NCBI GenBank assembly: GCA_964036195.1
Contig: OZ038450.1
Location: 2,296,701-2,360,700, forward strand
Direction: 5' to 3'
From: Sphaerolaimus hirsutus
Taxonomy: Eukaryota > Nematoda > Chromadorea > Monhysterida > Sphaerolaimidae
DNA length: 64,000 bases
The notes under the pieces were generated by a model. The model had not been told where the DNA came from, did no database searches, and was given only the letters and a program-made list of their open reading frames with translations. The position numbers were made by a program, and so were the translations under genes. This document shows, piece by piece, positions 1-64,000 of the stretch (positions are counted from its first letter, which is position 1; every line of letters begins with the position of its first letter).

Positions 1-3000
1 CGGCGCGCCCGCCGGCACCACCAGCACGGCGATGCTGGCGGCCGCGCTGCACCAGCAGCACCAGCAGCAGCAGCAGAACTCGATGGGCGGCAGCGAGCTG
101 GCCAGCCCCACCAGCCCCACGTTCAGAGCGCCCAGCGCCAACGACTTGTGGGCGGCGGCGGCGGCCAGGGGAGCACACCAGCAGCACACCGCAGGTGCAT
201 TGCCGTACTGAAGTGGCCAGGCGGGATTGTGCCGCCGCGTCGCTTGTGGCTGCTCTGTGGCACTTTCGTGGATACATTGGACATACTGACACTGTGCACA
301 TGACATACTGCCTTTGTTTTTTCGTTGATTACTAAAGCGGCGTGGTTTTTCACGCGCCGAATATGGGCCACTGCGCAGTCACAAGCGACGGCGGGATTTC
401 TAGGCTTCATAAAATTGATTAGCAGATGAGTTGTGTGCCAAAAATGACATGTCACTAACAGTTTAAAATGAGAATTTTTGGTAGAAATATGGAGCTTATG
501 CCTACTGATTTGCAGAGTTGGGAAAGATTTGTTTTGAAAAAATAAGATGAAGTTGTTCTATCATTAATAGATAAAGCTCAGTCTTTAATGGACAATGTGT
601 TTGTTACTTATGACAGATTATTTATTTTCAAATACCCTGCTACAAAAAGCTAATATATTATTTTTAGGACAGTTTTTATTTGTTTTGGATCTTTGCAAGT
701 GAAAAATTTGGTCTATTATTACAAGTTGAAAATACCTTAAAATACCTTGCTTATTTCTTAATTGTGTTATTGGCGCAATATTTTACAAAAACAGAAATTG
801 GCTATCCAGCAAATATTTTATTAAGACAAATCTAGACAAAGTATTTGTGTATATAATATTTAGGCAACTTCAATCGGACCTTTATTTTATCCTACAAAAT
901 GCCTGTTTCCCAACTCTTCTGATCTCAATTGAACCAGTATCAAATATTTGTATCGACTCGAAATTACTGCCTGCTTTAGCTCTAGCAATGTGGGTAGCCA
1001 AACACCGATGCACAATTTAGCCTGTCCCATTTTAGTTTTAACTGGCGAACTTACAATATGTCATAGAAATACTTTTTTGACTAATTTTGACTGAACTATC
1101 CCGTGTGATGTGATCCACCCCAATCTAAATACTCTGTGTTCATTCTAACCAACAACCAACCATATTTCTGAATTTCAATTCAGTTGATTAAAAATGCAAA
1201 AATGTATTTTTAAAGGTTACTGCGACGTGAAGATTTCAGTAGAAAAGAAAATTATCGATCCCCTTTTTTAATAGACCTGCACCCTGTGACTGAGACGTAG
1301 AACAAAGTTTGTGAAATGTCAGGTAAATAAAATGTAAAATTTGCAGTAAAAGAATAAACCAAAATTAGCCATTGTTTTATGTAAAATTTGATGAATTTGT
1401 TTGACATTTTACATGGTGCGGGACCGGCTCCTCGATGAAGCTCCACCTGGTAGCTTCATGCACCTAAATATTTCACAGACAGATTACTTTTTGCAATCAC
1501 TATTTTTCACCAGGTTTTTATTGGAGGTGACCACCGTTTCACACTACCTAAGTAAAATACCTAAGAACAGTTCAGTGGATCGTGTTTTGGAGTCTTTTTT
1601 ATTACAAAATAAATACCTTTCTACTTTTTTACACAATACAGATCAGTTGAAAGTCACACACACCCTGTGGGATTTTATGGAAACTGATTAAGCCGACAAG
1701 ATTTCCGGGATGCCGCATTCATTTGAAAAATCACTTCAGAACTCATCAGAACCGGTCAATCAGAACTAATTTGTATGGGTCCGCAAAATTTGAGAGCCGC
1801 AAAATGTATAAAATTTGAGATACAGTACGTCCGGTGCCAATCCCAGATCCTGTAAATAAATAAAATGTAAAATGTCATGAAAAAGGGTGAAAAGTCATGT
1901 AAAATGGTCTGTCAAATGTCATTCAAAGTGTCAAAGTCATGTAAATGCCCTGCAAGGTGTCAAATGTAATGCAAAGTGTCAAAAGTCGTGTAAAATATAA
2001 TGCAAAGTGTCAAAAGTCATGTAAAATGCCCTGTAAAATGGCAAACTTACATTAGACTTTAGACACATTGCATTACATTTGACATTTTACAGGGCAGTTT
2101 ACAGGGTCTGTGACTGGCCTCAGGTTGGCTGTCAAAAATTTTGTGTCACGCTAAATTAATTTCGCACATGAAAGCACGTTTTTTAGAACTTCCTTAGATC
2201 CCTTAGTTTTTTTAGGGTGCAGCGATGTCCCCTGCTAAATTCACTTCCGCTATCGGCACCACCACATTTTAGCATTTCCGAGGCTTAGCGTAATCGTACA
2301 CATTTAGATGTCTTAGACAACCCGGATGTCTGGCGCCCAGGTTGTTGAGGGTGAAAGCAGGCTATGGGATACAGTTCCACACTTTGTCAAGTGGCAAGAC
2401 TTGTGTCAAGGATTATAAATTTACAAATATATTTACTTCCATTGTCAATTTTAGTTGCATTTTTCGACAGTTTATTTAGGTATATACTTTTGCTAACGTA
2501 ATTTTCAAATGGTACATTTTTTACCCTTGAAACGTCTTTTCTCACTTCACAGTGGGTGTGGGATTGGATCCTGCCCAGTTAACGTAAAATTACGTCCATA
2601 TTTTTTGCGTTTCTTAGATTGGAAACTCCGAGTGTAGGTAGTGATGTCTTAAATGTCCAACTGGACGCCCTAGGCAAATACATAAATATACTCAAATTCA
2701 ATCGCAGTTAACCTCCCCACATAATTCCCCCATAAAACTGGCCAATGTTCTCGCAGCGGTGCTGAACGGCTACAAAGGCGGCTGGCCGTCGGCGGCGGGA
2801 CCCACGTCGCCCAGCGCAGCCGCAGCCGCGCTCATGGGCCATTCTGCCTTCGGCGCGCCAGGTTCGCTTTTGCTCACTGTGGCGGCCACTTTTTGCACTC
2901 TTCTGCGTGGCTTTGGCGCCTCCCAGAGACTGTAAAATGCCCTGAAAGGTGTCTTAAGTCGTGGAAAATACCCTGGAAAAGAGCAAACGTGCATTTGCCA

Positions 3001-4305
3001 TTTTACAGGGCATTCTACATGACTTTTTGCACTTTGCATGACATTTTACAGGGCATTTTTCAGGCTCTGGGAGTGCCCCCTAGTGTGAAGATGTCTCAAT
3101 GAAATTTTCGTATGAAATGGATAAAATTTTTTTCGTGTATTATCACTGCTACATGTCTTTTCTGTGTTCTGGGCACTTCGCCTCATGTCCATGACCATGT
3201 TGACCTAGGCGATTTTAATTACTCTACACCATCTCGCAGGAGGCGCGGGCGGGGGCGGCATGTCGCAGCAGCAGCTGGAGGCGGCGCTGTACACGGCCAT
3301 GTGCAACGGGGCGCTCACGCAGGCCGGCTCCATGCCCGTCGAGCTGCAGGCGGCCATGAGCCAGAGCTTCAGCGCCGCCGCCACGCCCGCCAGCCCGCAG
3401 CCGGGCAGCTACGCGGCCGCCGCCCTGGCCGCCGCCGCCGCCGCGCAGCACCAGCACCAGGTGCATTTTCACCTGCCCTCTTTGGCATAGTTTACTTTAT
3501 GTCATTAATGCTATCAAAAGAATCCGATTATGAAGATTGAACGATCGTAAAACCTGGTCTCAAAGGGTCAGGCCTATTATGCATGTAAATCCATCACGCA
3601 TGTAGACCCATTATAGACATTATACCCGCAGGGATAAGAAAGGGAGGCGGGTAACCCCAACCCAAACAGCCTAGCTATCTATCCCAGAGGCAAATGTTTT
3701 CGGTACTTTCCACTGAACATCTCCCCCGCAAATCGCATCGGATATAATGAAATACATGCCGGGTCTACATGTATGATGGGTTTACATGCGTAATGGCACA
3801 GGGCCGTCTCGAATGCCGGACCGGTCTCACACACCGCGTGAAGTGTCATAAAATGGGACATAAATTTTTGTTAATGTCCTGTAAAATGAAAAATGTTATG
3901 AAAAGTGAAAAGTCCAGTAATATTCAAAATAAAATGTTACCACACATTTTGAGATTTGAAAAATTTGTAAAAAATTCTACATAATGTGGGACTGGCCGCC
4001 GGCATTTTTCGCAACCATTGTCTTTTTGCCAACCTGTGTCAATTCGCAGGCGGCTCAGCAACACCAAGCCAGTTCCCAACAGCCCTTCGCTCACCCGGCC
4101 GCCGCCCAGCACATGATGAAGGTAATTTCAGTTGACAAAGCTCTGCCCAATTTCAGTTGACATTTCAGTCGTAACTGAAACTCGATATCACAACATTCAG
4201 CGTACTCCAGATCAACCAACCAATCAACTTTTTCATACATTTTCACAGCAACAACTGAATGGGCAGCTGATCACGGCGACCTACAACGGCCACGGCCACT
4301 ACTGA
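1..4305 (+). CDS. Ala/Gln-rich protein, C-terminal part (5 exons, 5' end outside window)
   Basis: Exons are 2-194 (continues left of the window), 2757-2861, 3240-3460, 4050-4121 and 4249-4305 with stop TGA. Every junction has GT/AG and the phases agree (1, 1, 0, 0), giving 215 residues. The protein is low in complexity: a His/Gln run in exon 1, poly-Ala and Ser/Pro/Thr stretches in exons 1-3, a longer Ala run followed by HQHQ at the exon 3 end, and a Gly/His/Tyr tail (TYNGHGHY). I see no folded domain. This composition is common in C-terminal regions of transcription or RNA-binding regulators, but that role is inference and I do not recognise the family. The third intron holds a short palindromic introner-like copy. 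An AATAAA lies 380 bases after the stop. Confidence 0.75.
1834..2123 (+). mobile_element. Introner-family copy, longer form
   Basis: It begins GTGCCAATCCCAGATCCTG and ends GGGTCTGTGACTGGCCTCAG. The left arm has several tandem repeats of a unit around AATGTCATGCAAAGTGTCAA, which makes this copy longer than most. It lies in intron 1 of the Ala/Gln-rich gene. Confidence 0.75.
2914..3080. mobile_element. Introner-family copy in intron 2 of the Ala/Gln-rich gene
   Basis: Inverted ends GCCTCCCAGAGACTG and CTCTGGGAGTGCCCCC enclose the usual arms with TGCCCTG and GGCATTTTACAGGGC. It fills much of the 378-base intron but does not coincide with its splice sites. Confidence 0.7.
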
Positions 4306-4681
4306 TCGCACGAGATCGATGCCGAGCGTATAAAGTTCACATTTTGAAGTGTTCCATTCTAATCGAATTGATTCACACACACACCCGGTATTAGTTTGAC
4401 ATTTGCGGTGGAAAATTGTTCATCGGTTCCGGTGTACGCCGCCGATTTTCCATCTTTTCGTTTTTTGGATGCGTTTCATTTTCGACAGATTTTTTGGTGC
4501 GTTTTTTGACAATAAAACGATAATTTTTTCGGGTGTACAGAATGAAACGCACCTTGCTGTAGCTGAAAGTGGCGCTAAGTGCTTTGGTTTGCACTTTTAT
4601 AGTAGCTGTGTATGGCAGACAAAATGGATGAATGTCAGCATAAACTCAACATAAAAACGCTTGAAAAGTATTCTTCACATT

Positions 4682-4687
4682 AATAAA
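4682..4687 (+). terminator. Candidate polyadenylation signal AATAAA
   Basis: AATAAA lies about 380 bases after the stop codon of the Ala/Gln-rich gene, in AT-rich sequence. A longer 3' UTR is possible, since further AATAAA motifs occur near 5,770. Confidence 0.35.
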
Positions 4688-6497
4688 ATATATGGGTACC
4701 TGAATACATATTTATGTATATCTCACTAAGATAAAAAGTGCAAGTCGAGTGCCGCCACTTAGCTACATTATTTTCATCAGTTTTTTTCCTGTCTTTTTTC
4801 TGTGTCCAAGGAATTCCTGTGTTCCCACCAATTTCTCGTCCACATGTTAAAGCCTGTTGTGTTCTTTTTTAGGTGTGAATATTTTGATTGGAGACATATT
4901 TTTTTGGAAGAACGCTCGTTTTTCAACCGTCAAATCACCATGATTTTGGGTCTATGCAGTTTCGACATGCTCCAGCGTTTTTTTTTGTTGATTACTTCAA
5001 GAAATGTCTAGAATGAGTCTTGTATTGCTGGGTATGTCTTTGATTGATGATATGATTTATATACATACTTATAATTCAAACTCGTAATAAGTTTGCGGGC
5101 CTAAGATGTGAATTTATCGATGACAATTTATCGCACTCGCTGTACAGAATGTCTCCGGGTTGCTTTGTGTCGATTCCGCAGGGACGATATGTAATTAGCC
5201 CGACGCATTATTTCGGACGCGGCATGAAATTTCGGGTATAATTGATCAAAATGCTCTCCGAAGAGACTTGATGGGCTAATTAAATCTCGCGCCAGGGCAA
5301 CATCATGGATTTTTCTGCGTTAACGCTTTGATTTTTTCCTAAACCCTTCGCTCGTTTTGTTCCTCCCAAGGCATCTTATGGTGGCTGTTAAATACATGTT
5401 TTTGCCTAGACACGTGCGCTTTTGTTGGAGCATTGCCAAATTTTAATGCCTTTAATTTTAATGATGATTAATTTCATTGAATCCAAGGGCTCCAACGTGG
5501 GCACACAGTGGAAACTCTAGCTGCACAATGTCATCCCCCTATTCGTGTTCTGAACCACAATTTGCAGGGTACAATTCCTACATTTCTTTTGTTTGGTGCA
5601 TTTAGCCATTTTTGCGCCAAATAATGTAGATTTTTTTCCGACAGCTAAAAATGGCCTAATGCATGCTGCTTTGTTGATGGAAAGGTAATTCCATCTCTTT
5701 CAAAAATACATATGCTTCACAGTTTTTGTAAATACAAATATTTGTTTGGTATACTTATATACATTTGTACAATAAATATTTATATGTAACTTGATGAATC
5801 ACTTTCAACATTTTCATAAAAATAAATATTGACACTTCTTATGCTCATAATGTAATGCTCTTTTTCTTGGGTGACTATGGATGTAAGATTTGATTTTCGA
5901 GGTATTTGCAATGTTTTGGTGTGAGCTTCCGAAAATATTTGGACTTTATTCTTCTTACAAGGAACATTTGTAAACTGGCACAGATCCAAGTCTTTTATAG
6001 ATGTTAAATTCTGATTTTTTTCCGGAGTAATTCACAAAATGTTGTGCCGTTGTATTTATTATATGTTCCTTGCTGTGAATGGCTTTATACTCATTTCGTA
6101 TGGATTTTTCGTGAGCAGTTGCAAACGTTTTTACAAGTTGCAAGCGTAAATAAGAGCCAAACACGTTCGAATTTCTCACTCTGTCAAGATAAAAATTGAA
6201 AGCTGCAGGTCCAAAATGTAGGTCACTTATTTGTCGTTGACACTTTACATATAGGTAGTTTATAGCTTATTTCGACACATTGTCTTGTCAACTTGACAGA
6301 GTGAGGAAATGCTTCCTGGTGAACGAAATGCACTGCTTCCATATCTGAAATGGCCCACCTTTGGTTTTGGAGTTTTTTATTATGGTGGTCGCGTTTCTTT
6401 GCATGGCTCTTTCAAATGGCACAGTTATGATCCTATTTTTAATGCTGACCTGTCTGATTTCTGCAGTTGCATCTTGGTTAACTGAAACTGCACCCTG

Positions 6498-6607
6498 GGG
6501 GCAGTCTTAGACTCTGTAAAATGTTAAATGTCATGTAAAGTGTCAAATGTCATGTAAAATGCCCTGGAAATGTACGTCTGCCGTTTTACAGTGTCTGGGA
6601 TTGACAC
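6498..6607 (-). mobile_element. Short intergenic introner-family copy
   Basis: Read on the - strand it begins GTGTCAATCCCAGACACTG and ends TCTAAGACTGCCCC. The flanks are CTG on both sides on the + strand (CAG on the - strand), a clean 3-bp target duplication at 6495-6497 and 6608-6610. It is outside any recognised gene. Confidence 0.75.
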
Positions 6608-8460
6608 CTGAATAGCTGGTGGTATTGTGTGTGTGTCACTGATCAATACGCTAGCTAATTAGTGTGCTGTTTCAATTTTTGAAATAGATTTTTATCGGGA
6701 AATATTGAAGAGTTGTATTTGTCTTGTAAATTTATCGGCATCTATTTGTTCATTTTTTTAAAAATTGCCGATGGTAAATGAACAAATCCATTTTGTTGGC
6801 TGTAAGCTCACGAAGATTGTGAAATTGACATGATGTCGACATCGAGATATGAAGCACGTGTGATTTATCAGATGTATCAAATGTATTTGGAGTTTGGACA
6901 TTTGTAATTGTGTGTGTGTGTGCTGTGCATATATATTTGCATATTTTCTCTACTTTTTAAAACCAAAAACCACCTTCTAACCAAGATTACTTTACAAAAT
7001 TCCACAAGTATGGCAAGATGGTTTTTAGTTCTTTGTGTGTAGTTTATAAAAGTCTTAGGTTACTAACATCATTATGCTCATGCATTAGCTGCTTATATAA
7101 TTAGTGATAACTTTGAAGATGTAGATGCAGTTTTGTCACTAATTGCTGTAATCCGATCGATATGTGGTACAGTACAATGGAATGTCTAGCTTAAGGTTTG
7201 CAGAAATACATTGTTGGCATCAAACTGTGGAAAGTCAGTATTACTAGCATTCAAATTTGATTCAGCACCTTACTCTTCCTGCTTAACATTTCTAAGTAGT
7301 TTTTGTAGTTTCTTAGCATACTGTTTTATTTTTAGCAAGCTGTTTGCCATATTCCATATTTTCTGCATGGTTTTAGTTTTTTTCTTCCAAAAGTGAAAAC
7401 TTCAACCATGACATTCTGTCTGTTATTTTGTATTTCTATCCTTGGTTGAATTCTTACTATTTAGCTTACTTAGACTTGGTCCAATCATTAAAAACAACTC
7501 TGTTTTTTTATACTTTGATTAGTATTGTTTCTTCATGTGAGTTCTTATGTAAATGTCTATGCTTGCAGAAATTAGAAGCATTTATAGTCATGCTAACTAG
7601 TTGAATGTTAATTAGGTAGCTAACTTGTGACCTTGACCCTCAACAGAACAACATATGAACAGACGAAATTTTGTTGGGAAAAGAAAGCTTTAATGCCAAG
7701 CAAAGACATCTCGTGAATGTATCAGCAATAACTGCATGACCTTTGGTAGACCGAAAATTAGATAAAATATTCATCTCTCCCTATTACCACCTATCGTATT
7801 TTTAACTGTTGACGAAATGCATGTGGATGAGAATTTCAATGCCCGCGTACAATTTTCAATGAACTCCCAAATAATCTGCATAGTGTTTTCGGTTCTCTTT
7901 CGACCTCTTTGTTCTTGTCCGGAACAATTTCAAAGACATTTTCTGGACTCGTATCGACGCAACAGACCGCTTGAAGGCGTCCCACTGGTCATCTCATGTC
8001 ATGGAGAAAAGTGACAAATGTCAGAAAGTTGCAGGGAACGGAAGTTAGTAAGTTCAAGGGAAGTTTCGCTTCGCTGTTCGGTCCCGTCTTCGTATTCGTT
8101 GCGATAAGAATTGGATGTGCCATATAAATTTGTCAAATTTCAAGGAAATTGTCAAAAGTTGAGTAAAAAAATCTTTCCATATTAATTTGATTGACACTTT
8201 GCATGCCATTTGACAATTGACGTGAAACTACAGGGTGCGGGACTGCCCCCTGACCGGCGGTGGTATCCGGCTGTCGACTAGCGGTTGTCGATGTCGATGT
8301 ATTGCCCAAGCTTTGGCCAAATGCAAATTGTACTGAATCCACTCTGCACTTTCGTCAACATTTTATATTTACACGTCCGCGGTTAAACGACACAAAACGG
8401 AGGGAAACGAATCGACAATGGACACTGAGCGGAAGCAATTTGTCACTGAACCGAACACGA

Positions 8461-11225
8461 TCACTTGTAGAACTTGATGGCCAGGTCCATGTAGCAGGCG
8501 CCGGCGGCGGCGAGCAGCGCCTGCAGCAGGAACAGGGGGCACAGCGGGGCGAACACGCACGACACGCCGCCGTCCCAGCCCGTGTACTGCGTGCGCATAT
8601 TGTTCAGCTAATGGATAAGTCGCAAGCAAAGTAAACGTTAACCAGTAAAGTGGCAAGTCAAATGCAAAGTTGGCTTGCACTTCTAAATACGTGCTAGGTT
8701 AATTTTTCGATGAAGATCAGTGTAGCATTTGCACTTAAATGAGCACATAATTTTTTTTGTAAATTGCGTGAATGTTTGTCGAGCCAAAAATAACTCGCCA
8801 CCAGCCAAAAACGTACGGCGGCGTTGTGCGGCGCGCGTCTGTGCAGCGGCTCGATGGCGGGCGAACACGAGGCTCATGGCCGCGTAGCCGACGCACATGG
8901 CCGCGTAGGCGCCCATCAGCAGCGCGGAGAAGCGCCGCAGCGCGAATTGCGCCAACACGTTGCCCGCCAGCGACCAGAGCAGCACCGCCGCCGCTTGCAC
9001 GTAGTGCACCGCTCTCGCTGCACACATCGATATAAACATAGTAGATATATGAAGTACGAAAAGGCACGAATGCTTTGTCACGTGTCATAAGTTTTAGAGT
9101 GCAAAGACATGTCATTATTTTCCATATCTCCACCAAGCGTATATTTACTCGGTGGACCGCAAAGTATGCGTTCAAAATTACTTATGTCTTAGTCTATAAC
9201 GCGCAAACAGGATACTTATGCACGCTCTGTTACCAAAAAGTTACAAAAAGAAAAACATTTCAAAAGGAGAAATACGGTGGCGCGTACAACAGACGAGTGT
9301 TTTTTCCTCAGACGTTTTATTTTTATAACAATTTTGATTTATTAACGATGACGTCATTATGTAGTGCTTCAGAAAAAATTTTAACCTGCGTCCTCGAGTA
9401 TAGCTATTTAAATATATAGTATTTTATATACCATCGGGCGTCAATCCCAGACCCTGCAAAATGTCAAATGTCATGCAGTGTCTAAAGTCATGCAAAATGC
9501 ACTATAAGATGGTCAAATGTCATGCAGTGTCTAAAGTCATGCAAAATGCACTATAAGATGGTGAACGTACGTTTGCCATTTTCAATGATTTTAGACACTT
9601 TGCACAACATTTCACATCTTCCACGCTTATCTGGTACAGCCCCTGGACAGCGAGCAGGTGAACGGACGCACCGATGCCGAGCACCTCCAAGTGGGCCGTG
9701 TGCGCGGCCACCACGGCGCCGTACAGGAGCACGTGGCAGGCGTCCAGCTGCACGGTGGCCGCCAGCGCCGTCAGCAGGTGGTACGTGCGCGTCACGTGCA
9801 TCCGCCGCTGGCTGCGCCGCTCCGCCATGTCCGCCCGCCCCCATTGCTGCATGCTGACAGGCGATTGCAGCGGGCGGCAGTCACGGACTCTGGAAAATGA
9901 GCTGGAAAATGGCAAATGTCATGCAAAGTGTCTAAAGTCATGGAAAATGCCCTGTGGCAAACTTTCTTGCAAATTTTGGCAAATTTTGCTGGGCATTTTA
10001 CACGATTTTTGACACTTTGCATGACATTGACATTCTATAGGGCATTCCACAGGGTCTGGGATCGGCACCAGGGCTGAGGGAGTTTTTGAATGGGAATGAG
10101 CCGGTTTGATGTCTTTTATGGGTTATTGGCGGATGGATGTGATTGTGGAGGCTGGTCGGATATGGACTGGCGAAAGCGTACCTAATTTTCAGACTTCTCA
10201 GAGCTAATTTTTTTTTGGCCAGCTCAAATAGTTGCGCCTGAAAGTTAGTGCAGCGTAAATATCGTATGCACTATTGTAGTCGCCTTGATTTCCATCCCAG
10301 AAGACAGCAGTTAATATTTATCGAAAAATTCTCACCAAAAACACCAAGTTCCCTCTTTTGTCAACAAAAATCAGTGTGCAGCACCAGCTGAGCAACCAGT
10401 CCACCAGCACTCTCAATTAAACCGACAAAATTCCTACACCGCGGCAGCGAACGACCATGAACACCAAAACGCACACGCTCAGGTGCCACTCCCAGACCCT
10501 GTCAAATGTCAAATAAATGCAAAGTGCCTAAAGTCGTATAAAATGCCTTGGAAAATTGTAAACAAGTTTGCCACTTTGCAGGATATTTTCCGTGACTTTC
10601 GATACTTTGCATGATATTTTACATGCATTTGACAAGGTTTTGGAGTGTCCCCAGGTCGAACGCTAGCGCGCGCAATTCGCAAATGATAAAATCTGGCGAC
10701 GGCGGGAGATGCCAGGTGAAACATCTAAATATGTGGCGCGGGATCGAATTTGCCAGACATATTTTTGGGCTGCCGAAGTGATAAAAGCTGAACTTTTTCT
10801 GACGTTCGATTTCTTTGCGGTCAGGATTAACCGAGTGAAGGTCAAATGTCAAAAAGTTCACTTTAACGCTTTCAAATGACGTCGTGGCAACATTACAACA
10901 GTAGTTCCGATTTAACATTGTCGTCTATTCGGCTGCCCCCTGAAAAGAAACTTTTTTCGGCTCTGATCACTCAGCCAAAAAGTTTTAATTAGGTAAAAAT
11001 GACACCTTTCTTAAAAATTATGTTAAAATCTTCAACAAAAACCCGATGCGGCTCGAAGGCGTCGTCTGAGATGGCGCCGGTGGGCACGATGGAGAGCAGG
11101 GACAAGGTGCCCCTGAGCAGGGCGCAGGACGCGAGCAGGGCCGGCGCCGTCACCAGCACCTTCGCGTCGCTGCAGTCTGTGTTCTTGTGCATATTTGGGT
11201 TGTGTGTGGAGGGCGGTCGTTTCAT
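8461..11225 (-). CDS. Four-TM membrane protein, small gene of unknown family
   Basis: Proposed exons in coding order are about 11225-11045, 9853-9638, 9013-8817 and 8607-8461 with stop TGA. Each encodes one or two hydrophobic spans: VLVTAPALLASCALL in exon 1, a span around HVLLYGAVVAAHTAH in exon 2, AAAVLLWSLAGNVLAQ and MGAYAAMCVGYAAMSL in exon 3, and FAPLCPLFLLQALLAAAG in exon 4. The chain ends with the short tail AIKFYK. A tetraspan-like membrane protein of roughly 220-240 residues is implied. Acceptor sites of exons 2 to 4 are convincing, but the exon 1 donor and the exon 3/4 junction do not agree in phase with my best sites, so the model is approximate. Exon 1 lies inside the first long intron of the kinase gene on the other strand, so the genes interleave or exon 1 is wrong. 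Function unknown. Confidence 0.5.
9436..9638. mobile_element. Introner-family copy with a duplicated left segment
   Basis: The left end reads GTCAATCCCAGACCCTGC. The segment around ATGTCATGCAGTGTCTAAAG occurs twice in tandem, 63 bases apart. The right end is degraded. It abuts the 3' end of an exon of the four-TM gene. Confidence 0.6.
9871..10068. mobile_element. Introner-family copy with CAG target duplication
   Basis: Flanked by CAG at 9868-9870 and 10069-10071. The ends are GGCAGTCACGGACTCTG and GGGTCTGGGATCGGCAC, with the usual inverted arms between. It lies in the first intron of the four-TM gene, just upstream of the kinase 5' end. Confidence 0.72.
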
Positions 11226-14200
11226 GCGGCGTGAGTACGTAAAATACCTGAATTTTGGAAAAATCCGGGGAAAAATATTACCTCATTCAGTTTCCAATAA
11301 AACCATCATGGATGTCATCTTTGTTTATTGATAAAGCACTCAAAACCGATACAAATTGTGCTGAACAAATTGCAAAATAATCACGCGAAATAATGTCAAA
11401 TGTACGACAGCGCGAACTTCTCCAATCCACCAATTTTTCAACTAGTGGATTTAAATTCGGCCAGCCTGTCAAAGGAACAGTGAACCGCAAATAGATGAGT
11501 GCCCAGTGTCCACATTTGCGACGTCGATTACCTACCTAACTAGGTAATGGTCACACTATAAATATTGTATAGTCCAGTTACTTTACACCCTGCGTGGTGG
11601 TTCCCGCTGGAAGCGTGCCAACTACTTTTCTACCCATGCGATTTTGATAAAAAGTTGAAAAATGTCATTTCTGTTATAGCGCTATATGTTCACTTATTCA
11701 CAACAATTAATTTTTTCATCTGTTATACAAAAATCGCATGCTTCATCATCATTTGCACGCTTCCAACGGGAGACATAAATGAGTGCGAGGGCACCGCCAA
11801 ATAAACTAGGTAAACAACATACCCACGTGAAAACAGGCAGCTGAAATACGGATCTGCGCCGCGGACGCCCGGCGTGACGGTGGAGGGCTTGGAGCGGCGC
11901 GGCCGGTTCCTGGTGCCCAAGTCGGATCTGATGCGGCGGCCGCCGATCGCCGGCCTCCCGCCCACCGACCCCACCAACGAGGCAGAGATATTGGCGGAGA
12001 AAAAGAGTGCGTCCAGTCTACGCTGCCGTACTGAGGCGAGAGAGCATTTGGAGCTCGAGATACAGTATTCATCTGAATCTACCGTATCTATCAAATTAAA
12101 AACCTGTCCGACATATTTCTCAATTCCGTCGGGCGAGGGTACCGTAAGCGATTAACGGGAAAATTCATGCGCCAAATTAAAAATATCAGGATACATTTTT
12201 GCTTGCAGTACATGAGTAATGCATTGAGTAAGAACTAATGGATAATTTGTGATCATTTACAAAAAATGTAATGTGATAAATTCTCAGTTAAATTTTCAGG
12301 CGAAAAGACATTTGTAAATATTTTGAAGAAAAACATTTTTAGTTCACAATTCAAACGAGAACAATGCACACACGCAACATCAAATACCGTATATTGTCGA
12401 ATAAAACCGCCTTGAATAACTCCCTCCGTTGAATAACTCTGCCCTTTTGGCCGAGTGAGGAAGAAATAACCCCCCTTGAATAACTCCCCCCTCAGAAACT
12501 CTGACGAAAAAATAACACCCCAGGAGACTTATTCGGGGACATACGGTAGTATCCAAAAGACATGGTACAGTCAATAAACTGGCGCCGCGATCGCAGGCTC
12601 GAGCACGGAGCCGGCGTGGATGCAGCGGCGGTCGGCGGGGCTGATGCGCGCCGCGCTCAACCACCACCCGCTGCCGTTCGTGTGCCCCGACGGGCAGATC
12701 GACGCCGAGCCCAGGAGCATCCACATGGTCTCCCTGGGCGACTGGGCGCACAAGGACGACGATTCTAGGTGCGTGCGCTGGCAGGTGCCACTCACAGACT
12801 GGTGGTGGGATGGCGCCATTTTAGGGCGCCAAAGGGAGCGGCGCCATGGCGTCAACTGGCGTTTGGCGCTCTTTTTGTTGCGCTTGGCGCCCTTTTCCTA
12901 GCGCTTTTCCACCGCTATGCCAGACCCAGACAAAACTGTGCCATATTACAGGGCATTTTACATGGCTTTTGTCACTTTGCAAGACATTTTACAGGGTCTT
13001 TGGGTGCCCCTGATTCACTTAGAAAAGTAGGTGGGGCGCCGCCACACAGTAAGCGCTTAAACGCACTTGTCTCTGGTTACGTAATCAGCTTTGAACGTAT
13101 TTGAGTTCAACTTTGATTTTGCATTGTAATCTCTGTCAACTAGAGATAAAAAATCAAACACAAAATTCAACTCGTAAATATTCAGAGATGATTTACGAGT
13201 GCTCAAATTAGAGTTGACTGGCGTTAGTATGTCAACTGGCGAGTGCGGCGACACACGAGAACCCAAACGACCAGCGTCTGTGCGGCAGGTGCGGCCGGCT
13301 GCGCAGCTTCGACGAGGTGTACATGTTCACGGAGGAGCTGGCCTACGAGACGCTGGCGCAGCGGTGCCGCTTCCGGGGCGACGAGCTGGCGCAGGCGACC
13401 GGCCACCTGGAGCGCATGCCCGACCACTTCGACGAGCTCAAGGTGCCCGCCTCCGTGTGGAGACTCGCACTCGTCAGCGCATGTAAGTCACGGGGGGGGG
13501 GGGGGTGCTCACGGGTGCACGCAGAGGTGGAGGTAGAGGGCGCTAGAAAATCGCATCGAGAAACAAGTAACGATGGCAAACAAATTTTTTTGAATTTTTT
13601 GGACTTTATTTTTTATTTCACCCCTGTAAAACCAAAAATCTATTTTTTCTAGCGAAATTCTATGTTTGGAAAAACACTTAGACAGCGATCACACTGCATT
13701 TTTGTGACGACTCCGACAACACTTGAAAAAGTTCCATAAGTCGAGTGAAAAGTTCCATATTCATGAGTGAATGTGGTAAAGTATACATACCACCTAGGCG
13801 TATATGCACGTCAAATTTTCCACTGTCGGAGCCCGACAGGTGCGCCGACAATTTAAAAAAAAAGTGGTCGTCACATTACGCGAGTGTGACGACAAGTAAA
13901 ATATTTGATCTAGTCGTCACAATGAGCATGGTTAAAAAATGGTCCCTACTTGTCGCCAATAACGAGGCCGACCAGTCGTCACACTCATGAAAATCTGCTA
14001 AAAATAGATTTGTCATCACAAAACGGTCTGTGACGAGTAAGATCTATTGTCGTCACACAAGTGCAGTGTGAAAGGGGCCTTACCGTATTTCCTCGAAATA
14101 CCCCCCTCGAAATACCCCCCCCCCCCTCGTTTGACCCCCCCCCCCCCTCTCGGGACCACTATGAAACAATCACCCCCCTCGAAATACCCCCCCCCAAATT

Positions 14201-17200
14201 GAGTGTAAAGGGAACGTACATGACAATAACTGTAGTTTGTGTTCTGTGTACTGCAGAACACACGTTAAAACAATGTCGGTGTCACGTAAGAACAGTGTAC
14301 ATACCATCTACATAAATATTAGTCTACAGAACCTTAAAAATGGCGGTTTTTGTTGCATTTTTCGACGTCTGCGTACGTTTCAGACGACAATTTCGTACTT
14401 GGTTTTCAAAAAATTTCTTGTGAAATAATAACCCCCCCCCCTCGTTTAACCCCCCCCCCCTTTCGGGACCACTATGAAACAATCACCCCCGGGGGGTATT
14501 TCGAGGAAATACGGTATTTAAAATTTTTTCAACAAAATTTAAACACTTTTTCCGAGGGGTTTGCCATCGTTAGACATCTTCACGGCGCCATTCGCAAATT
14601 GGCTTTCCATCGCAAAGTTCCATCATTAAATGGATGAAGCAAAGAGCCTAAAACTTTGAAGTATTGGCGCCTCATAAACGGTGTAGATTAAACGTGTTAT
14701 TTACCCGCAAAACGGTTTTCGAATTTTTTTGGTTATCAAATTTTCGACTTTCCCAATTTCTTGTTTGGTCATTTTAGAATTTTTCAACTTGATAAATAGA
14801 TGTTGAACATTTGAAGGGTGTGCTTCTAAAAGTACCGATCTACAAATTTTTCAAATTTGAGTTAGGACCATTTTTGGGCTCCCCATAAAAACGCGCTTCA
14901 AAAAATATACATAATATGTGGGGGGTGCGAAATTCAATTTTGAAATTTTGGGGGCAAAAAATACAAAAAAAGCAAAATACAGTACTTGTAATTTATAAAG
15001 TACCGATCTACAAGCTTTTTCAGCTTTTGTATCTTTTAAAGTATCGATCTACACACTTTTTCAAAATTTTACTTTTAAAGGTAAATACTGATCTGCACAA
15101 TCTTTTTTGTGCTTCTAAAAGTACCGATGTCAGATCGGCACTTTTCAGCACAAAAACTAACTTTGTGCTTTTTTATTATTGGTAAAACTACCGATCTACA
15201 TCTATCTGATTGTGTGCTTTTAAAGGTACCGATCTTCATGCGCTTCACAAATTGTACCATGAAAAGTACTGATCTACAGGGTGCGGCAATTTAGACCTGC
15301 GCTCTAGATTTCCAATAACTTGCCACTGGGTGGTCGGATTAATGTCATATTTGAGGTCAACATTAACAACTAAATAGGAAAGGATCCCTGAAGATATGGC
15401 TGCGATAGCTCCAATCTTTCTCAAGTTATTCATGGAAACGTGTAATCGTCACGTTTCCACCACCTAGCTTTACGACCAATCACGCAAGCGCCCACCGATT
15501 TCCTTATGAGCATAGCGAATTGGTGGCGGGCGTGCACGCATTTACGTATGCAGCTGCGAAAAGAAAATCAGAAAAAAACCCTGCAAAAAAACAATCCGAT
15601 CCCGATCCCGGTCCCGAGAAGTCAATCCCGTTTGAACGATATCACAAGGTGGTGGAAAAGTGACAATTACGCGTTCGCATGAATAACTTGTGAACGAGTG
15701 GAGCTATCGCAGCCAGGGATCCTATCCTATTTAGTTGTTAATGTTGACTTGAAATTTGACATTAATCCGATCACCCAGTGACAAGTTATTCGAAATCTAG
15801 AGCGCAGGTCTAAATTGCCGCACCCTGTACAATATGGAGGCAATTCACTAGATTTTATATAGCTAGTTACACAAGTGTCACCCACAGACTATACCATGCA
15901 TAACAATAACTAACAATATACCCCAAGTACCCATACTCAAAATACCCATCCCCAATACCCCATGTGGGAATTGCATACTCCAAACTTTGAATTGCGATTA
16001 TCTCAAAATCGATGTTTTGTAGATCGGTGCTTTTAGAAGCACACCCATTTGGAGAATTATCAATCAGTGCTCCCTTCCATTGCAGCCCCCAATGCTGCAT
16101 CCGAAACGGAGTCAGAGGCGAATGTTGGATACGTGCCAAGGGGTTATCTCATGGCCAGGGCTGCGTTCATTGACTTGATCAAGCTACACCCCTGGTACAT
16201 GGCGCCAATGCACCCCGATGATGCCAGGGTTAAAATGCGATCCGTGAGTTCTCAAAATCGATCAGGGTCCACTCCCAGACCTTGTAAAAAACCAGGGAAA
16301 ATGTCAAATCATGCAAGGTGTTTAAAGTCATGTAAGATGTCAAACGACCAGCAAACAGAATAAAATAAAATTTGATATTTATGTTTGACCATGACATTTG
16401 ACCTTTACTTGGCATTTTACAGTGTCTGGTAATGACACCAGGGCCCAGAAGGACACCGGGACATTTTGTCAAGTGCCATTCCGTCAAACAGTTTGCATAA
16501 ATTCATTGCAAATGTAAAAACCTTCACCTGTCACTTGAAATAGGAATTTTTGTCTGTCTGAAGTATCAAAGTGGCCACTGACAAAGCAAAATGTACACTC
16601 AGGTCGGCTACACGGTGGGCACGTTCTTCATCCACGAGAACCGGTCGTCGGACAAGGACAAGCCGTTGAAGCTGTGCTTCGGCTGGCCCACCTGCTCGCT
16701 GCACATGTTCCTGCCCAGCACCGATGGCGCGTACACCCTGCAACCAATATGGCTGCTCATTTTGAGGGACCCCTTTGGACGATACATTATCCAGTCTTAC
16801 CCCAATGCGCCCTTTGATAGGTCGGTTTTGGTAGGGTTCAGGCTGTCTGGAGAAATAAATTTACCTAGGTATGTACATTTACGTTTCTCCGGAAAAAAAG
16901 TACCAGTACTCACCTTTAAACATACTTTTTGAAAGTACGCGAGTACAGAAAATCGAAAAAACACTCGCTTTTACGTTTTCCCTGAAAAAATAAGCGTATT
17001 TATGTTTACTCACCATTTACGCAGTGTAAATGTGAAAAATAACTTTCGTTTTCTGTACTCAGGGGTCAGTAAAAATTGAAAAAGTGCAATACTTTTAACA
17101 ACTGGCCCGCACCCAGCCTGTGGGCGCTGGCGGCGCGCGTGTGCGGCTGCGGCCTGACGGACGAGGAGTGGCGGGCGCAGCAGGCGCACGAGAAGGCCCC

Positions 17201-20200
17201 CTTCAAGGTGTGGCTGCGCGGCGGCCCCGACCCAAAGTCGCTGCCCGGCGCCGGCTTCCAGCCCGCCCAGCCGCCCATGGTCAACATGCAGCCAGACCTG
17301 GGTGGCAAGAGGCTCGACGGAGAGCCCCTCATACACAGGGTTCGTTCAGGCGGCCCTGTAACTGTGGACATGTAAACCCGCTTGTCATGTAGGTAAAAAT
17401 AGCAAAAAATAAGTAAATACGTACCATGTATTTATATATCCGAAAACAGCGATTGTAAGCTGAAAATCTAACAAAAATGAACATTTGGGAGTGTATTTTT
17501 TGGGGGAAAAATCGCTTAAAATCAGCTCCACGTAAATAAATAGATAGCTGATCGATTTGGGCTCCGGGGAAAGTAGCCAAAAATTGTCCTGGTATAGATA
17601 GGTAGATAGATAACTGAGCGGGCTTCCGGGATAGATAGATGGCTGGCCGATTGGAGGGGGGGCAGTCCCGCATTGGAGACCCCTGCAACGGGTCTACATG
17701 TCGAGCAGGTTTACATGTCTAGAGAGCCTACCTCGTTGAGGGGAGCAGAGACAAAGCAGCAGCAGCACATGTGTAGGTACAGGGCTGCTTGAAGTGTTCT
17801 GTTAAGTAGGGTGTCAAAGGTACGAATTTCGATAATCGATGTTAAACATTCTATAAGATGAAAGCTAAATATTCGACGCCACGTTCCAATCTCAAAGTAA
17901 GCAAGTGAGTCAAATATATGCAAACATCACTCTTTCTCACCACTTGAACTCCACTTTTCCCGTTAGTTCCCCTTCAACAACACATCAAATAACTCAACCT
18001 AACCGCAGCTGGCCGAGAAGGGCATGTACGAGCGTCTGAGCGCAGCGGTGACGCTCAAAAGTGAAGCGTTCTCGCCCGACCCGAGCGCGCCCGGCGAGGG
18101 CTTGCTGGGCACGGGCAACTTCGCCAAGGTGCCCGTCCCAGACCCTGTAAAATGATCCGTAAAATGTCAAATGTCACGCAAAGTGTCAAAAGTCATGGAA
18201 AATGCCCTGTAAAATGGCAAACGTACATTTGTCATTTTACCGGGAATTTTACACGACTGTAGACAGTTTGCGTGACATTTGACATTTTACGGGGCATTTT
18301 ACAGGGTCTGGGACTGCCCCCAGGTGTTCAAGATGATCTACTCGCGAGCGGCCGATCCGGCGCCCGATGTCAGCAGCCAGGCTGGATTGGTCGATGGACA
18401 GGTGCTTGCTGGCAAACAGGTAAAATGTTGGGATTCCTCCTAGTTTTATCCAGGGGAATGTGTGAACTGCGCTGTAACCAGGGGCCAATTCAGCCAATGG
18501 AGAAGTGTAAAACTGTTTTTAAGTGAAATGAGACGTGAAGTGATAAACGACAAGAGAAGTGAGATAAAAAGTAAAAGTAAAAAAGCGAAGTAAAAAGTGA
18601 ACAGGGAGGTAAAATCAGAAGTGAAATGAGAAGTGAAGGTTACTTCTCGACTTGCGGAATTGGTACCAGCCAGTAGTTACAATTAGCAGTGAACTAATCA
18701 ACTATCAAGCATCAATTAAATATGCACGGTAGGTAAAACTTACGTTGGGGGGGGGGCGCCAAAACACAAAACTATTATAAAAATTGGTGGTGAGAAGATC
18801 CAAGGTGTTCAGAACTATGATTCAGAGTTGTTCTCACATATGGTTTTGTTTGAATTGATGCTCTGAATCTGATATTCAAACCTTGTTCGTGTTTCATTTA
18901 AAACACTATCTTCAATTGAGAAAAATGTGTGAAAAATATTGGTGAAATAAATAGAACGGCAGCCTGCGACAGAACGGCACCTCCAATAGAACAGCAGGTA
19001 AAAAAGTTGACGAAAAAAAATAGAACGGCGCTCTTCTATTAGTAGAAATACGGTAGAACGCATATTGTGAGCGGCTCCGCACGTGACCAGTCAGAGAAGG
19101 GACGCCGCTGACCACGAGAGTGTTCCACTTTTCATCCCTAACGGTTTACATGCTCACGGTTTTCATCTAAAACGCTCTGTTTTACCAGCTGAAACGTACG
19201 GTTTTCAAGCCCCAGACATGTTTTACATGCTAAATTGATGTGACACTTTTCATCCCTGAGTAAAACAGTTTACGTGCCAAAGTATTACGGTTTACAAGCC
19301 ACAGACATGTCAAATAAATACCGTATTTCTCTTGATAGAAGCCCTTCTATTTTTTTCATCAACTTTTTTACCCACCCTTCTATTTGGCGTCCACTCTTCT
19401 ATTTTTTCCCCATTTTTCCAAAATTGACAGAATTACGAATTCCCAAAAAAATTTACTACCTAACTTCCATCATGTCTGACATCAGTGCTTTCAGCAGGTT
19501 TACATGTACCTTCTATCGGAGACGCCCTTTTATTGGAGACCTGCCCCTCTATTAGAAGAAATACAGTACGCCACATTTCATGTAAAGAGTAAATTGGCGC
19601 AAAACACACAACTTTGGCTTGAAAAGTGGCATACTTATAGCAAGTAAAGTGATATATTTTGGATGAAAACTGACACAGTAGAGTAGCCAGTAAAGTGTCA
19701 CACTTAGCTAGTAAAGTGACACAGAATGACATGTAAACTGTACGGGATGAAAAGTGTAAATCGCTCCTGACCGCCGGTCGCTCGCAGATCCAGCTGCGCG
19801 TCGAGTGCGCGCCCATGCTGCGCGAGGTGAAGCTCGCCTCCAGGATCGTGCACGCCAACTGCGTGCGCACCTACGGCGGCTCGGTCGCCGGCGACAAGCT
19901 GTGGATCTACGCTGAGTTCTTGCCCCACGGTCAGATACACGCTTAATCAGATATTAGTGCCTTCCGTGTTATTCTAGGAGATGAGTTGACCCAAACCAGA
20001 TTGAATTTACAAAATAATCTGCCGCAGTGGGGCGTCAAACTTGTACTTTTTATGCACTTTGCAGCACCATCTAAATAAAGGTGATATAGCAATTTTTGGA
20101 AAATCCTGGCAGTACACGATTTCAGTCGTGGGAGCAAAATTTATTACACGACTTTATTCATCAGGTTATGGTAATACACAGTGCAAAATATATGGTCTGG

Positions 20201-21708
20201 CAAGCAACTATAGTTACAAACCATCCAATAAACACGGAATCAGCCATCCAAGTGACAATAAATGTTGTCAGTCATTCTGTTTGTCACCAAGCACTTGTCG
20301 AATTTTCACCCGTGAAGCAATCATCATCACACACACACACTATATTGAGTCACAGGCGAGCTGACGAAGCACGTGCGCAAGGGCGGGCTGGGCTGGGGCG
20401 ACAAGATGAGCGCGCTGGCCGACGTGGCCGAGGGCATGGGCTACCTGCACGAGCACGACATCGTGCACGCAGACCTGGCAGCCAGGAACTGCCTCGTGGC
20501 GCAGCTGCCGCCCCAGGGCGCTTTGCTGGTCTGTGCGCACGGGGGTGCCATACTGCTGTGATAAGGCTCTTTGATCAAAATTCTGGCCCATTTACGTCAA
20601 TTAACGCGGGCATCGAGTTTACGCCGTCACGGCAATCACGTGAAGTTTATTGACCGGTGACAATTTCGCACTCCGTCGAGTCACAAGTGATTCAACTTGC
20701 AAAAGCTCAGCCCGAAAATACTTGTCACTTTCAATTTTACCACTCAATGTTCATTTTTCATATGAAAAGTCCGTACATGTCCCCACTTCCAGACCTTGTA
20801 AAACGTCACGCAGTGACAAGTCATGTAAAATAGCAAACGCGTTTGCCATTTTCCAGCGCATTTTCCATGACATTTTACATTTCACACGGCCTGGGAGTGC
20901 TCCCAGCGACACACACGCTTGCACAGGTGAAAGTGACGGACTTCGGTCTGTCGCGCGACGTGAGCAGACGCGCCTACGCCCGGTCGGAGAGCAAGGAGCT
21001 GCCGTGGAAGTGGATGGCGCCGGAGGCGATCGCCCTCAAGGAGCTCGACCGCGAGAACGACGTGTGGGCTTTCGGCGTCACCGCCTGGGAGGTGCGCTCG
21101 CAGCGCTGCCACGGGACCCACCGCACTAGTTGACGCCGCAAATTTTTGTCAACTGAATGTCAACTAATTTCTTGAAAGCATCACACTTAGCTGAAAAAAA
21201 TGATAAGTGATCAATGAAAAAAAGATTATGTCACAATGTCAAATTTTCTGTGCCCCATCACATAGGAAAGTTGAAAGCACATAATCAACCAAAATTTAGT
21301 TGACACGAATTGCAAACGTCGACTAGTGTGTGGGTTCAACGCCGTAGCAGTAACATGTCATTCTAAACAGCAATTTCGCATTCTCCCGCTCTAACCTACT
21401 ATTCAAACTACTGGCGGAATTATTTGCATTTGCAATTCAGCAGTAAGAAAAATAACCTATCAAATACATTTTGCATCAACAATGTGAGCCATTGCAAAAT
21501 TTGCGCAGCTCCTGTCGCACGGGCAGTCGCCCTTCTCTACGCTGAACGCCGCCCACGTGCTCGACTTTCTGCGCGCCGGAAATCGACTGGAAAAGCCGGA
21601 ATCGTGCAGCGACAACGAAGTCTGGGCCACGGTGCGCCACTGCTGGCTGCCCGACAAACTCCTCAGGCCGAAATTTGTCGGCCCCGATGGGCTGGCGCAG
21701 TTCTTTCG
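10457..21708 (+). CDS. SH2-domain non-receptor tyrosine kinase, divergent (14 exons, last exon missing)
   Basis: Exons: 10457-10482 (ATG), 10655-10715, 11841-12006, 12597-12768, 13244-13482, 16086-16243, 16603-16868, 17117-17339, 18009-18128, 18324-18419, 19788-19929, 20356-20528, 20927-21091, 21509-21708. All 13 junctions are GT-AG and in phase, giving 735 residues. Residues 1-255 match nothing I recognise, except a CGRCGR pair of cysteines. An SH2-like domain follows (about 262-345): HPWYMAPMHPDDA at its start, then GTFFIHEN where FLVRES is usual, so the phosphotyrosine-binding Arg is His. The kinase domain (about 465-735) has the glycine loop GTGNFAKV, a probable AxK lysine in LAGKQ, HADLAARN, DFGLSR, LPWKWMAPEAI and the RPKF end motif. 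HRD is changed to HAD; the catalytic Asp and Asn remain. It would phosphorylate tyrosines in the cytoplasm if active. Two of its introns are exactly introner copies. The C-terminal exon was not found. Confidence 0.8.
10483..10654 (+). mobile_element. Introner forming kinase intron 1 (172 bp)
   Basis: The intron starts GTGCCACTCCCAGACCCTG and ends GGAGTGTCCCCAG. Nothing else lies between the exons: the mobile element is the intron. CAG stands directly before it (10480-10482) and as its last three bases (10652-10654), which is the target duplication. The interior is a long imperfect palindrome with repeated TGCAAAGT and AAAATG-type words. Exon 1 (26 nt) joins exon 2 in frame, which continues in phase to exon 3. 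Confidence 0.8.
11565..11795. repeat. Dispersed repeat with CGCTTCCAAC ends
   Basis: Inverted words CCCGCTGGAAGCGTGCCAAC and TGCACGCTTCCAACGGGAGA stand at the two sides. A second copy is at 40130-40370 (same order, TACTTTACACCCTGC then TTGGCACGCTTCCAAC) and a fragment at 41800-41845. Confidence 0.6.
12385..12548. mobile_element. TACCGTAT-terminus element, short
   Basis: Ends TACCGTATATTGTCGAATAA and TTATTCGGGGACATACGGTA, TA at both edges, with AATAACTCCC and GGGTTATT-like arms. It lies in a kinase intron. Confidence 0.65.
12785..13010 (+). mobile_element. Introner-family copy carrying a GGCGCC-rich insert
   Basis: The left end CAG-GTGCCACTCACAGACTGG starts 16 bases after the donor of kinase exon 12597-12768. 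The right end is GGGTCTTTGGGTGCCCC. The left arm is replaced by about 110 bases rich in GGCGCC that resemble the GGCGCC arrays near 59,240 and 60,250, so it looks like an insertion or recombinant. Confidence 0.6.
14081..14516. mobile_element. TACCGTATT-terminus element with poly-C arms, copy 1
   Basis: Termini TACCGTATTTCCTCGAAATA and its inverse at the right end, with TA edges. Between them are runs of C in CCTCGAAATACCCCC repeats and a unique core of about 250 bases shared with the element at 22271-22708. Confidence 0.75.
14817..16046. mobile_element. hAT-like element with repeated AGTACCGATCTAC motif
   Basis: Termini GGGTGTGCTTCTAAAAGTAC and the inverse AGAAGCACACCC. Flanking 8-mers ATTTGAAG and ATTTGGAG differ at one base. 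The interior carries many copies of AAAGTACCGATCTAC. It is interrupted by the element at 15277-15827 and lies in the kinase intron 13483-16085. Confidence 0.7.
15277..15827. mobile_element. Nested element with about 170-bp inverted arms
   Basis: Termini CAGGGTGCGGCAATTTAGAC and the inverse, with TA on both sides. The arms match over roughly 170 bases (GCGCTCTAGATTTC near each end, GCTGCGATAGCTCC further in). The centre has GATCCCGATCCC. It sits inside 14817-16046. Confidence 0.7.
16266..16438 (+). mobile_element. Introner-family copy with CAG target duplication
   Basis: CAG occurs at 16263-16265 and 16439-16441. The termini read GGTCCACTCCCAGACC and GTGTCTGGTAATGACAC. It lies 22 bases inside the kinase intron 16244-16602. 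Confidence 0.72.
18129..18323 (+). mobile_element. Introner forming the intron inside the kinase glycine loop (195 bp)
   Basis: The intron opens GTGCCCGTCCCAGACCCTG and closes TCTGGGACTGCCCCCAG. The whole length is the palindromic element. The exons join GGCAACTTCGCCAAG to GTGTTCAAG, giving GTGNFAKVFKM, the conserved nucleotide-binding loop, so this splice must be correct for a functional kinase. Flanking triplets are AAG and CAG, so one target copy has probably changed. Confidence 0.88.
18482..18666 (+). mobile_element. Second introner-like family (B) copy
   Basis: The left end GGGCCAATTCAGCCAATGG and right end ACTTGCGGAATTGGTAC are partial inverses, and CAG stands on both sides (18479-18481, 18667-18669). 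The interior is AGTGAAATGAGA-like repeats, unlike family A. It sits in a kinase intron. Confidence 0.6.
19319..19568. mobile_element. TACCGTATT-terminus element, CTTCTATT subtype
   Basis: Termini TACCGTATTTCTCTTGATAG and TATTAGAAGAAATACAGTA, with CCCTTCTATTT repeats inside. A related fragment with TAGAACGGC repeats and AGAAATACGGTA lies at about 18930-19055. Confidence 0.6.
20777..20903 (+). mobile_element. Introner-family copy next to kinase exon 20927-21091
   Basis: Left end CCCACTTCCAGACCTTG, right end GGCCTGGGAGTGCTCC followed by CAG. It ends 24 bases before the acceptor of the DFG-encoding exon, so the acceptor itself is not from the element. Confidence 0.6.
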
Positions 21709-22270
21709 GTGCGCGCAAAACGTTTTCACCAGAGTTGTTCAAAGTACCGAACTTTTTTTAAAGTATGCGTATGAATGTACTTTATTTACTCAAAGTACTT
21801 TATTTACTCAGCCCCGAGTACAGTAAGCGTAAGAGAAACTTTTTTACTTTTACTCGCGAGTATTTTTATACGGAAAGCGTAAAAGCGAGTAAAATTACCT
21901 TTTCTTTCGGGAAAATGTAGAAGGGAGCATTATGAGAGTTAAGAGTTGAGTAAAACGACAAACGATTTTACTCAACTCTTAACTTTTAACTTTACTCTTA
22001 ACTTATCATTTATCATTTTACTCAACTCTTAAGTTTTAACTCTTAACTTGTCCACTTGCGGAACTGGCCCCTGGACAACAAAAATGTGTCTTTTTATTTA
22101 TAATATTCTTTATGAAAAACACAGGTCTTGTATAGGGAAAACACACTTTCTGTACTCGCAAAAATTACTTTACTGTACTCTCAAAAAGTAAGCGTACAGG
22201 CGAGTACATATACTTTTTTCGAAGTATGCGTATGCGTATGCATATTTACACAAAAGTAGATATTTAAAAG

Positions 22271-22708
22271 TACCGTATTTCCTCGAAATACCCCCCCCCT
22301 CGTTTGACCCCCCCCCCTCTCGAGACCACTATGAAACAATCACCCCCCCCCCTCGAAATACCCCCCCCCCCAAATTGAGTGTAAAGAGAACGTACATGAC
22401 AAATACTGCAGTTTGTGTTCTGCGTAGTGCAGAACACACGTTAAAACAATGTCGGAATCACGTTAGAACAGTGTTTTTACCATCTACGTACTAATATTAG
22501 TCTACAGAACCTTATAAATGGCGGTTTTTGTTGCATTTTTCGACGTCTGCGTACGTTTCAGACGACAATTTCGTACTTGGTTTTCAAAAAATTTCTTGTG
22601 AAATAATAACCCCCCCTCGAAATACCCCCCCCCCTCGTTTGACCCCCCCCCTCTCGGGACCACTATGAAACAATCACCCCCCGGGGGGTATTTCGAGGAA
22701 ATACGGTA
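22271..22708. mobile_element. TACCGTATT-terminus element with poly-C arms, copy 2
   Basis: Same termini, orientation and core as 14081-14516, including the shared words CAGAACACACGTTAAAAC and GACGTCTGCGTACG. Length differs mainly in the C runs. Confidence 0.75.
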
Positions 22709-22809
22709 GATATGCATTAACAACTGAGGCGTTTGGTTCCGTAACTCGATAAACGCCAAAGTGAAAAAAATTGTGTTTGATTGTGCATATTGAAAGTGCA
22801 TATTTGATA

Positions 22810-23612
22810 TACCGTATTACCTCGAATTATCCCCCCTTGAATTAACCCCCCCTCGAATTAACCCCCCCTCAAAATGGGCTGGGGAAATAATAAACCCCCC
22901 CTCGAAATACCCCCCCCCCCTCCTGAATGATGGACATCGTGTATGCAATGTACATGATGTATTTATTACCACTACCGTATTTCTCCGTGTAAAGCACCCG
23001 GGTGCTATACAAAATCGGGACCCTTTCCAGCAACGTTTTTTTTGAACTTGTATAACACCCGGGTGTTATGTCAGGGGGTGTTATACATGGAAACATATCG
23101 AGTGTAAAAATGTGCGCTTCCATTGTCTATTTATAATACAAGTCCCTACATATTTACGCTTTTTGGTACCCAGCGCGCAGCAATTCAATGAAAAAATGCG
23201 TGCCGCGGAATTACAATGAGTGGTGCGCGCCACGCACAATATTTAAGCAAAATTCAAATCGGGTGATCTTTTTGAAACCCAGCATAGCACCCGCGGGTGC
23301 TGTGCAGCTGTGTAACACCCCGGGTGTTGTGCATGGGGGGGTCCTTTACACGGAGAAATACGGTAATTTGGATTGCAGTGACACTTTTATGCTCATTTGT
23401 GTACAGATGTACACCTATAGCCCAAAAATGACCTACTTTCTCACGTTTTTGAGTATGGAAAAGTGTATTCTTTACTATGAATTTCACGAAAATTTCTGAC
23501 GAAATAATAAAACCCCCCTCGAATAACCCCCCCCCCCTCAAATTAACCCCCCCTCAAATTTTGCTGGCGAAAAAATAAACCCCCATGGGGGTATTTCGAG
23601 GTAATACGGTGT
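22810..23612. mobile_element. TACCGTATTACCTCGAA element containing a nested relative
   Basis: Termini TACCGTATTACCTCGAATTA and TATTTCGAGGTAATACGGT. The core is interrupted by a second element at 22973-23365. Confidence 0.65.
22973..23365. mobile_element. Nested TACCGTATTTCTCCGTGTAAAG element
   Basis: Termini TACCGTATTTCTCCGTGTAA and TTACACGGAGAAATACGGTA. The arms repeat ACCCGGGTGTT palindromes rather than poly-C. It lies wholly inside 22810-23612. Confidence 0.65.
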
Positions 23613-24049
23613 ATATATATATACTTTTTTCTTCAAAATAAAAAAAATTACGTAGTTGTGCAGGTGACATGCACATAGTAGTGAAACCCGCAAAGGTCAG
23701 GTTTCAGTGATCATTTATAAGGCAGCAGTAATTTTATGTCAGGAGTCAACTTTGACTCACTTACAGATCTATTCTCCAGTTCACCACTTCTTCAGATTAT
23801 CATATTTTGCCTTTACTAGATGAACTTATGACAGTTTAGAAGGTTGATATTTGAAGACAGCAGAACATTTTAGGGAATTCTCTACCATTCCTTCATTTGT
23901 GAGTGCTAATCGGGAAGAGACCCTTGACGGTTCAGTCCCGGGCCACTCTTGGAAACGGAGATTCTCATTGGTGCCCAGGGCTGCCAGAGTCTGGTGCACC
24001 ACATGGTGATCGTACTGAGCTGAAACGTAGAGTTTCAGTAACAGATCCG

Positions 24050-24295
24050 GCAATGGGCCACACCAATGTGTTTAGAATCCAGCTGCATGCTGCCCCTTCA
24101 GTTTTAGAATCCGGCCACCGCCGCACCTATGTTTTCAGAATCTGGCCACCGCCGCACCTCTGTGTATAGAATCTGGCCACCGCCACATCCTCTTTTTTAG
24201 AATCCGGCCACTGCCGCACCTTTGTGTTTAGAATCCAGCCACTGCCGCACCCTGATATTTGGAATCCGGCCACCGCCGCACCCTCGCGTTTAGTA
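24050..24295 (+). repeat. Tandem repeat, unit about 40 bases
   Basis: About six copies of AGAATCCGGCCACCGCCGCA followed by a variable T-rich spacer. It lies just upstream of the gag-like frame and may belong to the same retroelement leader. Confidence 0.7.
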
Positions 24296-24407
24296 TTTGT
24301 TCATTTACCACACCCTTGTGTGTAGAATTCAGCTGCAGACTGCACACACACATTTTTAGATATTCAGATTTAGGTGAGCACCCCTCAACCACAGGGAAGA
24401 CTGGCAA

Positions 24408-26155
24408 ATGAGTATAGTGGGTGACTCCGACCTAAGGACAACCAGATCCGGTGCCGTCCTCAGACGACAGTCATCAAGCTCAGATAGTCTACAAAGCGCA
24501 GTAACACACATGATGGTGAAAGTTACCAATGTCACTGCTGTAGAATTGGCAGATTACATCGCAGACTGCGAACAGAAGGGGAATCACCTTGCAGCCATAA
24601 ATGTGATCCTCCAGTTGCAGAAATTTGGCCAACCAACATGGCCGTCATTCAACAATCCAACTAAAGCCAGCAAAAAGTACACCTTCAGGAAAGTCCGGCA
24701 AATTGCTGAGGAATATTTCAAAGTGTACAAAACTTTTCAAATGCGCAACCCTGAAACGGCCGACACAGATGATTCTGATGCATCCGATGGGGATTCAGCC
24801 ACACAGAACACACTGCCAGCAAAATCAGCAGCACAGAGCGATTATGAAAAATTAGCAAAGTTGCTTGAAAAAACTATTTTGCAGCAACAGGCCACCGCGC
24901 AGGCACAACAGGCAGAGATGGCGCATCTGCAAAGGAGCATCCAGCAATTGCAGCTGGGCCAGTCAAGCAGCAATGGCACAGCACCAGATGTCAAGCAAAT
25001 TATCTGTGCAGATCCACGGAAAAGTCAAGCAGATGAGCGATTAGCACGGATACAGGATGCACCACTGCTGCACCAAATAATACAGTATGTAGAACAGTTT
25101 GCAACTTCAAGCGCAGATGGCACGCAGTCCCTCTCACGGGCACTCAGCCTGATGGATGCAAAAGACAAAATGGATGTGGGCCATGTCGCAGGGGCTGCCA
25201 GCAAACAACAAAAATTTGATGGCACAACAAATGCCACCACAGGGCCATTTTGCTACTGGCTGCATGGAGTTGCACAACAGGCAATTGGCATGCCAGAAGC
25301 ACATCAGCAGGTGAAGCTCAGCAGTGGTACCAAGCCATCCGCATTGACAAGCGAAACAATATTTTGTATGTCATGGACCAGCTGACAGGCATTTAAAGAA
25401 CTGACCACAGGATTTATTCAGTTGCAGACTGGTATAATTTGATGGCAAAAGCCGGGGACTCCATTGTGGAACTGGCCACACGATTGAGTGCCACATTCCA
25501 CCATGTTAGCAGCACCATGCCAGATAAGGACAGAGAACACATGATTGGGGACAAATTATTTGTAGAAATCCCCAAACTTGTTCCATCTGCATGCTGGTAT
25601 GTGTGGCGCGAAAGGTGGCAGGAAGGACAGTGTGATTTGAACACCACAGTGTCCAAAATGGAGGCTGCCAGGTTAGAAATACAGAAAAACAGGATGCTGC
25701 AGCAGGATGACCAGAAATGGGGAGAGCAGCACTGGTCAAACCACAGGGGCCCGGCAGATTTCAAAAAGCAATGGACAGAAGGGCCAGATGAGGTGAAAGT
25801 CATGGCAGACCTGCAAACATTGAAGGGTCCATGGTGCACCAACCACCTGCACAGGTACCCAATGCAGCACGACCCCAGCAAATGCTTTGTGAACCCGCAG
25901 TCCATGGAATTTCAACCAGATCGGGCAGATAGGGTCAGACAGGGTTTAGCAAGGCGGGGTAAAACAGAAAATGATGCCAGGGAAGCCATGGAGCAGAAAT
26001 GCAAACAGATGGGTATCCCTTTCCAGGGTGCAGGTGAACAAAGCTTGGCCACAGCCCATCAGGTGAATGCAGATGATGAAGTTAAACAGGGAAAAGAAGA
26101 AGCATTTTCGGATGATGATGCAGCAATTGGATATTGGTGCCCAATCGCTACATGA
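24408..26155 (+). pseudogene. Broken gag-like gene of a retroelement
   Basis: The first frame (24408-25385) encodes a 325-residue protein with an acidic Asp/Ser stretch, a Gln-rich coiled-coil-like segment (AQAQQAEMAHLQ) and a conserved-looking helical part. Coding sense moves to another frame near 25,314, where a TAA at about 25,397 interrupts it, and continues as an open frame 25439-26155. The second part has a CxxH...H...C arrangement (residues around WCTNH and HDPSKC) like the zinc-knuckle variants of LTR-retroelement Gag, then a Lys/Glu/Asp tail. No protease, reverse transcriptase or integrase follows and I see no LTRs. It is an intronless insertion between the kinase and zinc-finger genes. 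The class of retroelement is uncertain. Confidence 0.6.
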
Positions 26156-27252
26156 ACACAGCAGAAGGACACAGTTGCACAGTGCTGCGCATGCCAGATT
26201 GTATAATGATTATTTGATAATTTTGATTTTGTATGGTGCTTTATTTATGTTTGGTCCCTTTTGGACACTATCTATGTTTCATTTGGTCCTATTGATTCAA
26301 GTCAATTTTACCGTTGTATTTGCAAAAATTATACTACTTTATATGGTTTAAGTTGCCTCAACAACTTTTACTTCTTTTCATGGGTATTTCAAAGTTTAAA
26401 ATGCAATTTTCACAAAACTGAAAAAGAGTTATCGAGTTTCGGAAGCAAACTCCTCAACTGTGGTTTTCACGTTAGTTTTGCGTATTCGTGACGAATCGAA
26501 ACGTTCGCAGGAACAAGGCCCGCCCGAAGTGATCTTCTACTAGTTAAGCGGATGGAAGCAAAGAAAATAAATGCATTTACACAAAGCTGGTAAAAATGAA
26601 GCAAGAAATTAAAATTATGTTCAAAGTGTATTACACAATGGTTGTAAAAAGAATGTCTCAATAAATCATAAAATGAAGCAAAACTAAAAATAGACATAAT
26701 TACATTGAATTTCGTGAATAAGTTCTTCTTAAATGACCCCCCTATTGATCCAGTAACAAGAAGAAATAACTATCCTTCAATAAATCCCAGTTTTAAAAAA
26801 TCCGACAAAAATTTCCATGGGATTTACTCAAGGATTTACCGCATGCATACGTAATCAAATATGTATTTAAACATTCGGAAATCGGGTTTATCATTCAGTC
26901 TTATCTAATGAGATGCTATCGAGGCACACGGACATTTCGGGCCAAAGTGGAAGTTCCAGAGCCTGTAAAATGACCTGTCAAATGTCAAATGTCATGCAAA
27001 GTGTCAAAAGTTATGAAAAACAACCTGTAAACTGCTCAACTTCGTTATTTCCCGTATTTTGCTATTTTACGGTGTATTTTTTATATACATTTGACATTTT
27101 ACATTTGTGTGGCAACTGAATGGCATACCACAAACGCTACAACGATATGAGATCGCCGCTAAATCGGTTACAACACAATCGCAAACTACAAAGTCATCTC
27201 ATACGGAAGGAGGAGGAAGGAGGTAGTGCCGAGGGGACACTTGCAGCAGCGT
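26156..27252. other. AT-rich spacer after the gag-like pseudogene
   Basis: No exon recognised. It contains the introner-family copy at 26946-27118 and otherwise short AT-rich frames. Confidence 0.5.
26946..27118 (+). mobile_element. Degraded introner-family copy
   Basis: Left arm TTCCAGAGCCTGTAAAATG followed by AATGTCAAATGTCATGC, and a diverged right arm ending GACATTTTACATTTGTG. It is between genes. Confidence 0.5.
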
Positions 27253-30224
27253 TCACGTGTCGCCTTTGCACGTGTGCTGGTGGATCTTCAGGCCGCGCGG
27301 GGTGCTCGTGCGGAACGGACACTTGTCGCATTTCACATTGGCGGCGCCTTTCGCCCGCGTCTTACCCTGCAAATAACCTTCGTGTTTAATGTTGTTGATA
27401 ATGTTTTTACCCTAATAGAATAAACCTCGAATCAGACCCACTTGAATCACTCCCCCTGTTGGCTGGGTGAAGGAAATACCCCCCTTGAATAACTCCCCCT
27501 GTTGGCTGTGTGAAGGAAATACCCCCCTTGAATAACTCCCCCTGTTGGCTGGGTGAAGGAAATACCCCCTTGAATAACTCCCCCTGTTGGTTGGGTGAAG
27601 GAAAGACCCCCCTTGAATAACTCCCCCTGTTGGTTGTGTGAAGGAAATACCCCCCTTGAATAACTCCCCCTCTGTGTCGGGTGGAAAACATGCCGCAAAA
27701 ATAAAAAAACGATCGATCTAGTCAGACACGAAAAAAATTCGTCTGGGTGCTGATTCACGAATGAAAATGAAGTGTGCTGCGTGAAACGAAAAATACAAAA
27801 GAAGTTGAGCCTACGGCAGCGGCAGTAAATACATAATGTGTACGCAGTCTGTAAATACATACTTTGTAAATACTGTAAATACAGGCTTTTTCTGAGAACT
27901 TCCCCTCGCGAATAACTCCCCCTCAAGAACTCTGGCGAAAAAATTTCTCCCCGGGGGTCTTTCGGTAGAAGTTCGAAATACCTAGAAGCACTATTTAGTT
28001 GACTACCGACATTTCAAAACTTTTGAAAACTAATAATTCAGATTCAATGCATTTAGGTCTACAAAAATGATTCATCTTCAATCTCCTTTATTTATTTTAC
28101 GCAGTTACGCAATTTTTAAATTTCGGTAGTAAACTAGTGTGTGTGGGGCAAATATACGAATTGAACAGGTTATATCTGCTGCACAACAGAATTAAAAATG
28201 AATAGCATAAAAACATTCTTCCTGGAGTGCAAGTATGTACCTTAGGTAAAAGAATGCCTCCCAACAACCAGACAGAATGACCCTGACAATCCCACTCACA
28301 CTTCCCCCCTCATAGTCATCATCATCATCCTCATCATAGTCGTCGTCGTCGTCCACCCCGACCTCCTCGTCGCCCTCGTCCACATCGTTGTCATTGTCCT
28401 CGACGTCGTCATCCACCACCTCCTCCTCGCCACCCGTGTCGCCCTCCGCCTGCGATATGGTGATGAATATGTGAAATTGTGCGCTGGAGCAGGAAAAAAT
28501 TGACCTAGTGCATAGTAGTGTTCAAACGGGAACCCGGTCCCGGTAGATGGTTCGGCAAAATTCCGGGACTGAGGCGGTACCGGTACCGGTCCCGACACCC
28601 CAGTCCCGGTCCCGGTCCCGATAAAAAATATGCCAGTCCCGGTCCCGGTCCGAAAAAGTGGTCCCGTTTGAACCCTAGTGCATGGGTAGGAAAATTTTTG
28701 GTGGAGGTTTTTAAAAAAAATCGATGCTTGCGTTTAACAAAAGAAAGTGTAAAAAAACCCCGGTCATCCCTAGTCAGGTCTAAAAAAATCAAAACCACCA
28801 ACATCATCATCACCCTCCTCCTCCTGCTCATCGTCGCCCTCACTATCGGCCTCCTCGTCGCCGTCGTCCTCGCTCTGCTCGCTGGCCTGCCTGCGTCTTT
28901 TTGTAGGAGCCGACTTGCCGCCGGCGGCCTGGCCGGACCCTTTGCGCCCGCCCGCGTCGCCCGACTGCCCTGCGCTGGCGTCGTCGGGCGAGTCGCGCTG
29001 CCGCGCCCGTTTGAACCCGCCCCGAGTGTTCTCGTCGTCCACTGAGCCGGTTTTTTGGGAGGAATGAGTCAAGGATAAATGCAGTGGGTGGGGGTGATGT
29101 CATGTGCTCTCCAATAGGGGGTTGGGGAAGGTTAGGAATTTTTGAGCAATTTTTTGCCGCAACTTTTGTTAAAAAATCGCAGTTACATGACTTTTTGCCT
29201 ATTTCCACCCTCAAAATCAATAGTTCAGGTGTCTTTTGGCCTACCGTATTACCTCGAAATACCCCCAGGGGGTTTATTATTTCGCCAGCAAAATTTTAGG
29301 GGGGGATAATTCGAGGGGGGGTTTATTCGAGGGGGGGGGGGTCTATTATTTCGCCAGAAATTTTCGGAAATTCCCCATACTCAGACATAGAAAAATCAAA
29401 CAATTACATAGATATAAATGTGGTTATAGGCATATATAACTGTTTATACACATAAACCCTACCTAACATCACTCAATCATCAGTTTTAACGCGTGTTCTG
29501 CATTGTACAGATCACAAACTGCGGTATTCGTCATGTACGTTCCCTTTACACTCAATTTTAGGGGGGGGGTATTTCGAGGGGGGGGTTTATTATTTCCTCA
29601 GCCGAATTTTAGGGGGGGTATTTCGAGGGGGGGGGGGGTTAATTCAAGGGGGGGGGATAATTCGAGGTAATACGGTATTTCCGCTCACCAGTGATGGGGC
29701 AGGGGTCCGAGTTGTGGAAGTGCACAAAGTGCTCGTTGAGCGGCTTCTGCGAGGGGTAGTACCACTCGGTGCAGCCCTTGAAGCACTTGTACAGGTTGGG
29801 CGTGTGCCGCTCGCGGTGCTCGGCCAGCTGCGATTCGCTGCAGCTAGTGTTGCACGTGCCGCACTCCGACACGCTGCGAAATTGGCACGCCGCCAAGTGG
29901 GGTGCATGCAACTATCCAGCTAATGGACAAGTGGCAATAAAGATAATGCGGCCGGTAAAGTTATATTTTAAATTAAGAGTTCAAAAAATCCTTCTTGAAG
30001 CTACCTATTTAGAATACTCGCGGAATTGGCACCAGATTTGTGGCGGCGGGGAGGGGGGGGGCACACGAATATGCGTACACACAGGTCCATACACTGAAAC
30101 ATTTCACCAAACTCCATTCCGCCAAGTACAAGACAGAAAGAACAGAGCAGCGAGCAAAAAATGCGCACCTGCCGTCGCCGCCGGCATTGGAATCGGTGAG
30201 CACCTTGTCCTTGCCGCCCGACAT
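27253..30224 (-). CDS. Acidic C2H2/C2HC zinc-finger protein, 247 residues, 5 exons
   Basis: Exons in coding order: 30224-30169 (ATG), 29873-29689, 29041-28803, 28449-28300, 27366-27253 (stop TGA). All junctions are GT-AG with agreeing phases (2, 1, 0, 0). Domain order: short N-terminus; two zinc fingers in exon 2 (CGTC then HRERH, and CFKGC then HFVHFH); a basic nuclear-localisation-like segment (KRARQR, TKRRRQ); a Glu/Asp block at the end of exon 3; a nearly all Asp/Glu exon 4; and a final finger CDKC with HQHTC. This suggests a nuclear chromatin or nucleic-acid-binding protein (inference). The start may lie further upstream if more exons exist, since exon 1 could also be internal. I do not recognise the family. 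Confidence 0.72.
27411..27971. mobile_element. CCTCGAATAA-group element with tandem core
   Basis: A diverged member of the TACCGTATT group. Its left half is a tandem array (27445-27675) of about five to six units of some 43 bases, each containing TTGAATAACTCCCCCTGTTGG and GTGAAGGAAA words. The right end reads CCGGGGGTCTTTCGGTAG. It starts 45 bases upstream of the last exon of the zinc-finger gene, in its intron. Confidence 0.55.
28516..28677. mobile_element. hAT-like element with CCCGGTCCCGG arms
   Basis: Termini TAGTGTTCAAACGGGA and TCCCGTTTGAACCCTA, flanked by the 8-mers GTGCATAG and GTGCATGG. The interior is GGTCCCGGT repeats. It lies in the zinc-finger gene intron. Confidence 0.65.
29242..29677. 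mobile_element. TACCGTATT-terminus element, inverted relative to copies 1 and 2
   Basis: Termini TACCGTATTACCTCGAAATA and TCGAGGTAATACGGTA. Its core shares the inverted words TCATGTACGTTCCCTTTACA and GCGTGTTCTGCA with 14081-14516. Its right edge is 11 bases from the donor of zinc-finger exon 2. Confidence 0.7.
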
Positions 30225-30825
30225 GCTGCCCTGCCCTGCCCTACAGATTGTCAATGTTCGGGGTCGGGGTTAAGGATTATTAGAGCGGCTGTTCTAGTTC
30301 CTGTGGGGTGGTGCTTTCCGTAAATTTTGCCATGTGAAGCGAATTATGTTACTAAGGCTGCCTGATTGATGGGGGGGTGTTATTTACGGGAGTTTTCTCT
30401 GCGAATATCGATCGCGATGCGTTTTCACCAAATTCCATTATCAATCCAAGCAAAGTTTAGCTGTAAAACATTTTACAGACGGAAGAATCGGTTGTATTTA
30501 ACTACACAACGTTTCATGGAAGTGCGGAAATGTCAAGATGCATTGTTCTTGTGTAGTCCAATGCAGGAAGCATTACCCACGTAAATACATAGCCATTTAA
30601 TTGATGCACAGGAGTGTTTGCAACACACAAAAATTTATTGATTTGATTGCATTTTGAAGCAACTCAGTTCACAATCAGCATTGATAACGACTGTTGACCA
30701 GCATTATGAATCGAGGTGGGAATCGAGAGATCGCGTTAATGTATATAATGCACAACTTGGGCGCCAATATGTAAATAATCCGTGTACGTTTTACGTTTTA
30801 TGTACGTTTAACGGTATCTCATCAC

Positions 30826-30994
30826 TAGGGTTCAAACGGGATCCCGATCCCGATCCCGATCCCGGATCCCGTGAAATTCCGGGATTTACCAGTCCCGATC
30901 CCGATCCCGAAACCCCAATCCCGATCCCGATCCCGAAATCTCAAAACGTGAATCCCGATCCCGATCCCGAAAAGTCAATCCCGTTTGAACCCTA
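30826..30994. mobile_element. hAT-like element with GATCCC arms
   Basis: Termini TAGGGTTCAAACGGGAT and ATCCCGTTTGAACCCTA with a perfect 8-bp duplication CTCATCAC at 30818-30825 and 30995-31002. The interior is nearly all GATCCC repeats. Fragments of the same family occur near 15,600 and 46,930-47,001. Confidence 0.78.
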
Positions 30995-31264
30995 CTCATC
31001 ACGCGACCAGTGTGAAGCCAACCCATCAGAACAGCTGGAGCCAGTCCAGCATCCTGTAGAAAATGTCACATTTAAAGTTGACAACTGCCAGGTAAAATGT
31101 AAAGTAGCCAGCAAAACTTCCTTTTAAATTTGACAAATTGTAAATACGTGACACGTTACGCTTTACATGACATTCTTCGGGTGTGGGACAGGTCCAAGCA
31201 TGAAAATATAGTACGAGGGAAAAATAAAACTGTATAATACTTCATTGAACCTCAAAGCGTGTAG

Positions 31265-32104
31265 TCACTTGCAGAACCGAAATCTCGACTCATCGACAGC
31301 TGCAATCTTCACGCATTCACCATCTCGAGCACTTTTCAACACCATATCGCCCGTATCATCCATATCGCACTTGATAATCGCGTCGGTGAACAAGCTCACA
31401 ATTCGGCCGTATTTCGCGTCGACGCTGCAGATCACGGGCGCCAGTTGACTGGCTTCACATTCATCATTGGTGTTGGCACAGAGCCAATGGGCGGAGTCTG
31501 ATAGAACTGCCAGCAGGGAGGCGACCACTTGCTTGCGGCTGCGGTTGTCGTTCACGTGAGAGTCTACGGGGTTTGGCAGATTTATTGTCATATGGTAAAT
31601 TTCGCAGCAATTTCACAGCAGCCGGCCGGCACCACACTATGCAAATGTAGTGAGACAAATTTGCCAATGTCATGAAAACATCGTTCGAATTTGTCCAACA
31701 ATTGTACATTTTATATTACATTTGACAAATTTTGTCTGTTTTACATCCGTGAACACAAGAAAAGAAACGAACCGGCGAGCGTTCCCAGCCCATCAACAAC
31801 CACAGCGAAATTATGCCGCGTTCTATCGGGCACCGAGTGCAAATCGCCGCACAAAGAGACGAGTTTGCGCGCGGCGGTGGCATCGGTGCGCAGCTGCCCG
31901 GCGCCCGAGTCGTTCGCAGGGTCGTCGTAGTGCAGCTGGGGGCAGTCCCAGAACCTGTCAAATGTCATGCAAAGTGTCTAACGTACGTTTGCCATTTTAC
32001 CGGGCATTTTACACGACTTTTGACACTTTCCATGACATTTTCCACTTGACAGGGCATTTTACAGGGTCTGGGACTGGCACCTGGATGCCTCTGAGCGCCG
32101 CCAT
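31265..32104 (-). CDS. 161-residue protein of unknown function, 3 exons
   Basis: Exons: 32104-32081 (MAALRGIQ), 31935-31773 and 31563-31265 (stop TGA). Phases 0 and 1 agree. The first intron is an introner copy. The protein is helical in appearance with no signal peptide or membrane span; notable segments are TAARKLVSLCGDLHSVPDR, QVVASLLAVLSDSAHWLC and IVSLFTDAIIKCDMDD. It contains several cysteines but no zinc-binding pattern. The frame is also open upstream of the ATG, so 5' exons could exist. I do not recognise the family. Confidence 0.65.
31936..32080 (-). mobile_element. Introner forming intron 1 of the 161-residue protein gene (145 bp)
   Basis: Read on the - strand the intron starts GTGCCAGTCCCAGACCCTG and ends TTCTGGGACTGCCCCCAG. 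CAG precedes it at the end of exon 1 and is its last triplet. The two arms are nearly perfect inverses around a short centre with TTTGCCATTTTAC. The exons join in frame (MAALRGIQ to LHYDDP). Confidence 0.85.
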
Positions 32105-32430
32105 GCTGCACACGCACGACGCGCTCGTCGAGGGGAACGAGCCGAGTTGACGCCGGCGGAAAAAGTGAACGCTGGCCCCGTTACTGGAAGACCGCTGCGA
32201 GACCGCCGGGCGACAATTTGATCTTGGATTTATGAATTATCAGTTGATTTGGATGCATCCGAAAACGTGGAATTAATGAAAAGCTCGTGGCGATTGAAAA
32301 TTCACACTGGGGAAAGTAAATACGCAGTCGGGCGTCACACAAGTGTGCGAACGCAGTTCAAAACAACTGTACTGCCCTAGAATAATAGCCTAGCGATCTG
32401 CAAACTAAAAACAAACACGGGACTACAAAC

Positions 32431-32584
32431 CTGAATGGCAGCATGAAACAACAGGCCCTGCATCAAACGCCGCTGCAAGTCGCTGGCGTCGTCGGACAAG
32501 ACGCACAGCAAGCGGCCGGACGACGTGCCGGCGCCGCTGCAGCGCACCTCGGCGCACAGCTCCATCAGTCGATACAGTGACCCT
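32431..32584 (-). CDS. Orphan exon, 51 codons
   Basis: Bounded by ATTCAG on the 5' side and CAG-GTTTGTAG on the 3' side, GC-rich in a way typical of the exons here, and open in one frame with SLYRLMELCAEV and LLCVLSDDASDLQRRLMQGL. It could be an upstream exon of the 161-residue protein gene, but the phase (0) does not fit the acceptors I can see before that gene's ATG. Confidence 0.4.
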
Positions 32585-33474
32585 CTGAATTTCGATTTCA
32601 GTCCCAGATCCTGCAAAATGTCAAACTCACTTTTGCCATTTTGCAGGGCATTTTACCAGACTTTTGACACGACACGACAGATTACTGCTGGGCTGTCCCT
32701 TTCTGGGACTGCCCCTTGGACTATGCTTGTGTTTATATATTTACGGTGTGCAAATGTATTCTGATTGCGTAAATCTGGCGGATAATTAGTATAACCTCGG
32801 CGGCGGCACATCCTTTTGATACGATTCGTTTCGGCAGCGGAGTTTATTTATCATAAATACTGAATTTTTTTTTAAAATGGCAAAACCTGTACGGGCTACA
32901 CACGTAAATATTATAAATATGTAAGTAATACATCAATATGTAAATATGCCATAAACCACAACACTGAACTGACCATTGGAATAAGTCCACGATGCGACAT
33001 AAAGCTCACAAAAATAATGGATACAAATACATTTTTATAAATGTAAAACACACCAAAACAACAATATTTATCAAACGTTAACAACAGCTTGAACCAATAA
33101 AAAGCAAAAAAAAACTAGTTGGAATGGCAGCTTCGAATCAACCACGAAATAAACACAACGCTGTGATTTATTAACAAATTGAAACACACGGCAATCGTAA
33201 ATAAAATGACAAAAATAATTGAAAAAATACAACGTTTTAGCAACATATTTGGTGTATTCCGGAAATACCGAAACTGTGGGTCCTACCAAATTGTAACCTA
33301 TGAACAAATGCGAACCATAGTTTGAAGCAGACTATTTTTGCCTTTCAAAGTAAAATTCCAGCCAACTGGTGGTGTCACTTTGATATGGATGCGATCGCTA
33401 CGTAAATATTAAAAAACAAATTTGCTGTTGGCTAAAAAATATCCTGTTCTCTTTGTAGTACATAGATCGATCAG

Positions 33475-33670
33475 GTGGCAGTCCCAAGCCCTGTAAAGTG
33501 TAAAGTAAAGTGTCAAATGTAAAGTCAAATGCAAAGTAAACTGTCAATTGTCATGCAAAGTTCAGTAATAAAATCTTTTCTTTTTTGTTTTGATTGACAA
33601 TTTACTTTGCATTTGACTTTACATTTGACACTCTACTTTACACTTTACAGGGCTTGGGACTGCCCCCGGG
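33475..33670 (+). mobile_element. Introner-family copy, intergenic
   Basis: CAG precedes GTGGCAGTCCCAAGCCCTG; the right end is GGGCTTGGGACTGCCCCC. The arms contain nested AAAGTGTAAAGTAAAGTG-type repeats and are inverse over about 80 bases. Confidence 0.7.
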
Positions 33671-33900
33671 CCAGAAAATGTTGAAAAGGAACAAGCCCAA
33701 AAATGCAGGTTTTTATTTTCTAACATTCTAAAATTTTGTCTTGGGGAGGGGGAGTAGAAAACAGTCTTGGTTTTATGGCGACCCGCACTCAGTTGACACT
33801 TCACACAGTCAACTGAGATTTCGGCTTCACGTGTCGCAGATCAATCTCTAATGCACTTGACCTAATATTTATTTTCCAAATTGCCGCATGTGCATTTGAA

Positions 33901-34576
33901 GGGCGTGCTTCTAAAAGTACCAATCTACAAAAAATCGATTTTGAGATAATCGCAATTGAAAGTTTGGAGTATGCAATACCCATACATGGGTATTGGGTAT
34001 GGGAATTTTGGATATGGGTATTTCGTCCATATTGTTGGGTATCCACATGCATGGGTATAATCATTGTTTATACATATAACACTAGGTATATAACATTTAG
34101 TGAATCGTATTTTTTGTAGTACAGTACATTTTAAAGGAACAAATTGGTAATAGCATGTAGATCGGTACATTTTAAAGCACAAAATCAGATAGATGTAGAT
34201 CGGTACTTTTACCCACAGTAAAAAGCACAAATTGAGTTTTTGCTGCTGATGATGCTGAGCTGACATCGGTACTTTTAGAAGCACAAAAAATAAAGTGCAG
34301 ATAGGTACATTTAGAAGTACAATTTTTAAAAATGTGTGTAGATCGGTACTTTTAAAAATACAAAAGCTGAAAAAGCTTGTAGATCGGTACTTTTAAAATT
34401 TCAAAAACTGTATTTTGCGATTTTTTTGCTTTTTTCGACCCCCCATATCTCAAAATTGAATTTCGCACCCCCCACATATTATATATTTTTTTGAAGCGCA
34501 TTTATATGGGGACCCCAAAAATGGTCCTAACTCAAATTTAAAAAATTTGTAGATCGGTACTTTTAGAAGCACACCC
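33901..34576. mobile_element. AGTACCGATCTAC element, second copy, inverted
   Basis: Termini GGGCGTGCTTCTAAAAGTAC and AGAAGCACACCC, with the same interior words as 14817-16046 in the opposite orientation (for example TTTCGCACCCCCCACAT). The flanks share CATTTG. It lacks the nested insert. Confidence 0.65.
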
Positions 34577-36117
34577 TTCATTTGCAGATCGCTATGCGAC
34601 ACGTGAAGCATAAATCTAACTTGACGCAGACAAGTTGACACATGTGTGTGGGCCGCCTGTGACTGGTAAAACTTTTCATTATGTCTGGTAAACTGCCCAC
34701 ATATGAAGAACAATATTATGTGCGAATTCAAAAACTCTTTGCTAAAAAAATGATTAGCGAAGCAGGGTACAAATTCAAAAACACGCAATATAATCACAGT
34801 GTTTTAGCTTAGAACTCTGTGAGAATGGAAAAAGAAATGGAAGAATGGTCATGAAGTTAAACACTTCATTCACAACTTGTCCAATAAAATTTACTGCGAA
34901 AAATGGGTGATTAGACAAAGCTGGGAAAACCTTAGCTCATGCCAAAAAAATGATTTTTTACAAAGGAAATTATCGTTGATGATAAGATAATAAAAAATCA
35001 ATGCAAAGTTCTGTGGCAACTGGCACCATCTCTGTTTGTTCGAAAATTTGGGCTCTTGGTCGCCATAGAAAGCATGAGACAGAAAGTCTATATGCCAATC
35101 TGTCTGTCAATACAATCTAAAAAATGTTTACATCTCCAACCAATTTGCTGTGTTTAAAAAATGTTTTACCTTTTTATAAACATAGAATGGCTCTAGCGCT
35201 ACACACCAGTATTTGGCAACGAGTGTCAACATAGTGAAGTACAGTGACAGTGAAGTACATACACATCAGGGACGTATCAAGGGAACGGGGCAACGTGTTC
35301 CCGGGGTCAGACCTGAAAATTCCCCGTAAATGCAACCTTTCATATAAAATTTTCAAGGATGTGCAAAAAAAATTCGCGAGCAAGTGGCATTTTCCACCGT
35401 GCGCTTCATATTATAATATCAACAGATTGTAACATTCAACAGTAACCGGAGTATATCAACAATATATCAACAGACGTTCCCGATGACAAAAATCCCTGAA
35501 AATGCACTCTATCGTGTGCATGTCGCTGTATATGTAAATTTATTTTTATTAACATACATAAACATCGGTCCTACGCCACAGTGCCAACGCCAATGGCGCC
35601 ATTGCGTTGCGCCTACGAATGGCGCCAGCGTCATGGCGCCATTCCGTCACTGCATAGGTAAAATTTGACGCATCGCAGAACAATATTCAGGTGCGAAATC
35701 AATAATATCGAAAAAAATATTGCGCTATGCATTTAACGTCATTCTGCGATTCATTATTGACAATTTGAGTTGACATCGAAACCAGTTGACGCCAGGTGTC
35801 AACTAGTACGCGTAGCACTTTTGTTCCAAGGCAGGAGTAGGCCCCAGTGTCACGGAACTTTCCGAACAGATGTACGAAATAAACACAAAAGCCAGCGAAA
35901 AGGCGATCGACCGATTCGAAGGCAAAATGAGCACCAATGAGGTTAAATCTCTACTGAATGCGAAAAACCATACATTTCTTACAATTTGTCAAGTTGTCTA
36001 CAATTAAATGTAAGCAATTATACTTACAAAAAGTCCAATTATTTGCAAAAGTGTGAAAAAGTACAAATCTGCCCTTGGAAGGAATCTCATCGCTAGCGAA
36101 ATTCATCTACGCCAGGG

Positions 36118-36911
36118 GGCAATCCCGCACCCGGTAAAGTGTCAAATGCCTGCAAAGTGTCGCAAATTCGTCAAATGTCATGCACTATAGCAAAAACCAA
36201 TTAATATCACCTTTCTTTTTTATAGTATAAAACAATTTTTTAGTATTTTTATAAACACTTTACGTTACATTTGACACTTGACATTACACTTCACATGGCG
36301 CGGGACTAGGGTGTCAAATTTCCGTTTTCCGTTTCCGTTTTCCGCAGACAAATTTTTTCCGTTTTCCGTTCCGTTTTCCGGCAACTTTTTTTTCCGTTTC
36401 CGTTTTTCCGGCTCATTTTCTGTTTTCCGGCTAAATTTTCAGTTTTTCCGCCTTTTTTCCGTTTTCCGCCTCAATTTCCAGTTTTTCCACCTTTTTTCCA
36501 TTTTCCGCCTCATTTTACCTTTTTCTGGATCAACTTTCTGTTTTCTGATCAGCCAAACTGGTAAAAATTCATGCAGATTGTCAATGATGTGAAAAATTTC
36601 CTGTTTCCAGCAAAATTACTGCAAATTTTTTCCACTTCCAACAAACATTCAGCAAATTTTATCCGTTTTCCAGCAAAATTTCAGCAAGTTTTTCCATTTC
36701 CGTGCAAATTTGATTTTTCAGTTTCCGTTTTTCCGGCCTCTTTTTCCGTTTTCCGGCTGCTGAAATTTTTTTTCCGTTTCCGTTTCCGTTTTCCGCCAAG
36801 TGCAAATTTTTTTCCGTTTTCCGTTCCGTTTTCCGGCCGCTGACAAAATTTTTCCGTTTCCGTTTTCCGTAAAAAAATTTTTTTGACACCCTACGCGGGA
36901 CTGCCGCAGGA
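36118..36911 (+). mobile_element. Introner-family copy split by a hAT-like element
   Basis: The left end follows CAG (GGGGCAATCCCGCACCCGG). The right end GCGGGACTGCCG-CAG is separated from its arm by the hAT-like element at 36307-36893. Removing that insert restores a copy of about 200 bases with CAG flanks. Confidence 0.65.
36307..36893. mobile_element. hAT-like non-autonomous element with TTTCCG arms
   Basis: Terminal inverted repeats TAGGGTGTCAAA and TTTTGACACCCTA. The 8-bp target duplication CGCGGGAC is at 36299-36306 and 36894-36901. The interior is built almost entirely of variants of TTTTCCGTTTCCG with no coding capacity. Confidence 0.75.
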
Positions 36912-37044
36912 GAAAGGAAAGTCTACACCGCGTCAAGATCAGTAAATACATCGAGAAAAACCACAACTGAGCAGCTGAACCGGGACTGGCAAGAACCTCC
37001 GTTCTCCTAATGACATCTCTACGCGAGTATCCAAATCCGCGGAG

Positions 37045-40000
37045 CTAAGTGGCAGTTTGCGTGATCTCTGCCCTGTGGTAGTCGGCCCTGTATCTGCGCG
37101 GAGATCCAGAATTCTTGCCGCCCTCGCCGCGCCGCTTCCGTTCGAACCAGCCGCACTGAAAAGTGGTTAATTTTGGAGCATTTTTGACCGAACGCTGCCC
37201 AGCCCATCGCCGTGATGTATCACAAAAATTGTATCGATTTTGGGGTTTTCGTGCTTATCCGGAGTGGACTTTTTTCTAATCCAGGGTTCAATTCCGCAAG
37301 TTCATAAGTAAAAAAGAAACAATTTAGAAGAGGCGAGTGGAAATTTAAAATAGAAGTAAAATGATAAGTAAAAAACTGAAAAATTTACTTTTCTATAAAC
37401 TTTTTAGATATCACTTATAAATCGTATTTCATTTTAAATTTTCACTTATCTCTTCCAAATTGTATTTTTTACTGTCCAACAATAAAAATTATCAAACAAA
37501 TATCAAAACAGAACCCGCTTACCTTCCAACAAATGCCAGCAATGATGCACAAAATAAACAGCGCGATCAAAATAGCCAGTATAATAATCCAAATGGGAAT
37601 GTACACGGGCTGTCTAATTTTCGGCAGGTCGGGCTGCGCCCTTGTAGCGGCCACGTCGGCATTATTATCGGTTCGGTTTTCTTTGATTCCCTGGGCCGGG
37701 TCCAAAATAACCCGCGCCGTGGACTCGATCCGCACGTGGTCCACATCGCGGTAATCCTGCGATGCAAATTGCAGTTGACATTGAAATTACGCAATTGGAA
37801 ACGAAAATTTGTGATTTTGAACGGAAAAATGAAACCAAAGTTACTAAAAAATGAGCGATATTGAGTGAACGTGGGGGGAAAATGGCTCAAAATTGGTACC
37901 ACATAGATCAAACGCTTGGAGGTATGGGGTCTCAGGGGATGGTAGCCCATAAGTGTATGTTAAGCGTCACATAATGTTTTGTTTCGTCTATTGTGGTCAT
38001 ATTATGATAGCGGAGTCATGGGATAGCATCGGGAGTTTTGTAAATTTGGACCCCCACGGGGGTTCCTACAGATAGTTACAGGACGCAGGATGTAATCAGT
38101 TAAATAGCCATTATCGGTGACGCGAACGGAAATCCTGCGTCTTTCACTGACGTTTGTATAAAACGCAACGGAAATTTGGACGTGTGTTAAGCTCATATAC
38201 ACAAACTAGTACGACCATCCTTTAGAGCATGACTTCCGTGAATGTGTATGGTTATGAATACGCGCCAACGCGGAACGGTGCCGCCAGTCGCATTATATCA
38301 TTACACTACCAAAATCCTAATGTAGCAGTAGAAAAGCGCATAAAGCCAGGGCGAACCTCTACGAAGGTGCTGTTCCAGAGCCTGGCGCGGATGTCGATGT
38401 TGGCGGCGGTGTGCTTGTCCAGCACGGGCAGGTGGCACCGGATCGGAAAGCACTTGGCCGTGGGCGCGCTGTAGCCCGCCGTCGCGCGGCACGACTGCGT
38501 GCGCCGCACCCAGTAAATATATAGTGTTCGGTCAATGGACCAGCACACGCTAGTTGACAACGACGCCAAATGTCAACTGGTGCCGATCCCGATACAAAGC
38601 TTGCTGACGAACCGACAAACGACGTTCGAACGCAAGCTTACAATTGGTAACGGAACCAGTTGACATTTGGTGTCGATGTCAACTAGCGGTGTGGGGCCAA
38701 TGTGGCCGACTGACTACACATCGAGCATGGCTATGTAATGTAGTCAGTGGCTGCAATTCCAGGGCGCACCATTTCCTCTAGAAACTTTCTATCGTAGTGC
38801 TAGCGACATTACGCAGTAAATTGTCGCAAATAAATAGTTCTTCAGTGTTCTATTTTCACCAATAAAAACTGTGCTTCCGTTGAGAACTGAAATAACATGA
38901 GCAACTCACAATGACAACCGCCTGGACGGTCTCGCCGCTAATTTCCGTTACCGTAACCGGGCGAATTCGGTGCGGCGACCGGCGCGTCTGGTCGGTTACG
39001 GTGGCTTGGTCGTCGGACGCGGGGGTCAACGCTTCCTCGTAGCCCAACTGCGCGCATTTTGCATTGTTGGTGGCATTTTTACGTGGGAGGATATGAATAC
39101 ATAAAACATGATTATTATGTTGCCTTGGTGCCTTTCCAAGACCCTGTAAAATGTAAAATGGAATGTAAAGTGCCAAAAGTTGTAAAATGCCTTGTAAAAT
39201 GATAAACGAAATGGCAAACAAACTTTGCATGATCTTTTTCATTTTACAGGGTCTGGGAGTGCCCCATGTCAGTTGCACCAGTGAACGTACTGCCCGTGTT
39301 TAAATACATGACAATATGAGTCCAACATAATGCCGTAAAAATATTTTGTGACGATAAAAATTAAACTGTCAAAATCAAATTGTAAATCACGATACTTCCG
39401 GTCAGGCAAAACGATGGTCGACAAAAATACAAAGAAAAAGGTTAGTAAAAATGCGCAAATAATTTTAAAAGATACAATGTTTTTAGTCGGAAGGATTCAA
39501 ACAATCCTGACTGGTGATGGAATGGTGCTATGGCGCTGGCGCCATTTGAGCGTGCAGCTTGGCGCTTTTCCATCACTAATCCCGATTAGCACTAACCCAC
39601 TAAACAACCACAAAATAAAAAAGGAACAAACAGCACCTTCATAATATCCTGTCTACCAAGGCGAGCCTCGGGCTTGTCCAAAGCGAATAGTGTGTTCGCC
39701 TGAGTTTTAGTGTACGGGAAAAATTAGCTTCACGTTTAAAAAGAAACACATTTTACGGCACGTACACGAAAATAATCGTTACCCGGTTTCGCAAAACTTT
39801 CACTCAAAAATTAGAGCGAGAAGCATTCATACTTTGTGACATTGGGCCCACACACACTAGTTGACATCGCAAATTCGCGTCAACTCAGTGTCAATTGAAT
39901 AAAACAAGAAGTTTGTAAAAAGCATCACACTAAACAGGAACAATGAAAATGAAGTGTCATGATGTAAAACTAACTATGCTCTATCAGATAGATAAGTTGA

Positions 40001-43000
40001 AATCACAGTATCACTTAAATTCAGTTGACATTTAGTTGACACGAATTCAGTTGACATCCAGTGTGTGGGGGCCCATTTACGAGAGGAACATCAGAGACCA
40101 ATCCAATGCCATAAATATAAAGCAAGTACCCAGTATACTCCGGTTACTTTACACCCTGCACGCGTGGTTCCCGCTGGAAGTGTGCCAACGATGGCTGACG
40201 TGTCCGAGTTTCATAAAAAAATGACAAAATTGATTGTTGTTATTATGTTATTCATTAACATATTTACATCGATGAATTTTTTTTAATATTTGTACGGAAA
40301 TCGCATGATTTAATAATCATTGGCACGCTTCCAACACGAGACATAAATCAGTGCGAGGGCAGAGTATCATGTACGCCGAGTATACCCAAGAAACATTTTA
40401 AGAAAGTTCTTCAAATTATTGGGTGGAATGGCTCGTAATCTGGATGGGCGAAAATTTTTAACAGTTTTTAAAATATAGATTTTGAAAAAAGCAAGCATCG
40501 AAACAGTTTTTAAACCGGCAGCCGAATATTGACTCAAACCACATTTGGGAGGTTTTGTAAATAGAACAACGTTTATACAAAACATGGGAACTTGGCACCC
40601 GACCAAGCCTTGGACTGGCCTCCGGAGTCCGGACCCAGAAGCAGGCTAAAAATCGTTGCAATGAAAAAGCACAGATAAAATACACAAACGAGACACGGAT
40701 ACATTTCCATCCCGCAAAAATGCGATTCGAGACATGGACGTATCCAATGGGGGTGCTGCACAACCCCCCCCCCCCCCTTCCGGGGAAAGGTGTAGAAAAT
40801 TCCAGGAATTGCAGCAACTTTTACAATCACAAAGAACAAAGGTATTGTGGAATGAATGACGTCATTCCAGGTACAGACCATTTTGACACAGTACAGGTAA
40901 AATTTCAAAGTGTTCGTTCGCCGAGCTCGTTCCCCGTACAACAATCCTCGATACGTCCTTGATTCGACATAACCACAAAATACTACACAAAAATACGGAG
41001 ACAAACACAAACACCTGACGCAAAGTTCGCTTAGGGCGCGTAAGGCGCAAAATTTCACGCGCTTACTCGCTTGCAGAGCGCTTTACGTTTCCTATGGAAT
41101 CCAAGCGCAGAAACGCACCTCCAACCCCAGCGGGTTTATCCTCTCAGCCGGCAATTCCACACTGCAATATCGGATTTCGGGTATCCGACTTCCGGGTACC
41201 GACGTGCGGATAACGGGTTTCTCCATCAGATACAGGGCCCATTTGCCGTGCTCCTGGGGCGCCTGCACTTCGTAGGGCCAGTCGATCAGAATGGACACGT
41301 TGTTCACCGACCACGGCCCCTCGTTTGTTACAGTGTATCTGCGTGCGCATAGATACAGTTCGGTGCGGTGGTTTTTTGGGCAGTTTTTATTGTGGCGGAG
41401 ATTTTGTCGATCGGTTTTATCCATCTGTTCGATCTAGTCTCGCAACGAAAATGCCAGTGTATAAAGCCAAATTATCGAGCAACGACGCACCTGTGCTCGA
41501 CCATGGGACCGATGTCCCACTCCCCCTTCATTGCAGACTCGCCCACCAGCGGGCCGCCGTAGTAAATAGGCACCGACGGGAACGACACGCTGCGAAACGG
41601 GACGGTGACGAATCGAGACGGGCCGAAAATACAATCAGTCCGAAAATGCCGTCGAAAGAGACCCGCTGAACATCACATGCACATTTTTACTTTAATTGCA
41701 TGTATTTTTTCTCAGAAGTCACCACGGGTGGGGGATGCACATTAGGACTAAAGCAGTGTTGAATGATATAATCCAGTCACATGGCGCTCTGCGCGCGCAG
41801 TTAAATATTTATGTCTCATGTTGGAAGCGTGCCAACGACAATTAAGGCCATCGTGGGTGTGAAACTTATGGAATTTTACTTCAAAATTTACTTATTTCAA
41901 AAAAAATTCTCCAACGCCAACCCACACTCACCCGACTAGCTCAATTTCAGCCTCCTTTATAACCCGCACTTGCGCCGAGCAATTGTTATTGCTCATGTCC
42001 ACATCTTTGCTGGTGGAATTTGAATGGACGGAAAATCGCAGCGGCCGGCCGATGGCGTTCTGCTTGCCGCGGGTGATGTTGAACGACAATTCGAACACTA
42101 AACGGCCGCGCTCGCGGAACGGATTGCCGAACGAGTAGATTATCAGATCCGTGCCCGACCCCTCGTCGATCACGGACACGCCGCCCTGAAACGGGATGGG
42201 TTTTTTATGCGGAGTAGCTGTAAATGTCGCAAAATGGAAAAAGTGGATTTTTCAGTATATACACGGGGTTTTGTAGGTTTGAGGTTTTCCGGAGGTCAGC
42301 TGTTGTAAGGTTTTGATGGCCGACAATTCGATTAATCGTAGGACATGTTAAAAATGTAATTAGGTTGATAGTTTGATAGTCAAAGAGTCGCAGTGCAAAA
42401 AGCAAGTTATCGCACCCACGAAAATAAGTAACAAAATTTCAAATTACCGCTAATATGTCTACATGCCATTGAGACTTGTCTCTGGCAGCGAATTGAAACA
42501 TATACACAACCGTTGAAAAAAATCCCACCGCCCCACCAACCGTTCTCACATTAACCCTGGGTCTATCTAACTCCTCAGCATCATAATTAACGTACAACAT
42601 GGCCTCGTACGCCCTCTCCTTCCTGTTGTCGATCTCGAAGAGCACGTCGAGCCGGTCGTCGGTGCCCACCTGCTTGATGAAGCTCGGCGTGCCAGAGTCG
42701 GCCGTGGCGCTCGTGTCGCGCGCCAAATTCGGCAGCGTGCACTGCACTTGCAGATCCGTCTCGCACAGGTTGTCGTTGCCGCACTTTTTGTCGAAGCGGA
42801 TCTGAGAAGGAGGAGAGCCTTTTTTAGGGGGGGGGGGGGTTGAATTGAATGGTTATACAGCAGTCGTATGGGGGGGCTGTTTGAGTGATATTTTATTTCT
42901 AATTTGAGGGTGGTATGTGTGGTAAGGATCTCTGACGGCATGAACATGTAATTTCTGTGCGTACACTTGCCTAAATAATATATGCAAGCACTAGTTTAAC

Positions 43001-46000
43001 CCGTCGTTGATTCAAATACCACAAAAATAGCCAAAAAAAAACCTTTCAACTAATCCAGCAGTTCCCCAACCAGACGATTTTACCAACAGCCACAGACAAT
43101 AAAAAAGTAACCAAACGACGAACCAAAAACTCCTTTTCTGCACCCTTCTTATCCAAGACGGGATAAGTGTCCAAATTAGGCATGGGATCTGTTTGGCTGG
43201 CGGCGGGCGGCCGCCGGTCCGAGGCCAACTCCACCCAGAAGTTGAACTTGAGCGGGTGCAGCCAGTCGCGCACGTCGCGCTGAGAGTTAGTCGGAAATTT
43301 AAAAAAACTATTTTTTGGTAAGATCGTGGAGGTGGAAACTGAATTGGAATCAAATGGTGTGTTCCATTCAAACAATTCCAAAATGGAGTAAAATCGCGTT
43401 TCAATTGATTTAAGTGTTGATCTGTCGCCGGCAAAAGTAACGATGTTTACGCTGAAAAACTCATTTCAAACACCCCTACTTTCAGCCAGTACAACCCCCC
43501 TGTACAATCAGGCCAAACACGCGCACCTTCAAGTAAACGGTCCTCTGCATGACCTGCACGTCCTTGTCGGCGTCCCTGCCGCAGTCCCACTGCACGCTGG
43601 CGGCGCCGGCCGCGTCGAAGGTGGCCCTGAGCGGCACGCCCGGCTGCGCGGCCACCACGTCCAGGTGGCACACGAACACGTGCCGCCGGTCGAAGCGCAG
43701 CCCCGCCGCCGCAGCCGCGTCGATCGAGTCGGCCGCGCGACGCACCCGAACAGTGGGGAACACGTCGAAACTGTGTGGTTGATTTTGTGGCTTGGTGGTT
43801 TTTGGATGCGGTGAAAAATGCGAGCGCGGCTGCGCGGTGCAGCGAAGCAAAGGTAACCAGGGGTGACAACGGATGTCCAGAGGTGGTTACAATTGCACGC
43901 AGGCAAATGTGCACGGGTGACTTGTGTCAACCGCGCATGCAGATACATACAGGAGGATGGCACTTGATTTTTTCAACTGATTTTTGAAAAAAGGAGGTAG
44001 TAAATATGGTGTTATACTGCTTCATTCAAATGGCATTTTTCTAAAAAAATAGACTATTTGAAAACATCTGATCTAAATTTTTTAAATTATAAATCAAAGT
44101 AATCGAGAGAAAAAATTATTCAAAAAATTTATGTCTGGTGTCCGGGGAGTCACCTACGTACCAAGTGTGCGCCCAGCTGGCCACCTCGCAGGGGTCGTCC
44201 TTGTCGACGGCCCTGAGCGTCCTGGTGAAGTCCACGTCGGCGCTCACGTGCACGATGGGTCTGGAGCGGAGCAGCACGGCCGCGTCGGACATGAACGCGC
44301 CCACCAGGATGTCGGGGTAGCCGTTGCCGTCCGCGTCCGCGCCGCCGGACAACGACCAGCCCAGCGTGCTCAGCGGCGGCGAGTGCGACACCGACGAACC
44401 GAGGATTGTCTGGGGGGGCCGGTAGTGAAGTGCGCTCACTGCACGCTTTACTATGAAATCTACCGTATTCAGTCAAATATAAAATATTTTTCTCATCACG
44501 TATACCGCAAATCCTCGAATAAGACCCCCCCCTCGAATAACTCCCCCCCTTGAATAAGTCCCCCCTGCTGGCGGGGTGAGGAAAAAATAACTCCCCCCTT
44601 GAATAACTCCCCCCTCTTAAATAACTCTTACTTCTGATGAAAAGGATACAATACAAAACTATAGAAGAATAGTAGCGACAGCAGATAATAATGTGTATGC
44701 AGTGTATACACATTGTTTTGTTGTTGTTGGACAGTGAAATACCGGAATTACACGAGTTTACATGCTGCATCCATACAATGAATTAAGTCCAAGTTTCCTG
44801 AGGAAATAATAACTCCCCCCCTCGAATAACTCCCCCCTTGAATAACTCCCCCCTCCAAAACGTCTGACGAAGAAATAACTCCCCTGGGGTCTTATTCGAG
44901 GATTTAGGGTAGCTTATTTACTGTCGGTACACCTTACAATGAAATTTACCAATTCCCATCTGAATAAACGAACAGGCATAAAAATATTCTCATCAGAGCA
45001 CATTGCTCCCTCTTTGGGTGAATTTTGTGGACATATTTTCACGTAACCTTATTCATCAAAATATGGTAGCATTCATTGTATAGCGTCCTATGGAATGGTT
45101 GAATTATTTTGCATAGAGCTCAGTCCTAGTGGTAACAATTTTCTTATTTTAGGTTATGTAATATTGAACAAACCGAACAAACGACGTTATCCGTAAATCG
45201 CCTCACACGTATCATTTAATTACGTGACTATTTACGGTTGGCAGCAAAAAGTGGCGAAAAAAAATTGTCAAAAACTGCGGCATGTGGCGACACATTGCTT
45301 CACTCACCTGTGCTGGTTTTTTATCAAATTTGTCCCTGGACGCCCCGTGGAAAATGTACACCGCGCCGCCGCCGCGAGCGAACGGCGCACCAACAGCGAA
45401 ATCTGAAAAACGATCATGCTGATAATTGCATGTACAGTAAAGTGTACTTACTTATACATGATTTCCCTTTTGAATAAAGTTCCCCCAATAACGTCCATTA
45501 ATAACTGACCCAGGGTAGGTATGCATAAACCTTAAAGCAGTCGTCATTAACCGTACCAAAAGCGGGCCAAAACATTCCCGCCAAATCAACCCAAGCCCAC
45601 TCGCCCTGAAATCCATCCTTATTCACGTCTCCAATAGCGGCGAGAGACACGCCGAACTGGCTGTGGGCGGGGCCGTACAGCTCTACGGGCGGCATGAACG
45701 CCTCTTGGCTCGGTGCCAGCGGCTCCTGTTTGCCCCGAGAGAAGTATATGTACACGAAACCTCCTCTGGGGGCGGAGTCGTCCTGCTGAGAGCCCATTTT
45801 GCCGCCGGCGTCGTTTCTCTGCCCGCTGGCTCCGTCGGTGGGCTCGGGGCCCTTGCCGTAGCCGAACGGCGCGCTCACGATCAGGTCGTCCTGGCTGCGA
45901 GGGAGTATTGGGCATTTGTAAAGCGAGCCATGCTCGAAACTAGACGCCTCTGAACGACGTTTTTTTGTGAATACAAATAGTACCCCCCCCCCCCGCGAAC

Positions 46001-49000
46001 CCCCCCCCCCCCAAAGAAAATGTTTCAGTGAAGCCTGAAGACCTGAATCCAGCGGAGGTGCGAATCTACAATACCTCTGGTTATGTAGATTGTAGACTTT
46101 GTAAACTATACATCTTCACATCCTCGCCGCGAGTGGCGCGACAGAGGCCAAAACACGAACCCATTAGCATCCAAGTCGACCGCCTCGACGGCGTAGCCGA
46201 AGCCGCTGGCGAGCTGCCGGCCGGTGAGCACGAACGCGTCGTGCAGCATGTACATGTCGCCGTTGTGGTACGGGTCCGAGCTGGGGTGTGAGCAATGCGT
46301 TTGAGGGTAAAATCGCCAATCACGTGCAGACAGAGTTCGAACGGGATTCCTATCGAGAGCCCATCTAAATGTTTCTGGTCTCGATTGTGGCGGTACCAAA
46401 TGGTACACCCCGCCTTTCAAGACGTAAACAAATCTGCCAAATTTCGTTTGAAACGTCCGGGAAAAATGATAGAAAATATTACTTGGTATTTTTACAATTT
46501 ACATTATAATTTTTCAATGAATTTGTGTGCCATTTTATATAGAGACGGATAATATCACGTCACATCCCATACAAAATCTAACAAATTCGCGTGACATTTC
46601 ACACGTCATTTTCCACGGTGCGAGACTGGGCCCCGATCACAACCCCAAAAACCCAGTCCAATCCAAACACCAACCACCCAACCATTCAACCACAACCAAA
46701 CAACAACTCACAAATCAGCCGCAGCGTGGTATCTGGTGAAGACGACGGCGCCGGTGCTGTTGTACCTGGGCGCGCCCACGGCGACAGTGACGCGGCCGTT
46801 GGCGCCGGGCGACTCGTGGCCCAGGCCGAACCGACCCACCCGGATCGAGTAGCCTAGGTGGGTGAAAATGGGTTTGGTTTGAGTTTGAGATCGCCACAAG
46901 TTTGAAAAAATTTTAAAGTTGCGAGTAGAGTTCAAACGGGAGCCCGATCCCGAAACTCGATCCTTTCCCGATCCCGAAAAGCAAATCCCCGTTTGAATCA
47001 GAGTTGTGAGCGGGTCACTGAAAAAAGGATCTTCTCGTTTGACGAATCTATAAAATTTATCGCGTCGAGTTATCACTTTGCAAGCTTATGTCTGTGCTGC
47101 CTGCCACTCGATTTAAACAAGCAACTTATTCAAATTCTAGCCACCAGGCCACTCCCTATAAAATGTCATATAAAGTGTCAAAAGTAATGTAAAATGCCCT
47201 GTAAAATGACAAACCTTATTTTAAGGTAAACCTTAATTTTAAGGTATTTTAAACCTTCACTGTATGTTTGACATTTTTCATGACATTTTACAAGACACAC
47301 TTTACACACTATTTTTCACTCCACATTTTCCAGTGTCTTTTAGTGGCACCCAAAACACCCCAAATCACCCACCCAAATAGCTGCTCCTGGGCACCGTCTG
47401 CTCCACATAGAACTCATTGTCGGGCACGTCGCGTCGGGCGAGCGTCTTTCTGTCGTGCCCGATGAAATCCGTCACCGAAGCGCCCCCGATCCAGTTTGAA
47501 ACACCCGGCGCACCAGTGGCCAAAAGGGTCGCCCCGATACGCTGGAGGTGTTTAGGGTTTTAGGGACTGGCATTTTTTAGTGTATGAATTGATTTTGTGG
47601 TGGTGCAGTTTATTTTACTTGTGGTTGGTTTTTGGGCTGATTATATTCGACTTGATTTGGTGAATATTTGCTCGTTATCATTTTTATCAACGCTACTGCG
47701 AAATGCCCAATGCTGCTGAGTAACAACTGCTGTGTATTGATGTGAAATATGTAAATATGAGCTTTTTGTTAACCTAAGTAACTTACGTATGTTTGTCATT
47801 TTCCAAGGCATTTTACATGACATTTTACATTTTACAGGGCATTTTACAAGATACTTCGCCCATCGAAACCAACTAAACACAAACTCCCTGTCACCCAAAT
47901 ACGCAAAGTTCCAAAACAAAACCCCCACACATTAACTTTACCTTATCCAAGACGGCACTAAAGCCATCGAGACAGGCGCCGTAGCTGTTGTGTCGCTTGT
48001 TCTTGTTCTCGCGGAGGCAGGTGGACGTCTCCCTGGTGAGCTGGAGGCCAGCGTCGAGCACGTAGCACACGCCCTCCGTGTAGGCGGGCTCGGCGAAGCG
48101 AAGCAGGGGCGCGCACACCTAAGTGGATACATGAAATGGATACAGATAGCCTTCAATGAATGATACCATATTTTGATGAATAAGGTCACGTGGAAAACTG
48201 CACCAAATTCACCCAGAGTGGAAGCAATTTGATGAATATAATGATACAAATTGTTGTGTTTGTTTTTATTCAGATGGGATGTGGTCGATTTATTTGTAAG
48301 GTGTAATGTCTCTGGAGTATAAGTGTGTACAATGGGCGATGGCGCACCGCGTACGGAAATTGACAATGCGCGTTCGAACGCATTTTTCTCCAAGTCATCA
48401 CTCAAAATCGTGGTGACTAAAAAGGATCCTATCTTGAATCGTCCGAACCGCACGAAATTTCCGCAATTTTTCCGTCTTGTCAAACTAAAATCGTTCTAAC
48501 CTACATGCACATGTGTGTAACTCAAAAACGTTCGAATGGGTATTGCGAATTTTCAAAAAGGGTATTGGAATTTGGAACTGCACAGTTCCAGAGAGCGGAT
48601 CGCAATGTTTTTTTTAACAAAAATAATTGAAAAAATGGCTTCAAATACATCATAATTTTTCTTGATTCGTGCTCTACCGTTTGCATCCTGCCCAATTCCC
48701 ACGAAACTGATAAAAACGGATAATTTTTGTTAATAAATGGCGAAACAAAATTCCAGCATAATTTCTCCATCCCCGTGGCTGTAGCTGCACATAATAATGT
48801 TATAAATATTTTCCAACAATTGGATCGTCTGGAAGCACACCGTTAAATCCGGCACCCCAAAATCAATTATTCACGACCATTTCACACCCAATAGCGAACA
48901 CAGTAAATATTAGGCATTTTCAGGCCCATTTCACGCATGCCGCATGGAGCGCGCGCCATTTGAGATTTGCGCCGCCCAGCGGTCAAGCTTCCAATAAACG

Positions 49001-52000
49001 TTCATGCAACGGCGGGGCGGGCGAAATGAAATTATGCAGATTAGCAGCCGTGTGGTGCCGATAAAATTGGCACGCCGAGATAATACGCCCGGCTGCCCGT
49101 AAACAGGACATTGGTGTGAGCGCCAGGGCGCACACGTCCAGTATGCATGCAGCATCCAGCAATGGAAATGGCGCTGGGCGCCAAGCGCCAAAATCATCAT
49201 GGCGCCATTTGAAAATATGGCGCGAGGCGCAGAGATCATTGAAACCTAGTAAACGCCTGAGTTTGTTATCGTTTTTTTTTTCTCAAATGTTGCTTTTAAA
49301 CGAGGTGTTCCAAAATAAAGCTTTTTCCATCCGCATTGGCGCCATAGATGACCACTAGATGCAATAATGCCAGCACTTCTGGCGCCTCTGAAAGCGGCGC
49401 CAGTAAAAAGGCGTCGCAGCTCCATTCCATCGCTACTGTCATGCAATGGAGCCGCCGTGATCCGATCGCGCCTCCGGTTGCCGCATAATGAAATCACGCA
49501 GCGTGATCGGTGAAATTGGTCGGCGCTTCGCGAGGTGCCCTACACGGTGTCCCCCACAGAAATGGAAGCGTGGGTCGATTTCGCAAGTGGACAAGTTACA
49601 AGGAAAAAGTAACTAAAGTGGAGTTGGAAGTAGGGATGAAAAAAGCTTTTTTCAACGATACCGTTTAAAAAACGACCGAAGACAATCCCACCATGGAGTG
49701 GTGTCTACAAATCCCGCCAGACACATGATTCCACGTCTCCATTCCTCTATTACAGGGGCAAAATTTTAGGGGGGCGTCAATCCAATCCCCCAACTTGAAA
49801 ATCCAAGTACGTGCCTGGTGAAAAGTATCCCAATTGTGACAGGTACATTCAATTACACATTTACTTGTCACTCAAATTTGACATTTATCATTAACTCAAC
49901 ACACCGCTACAACTTTACACACGACTTACCATTTATCGTGCTATACACCCATTTGCGGAATTGACACCAGAAAGCAATACAACTGGCAGTTGACACTCTT
50001 ACTCCCGCCACAATGCAAACTCACGACGACTTTGTCGCCGACGGACGACAGCGCGGCGCCGAGCAGCTGGCCGTGCTTGCCGGACGCGTGCAGCTCCACG
50101 CCCAAGATGCGCGTCTCGTTCGGCCGCACTGCGATTTCAAATCAGAAATCACGATTTTCCATAAAAACAGTTCCAGTACCAACAAAAATAACTATAAACC
50201 ACCCCAACAACCCACATTCATATCCATCAGTCTCCACGCCGGCCTCGGGATCGACGCGCCTGTACTCGACCTGCTCCACTGCGCACCCGCCCGAGATGTC
50301 CACCGGGCACGAATACAGCCCGCCAGACATCTCCGTGCCCGGCTGGCTCGAGTTGGCGCGCACGGCGCCCACCAGCAGTCTGAATGTAAGGATTGGATGT
50401 TGATTTTGACTTCGCAATTTCTTTATTGAGAATGTGATGTAGAGCTTTTTAGGGCATTAATTTAGGGCCTTTAATTTTTTAGGGCCCGGGACAATTTTGC
50501 CACGGATCGGATCAGGTGCCAATCCCAGACCCTGTAAAATGTTATGCAAAAGTCAAATATGCAAAGTAACAAAACGTGCGTTCGCCATTTTGCAGCGCAT
50601 TTCACACGACTTTAACCACTTAGCCATTTGACATTTTACAGGGTCTGGGACCCAGAAGCACACTGAAACAGAGTCTAATCAAATTTTACAGACGTTAATT
50701 TTAACATACTGCTCACAACACTACTTTACACCATTACTTTTATTGTCACTTTCCACTTATTAGCGGGATTAGCCAACGTTCACTCCGAAAATTTTCACAA
50801 AGAAATTGCATTCCCCCATCATCCATTCGGCCCAGGGCAACTGTGATTCATTCATTCCTTCAAGTGAACATTCCCCATCCCCACTTAATAAACGCTGGAC
50901 GCACACAATGCGCAATATGCAAGTGGACACAAATGCCGCCAGCTAAATGTCATTGGATTAGAATCCAAAGTGATAGCGGCATCGGGTGGCATTCGCTAGG
51001 GTTGGGATTTTCAAAATTTTCCCGGTTCCGGTTCTCGGTTCCAAAAGATTTCGGTTCGGGTATAGGTTCTCGGTTCCTGAAAATTTTCGGTTCCGGTTCT
51101 CGGTTAGGTTCTTAAGCTCGGTTCCGGTTCGGTTCTTTCGGTTCTCAAATGATCAAAATATCGGTTCCGGGTAATAAAATAACCGGGTATTGGGTAATAA
51201 TCAGCTGAAACACAGAAAAACAATATATCCTGAATCCTCGAATAAGACCCCAGGGGAGTTATTGTTTCCTCAGCCGTTTTGGAGGGGGGAGTTATTTGAG
51301 GAGGGGTTATTTTCTCAGCAACCTTGGACTTAATTCATTGCAATTATGTAATCTGTAAACTCATGTAATTCATGTATTTAACTGTCCAACAACAACAAAG
51401 TGTGTATACACTGCATACACATCATGTATCTGCTGTTGCTGCTGTAGGCTAATATGCTTTTGTATTCATGTATTGTATTGCTGTCATCCAACGGGGGGAG
51501 TTATTCAAGGGGGGACTTATTTTTTCCTCGCCTCGCCAACAGGGATTTATTCAAGGGTGGTCTTATTCAAGGATTTGCAGTACCTAATTATACATGCGTA
51601 AGTATAATACATTGGTTGGATATTTCATACTACAGTAGCATATCACAACTTATTATTTCATGGTAGAATGCAGAAACCAGAGTTTTTATAATACTGGTAT
51701 TTTTAAAAAGTGTAAACGTAAAATTATATGTTTTCTGTACTGGCATACTTTCAAAAAGTAGACAAATAAATTCAGTACTGGTATTTTTTCTGAAGGAAAT
51801 GAAAATGTATTTATGAAGTATGCAAGTACGCATATTTTTTGGGTACAAATGTAAAAACGTTTTGCCAACTATAACTAAAACTGCAACAAAACCAGTGAAA
51901 ACTACCACCAGTGATAATGTGTGTGTGAAATTAGACGCTCCTGTACAATAAAACACAGAGTGAACAGGCACCAAGATTTTTAGCTGCTGTTTAAAAAATG

Positions 52001-55000
52001 GCTTAGATGTAGGTGTTGAAAAAACGCTTTAAAATTTTTTTTAACTTTAGATTACTCGAAAATTTCGGTTATAACGGGTATTTACTTCGGTTGCGGGTAT
52101 AAGGGTCGGTTCTCGGATCCGGTTCGGTTCTCAAGCTCGGTTCCGGTTCTCGGTTCCAAAATAGTGCTCGGTTCTCGGTTCGGTTCGGGTCCCCAACCCT
52201 AGCATTGGCAATCACAGTCTCAAAGCTCCCAAGCTTTAAATGACACAGATGTTCCAGAATATTTGAGACACTCGGTAGGATGCAGAATATCCACGTTGCA
52301 GTTCTTTAGTTCCATTTGTGGTGGCAATTTTGTTCCCGAAGTTCGCCCAATTTCGATACGCCCGCAACTTTATTTTTTAAGGCTTTTCATTTATGTCAGG
52401 ACATTTTTCAGCACTCTAGATGATGTTGAGTGTTCAAACAGCACCACGGTACCAGTACATGGCTAGACAAATTTCCGAGACTGGGGCACTCCCAGTCCTG
52501 GTTCCAAGAATAGAGTTCAGAATTCCTGTTCCCAATAATCTAGTATTCAAACGACATCAAGAGGCATCAATAAAAGCCATCAATACCAGTGATAAGAAAA
52601 CTTGTCAATGCCAATATTCGTTTGGCAAACAAAACCACCCCTGTCCAAGAATTTCTGGAACACACTTAAAAGCCTTGTCTTTCTGCCTGCTGCACACTAT
52701 GCATGTAGATTATACATGTGTATGAGCGCCCATACGTATGAGCAGCTTGAATGAATGGCCCTTGTACTTAGCTGGCGATGCGTTATGCAAGCGCCGTCCC
52801 AAACTCGTTATAGGAATGGACCGAATGCAATCTCGGCACACGCGTGCACACCCCATTGCGAATGTATACAAACATTGGGGGGCTGACTTAACCACACAGT
52901 CATTATGTGTACATACACAAACACCAGTCAAACTTGAATCATAAATATAAAGTGGGGGGCTCTGAATCACGCGCCGCCTGACCCTGTGGGCATGCGCATC
53001 AATTACTCACTGCCCAAATGAAGTGATCAAGTGGCACTGATAAGTGAATGCACTTAAATTGGCCAGTGCGGAAGAAAGTGCACAAATGCAATTGCCCAAG
53101 GGAGTGAGTCATGATATCGTCACTTTATAGTTTCCATGCCTAAAAATGAACACATTGCACAGTTTGGCAACTGCCCAGCGGGTGTTGGTAAATATAGCGT
53201 TGCAAATGGTGTAAAATGTCATGACATCTTAATGGAAACACAGTCATTCTCATTGGAAATTCAGCCGGCGCCCACCCTAAATATTTATGAACGGACGCGT
53301 GAGTAATCGTTAATGTGAGACGTAGCTTTTGATCTGTCCGAAACAAAAGTGTACGAAAAGTATTTTACAGTTAAAACACATTTTAAAAATCGAACAACCT
53401 AGTCATCATTGTCAACAATAACGATCATTGTCTTGTAAAACTACATTTGTTTGATTGAAATTTCGGAATTCTGCAGTTTGCAGGTATGGGATTGTGTGAG
53501 ACCTGATGCCAGCTTCTGATGCCCTGAAAATGTCAAATGTCATGCAAAATGTCATACAAAGCGTCTAAAGTCATGTAAAATGCCATGCAAAATGTCATAC
53601 AAAGCGTCTAAAGTCATGTAAAATGCCATGCAAAATGTCAAGCAAAGTGTCTAAGGTCATGTAAAATGCCCTGGCAAAAGTTATGCCATTTTTCCATGGC
53701 ATTTCACATGACTGGACATTTTACAGGGTACGGTATTGCCCCCTATGGGGCAAACAACAATGAATATTTACCACTATCGCTATATTTATTTACCTGTCGA
53801 ATTACGCTACACGGCAGCGTGGCACAACACAACGATTTGCATTATGCAAATATTGGTTTGCAGTGTCCAACATTGCCAAGTTTGAATTACAGTCCACAAT
53901 TTGCCAACATGTAAAACGGGTTGCCAAAGTTGACCGAGATGAGAATGCAACGAGAAGTTTCAAAATATGGCTTAAAAACTAAACGGCCCGTTAAAGAACG
54001 AAAAATCGCCCCCCCCCCCAACCACAGGGCAATTTTGTGAACACCTCTCCAATTCCACTGAATCAGTGGCGTAGCCAGGGGGGGCGGGGGGGCGGCCGCC
54101 CCCCCCCTTCCCGGGCCGCACATAAAAATTGCCGAGAATGGCACTTTCTATACCGATTTTGTAGGTTGTTTTCAAAAATTTTGCGCGCAAGCGCGCATTT
54201 CGTCCCTCACAATCTCTCTTGTTGTTATGTACGTCGCATTAGTATAAATACCGCTTCAAATTACAAAATGCGGTACAAATTTTCAGACATATAGGTATAA
54301 AACTTTTCTTATATTGTAGCCATTGGCGCCAACGCCGACGCCAATCACGCCATGGCGCGGCGCCTACGAATGGCGCCAGCGCCATAACTCCATTCCGCTA
54401 TCATTGGGCCAAATTTTAGGGGGGGGGGGGCGCCGCCCCCCCCCGTTCGCCGGGCTCCGTATACAATCCGCCCCCCCCCGCTCAAAAATCCTGGCTACGC
54501 CACTGCACTGAATCGCAACAAAAGGGGTGCACAATCGACACACAAACAAGTGCACTATAGTTTGCCCAACGTACATACCTCAACTGGGGCCACAGGTGAA
54601 ATGCGTGCGGCGCAAACATTCTGCAGCCACTGTATGCTAATCGGCTGCTGCGATCGGAATGCTCGAATGGTCGCCGCGGCGCGGCAGCTAACAACTCGTG
54701 CATTTTAAGCGGCACACGTTACCGAGTCGACACACAAAATCTGTGTGTTGGAGCTGCCCACACTAGTTTACCGCCAGTAAACTGAGATTTTGGTAAACTC
54801 ATAAATCGGGTTGAGAAAACCAAAACAAGATGTCTGTCAACTGCAGTTGACGAATATTGAAACTCAAAAAATGTTCGAAGCTGATTTGTGAGCACCCAGT
54901 TTGAGTTTACTTCTGTTAGTACACCGGTGTTTGCGGCAACATTATACGTATTTACACACAATCTCGCTTTTGCAATGCAAATTGACTCATCGAAATCCCA

Positions 55001-56281
55001 GCCACACTTTTACATTTACTAGAGCATAGCGAGCAAAAATGTGTAGCCAGGGGACACATTTTCCATGAACTGAACACATGAATACCATCAGTTTTGATGG
55101 TATGTATGACAATATAAAAAGGAACACAAAAATGAGCATGTTACCAACACGCACAACCAAACTGCAAAATAACACAACACAAAGCGGCAACAAAACTGTT
55201 CTTTTCCATGAATAATAACGACGTGTTCGCAGTTTAGATACACACTCATATTCAATTCATATAGCACGCCAAAATCCCAATCAAAATTCAAACCCATAAC
55301 TATAAATATTGACTTGAAAATTCCCAAATATTCACTATTTCTGTCCACCATGTTGTCGCGCGGAGTGACAGACAGGCACACGCATCAAAGGTGATCCATG
55401 CACATCCAGCCATCTGTCACACTTCACATTAAAGAGGCGGGGGTAGGTCCCAGAGACAATTAGAACATAAGGCGCGCGTAAGGTGCCAATTCTTGTTCAA
55501 TTTCATGCACTTACTCGCCTATCTGGCACCTTACGTTCAAATTGGATCTGGCCCCCGGGGTGGAAGCATGTGCACGTGCGAAACACCCCGCTAGTATACA
55601 ATTTGAACCCCTATTGTGCTTTGATGAAAGCACTTTTGCATGGGCAAATGCATACCAAAGCGCTTTTGTGTATGATAGTGCATGAAGATTAACCTTGAGA
55701 CAATTGGTGTTTTTGAGGCACGCTGAAATTCTACATGTTTGAGTGACCAGTGATAAAATAAATAAATGCGCAGATAAATACGTCCAAAAATAACGAGATA
55801 TCGACTGACCCAAACATTCTCACACAAGAATAGAACGGTGCTAAAGAAAATAACGGCTAACGAATTAAGAAGAGCGTCTACAGTCGCGATGTCTACACTT
55901 TGTAACAATGCCAGAAGTTCTACAGTTTGGAACAATGCCAGAAGTCACACTTTGGTGTTTTGCAGCCCAGAAAAGAACAGTCAGATTGCGTCAGAGTAGT
56001 CAGATTGCGAGAAAATCCCAATACGAATCTCAACAGTCGCACGAGCATCCTTAAAAAATACTATCGACCTACTAATCTTTGAAAAAACCCAAAGCACAAA
56101 CACCCCCCCCCCAAAAAAAAAAAACTCACAAATGTCGTCCGCCAGCGTCCACATGCTGCGCCACCGAATAACCGAAGTAAGAGCGGGGCGGCCCAAGTTT
56201 TATTGACGCGGCGCTCGTATCCAAATTAAATGCCGCCGCGCCGCTAAACAGCAAAATGGAACACAATAATTGGACCGCCAT
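37045..56281 (-). CDS. Integrin alpha subunit, non-I-domain type, complete (20 exons, 1,168 residues)
   Basis: Exons: 56281-56130, 50379-50216, 50128-50025, 48118-47942, 47541-47373, 46853-46712, 46280-46161, 45894-45605, 45402-45308, 44409-44162, 43770-43527, 43279-43124, 42801-42550, 42185-41932, 41589-41491, 41338-41119, 39047-38910, 38494-38357, 37756-37523, 37155-37045. All phases agree. Order: signal peptide (LLCSILLFSGAAA); start of the beta-propeller (FNLD, then FGYSVAQ); LLVGAVRAN; three calcium loops (DLDANGQDD, DVNKDGFQD, DADGNGYPD); thigh and calf domains (DKKCGNDNLC, VTNEGPWSV with the IDWP motif); a basic TRRSPHR, a possible furin site; one membrane span (IWIIILAILIALFILC); and tail WKCGWFERKRR. 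It pairs with an integrin beta chain for cell-matrix adhesion. No inserted A domain is present. Intron 8 is GC-AG. The nearest type is PS/alpha-V-like, but subtype is not resolved. Confidence 0.93.
39129..39265. mobile_element. Introner-family copy in an integrin intron
   Basis: Ends GTGCCTTTCCAAGACCCTG and GGGTCTGGGAGTGCCCC surround arms with TGTAAAATG words. It lies in the 2-kb intron between integrin exons 16 and 17. Confidence 0.65.
39845..40075. repeat. AGTTGACA palindromic element
   Basis: Ends CACACACTAGTTGACATCGC and GTTGACATCCAGTGTGTGGG are inverses. The arms carry several TCAACT or AGTTGACA words. Related palindromes are at 21117-21335, 38548-38695 and 35770-35815; all lie in introns or spacers. 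Confidence 0.6.
44504..44912. mobile_element. CCTCGAATAAG-group element
   Basis: Ends CCGCAAATCCTCGAATAAGA and CTTATTCGAGGATTTAGGGT enclose AATAACTCCCCCC repeats and a core with CAACAACAAAACAATG-like words. The same core appears inverted at 51225-51582. It lies in the intron between integrin exons 9 and 10. Confidence 0.6.
45604..45605 (-). promoter_or_regulatory. GC-AG splice donor of integrin intron 8
   Basis: Exon 8 ends TTTCAGG followed by GCGAGTGGG. Splicing here to ATTTCGCTG at 45402 restores DGFQDFAVGAP, the conserved calcium-loop and FG-GAP sequence, and no nearby GT gives the right frame. Confidence 0.8.
47148..47350. mobile_element. Introner-family copy in an integrin intron
   Basis: CAG precedes GCCACTCCCTATAAAATG; the right end is CAGTGTCTTTTAGTGGCAC. 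It occupies part of the intron between integrin exons 5 and 6 and carries an internal TTTTAAGGTA duplication. Confidence 0.6.
50516..50652. mobile_element. Introner-family copy with CAG target duplication
   Basis: CAG at 50513-50515 and 50653-50655; left end GTGCCAATCCCAGACCCTG, right end GGGTCTGGGACC. It lies at the exon-2 end of integrin intron 1. Confidence 0.72.
50997..52201. mobile_element. hAT-like element with GGTTCTCGGTTCC arms
   Basis: Termini TAGGGTTGGGA and TCCCCAACCCTA with flanking 8-mers GCATTCGC and GCATTGGC. The arms repeat CGGTTCCGGTTCTCGG. It is interrupted by the element at about 51225-51582. No coding frame. Confidence 0.7.
51225..51582. mobile_element. CCTCGAATAAG-group element nested in a hAT-like element
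   Basis: Ends AATCCTCGAATAAGACCCC and GGTCTTATTCAAGGATTTGC with GGGGGGAGTTATT arms. It shares its core with 44504-44912 in the opposite orientation. Confidence 0.6.
53510..53741. mobile_element. Introner-family copy with expanded left arm
   Basis: The left arm contains a tandem duplication around ATGTCATACAAAGCGTCTAA; the right arm ends GACATTTTACAGGGTACGG. It is in integrin intron 1. Confidence 0.55.
54064..54505. mobile_element. hAT-like element, CAGTGGCGTAGCCAGG type
   Basis: Termini CAGTGGCGTAGCCAGG and the perfect inverse CCTGGCTACGCCACTG; 8-bp duplication CACTGAAT at 54056-54063 and 54506-54513. This terminus is widespread among animal hAT elements (established knowledge). It carries G/C runs and an internal GGCGCC patch (about 54315-54405). 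Confidence 0.8.
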
Positions 56282-58458
56282 CGTGCCGCGAAGATATTCT
56301 GTTGGGATGGAAGCGATGGGAATATGCACATTTTGACGGCGTTGATTCATTGTATTTTTTTACAATGTCAGATCACTAAATCGCATGAGTTTCAGATAAA
56401 ATAGATGCGGTGCAAAAAAAATGTCCAGGAAACAAATTCGCCACGAGACCGACGTCAGAATTTAATTACAAAACAACGGGGGTCTCAAGTGTGGGAATCT
56501 CCGGGCGCACCCACGGCACAAAATCGAATCAGGGCGATAATATACGAAATAGGCATGCTTTTATACGTACTTTAGCTACATGAATTCTTTTTTTCTGCGA
56601 CATCATCAATTATCAAAGAAACGCTGATGCAGCAGTTAGCTTTACAGAAGTTCTGAGGATGAAAGAAGCTTCGTGATAATGAAAATATCCACAGAATACT
56701 CGCGATAAACACACTTGTTTACGTATAACTTCATTTCGTTTCATTTTCTTTTTCGTACTTGATATGGAATAGGATACGTGACGTATCGCAAGAAATCAAA
56801 TTCAATATTTTGCATTCAGCCAGTCATCATGGAAATTTACACTTGAAGTAATAATCATTCAGCCGAGTCCGCTGAGTTTACAATAAAAAATACCATATAT
56901 CACCCGAAAAAATCATCAATTTTATATCAGCCCTCATAATTCAGCTTCACGCGACTTCACGTTCATTAAAATACAGTAAATAACAGTTTTGTATAGTGTG
57001 CAGTCCGATAAGTATACCGTGTTTCTTCTAATAGAACGGCATACCGCAATAGAAGGGCGCCTTCAAATAGCAAGTTTTGGCTAGGTTTTAACACGTTTTT
57101 GCAGTCACGGCAAAATTGAACGGCAGCCTCCATTTGAACAGCAGTCTCCAATATGTAGTAGTTGATTGAATTACTACAAACTTTGTAGAAGTTCAATCAA
57201 CTACTACAACGAAAACAGCAGGTAGAAATTACATTGGAAGTGTGCCAAAAGACAAAAACATGAAAAATAATCCCTACAGGTGGGAGAAAATAATCCCTAA
57301 AAAACACCACCCCCTTGAAAATGTAGTGGGCATCTGAAAACGGCATGTAAAATAGTTTTTACCTACCTAAATACGTATTTAAATACATATAATAAATACA
57401 ATACAAAGCATAAACCTTTATTCAAGTAAAACTTCGCTGATTAATCGAAAATGAAGCATTTAGGTATATGAGTAGAGTATGAATGGTGCAGAATCTCTTC
57501 GTCTTCAGCTTTGATACAACCAATTGGTTTAAATTTCATAACCCCTAGTATTAATTCCTCTCAGAATGTTAGAAATGCTCAAAATGCTCACAGGCATTTG
57601 AATGAAATCGGGAAAGTGTGAATTCAGAAGTAGGTACATGTAAAATATTTAGGTAGGTAACGCATTTATTAGCATATCAAAAGCTGCATTTATGTGTATG
57701 CGGTAAATTCAGATCACGTGAAAAATAGCGTATTATTGCCATCTTGCTGCAGCACCGTTGGCTGCATATTGTTGCTGGGCAGTTGCAACAGAACCATTAC
57801 ATAGGTAGTTACAGTTGAGACGATCTGAGGCAATGTGTACTCGTAAGAACTTCGAGGGTGCTTTTTGCTAGGTGTACCATTTAAAATGTGCAAATGAATG
57901 ATGAAATGATGAAAATGCTGCCAAAGGGCGTCTAGACGAGTGTGGTCATACTGACATATTGTCTACATTAACATAATGTGGAAACTGACACACCGACGTG
58001 GGAATCTGACATAATGCGGAATCTGACATACCCACGTCCAAAGGTCTAACAATTAAGAATTAATTATTATTTAATTAACACTTAATTCTACCTATTTGTT
58101 ATGAAAAATATTTAAACTGAGAATGAATTAGATTTTTTGTTGTGATTGTAATATTTTCTCAGATCACTTTTGTTAAATATATCTTAAAGATTGTTTACAT
58201 TGAATATTCATTGTTGCTTGACGTGTACTTATTTCATACTGGGCATGTCACGTTCACCTTTGGCTTTAGGTATGTCAGATTCCACGTTACGTCAGATTCC
58301 CACCGCGGTATGTCAGTTTCCACAATATGTTAGGGTAGACAATATGTCAGAGTGGATTCACCCCGCCTAGACAACTCTGTGTCTGTGACAACTTGTATTT
58401 TGAAGCTATAGCTTATCAGCTTGAATTATGCACAATTATATCTTGAAAATGGCCGCAC
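56282..58458. other. Upstream region of integrin gene and downstream region of receptor-like gene
   Basis: AT-rich, no supported exon. It should hold the integrin promoter and the missing last exon of the receptor-like gene, but neither a TATA-like promoter nor a convincing TM7 exon could be placed. A fragment of the TACCGTATT group (ACCGTGTTTCTTCTAATAG) is at about 57017. Confidence 0.4.
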
Positions 58459-61400
58459 CGAAGTAACTGCACCGCGGTTCAATTTGAAAAAGCCCGCAGC
58501 TTTTATTGGCAGATTGCCATTGGCTGCTGCCTCGATTACCCATGCAATGCACTCCTGCATAGACCGTAAATTTATGATAAAATTAATTGTTTTATCAGTG
58601 AACTCATGAAAACTGAAAACACTGACCTTTGTTTTATCATCCTGAATGTGCCCCAACAAGTGATGAAGATCTGTTGTGAATATTTTCACCTGAAATTAGT
58701 GACAAAGTAAAATTATGATTCAAAATCACATTTTGATGCAGATAATGTCAACTGGTGTTGGTGCTCACCTTCTCAACGATTGAGTTTGAAAACTCAATTA
58801 GAAGGCCGATTGGTAGAAGGTTCACAGATAACCAAAACAGTTGAATACCCTGCATGACAGATAATTTTGGCAGTATATGCAGCACAGGCATCATCATCAA
58901 GGCCAGGGTTGGTTGTAGAAAATGCTTTATACCAAAATTGTAGGAAAATTGTTTTAAAATTCGATTTTAACTTTGTTTTATTAAAGTTTCATTTTATTTT
59001 ATTCTTATATTTTCCATTTTATTTTAATTTTAATCATATTTTTTAATTCAATTCGTGACCAGGGTAAAATTTTTTTTACTAAAATTGTAGTAAAATTTTA
59101 TTCAAATTGTATTTTTAATCCATGTTTTATTTATTTTTTTCCTCACTTTTCCATCTTGTTTTTATTTCCTTTTTTTTCCTCAGATTTTGCGACCCCTGAT
59201 CAAGGCACCTCACCGTTAGTGATGGAAAAGCACCAGAAAAAATGGCGCCAGGCGCCAAGGGCGCCATGGCGCCATTCGGAAACTGGGCGCCAAGCGCCAA
59301 GGGCGCCACAGAAAAAGGGCGCCAGGCGCCAAGGGCGCCATGGCGCCATTCGGAAAGTGGGCGCCAGGCGCCAGGGGCGCCACGGATAGAGGGCGCCAAG
59401 CGCCAAGGGCGCCATGGCGCCATTTGGAAAATAGGGCGCCAGGCGCCAAGGGCGCCAGGAAAAATAAGTGCCTACAACACCCTGCGTGTGCTAAAAATGT
59501 TGCTACAGCACCGTGGTACACGCATTCACGTCTTAATTCGCGTTCTTCAGGATGTAATGAACAAAAACACATGTGGTGCCGTAAGTGGAAAAGTAAAGAG
59601 TTAAAAGTTAAGAGTTGGGTGAAATGATAAATGATAAGTTAAGAGTAAAGTTAAAAGTTAAGAGTTGAGTAAAATCATTTGTCGTTTTACTCAACTCTCA
59701 ACTCTTAACTCTACTCATAACTTGTCATTTGTCATTTTACTCAACTCTTAAGCTTTAACTCTTAACTTTTCCACTTGCGGAACTGGCCCCTGGCAACAAA
59801 AATTTTTTTTCAATAAAATCCACATGACGAATTCAAACACAGCTATCCCGGTGTGCCATGACAAACACAGGGATTTGTGTGAATATTGGAAGGGCGTAAC
59901 CCCGCAAGGGGTAGGGCTCTGGATCCATATGTACGTAAATAAATAAACACAATGGAAATTGTCATTTGATAACAATCCATTCACTTCAAATAGGCTTTTC
60001 CTATCAATATTTCCCTGAAATTGACAAAAACGGAATTGCAACGATTTGAATCCTTTTTTTATAATTTTGCAAGTTCGACGGTCCATCATTCTTGTCTTCT
60101 GATCCGTCAGACACATCTGATGAAACGTTGGACAAAAGATTTCCACCGATTCACACCACTTCGTTCATTTTTCTGACGAATTAAGATCATCCACAGATGC
60201 ATTTTTCATTATTTTTTTCATTTACACAGCACTCACCTCGAAACCCTGCTGGCGCCTTTTTGGCGCCCTTTTAAAGCAGGGCGCCAGGCGCCAAGGGCGC
60301 CACGGAAAAAGGGCGCCATGGCGCGGCGCCCCTTGGCGCCCTCAAATGGCGCCAGCGCCATGGCGCCATTCCATCACTACTCACCGTGAATCACAATCCC
60401 ATTTATTGTTGCGAAAATGGTTTGAAAAACCAAATTAATAATTCAAAACCACAGCGCCTTTGAATCACCAATTAAGGCCTGTACATGGAAATCGAAAACT
60501 TGAAATCGACTTACAACGGACATAATACCCATAGTGCTTTTTCCATTATCTTTGTTCGAGTAAATCAACGTCTGCAGCTGAAAATAAACAATGAGAATGG
60601 ATGTTACCAAACAGTTTGATATCACCATCAAAATCGGCCATCCATAGATCCGTTCAATCGTTTCAGCTGAATTGACTATTGTTTTCATCCGCTCTTTGAC
60701 CATTTGATCGTATTTCTGAGAAGATATTTGCGAAAAAAGTTTGCATTCTATTTGAAATAAATATTTACAGAATATGTGTAAATAAATAAAATATAACATC
60801 TGATCACTTCAATGGCTTCATGGGCCAAAATGGCCATGTCACTTTCCTGGTGTGGCGCTAGTCAAGCTACCGGTGAAATCGGGGGTGGCATTTTAGGGGG
60901 TGTCGTGTCATCCCATTCTGTTGTAAATTGGCTGATTTTGATGCCGTTCGAATATGTTGGGGGTTTGGGGTCGGGGCTACGACCAAATTTTTTTGTTTCC
61001 TTGAATAATCCCCCAGTAAGAGGGTCTTAAGAGGTGGTCATGTTACCTGGCCGATCTCCCAGATTGACTTTGAAGCTAAATAACTCGGCCTTTCTAGGCC
61101 GCTATGGATTTTTAACACTTCAAAAGCTGTAGATCTCTATGCATTTTTATAATGATAATTTCACAAGAGTTCGCATTATTTTATTGTAAAATATGGAAAA
61201 TCTGATAAAATATACAGATAAATCTATCTCATATTGCAAATTTTTCCTTCCATTTTCAGTTTACCGAGAAAAAAATTGTTGACACCCTACTATTGCACTT
61301 TCGGGGCTTCGCACTGAGGTGACTTGTTCCAGGCTTTTCACAATTAGGAATTTCGGTATCAACAAATCTACGCATCTACCGCTTCGAGTGGGCGTCTGCG

Positions 61401-62393
61401 CGATGTCAAATTGTCCAGATCATTGGCGACTGAGTCCAAACTGTCGCAGACCAGAGAGCAAGCTATCCAAACTTCAACCAGGGGCACTCACAGACCCTGT
61501 AAAGAGCCGTGTAAAATGTCAAATGTCATGCAAAGTGTCTAAAGTCATGTAAAATGCCCTGCAAAATGGCAACCTAGTTGCCATTTTGTAGGGCATTTTA
61601 CATGACTTAAGACACGTTGCGTGACATTTGACATTTTACAGGGCTCTTTACAGGGTCTGTGAGTGGCACCAGAAAGCGCAGAATGGACGCTTGTGTGTAG
61701 ATACACCAAAACCAGAGGTGTCAATGTTGCCGCTGGCAATTTACAGATTCAGGAAATATATTGTTTTACTTTTTGATCACACTCTTATCACTTCCCATCA
61801 TCAATAATGGGATACTTTTTTTAATGGTTTCTTATCGAAGTATTTATCATTGTATAGTGAAGTTTTTGTAAAAAGACTACATATTTTACACAGTTTTGAT
61901 ATTTCAAATACAAAATTTTTTGGCGTTTGTGAAATTGTTTTTTTTTCATATACCGCTCTTGCTTTTTGTTGAAAAATACCTTATACCTATCGAATTTCGT
62001 CGAATTCACTCTCTTGAAATACACGACGGTCTGAGTGAACTGTGGAAATAACCCCTTCATGAATAGCCCACGTTCAAATTATACCCCCACCCAAATTTTG
62101 TTGATCAAAAATAAGTCAAGTTTAAGCTTTTTTCGCTTATTAGGGCACAGAACTCTCAGCGGCAAGTCATGACACCAGAAAAAGGTCGTATCGAAGCACA
62201 GAGCGACGAACGATTTGTATCCAAAAATGCGCAATGGTAGCAAGATGAAAATCGTTTCATCGTCCAAGATAACCATCATAATCACAATTGTCAATATGAT
62301 TTGGATACCAATATTCAGAGGAATGGTTATTGCTGCGTTGATAGCGATCGTTTTCATTTTCTTACTCCATTTCAGAGAATTTGTGTTACCTGT
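58459..62393 (-). CDS. Gustatory-receptor-like 7-TM chemoreceptor, partial
   Basis: Exons in coding order: 62393 to about 62180, 60715-60515, 58849-58769, 58689-58627 and 58554-58459. The last four join in phase 0 throughout, matching the run of phase-0 introns near the 3' end of arthropod gustatory receptor genes (established knowledge). The first exon gives hydrophobic spans (IGIQIILTIVIMMVIL). The second has ERIYGWPILMVISNCLVTS, a TM5-like span; the third LFWLSVNLLPIGLLIE, TM6-like. The fifth ends AAGFFKLNRGAVTS, which resembles the conserved segment before TM7. The expected last exon with a TY...Q motif was not found, nor the N-terminal exons, and at least one exon is missing after the first because its phase does not fit. 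It could be a pseudogene. Such receptors are ligand-gated cation channels of chemosensory neurons. Confidence 0.6.
59217..60379. mobile_element. hAT-like element carrying GGCGCC arrays
   Basis: Termini TAGTGATGGAA and TTCCATCACTA, with a perfect 8-bp duplication CTCACCGT at 59209-59216 and 60380-60387. Both ends carry arrays of GGCGCCAAGGGCGCC and GGCGCCATGGCGCC. A family-B-like palindrome with AAGAGTTAAAAGTT words (about 59590-59795) is inserted inside. Related short GGCGCC elements lie near 12,810, 35,580, 39,510, 49,160 and 54,320. It sits in a receptor-like gene intron. Confidence 0.78.
61482..61669. mobile_element. Introner-family copy with near-perfect arms
   Basis: CAG flanks at 61479-61481 and 61670-61672. 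The ends GGGCACTCACAGACCCTG and GGGTCTGTGAGTGGCAC mirror each other and the arms match over about 85 bases, so this looks like one of the youngest copies. It lies in a gustatory-receptor intron. Confidence 0.75.
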
Positions 62394-62884
62394 AAAATGT
62401 CGAGATTCAGTCATTATCGGACAATCATCATTGAGTCAAATTCATTTTTAGTGATATAAAATAGTGCCAGAGATCGAAATGTGCAACATTTGTGTTTCTG
62501 TCTCAACATGGGTGCCGTAGGTATGTTGTGTCATAAAAAGAATGTGCACCTAAGGCAACCACCGCTACGTGTAATCTGTCAACCCTGTGCTTGTTTTGCC
62601 CATTTTTCAGCAAGGCATGTATAATTTGGCAACTCCAGAACGCATGAACCAGGTTTTTTTTGTTGGTTTTTTTCCTGAATTTTTACACATCAAATGGCAA
62701 CATCTCATGGCACTTTTTTCATCGATTTATCTTACTTTGAACAATCATTTTCTCCATAGCATCTGTGTACATGTCAATCTTAGAATTACTTCTCCATATC
62801 GTTATTGCATTGACCCAAGTTAATATGACATACCTGCATGGGTGCAGAATTCTTAATTTGATATCACCTTGCTAAATAAATATG

Positions 62885-63085
62885 CCATATATCCTCGAAT
62901 AAGACCCCAGGGGAGTGACTTTTCGATAAAGTTTTTGAGGAGAGTTATTCAAGGCGGAGGAGTTATTCAACGGAGGGAGGGGGTTCCTAACCCTGCCAGT
63001 AGGGGGAGTTATTCAAGTTGGGCGTTACTCAGGGGGTTATTGAAGAAGGAGTTATACAGGGGGTCTTATTCGAAGATATACCGGA
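62885..63085. mobile_element. CCTCGAATAAG-group element
   Basis: Ends ATATCCTCGAATAAGACCCC and GGGGTCTTATTCGAAGATAT, with GGAGTTATTCAAGG arms. Short member of the same group as 44504-44912. Confidence 0.6.
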
Positions 63086-63320
63086 ATGGCATCGGTGTTG
63101 AACATGTGGAATGGCATGGCGCAATACTCTGCGGATTGCACACTATACAATTTTCTTAACAAATTAATCCATAATAACGTCATTGTTAATAAAAAATAAA
63201 ATAGTTCCAAAAATGTAATTGAAAAAAACGTTTCATGCAAAAAATGCATTTTTTCATAATATTGTCCTTTTTGTGAAAGTGGGTACATAAAAGTGTTGCA
63301 AGGCCCGTTGTTGCGTACTA

Positions 63321-63789
63321 GCAGGATTCTCTCCGACCTTCGGTCGGGTTTTGTGGTTCTCTACAATTAATACCATTGGAGAAAATATGATACTTTAGTT
63401 AAGTTTGGCCACATGCTAGGCATGTGTTTTGAAATGCAGTATGTAATGTACCAACAATAACAAGACCAATACCAAAGATGCAATGTTTTGGAATGGATTT
63501 TTGTAAACTTGGTTGGTAAAATGTAAAACTGTTAACTGTAAAATGGTTGGGCATGAAACTCGGTAGTAAAATGTGGACAGTTTGCGATTTGGTATGATGG
63601 TGTGCAGTGTGCATTCTGTGTGGTATAGGTTTTGTGATATGATAGTGTGGTTTTTGCAAGGTGTCAAACTTTGTTGTAATCTTCAATTGGTTACATTTGT
63701 GCTTTGCTGTTCTTTTTGTGTTTGTAAATCCTTGTGGTAATCATTGTAGAGAACCACAAAACCCAACTGAAGGTTGGAGAGAATCCTGC
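63321..63789. mobile_element. Element with about 46-bp inverted ends and TA duplication
   Basis: Left end GCAGGATTCTCTCCGACCTT, right end AAGGTTGGAGAGAATCCTGC; both ends continue with GGTTTTGTGGTTCTCTACAA or its inverse. TA flanks it at 63319-63320 and 63790-63791. The interior is GGTAAAATGT-type repeats on the + strand. Confidence 0.7.
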
Positions 63790-63824
63790 TATAGGTACCC
63801 ACTACTCAGAGGCTTGCAAAAACT

Positions 63825-64000
63825 GACACCCCAATGGGGACCCCCCTCCAAATGGCACCCCCCGGGGAACCCCCCAAAAGTGGCACCCCCTGGGAACCGC
63901 CCAAAAATGAGACCCCCTAGGGCCCCACAAATATGGCACCCCCTGAGGACCACCGAAAAATGACACCCCTTAGGGACCCCCCAAAAATGGCACCCCCTTG
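63825..64000 (+). repeat. Tandem repeat, unit about 30 bases, running off the window
   Basis: Repeats of TGGCACCCCCTGGGGACC followed by CCCCAAAAA, each with variation. The array continues past the window end. Confidence 0.65.

Follow-up and report, generated by a model that had tools for sequence, protein, structure and literature searches.

Genes and other features of the window

The window, by which we mean the whole 64-kb stretch of DNA that was analysed, contains coding-like stretches whose characteristic feature is a GC-rich composition. Exons of a tyrosine-kinase domain occupy 18.0 to 21.7 kb on the plus strand (Pfam PK_Tyr_Ser-Thr, 8e-55; PDB matches to Trk, ABL, ITK and TYK2), with further coding-like stretches upstream of them; with only the kinase N-lobe as the query, PDB returned spurious solenoid matches. 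On the minus strand, joined stretches at 41.1-44.4 kb match integrin-alpha domains (Integrin_A_Ig_1, 6.8e-09; Ig_2, 6e-08; Ig_3, 3.8e-05), and FG-GAP scores 7e-04 on them, below the Pfam cut-off. This integrin-alpha-like gene (41116-44427) is built of small GC-rich exons and may include similar minus-strand stretches as far as 50.4 kb; those at 45.6-50.4 kb gave no Pfam match. By this gene content the window is eukaryotic and likely animal, tyrosine kinases and integrins being found in the closest unicellular kin of animals as well.

Two long adjacent open frames of 335 and 252 residues (24378-26155, plus strand), possibly a retroelement-like gene, have no Pfam match at E up to 0.01. The window also holds other dispersed repeat families, one in direct orientation (14105-14516 and 22281-22708, 89% identical, within Pro/Asn/Thr-rich open frames) and one inverted (14812-15278 and 34115-34580, 86% identical). 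A further segment of 208 bases (59576-59783) matches its own reverse complement at 84% and is not among the element copies described below.

A dispersed palindromic transposon

Searching the window with nhmmer (E<1e-3), using as queries the three stretches 10483-10654, 18129-18323 and 31936-32080, uncovered 23 clusters of one element (Table 1), while the identical search of 20 dinucleotide-preserving shuffles and of the reversed window yielded 0. An earlier note on this DNA had called the three stretches copies of a single palindromic element with many more copies elsewhere. Sequence comparison bears out the first point, and the 20 clusters beyond the original three, against none in shuffles, bear out the second. 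The same note's description of the family as active is not supported: pairs of different copies are about 70-82% identical among the 30 longest self-matches listed. Identity of copies to the consensus ranges from 66 to 91%, and most copies lie outside coding-like sequence.

The majority consensus of 181 bases is almost a single long palindrome. As RNA, the copy in the kinase gene (e2 in Table 1) folds with -121 kcal/mol (z -18) and the copy in the minus-strand gene (e3) with -58 kcal/mol (z -6.8). The element is a MITE, a palindromic non-autonomous DNA transposon that is short and dispersed and has inverted terminal repeats. This assignment draws on the 23 dispersed clusters, the inverted-repeat ends and the in-frame stops of e2 and e3, coding capacity having been judged from stops in the gene's frame of these two copies. 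Rfam returned nothing at gathering scores. Pfam scans found no domain on the plus strand at 1-15001 (two of three frames) and 9001-18999, or on the minus strand at 7001-16999 and 26001-35999 (three frames each). The terminal motif had no match in a collection of genome contigs; its single match in a viral contig collection (L001) was rejected as a chance 19-mer in an open frame of a contig with 27% GC.

At the centre of dyad symmetry the consensus reads GGCAAACGTACGTTTGCC (GGCAAACGTACATTTGTC in e2; for example 18216-18233), which includes a donor-like GTACGT and thus a possible cryptic splice donor in intronic copies. Between the copies at 9438-9643 and 9874-10068 lies a minus-strand coding-like stretch (9613-9882), possibly a membrane protein, that has no Pfam match.

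Table 1 Copies of the element, with the exons and putative target duplications at the predicted introns. Slashes mark exon-intron junctions, here and in the text.
Feature	Positions	Strand	Remarks
MITE copy	1834..2119		
MITE copy	2915..3079	+	
MITE copy	6498..6607	-	exact CTG flanks on both sides
MITE copy	8117..8249	+	left end degraded
MITE copy	9438..9643		abuts minus-strand coding-like stretch
MITE copy	9874..10068	-	opposite side of that minus-strand stretch
MITE copy e1	10483..10651	+	exact CAG flanks on both sides, GT..CAG; intron status not supported
partial MITE copy	12912..13010		
MITE copy	16267..16438		CAG both sides if left boundary moved one base earlier
kinase exon ending LLGTGNFAK	18009..18128	+	glycine-rich loop start; exon start inferred from AG
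left copy of putative target duplication, AAG	18126..18128	+	differs from CAG at one base; final exonic codon ahead of donor
MITE copy e2	18129..18320	+	left end A (GTGCC), right end B (GGGGC); with next 3 bases, whole predicted intron 18129-18323; flanks AAG and CAG, inexact
right copy of putative 3-bp target duplication, CAG	18321..18323	+	supplies predicted acceptor AG of e2
next kinase exon, VFKMIY...VLAGKQ	18324..18419	+	followed by CAG/GTAAAA
MITE copy	20779..20903	+	between two kinase exons, inside ordinary intron
MITE copy	26947..27121		right end degraded
MITE copy	31038..31195	+	old, 66% to consensus
coding-like stretch beginning LHYDDPANDSGAGQLRTDA	31768..31935	-	downstream of e3
putative target duplication copy, CAG on minus strand	31936..31938	-	gives predicted acceptor of e3; twin 32081-32083
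MITE copy e3	31939..32080	-	with 31936-31938, whole predicted intron 32080-31936
coding-like stretch MAALRGIQ	32081..32104	-	upstream of e3; short, frame open further upstream
MITE copy	32595..32715		
MITE copy	33475..33666	+	flanks CAG and CGG
MITE copy	36116..36312	-	right end degraded
MITE copy	39128..39265	+	
MITE copy	47141..47349	-	left end degraded
partial MITE copy	47766..47854		without ends
MITE copy	50516..50657	+	right terminus deleted
MITE copy	53506..53742	+	internal duplication; flanks CTG and CTA
MITE copy	61481..61669	-	CAG both sides if B end lost one G

Unequal ends and a putative CWG target

The two ends of the element differ, one reading GTGCC (A) and the opposite one GGGGC (B). 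Ends scoring at least 25 were sorted to the nearer of two templates, which covered 36 of the 46 ends in the 23 copies and excluded 10 lower-scoring ones. The A end, GTGCCAGTCCCAGACCCTG, is represented by 17 ends, 13 of which start with GT, and the B end, GGGGCAGTCCCAGACCCTG, by 19, 15 of which start with GG; the sorting behind these counts itself used templates A and B. Both ends are scorable in 14 copies, nine of them A/B, three A/A and two B/B. Several of the A/A and B/B copies are ambiguous: in the copy at 50516 the second A end is a deleted terminus, and the copies at 2915 and 33475 have left ends intermediate between A and B.

With element boundaries set from the repeats alone, the triplet directly outside the inverted repeats is CWG (CAG or CTG) at 16 of the 36 scorable ends, against 1.09 expected, and at 11 of 30 (0.91 expected) once the three starting copies are excluded. 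Shifting the register by one to six bases in either direction (twelve registers) leaves CWG at 0-3 of 36 ends. The 3-bp register does not stand out by left-right identity: of the 14 two-ended copies only 3 carry the same triplet left and right, and base agreement between left and right is 24/42 at the border, 24/42 inside the palindrome at -5 and 19/42 at +6. Since agreement at the border is no better than in one register inside the palindrome, the case for a duplication is made by CWG composition and not by left-right identity. We infer from that composition, seen at both kinds of end, a 3-bp target duplication of which most pairs would have decayed. Duplications of 5 bp (AGGTG) or 8 bp (hAT-type), which e2 alone had suggested, were set aside, as the CWG register test favours 3 bp. 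Taken together, the CWG triplets and a GGG-type repeat at one of the ends make NuwaI transposons (PHIS, Harbinger-related) the nearest match for these termini.

Two copies coincide with predicted introns

The interval 18129-18323 splits the glycine-rich loop of the tyrosine kinase, and its removal gives a predicted spliced product reading LGTGNFAK/VFKM. The Pfam kinase match (8e-55) begins at the glycine-rich loop and spans this junction (position counted by hand), and the TrkC sequence LGEGAFGKVF aligns across it, that stretch alone giving 14.7 bits (E 0.19). Retention of the interval leads to in-frame stops, and splicing to an acceptor 19 bases upstream would cause a frameshift. In the minus-strand gene, removal of e3 joins MAALRGIQ to LHYDDPAND in frame (phase 0) with a positive coding score on both sides. 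Here too retention brings in-frame stops, and the frame is lost with an acceptor 19 bases upstream but stays open with one 42 bases upstream. For the gene interrupted by e3, PDB gave nothing at E up to 10 and Pfam nothing above the cut-off, the one match recorded below it being a domain of unknown function (E 0.009, 15.8 bits versus 27 needed).

To compare all copies, the element plus one triplet was removed from each of the 23 on both strands, and the one-frame joining of coding-like flanks was scored against 11,980 random GT..AG intervals, for which the 99% point is 5.9. Two copies alone exceed this point in an orientation that also gives GT..AG or GT..CAG. These are e2, with a minimum two-sided score of 14.1 (plus strand, empirical 0.0012), and e3, with the highest score of all copies, 16.0 (31939, minus strand, empirical 0.0008). 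The score of e2 is partly circular, as the codon model with GC-rich third positions was chosen after the kinase exons had been seen; its reverse strand scores 7.0 but carries GG..CTT. The same two copies, and no others of the 23, have exon-like flanks on both sides, with a GC content of at least 0.57 in both 120-base flanks (0.68 and 0.57 for e2; 0.67 and 0.66 for e3).

In identity to the consensus they exceed all other copies (0.912 and 0.908, followed by 0.897 and 0.882), by a narrow margin and with a consensus that includes both of them. This combination is what a recent exon insertion, tolerated because it is spliced, would look like; the rankings were noticed post hoc. Judged by eye, the donor GTGCC(A/C) is weak past position 3 and the acceptor, apart from CCCCC, lacks a pyrimidine tract.

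The stretch at 10483-10654 is not supported as a third intron: its coding score is 3.1 (empirical 0.047, one of 46 tests), its flanks have a GC content of 0.51 on either side, and phase-2 coding scores over longer stretches are 2.4 and -7.5. It sits between opposite-strand coding-like stretches (9613-9882 and 11049-11192, both minus). Thus, where the earlier note counted three introns in two genes, the coding test and the flanks uphold 18129-18323 and 31936-32080 and do not support 10483-10654. At the two upheld introns the donor end GTGCC and the acceptor end TGCCCCCAG are as that note described them (31936-32080 on the minus strand). Its view that the whole intron is element holds for the element body, which ends at CCCC, and not for the last three intron bases; this CAG is best read as duplicated target.

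One or both intervals might instead not be introns, the open frames around them being due to chance, to a disrupted pseudogene or to a polymorphic harmful insertion. Such a reading, which we consider unlikely, is in keeping with the e3 gene having found no identification in PDB or Pfam and with e1 failing the coding test. The kinase domain is nevertheless intact across the e2 junction and the remaining kinase exons are open, and e3 tops all copies in two-sided coding score.

Probable origin of the predicted introns

Introners are recognised by similar sequence that reaches both splice boundaries in different genes, and the predicted introns 18129-18323 and 31936-32080 display exactly this. Accordingly, the introner family proposed in the earlier note survives in these two introns, which coincide from first to last base with the element plus a duplicated CAG, and loses the third intron and the epithet active. 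Two introns that are the element from end to end, CAG included, fit intron creation by a DNA transposon. On the strength of two predicted introns in one window, we think it probable that a Harbinger-related CWG (NuwaI-like) non-autonomous transposon creates introns by inserting at CAG within coding sequence in one of its two orientations.

Under this mechanism, a transposase made elsewhere would cut at CWG and duplicate those three bases. The A end begins with GTGCC, so that the junction ...CAG/GTGCC would be a usable 5' splice site, and the B end, ...TGCCCC, followed by the second CAG would form the 3' splice site; the sense product would read CAG/GTGCC...TGCCCCCAG/. Removal of the element and one CAG would restore the uninterrupted gene, with one CAG staying in the mRNA. 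In antisense, or at a CTG read from A to B, no acceptor AG would arise. The asymmetry of the ends suggests that the donor may have originated by a change of a GGG-type end to GTG. We also infer both splicing in RNA and insertion at a site that previously held no intron.

CAG/G is a favoured location for new introns. A fuller account, which we advance tentatively and with somewhat less than even confidence, is that a change at one end turned a NuwaI-type transposon into an intron maker, its host being an intron-rich animal or near relative. The CWG target would supply both the exonic and the acceptor CAG and thereby a seamless frame, the proto-splice site CAG/G would be the transposase target, and only sense CAG insertions would survive in exons. 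Target preference alone would then explain both the clean splicing of new introns and their CAG/G location. The family predicts that sense CAG insertions can become introns and that CTG or antisense insertions cannot. The origin of new introns is a long-standing question, and the anatomy of this element family is simple enough for bench tests.

It is also conceivable, in our judgement quite improbable, that the element entered two pre-existing introns and that the remainder of each old intron was later lost. The location of the majority of copies outside coding-like sequence speaks for this, as does at least one copy (20779-20903) inside an ordinary kinase intron. Such loss, however, needs two independent base-exact trimmings, each with a CAG-type triplet at both exon edges, and e2 and e3 are, by a small margin, the least diverged of the 23 copies. 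Highly improbable is an RNA-borne introner, in which intron RNA was reverse-spliced into new genes and then copied to DNA: end-to-end similarity of introns is likewise described for fungal introners that were interpreted as RNA-based (PMC9860276, available text), but the inverted repeats, the CWG at the borders and the numerous copies away from coding-like sequence favour DNA transposition.

Comparison with known introners and transposons

Intron creation by a DNA transposon, the reading we prefer, has published precedents, including introners in which one splice site comes from the element and the other from the target duplication (Gozashti et al. 2022, PMC9860276, available text). In the survey given there, as far as the available text goes, introners occur in only two animal groups; the main text, in its available part, mentions copepods once and Harbinger never. 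The introners of that study are non-autonomous, have inverted repeats and target duplications, and form whole introns, a set of traits that recurs here in predicted introns and a putative duplication. Their families comprise, in the text available, 5 to >2,000 introns per genome and were analysed with RNA-seq, whereas here two supported introns in one window are predicted from sequence. CWG duplication, which the composition suggests here, receives no mention in the available text of PMC9860276.

The introner elements of Amoebophrya (PMC7789003, available text) resemble the present family in their hairpin-forming inverted repeats and in direct repeats of 3-5 nt that span the exon/intron boundaries. 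As described in that text, they differ in having been defined on non-canonical introns and in showing no family-specific repeat motif, whereas GT-AG sites and a shared terminal motif are found here.

Among transposons, the NuwaI group of the PHIS superfamily (PIF/Harbinger, ISL2EU and Spy relatives) combines CWG duplication with repeats of 12-61 bp that usually start with GGG (PMC4482050, available text). The group is reported there from 16 genomes, all animal, and the abstract speaks of mainly animals. Autonomous NuwaI partners encode a DDE transposase and a Myb/SANT protein; neither gene was found in the stretches scanned here. Our element shares the CWG triplets. Its B end reads GGGGC; its other end departs from NuwaI in starting with GTG, not GGG. 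Intron formation is not described in the available text of PMC4482050, whereas two predicted introns stand here. Listings of the open-licence literature showed no introner family of Harbinger or CWG type from an animal; one listed paper, on fungi (PMC8476143), contains the words introner, PIF and Harbinger. Introners themselves are already known; what would be new is an animal introner family of CWG/NuwaI type in which the supply of the two splice sites is split between the element and its target.
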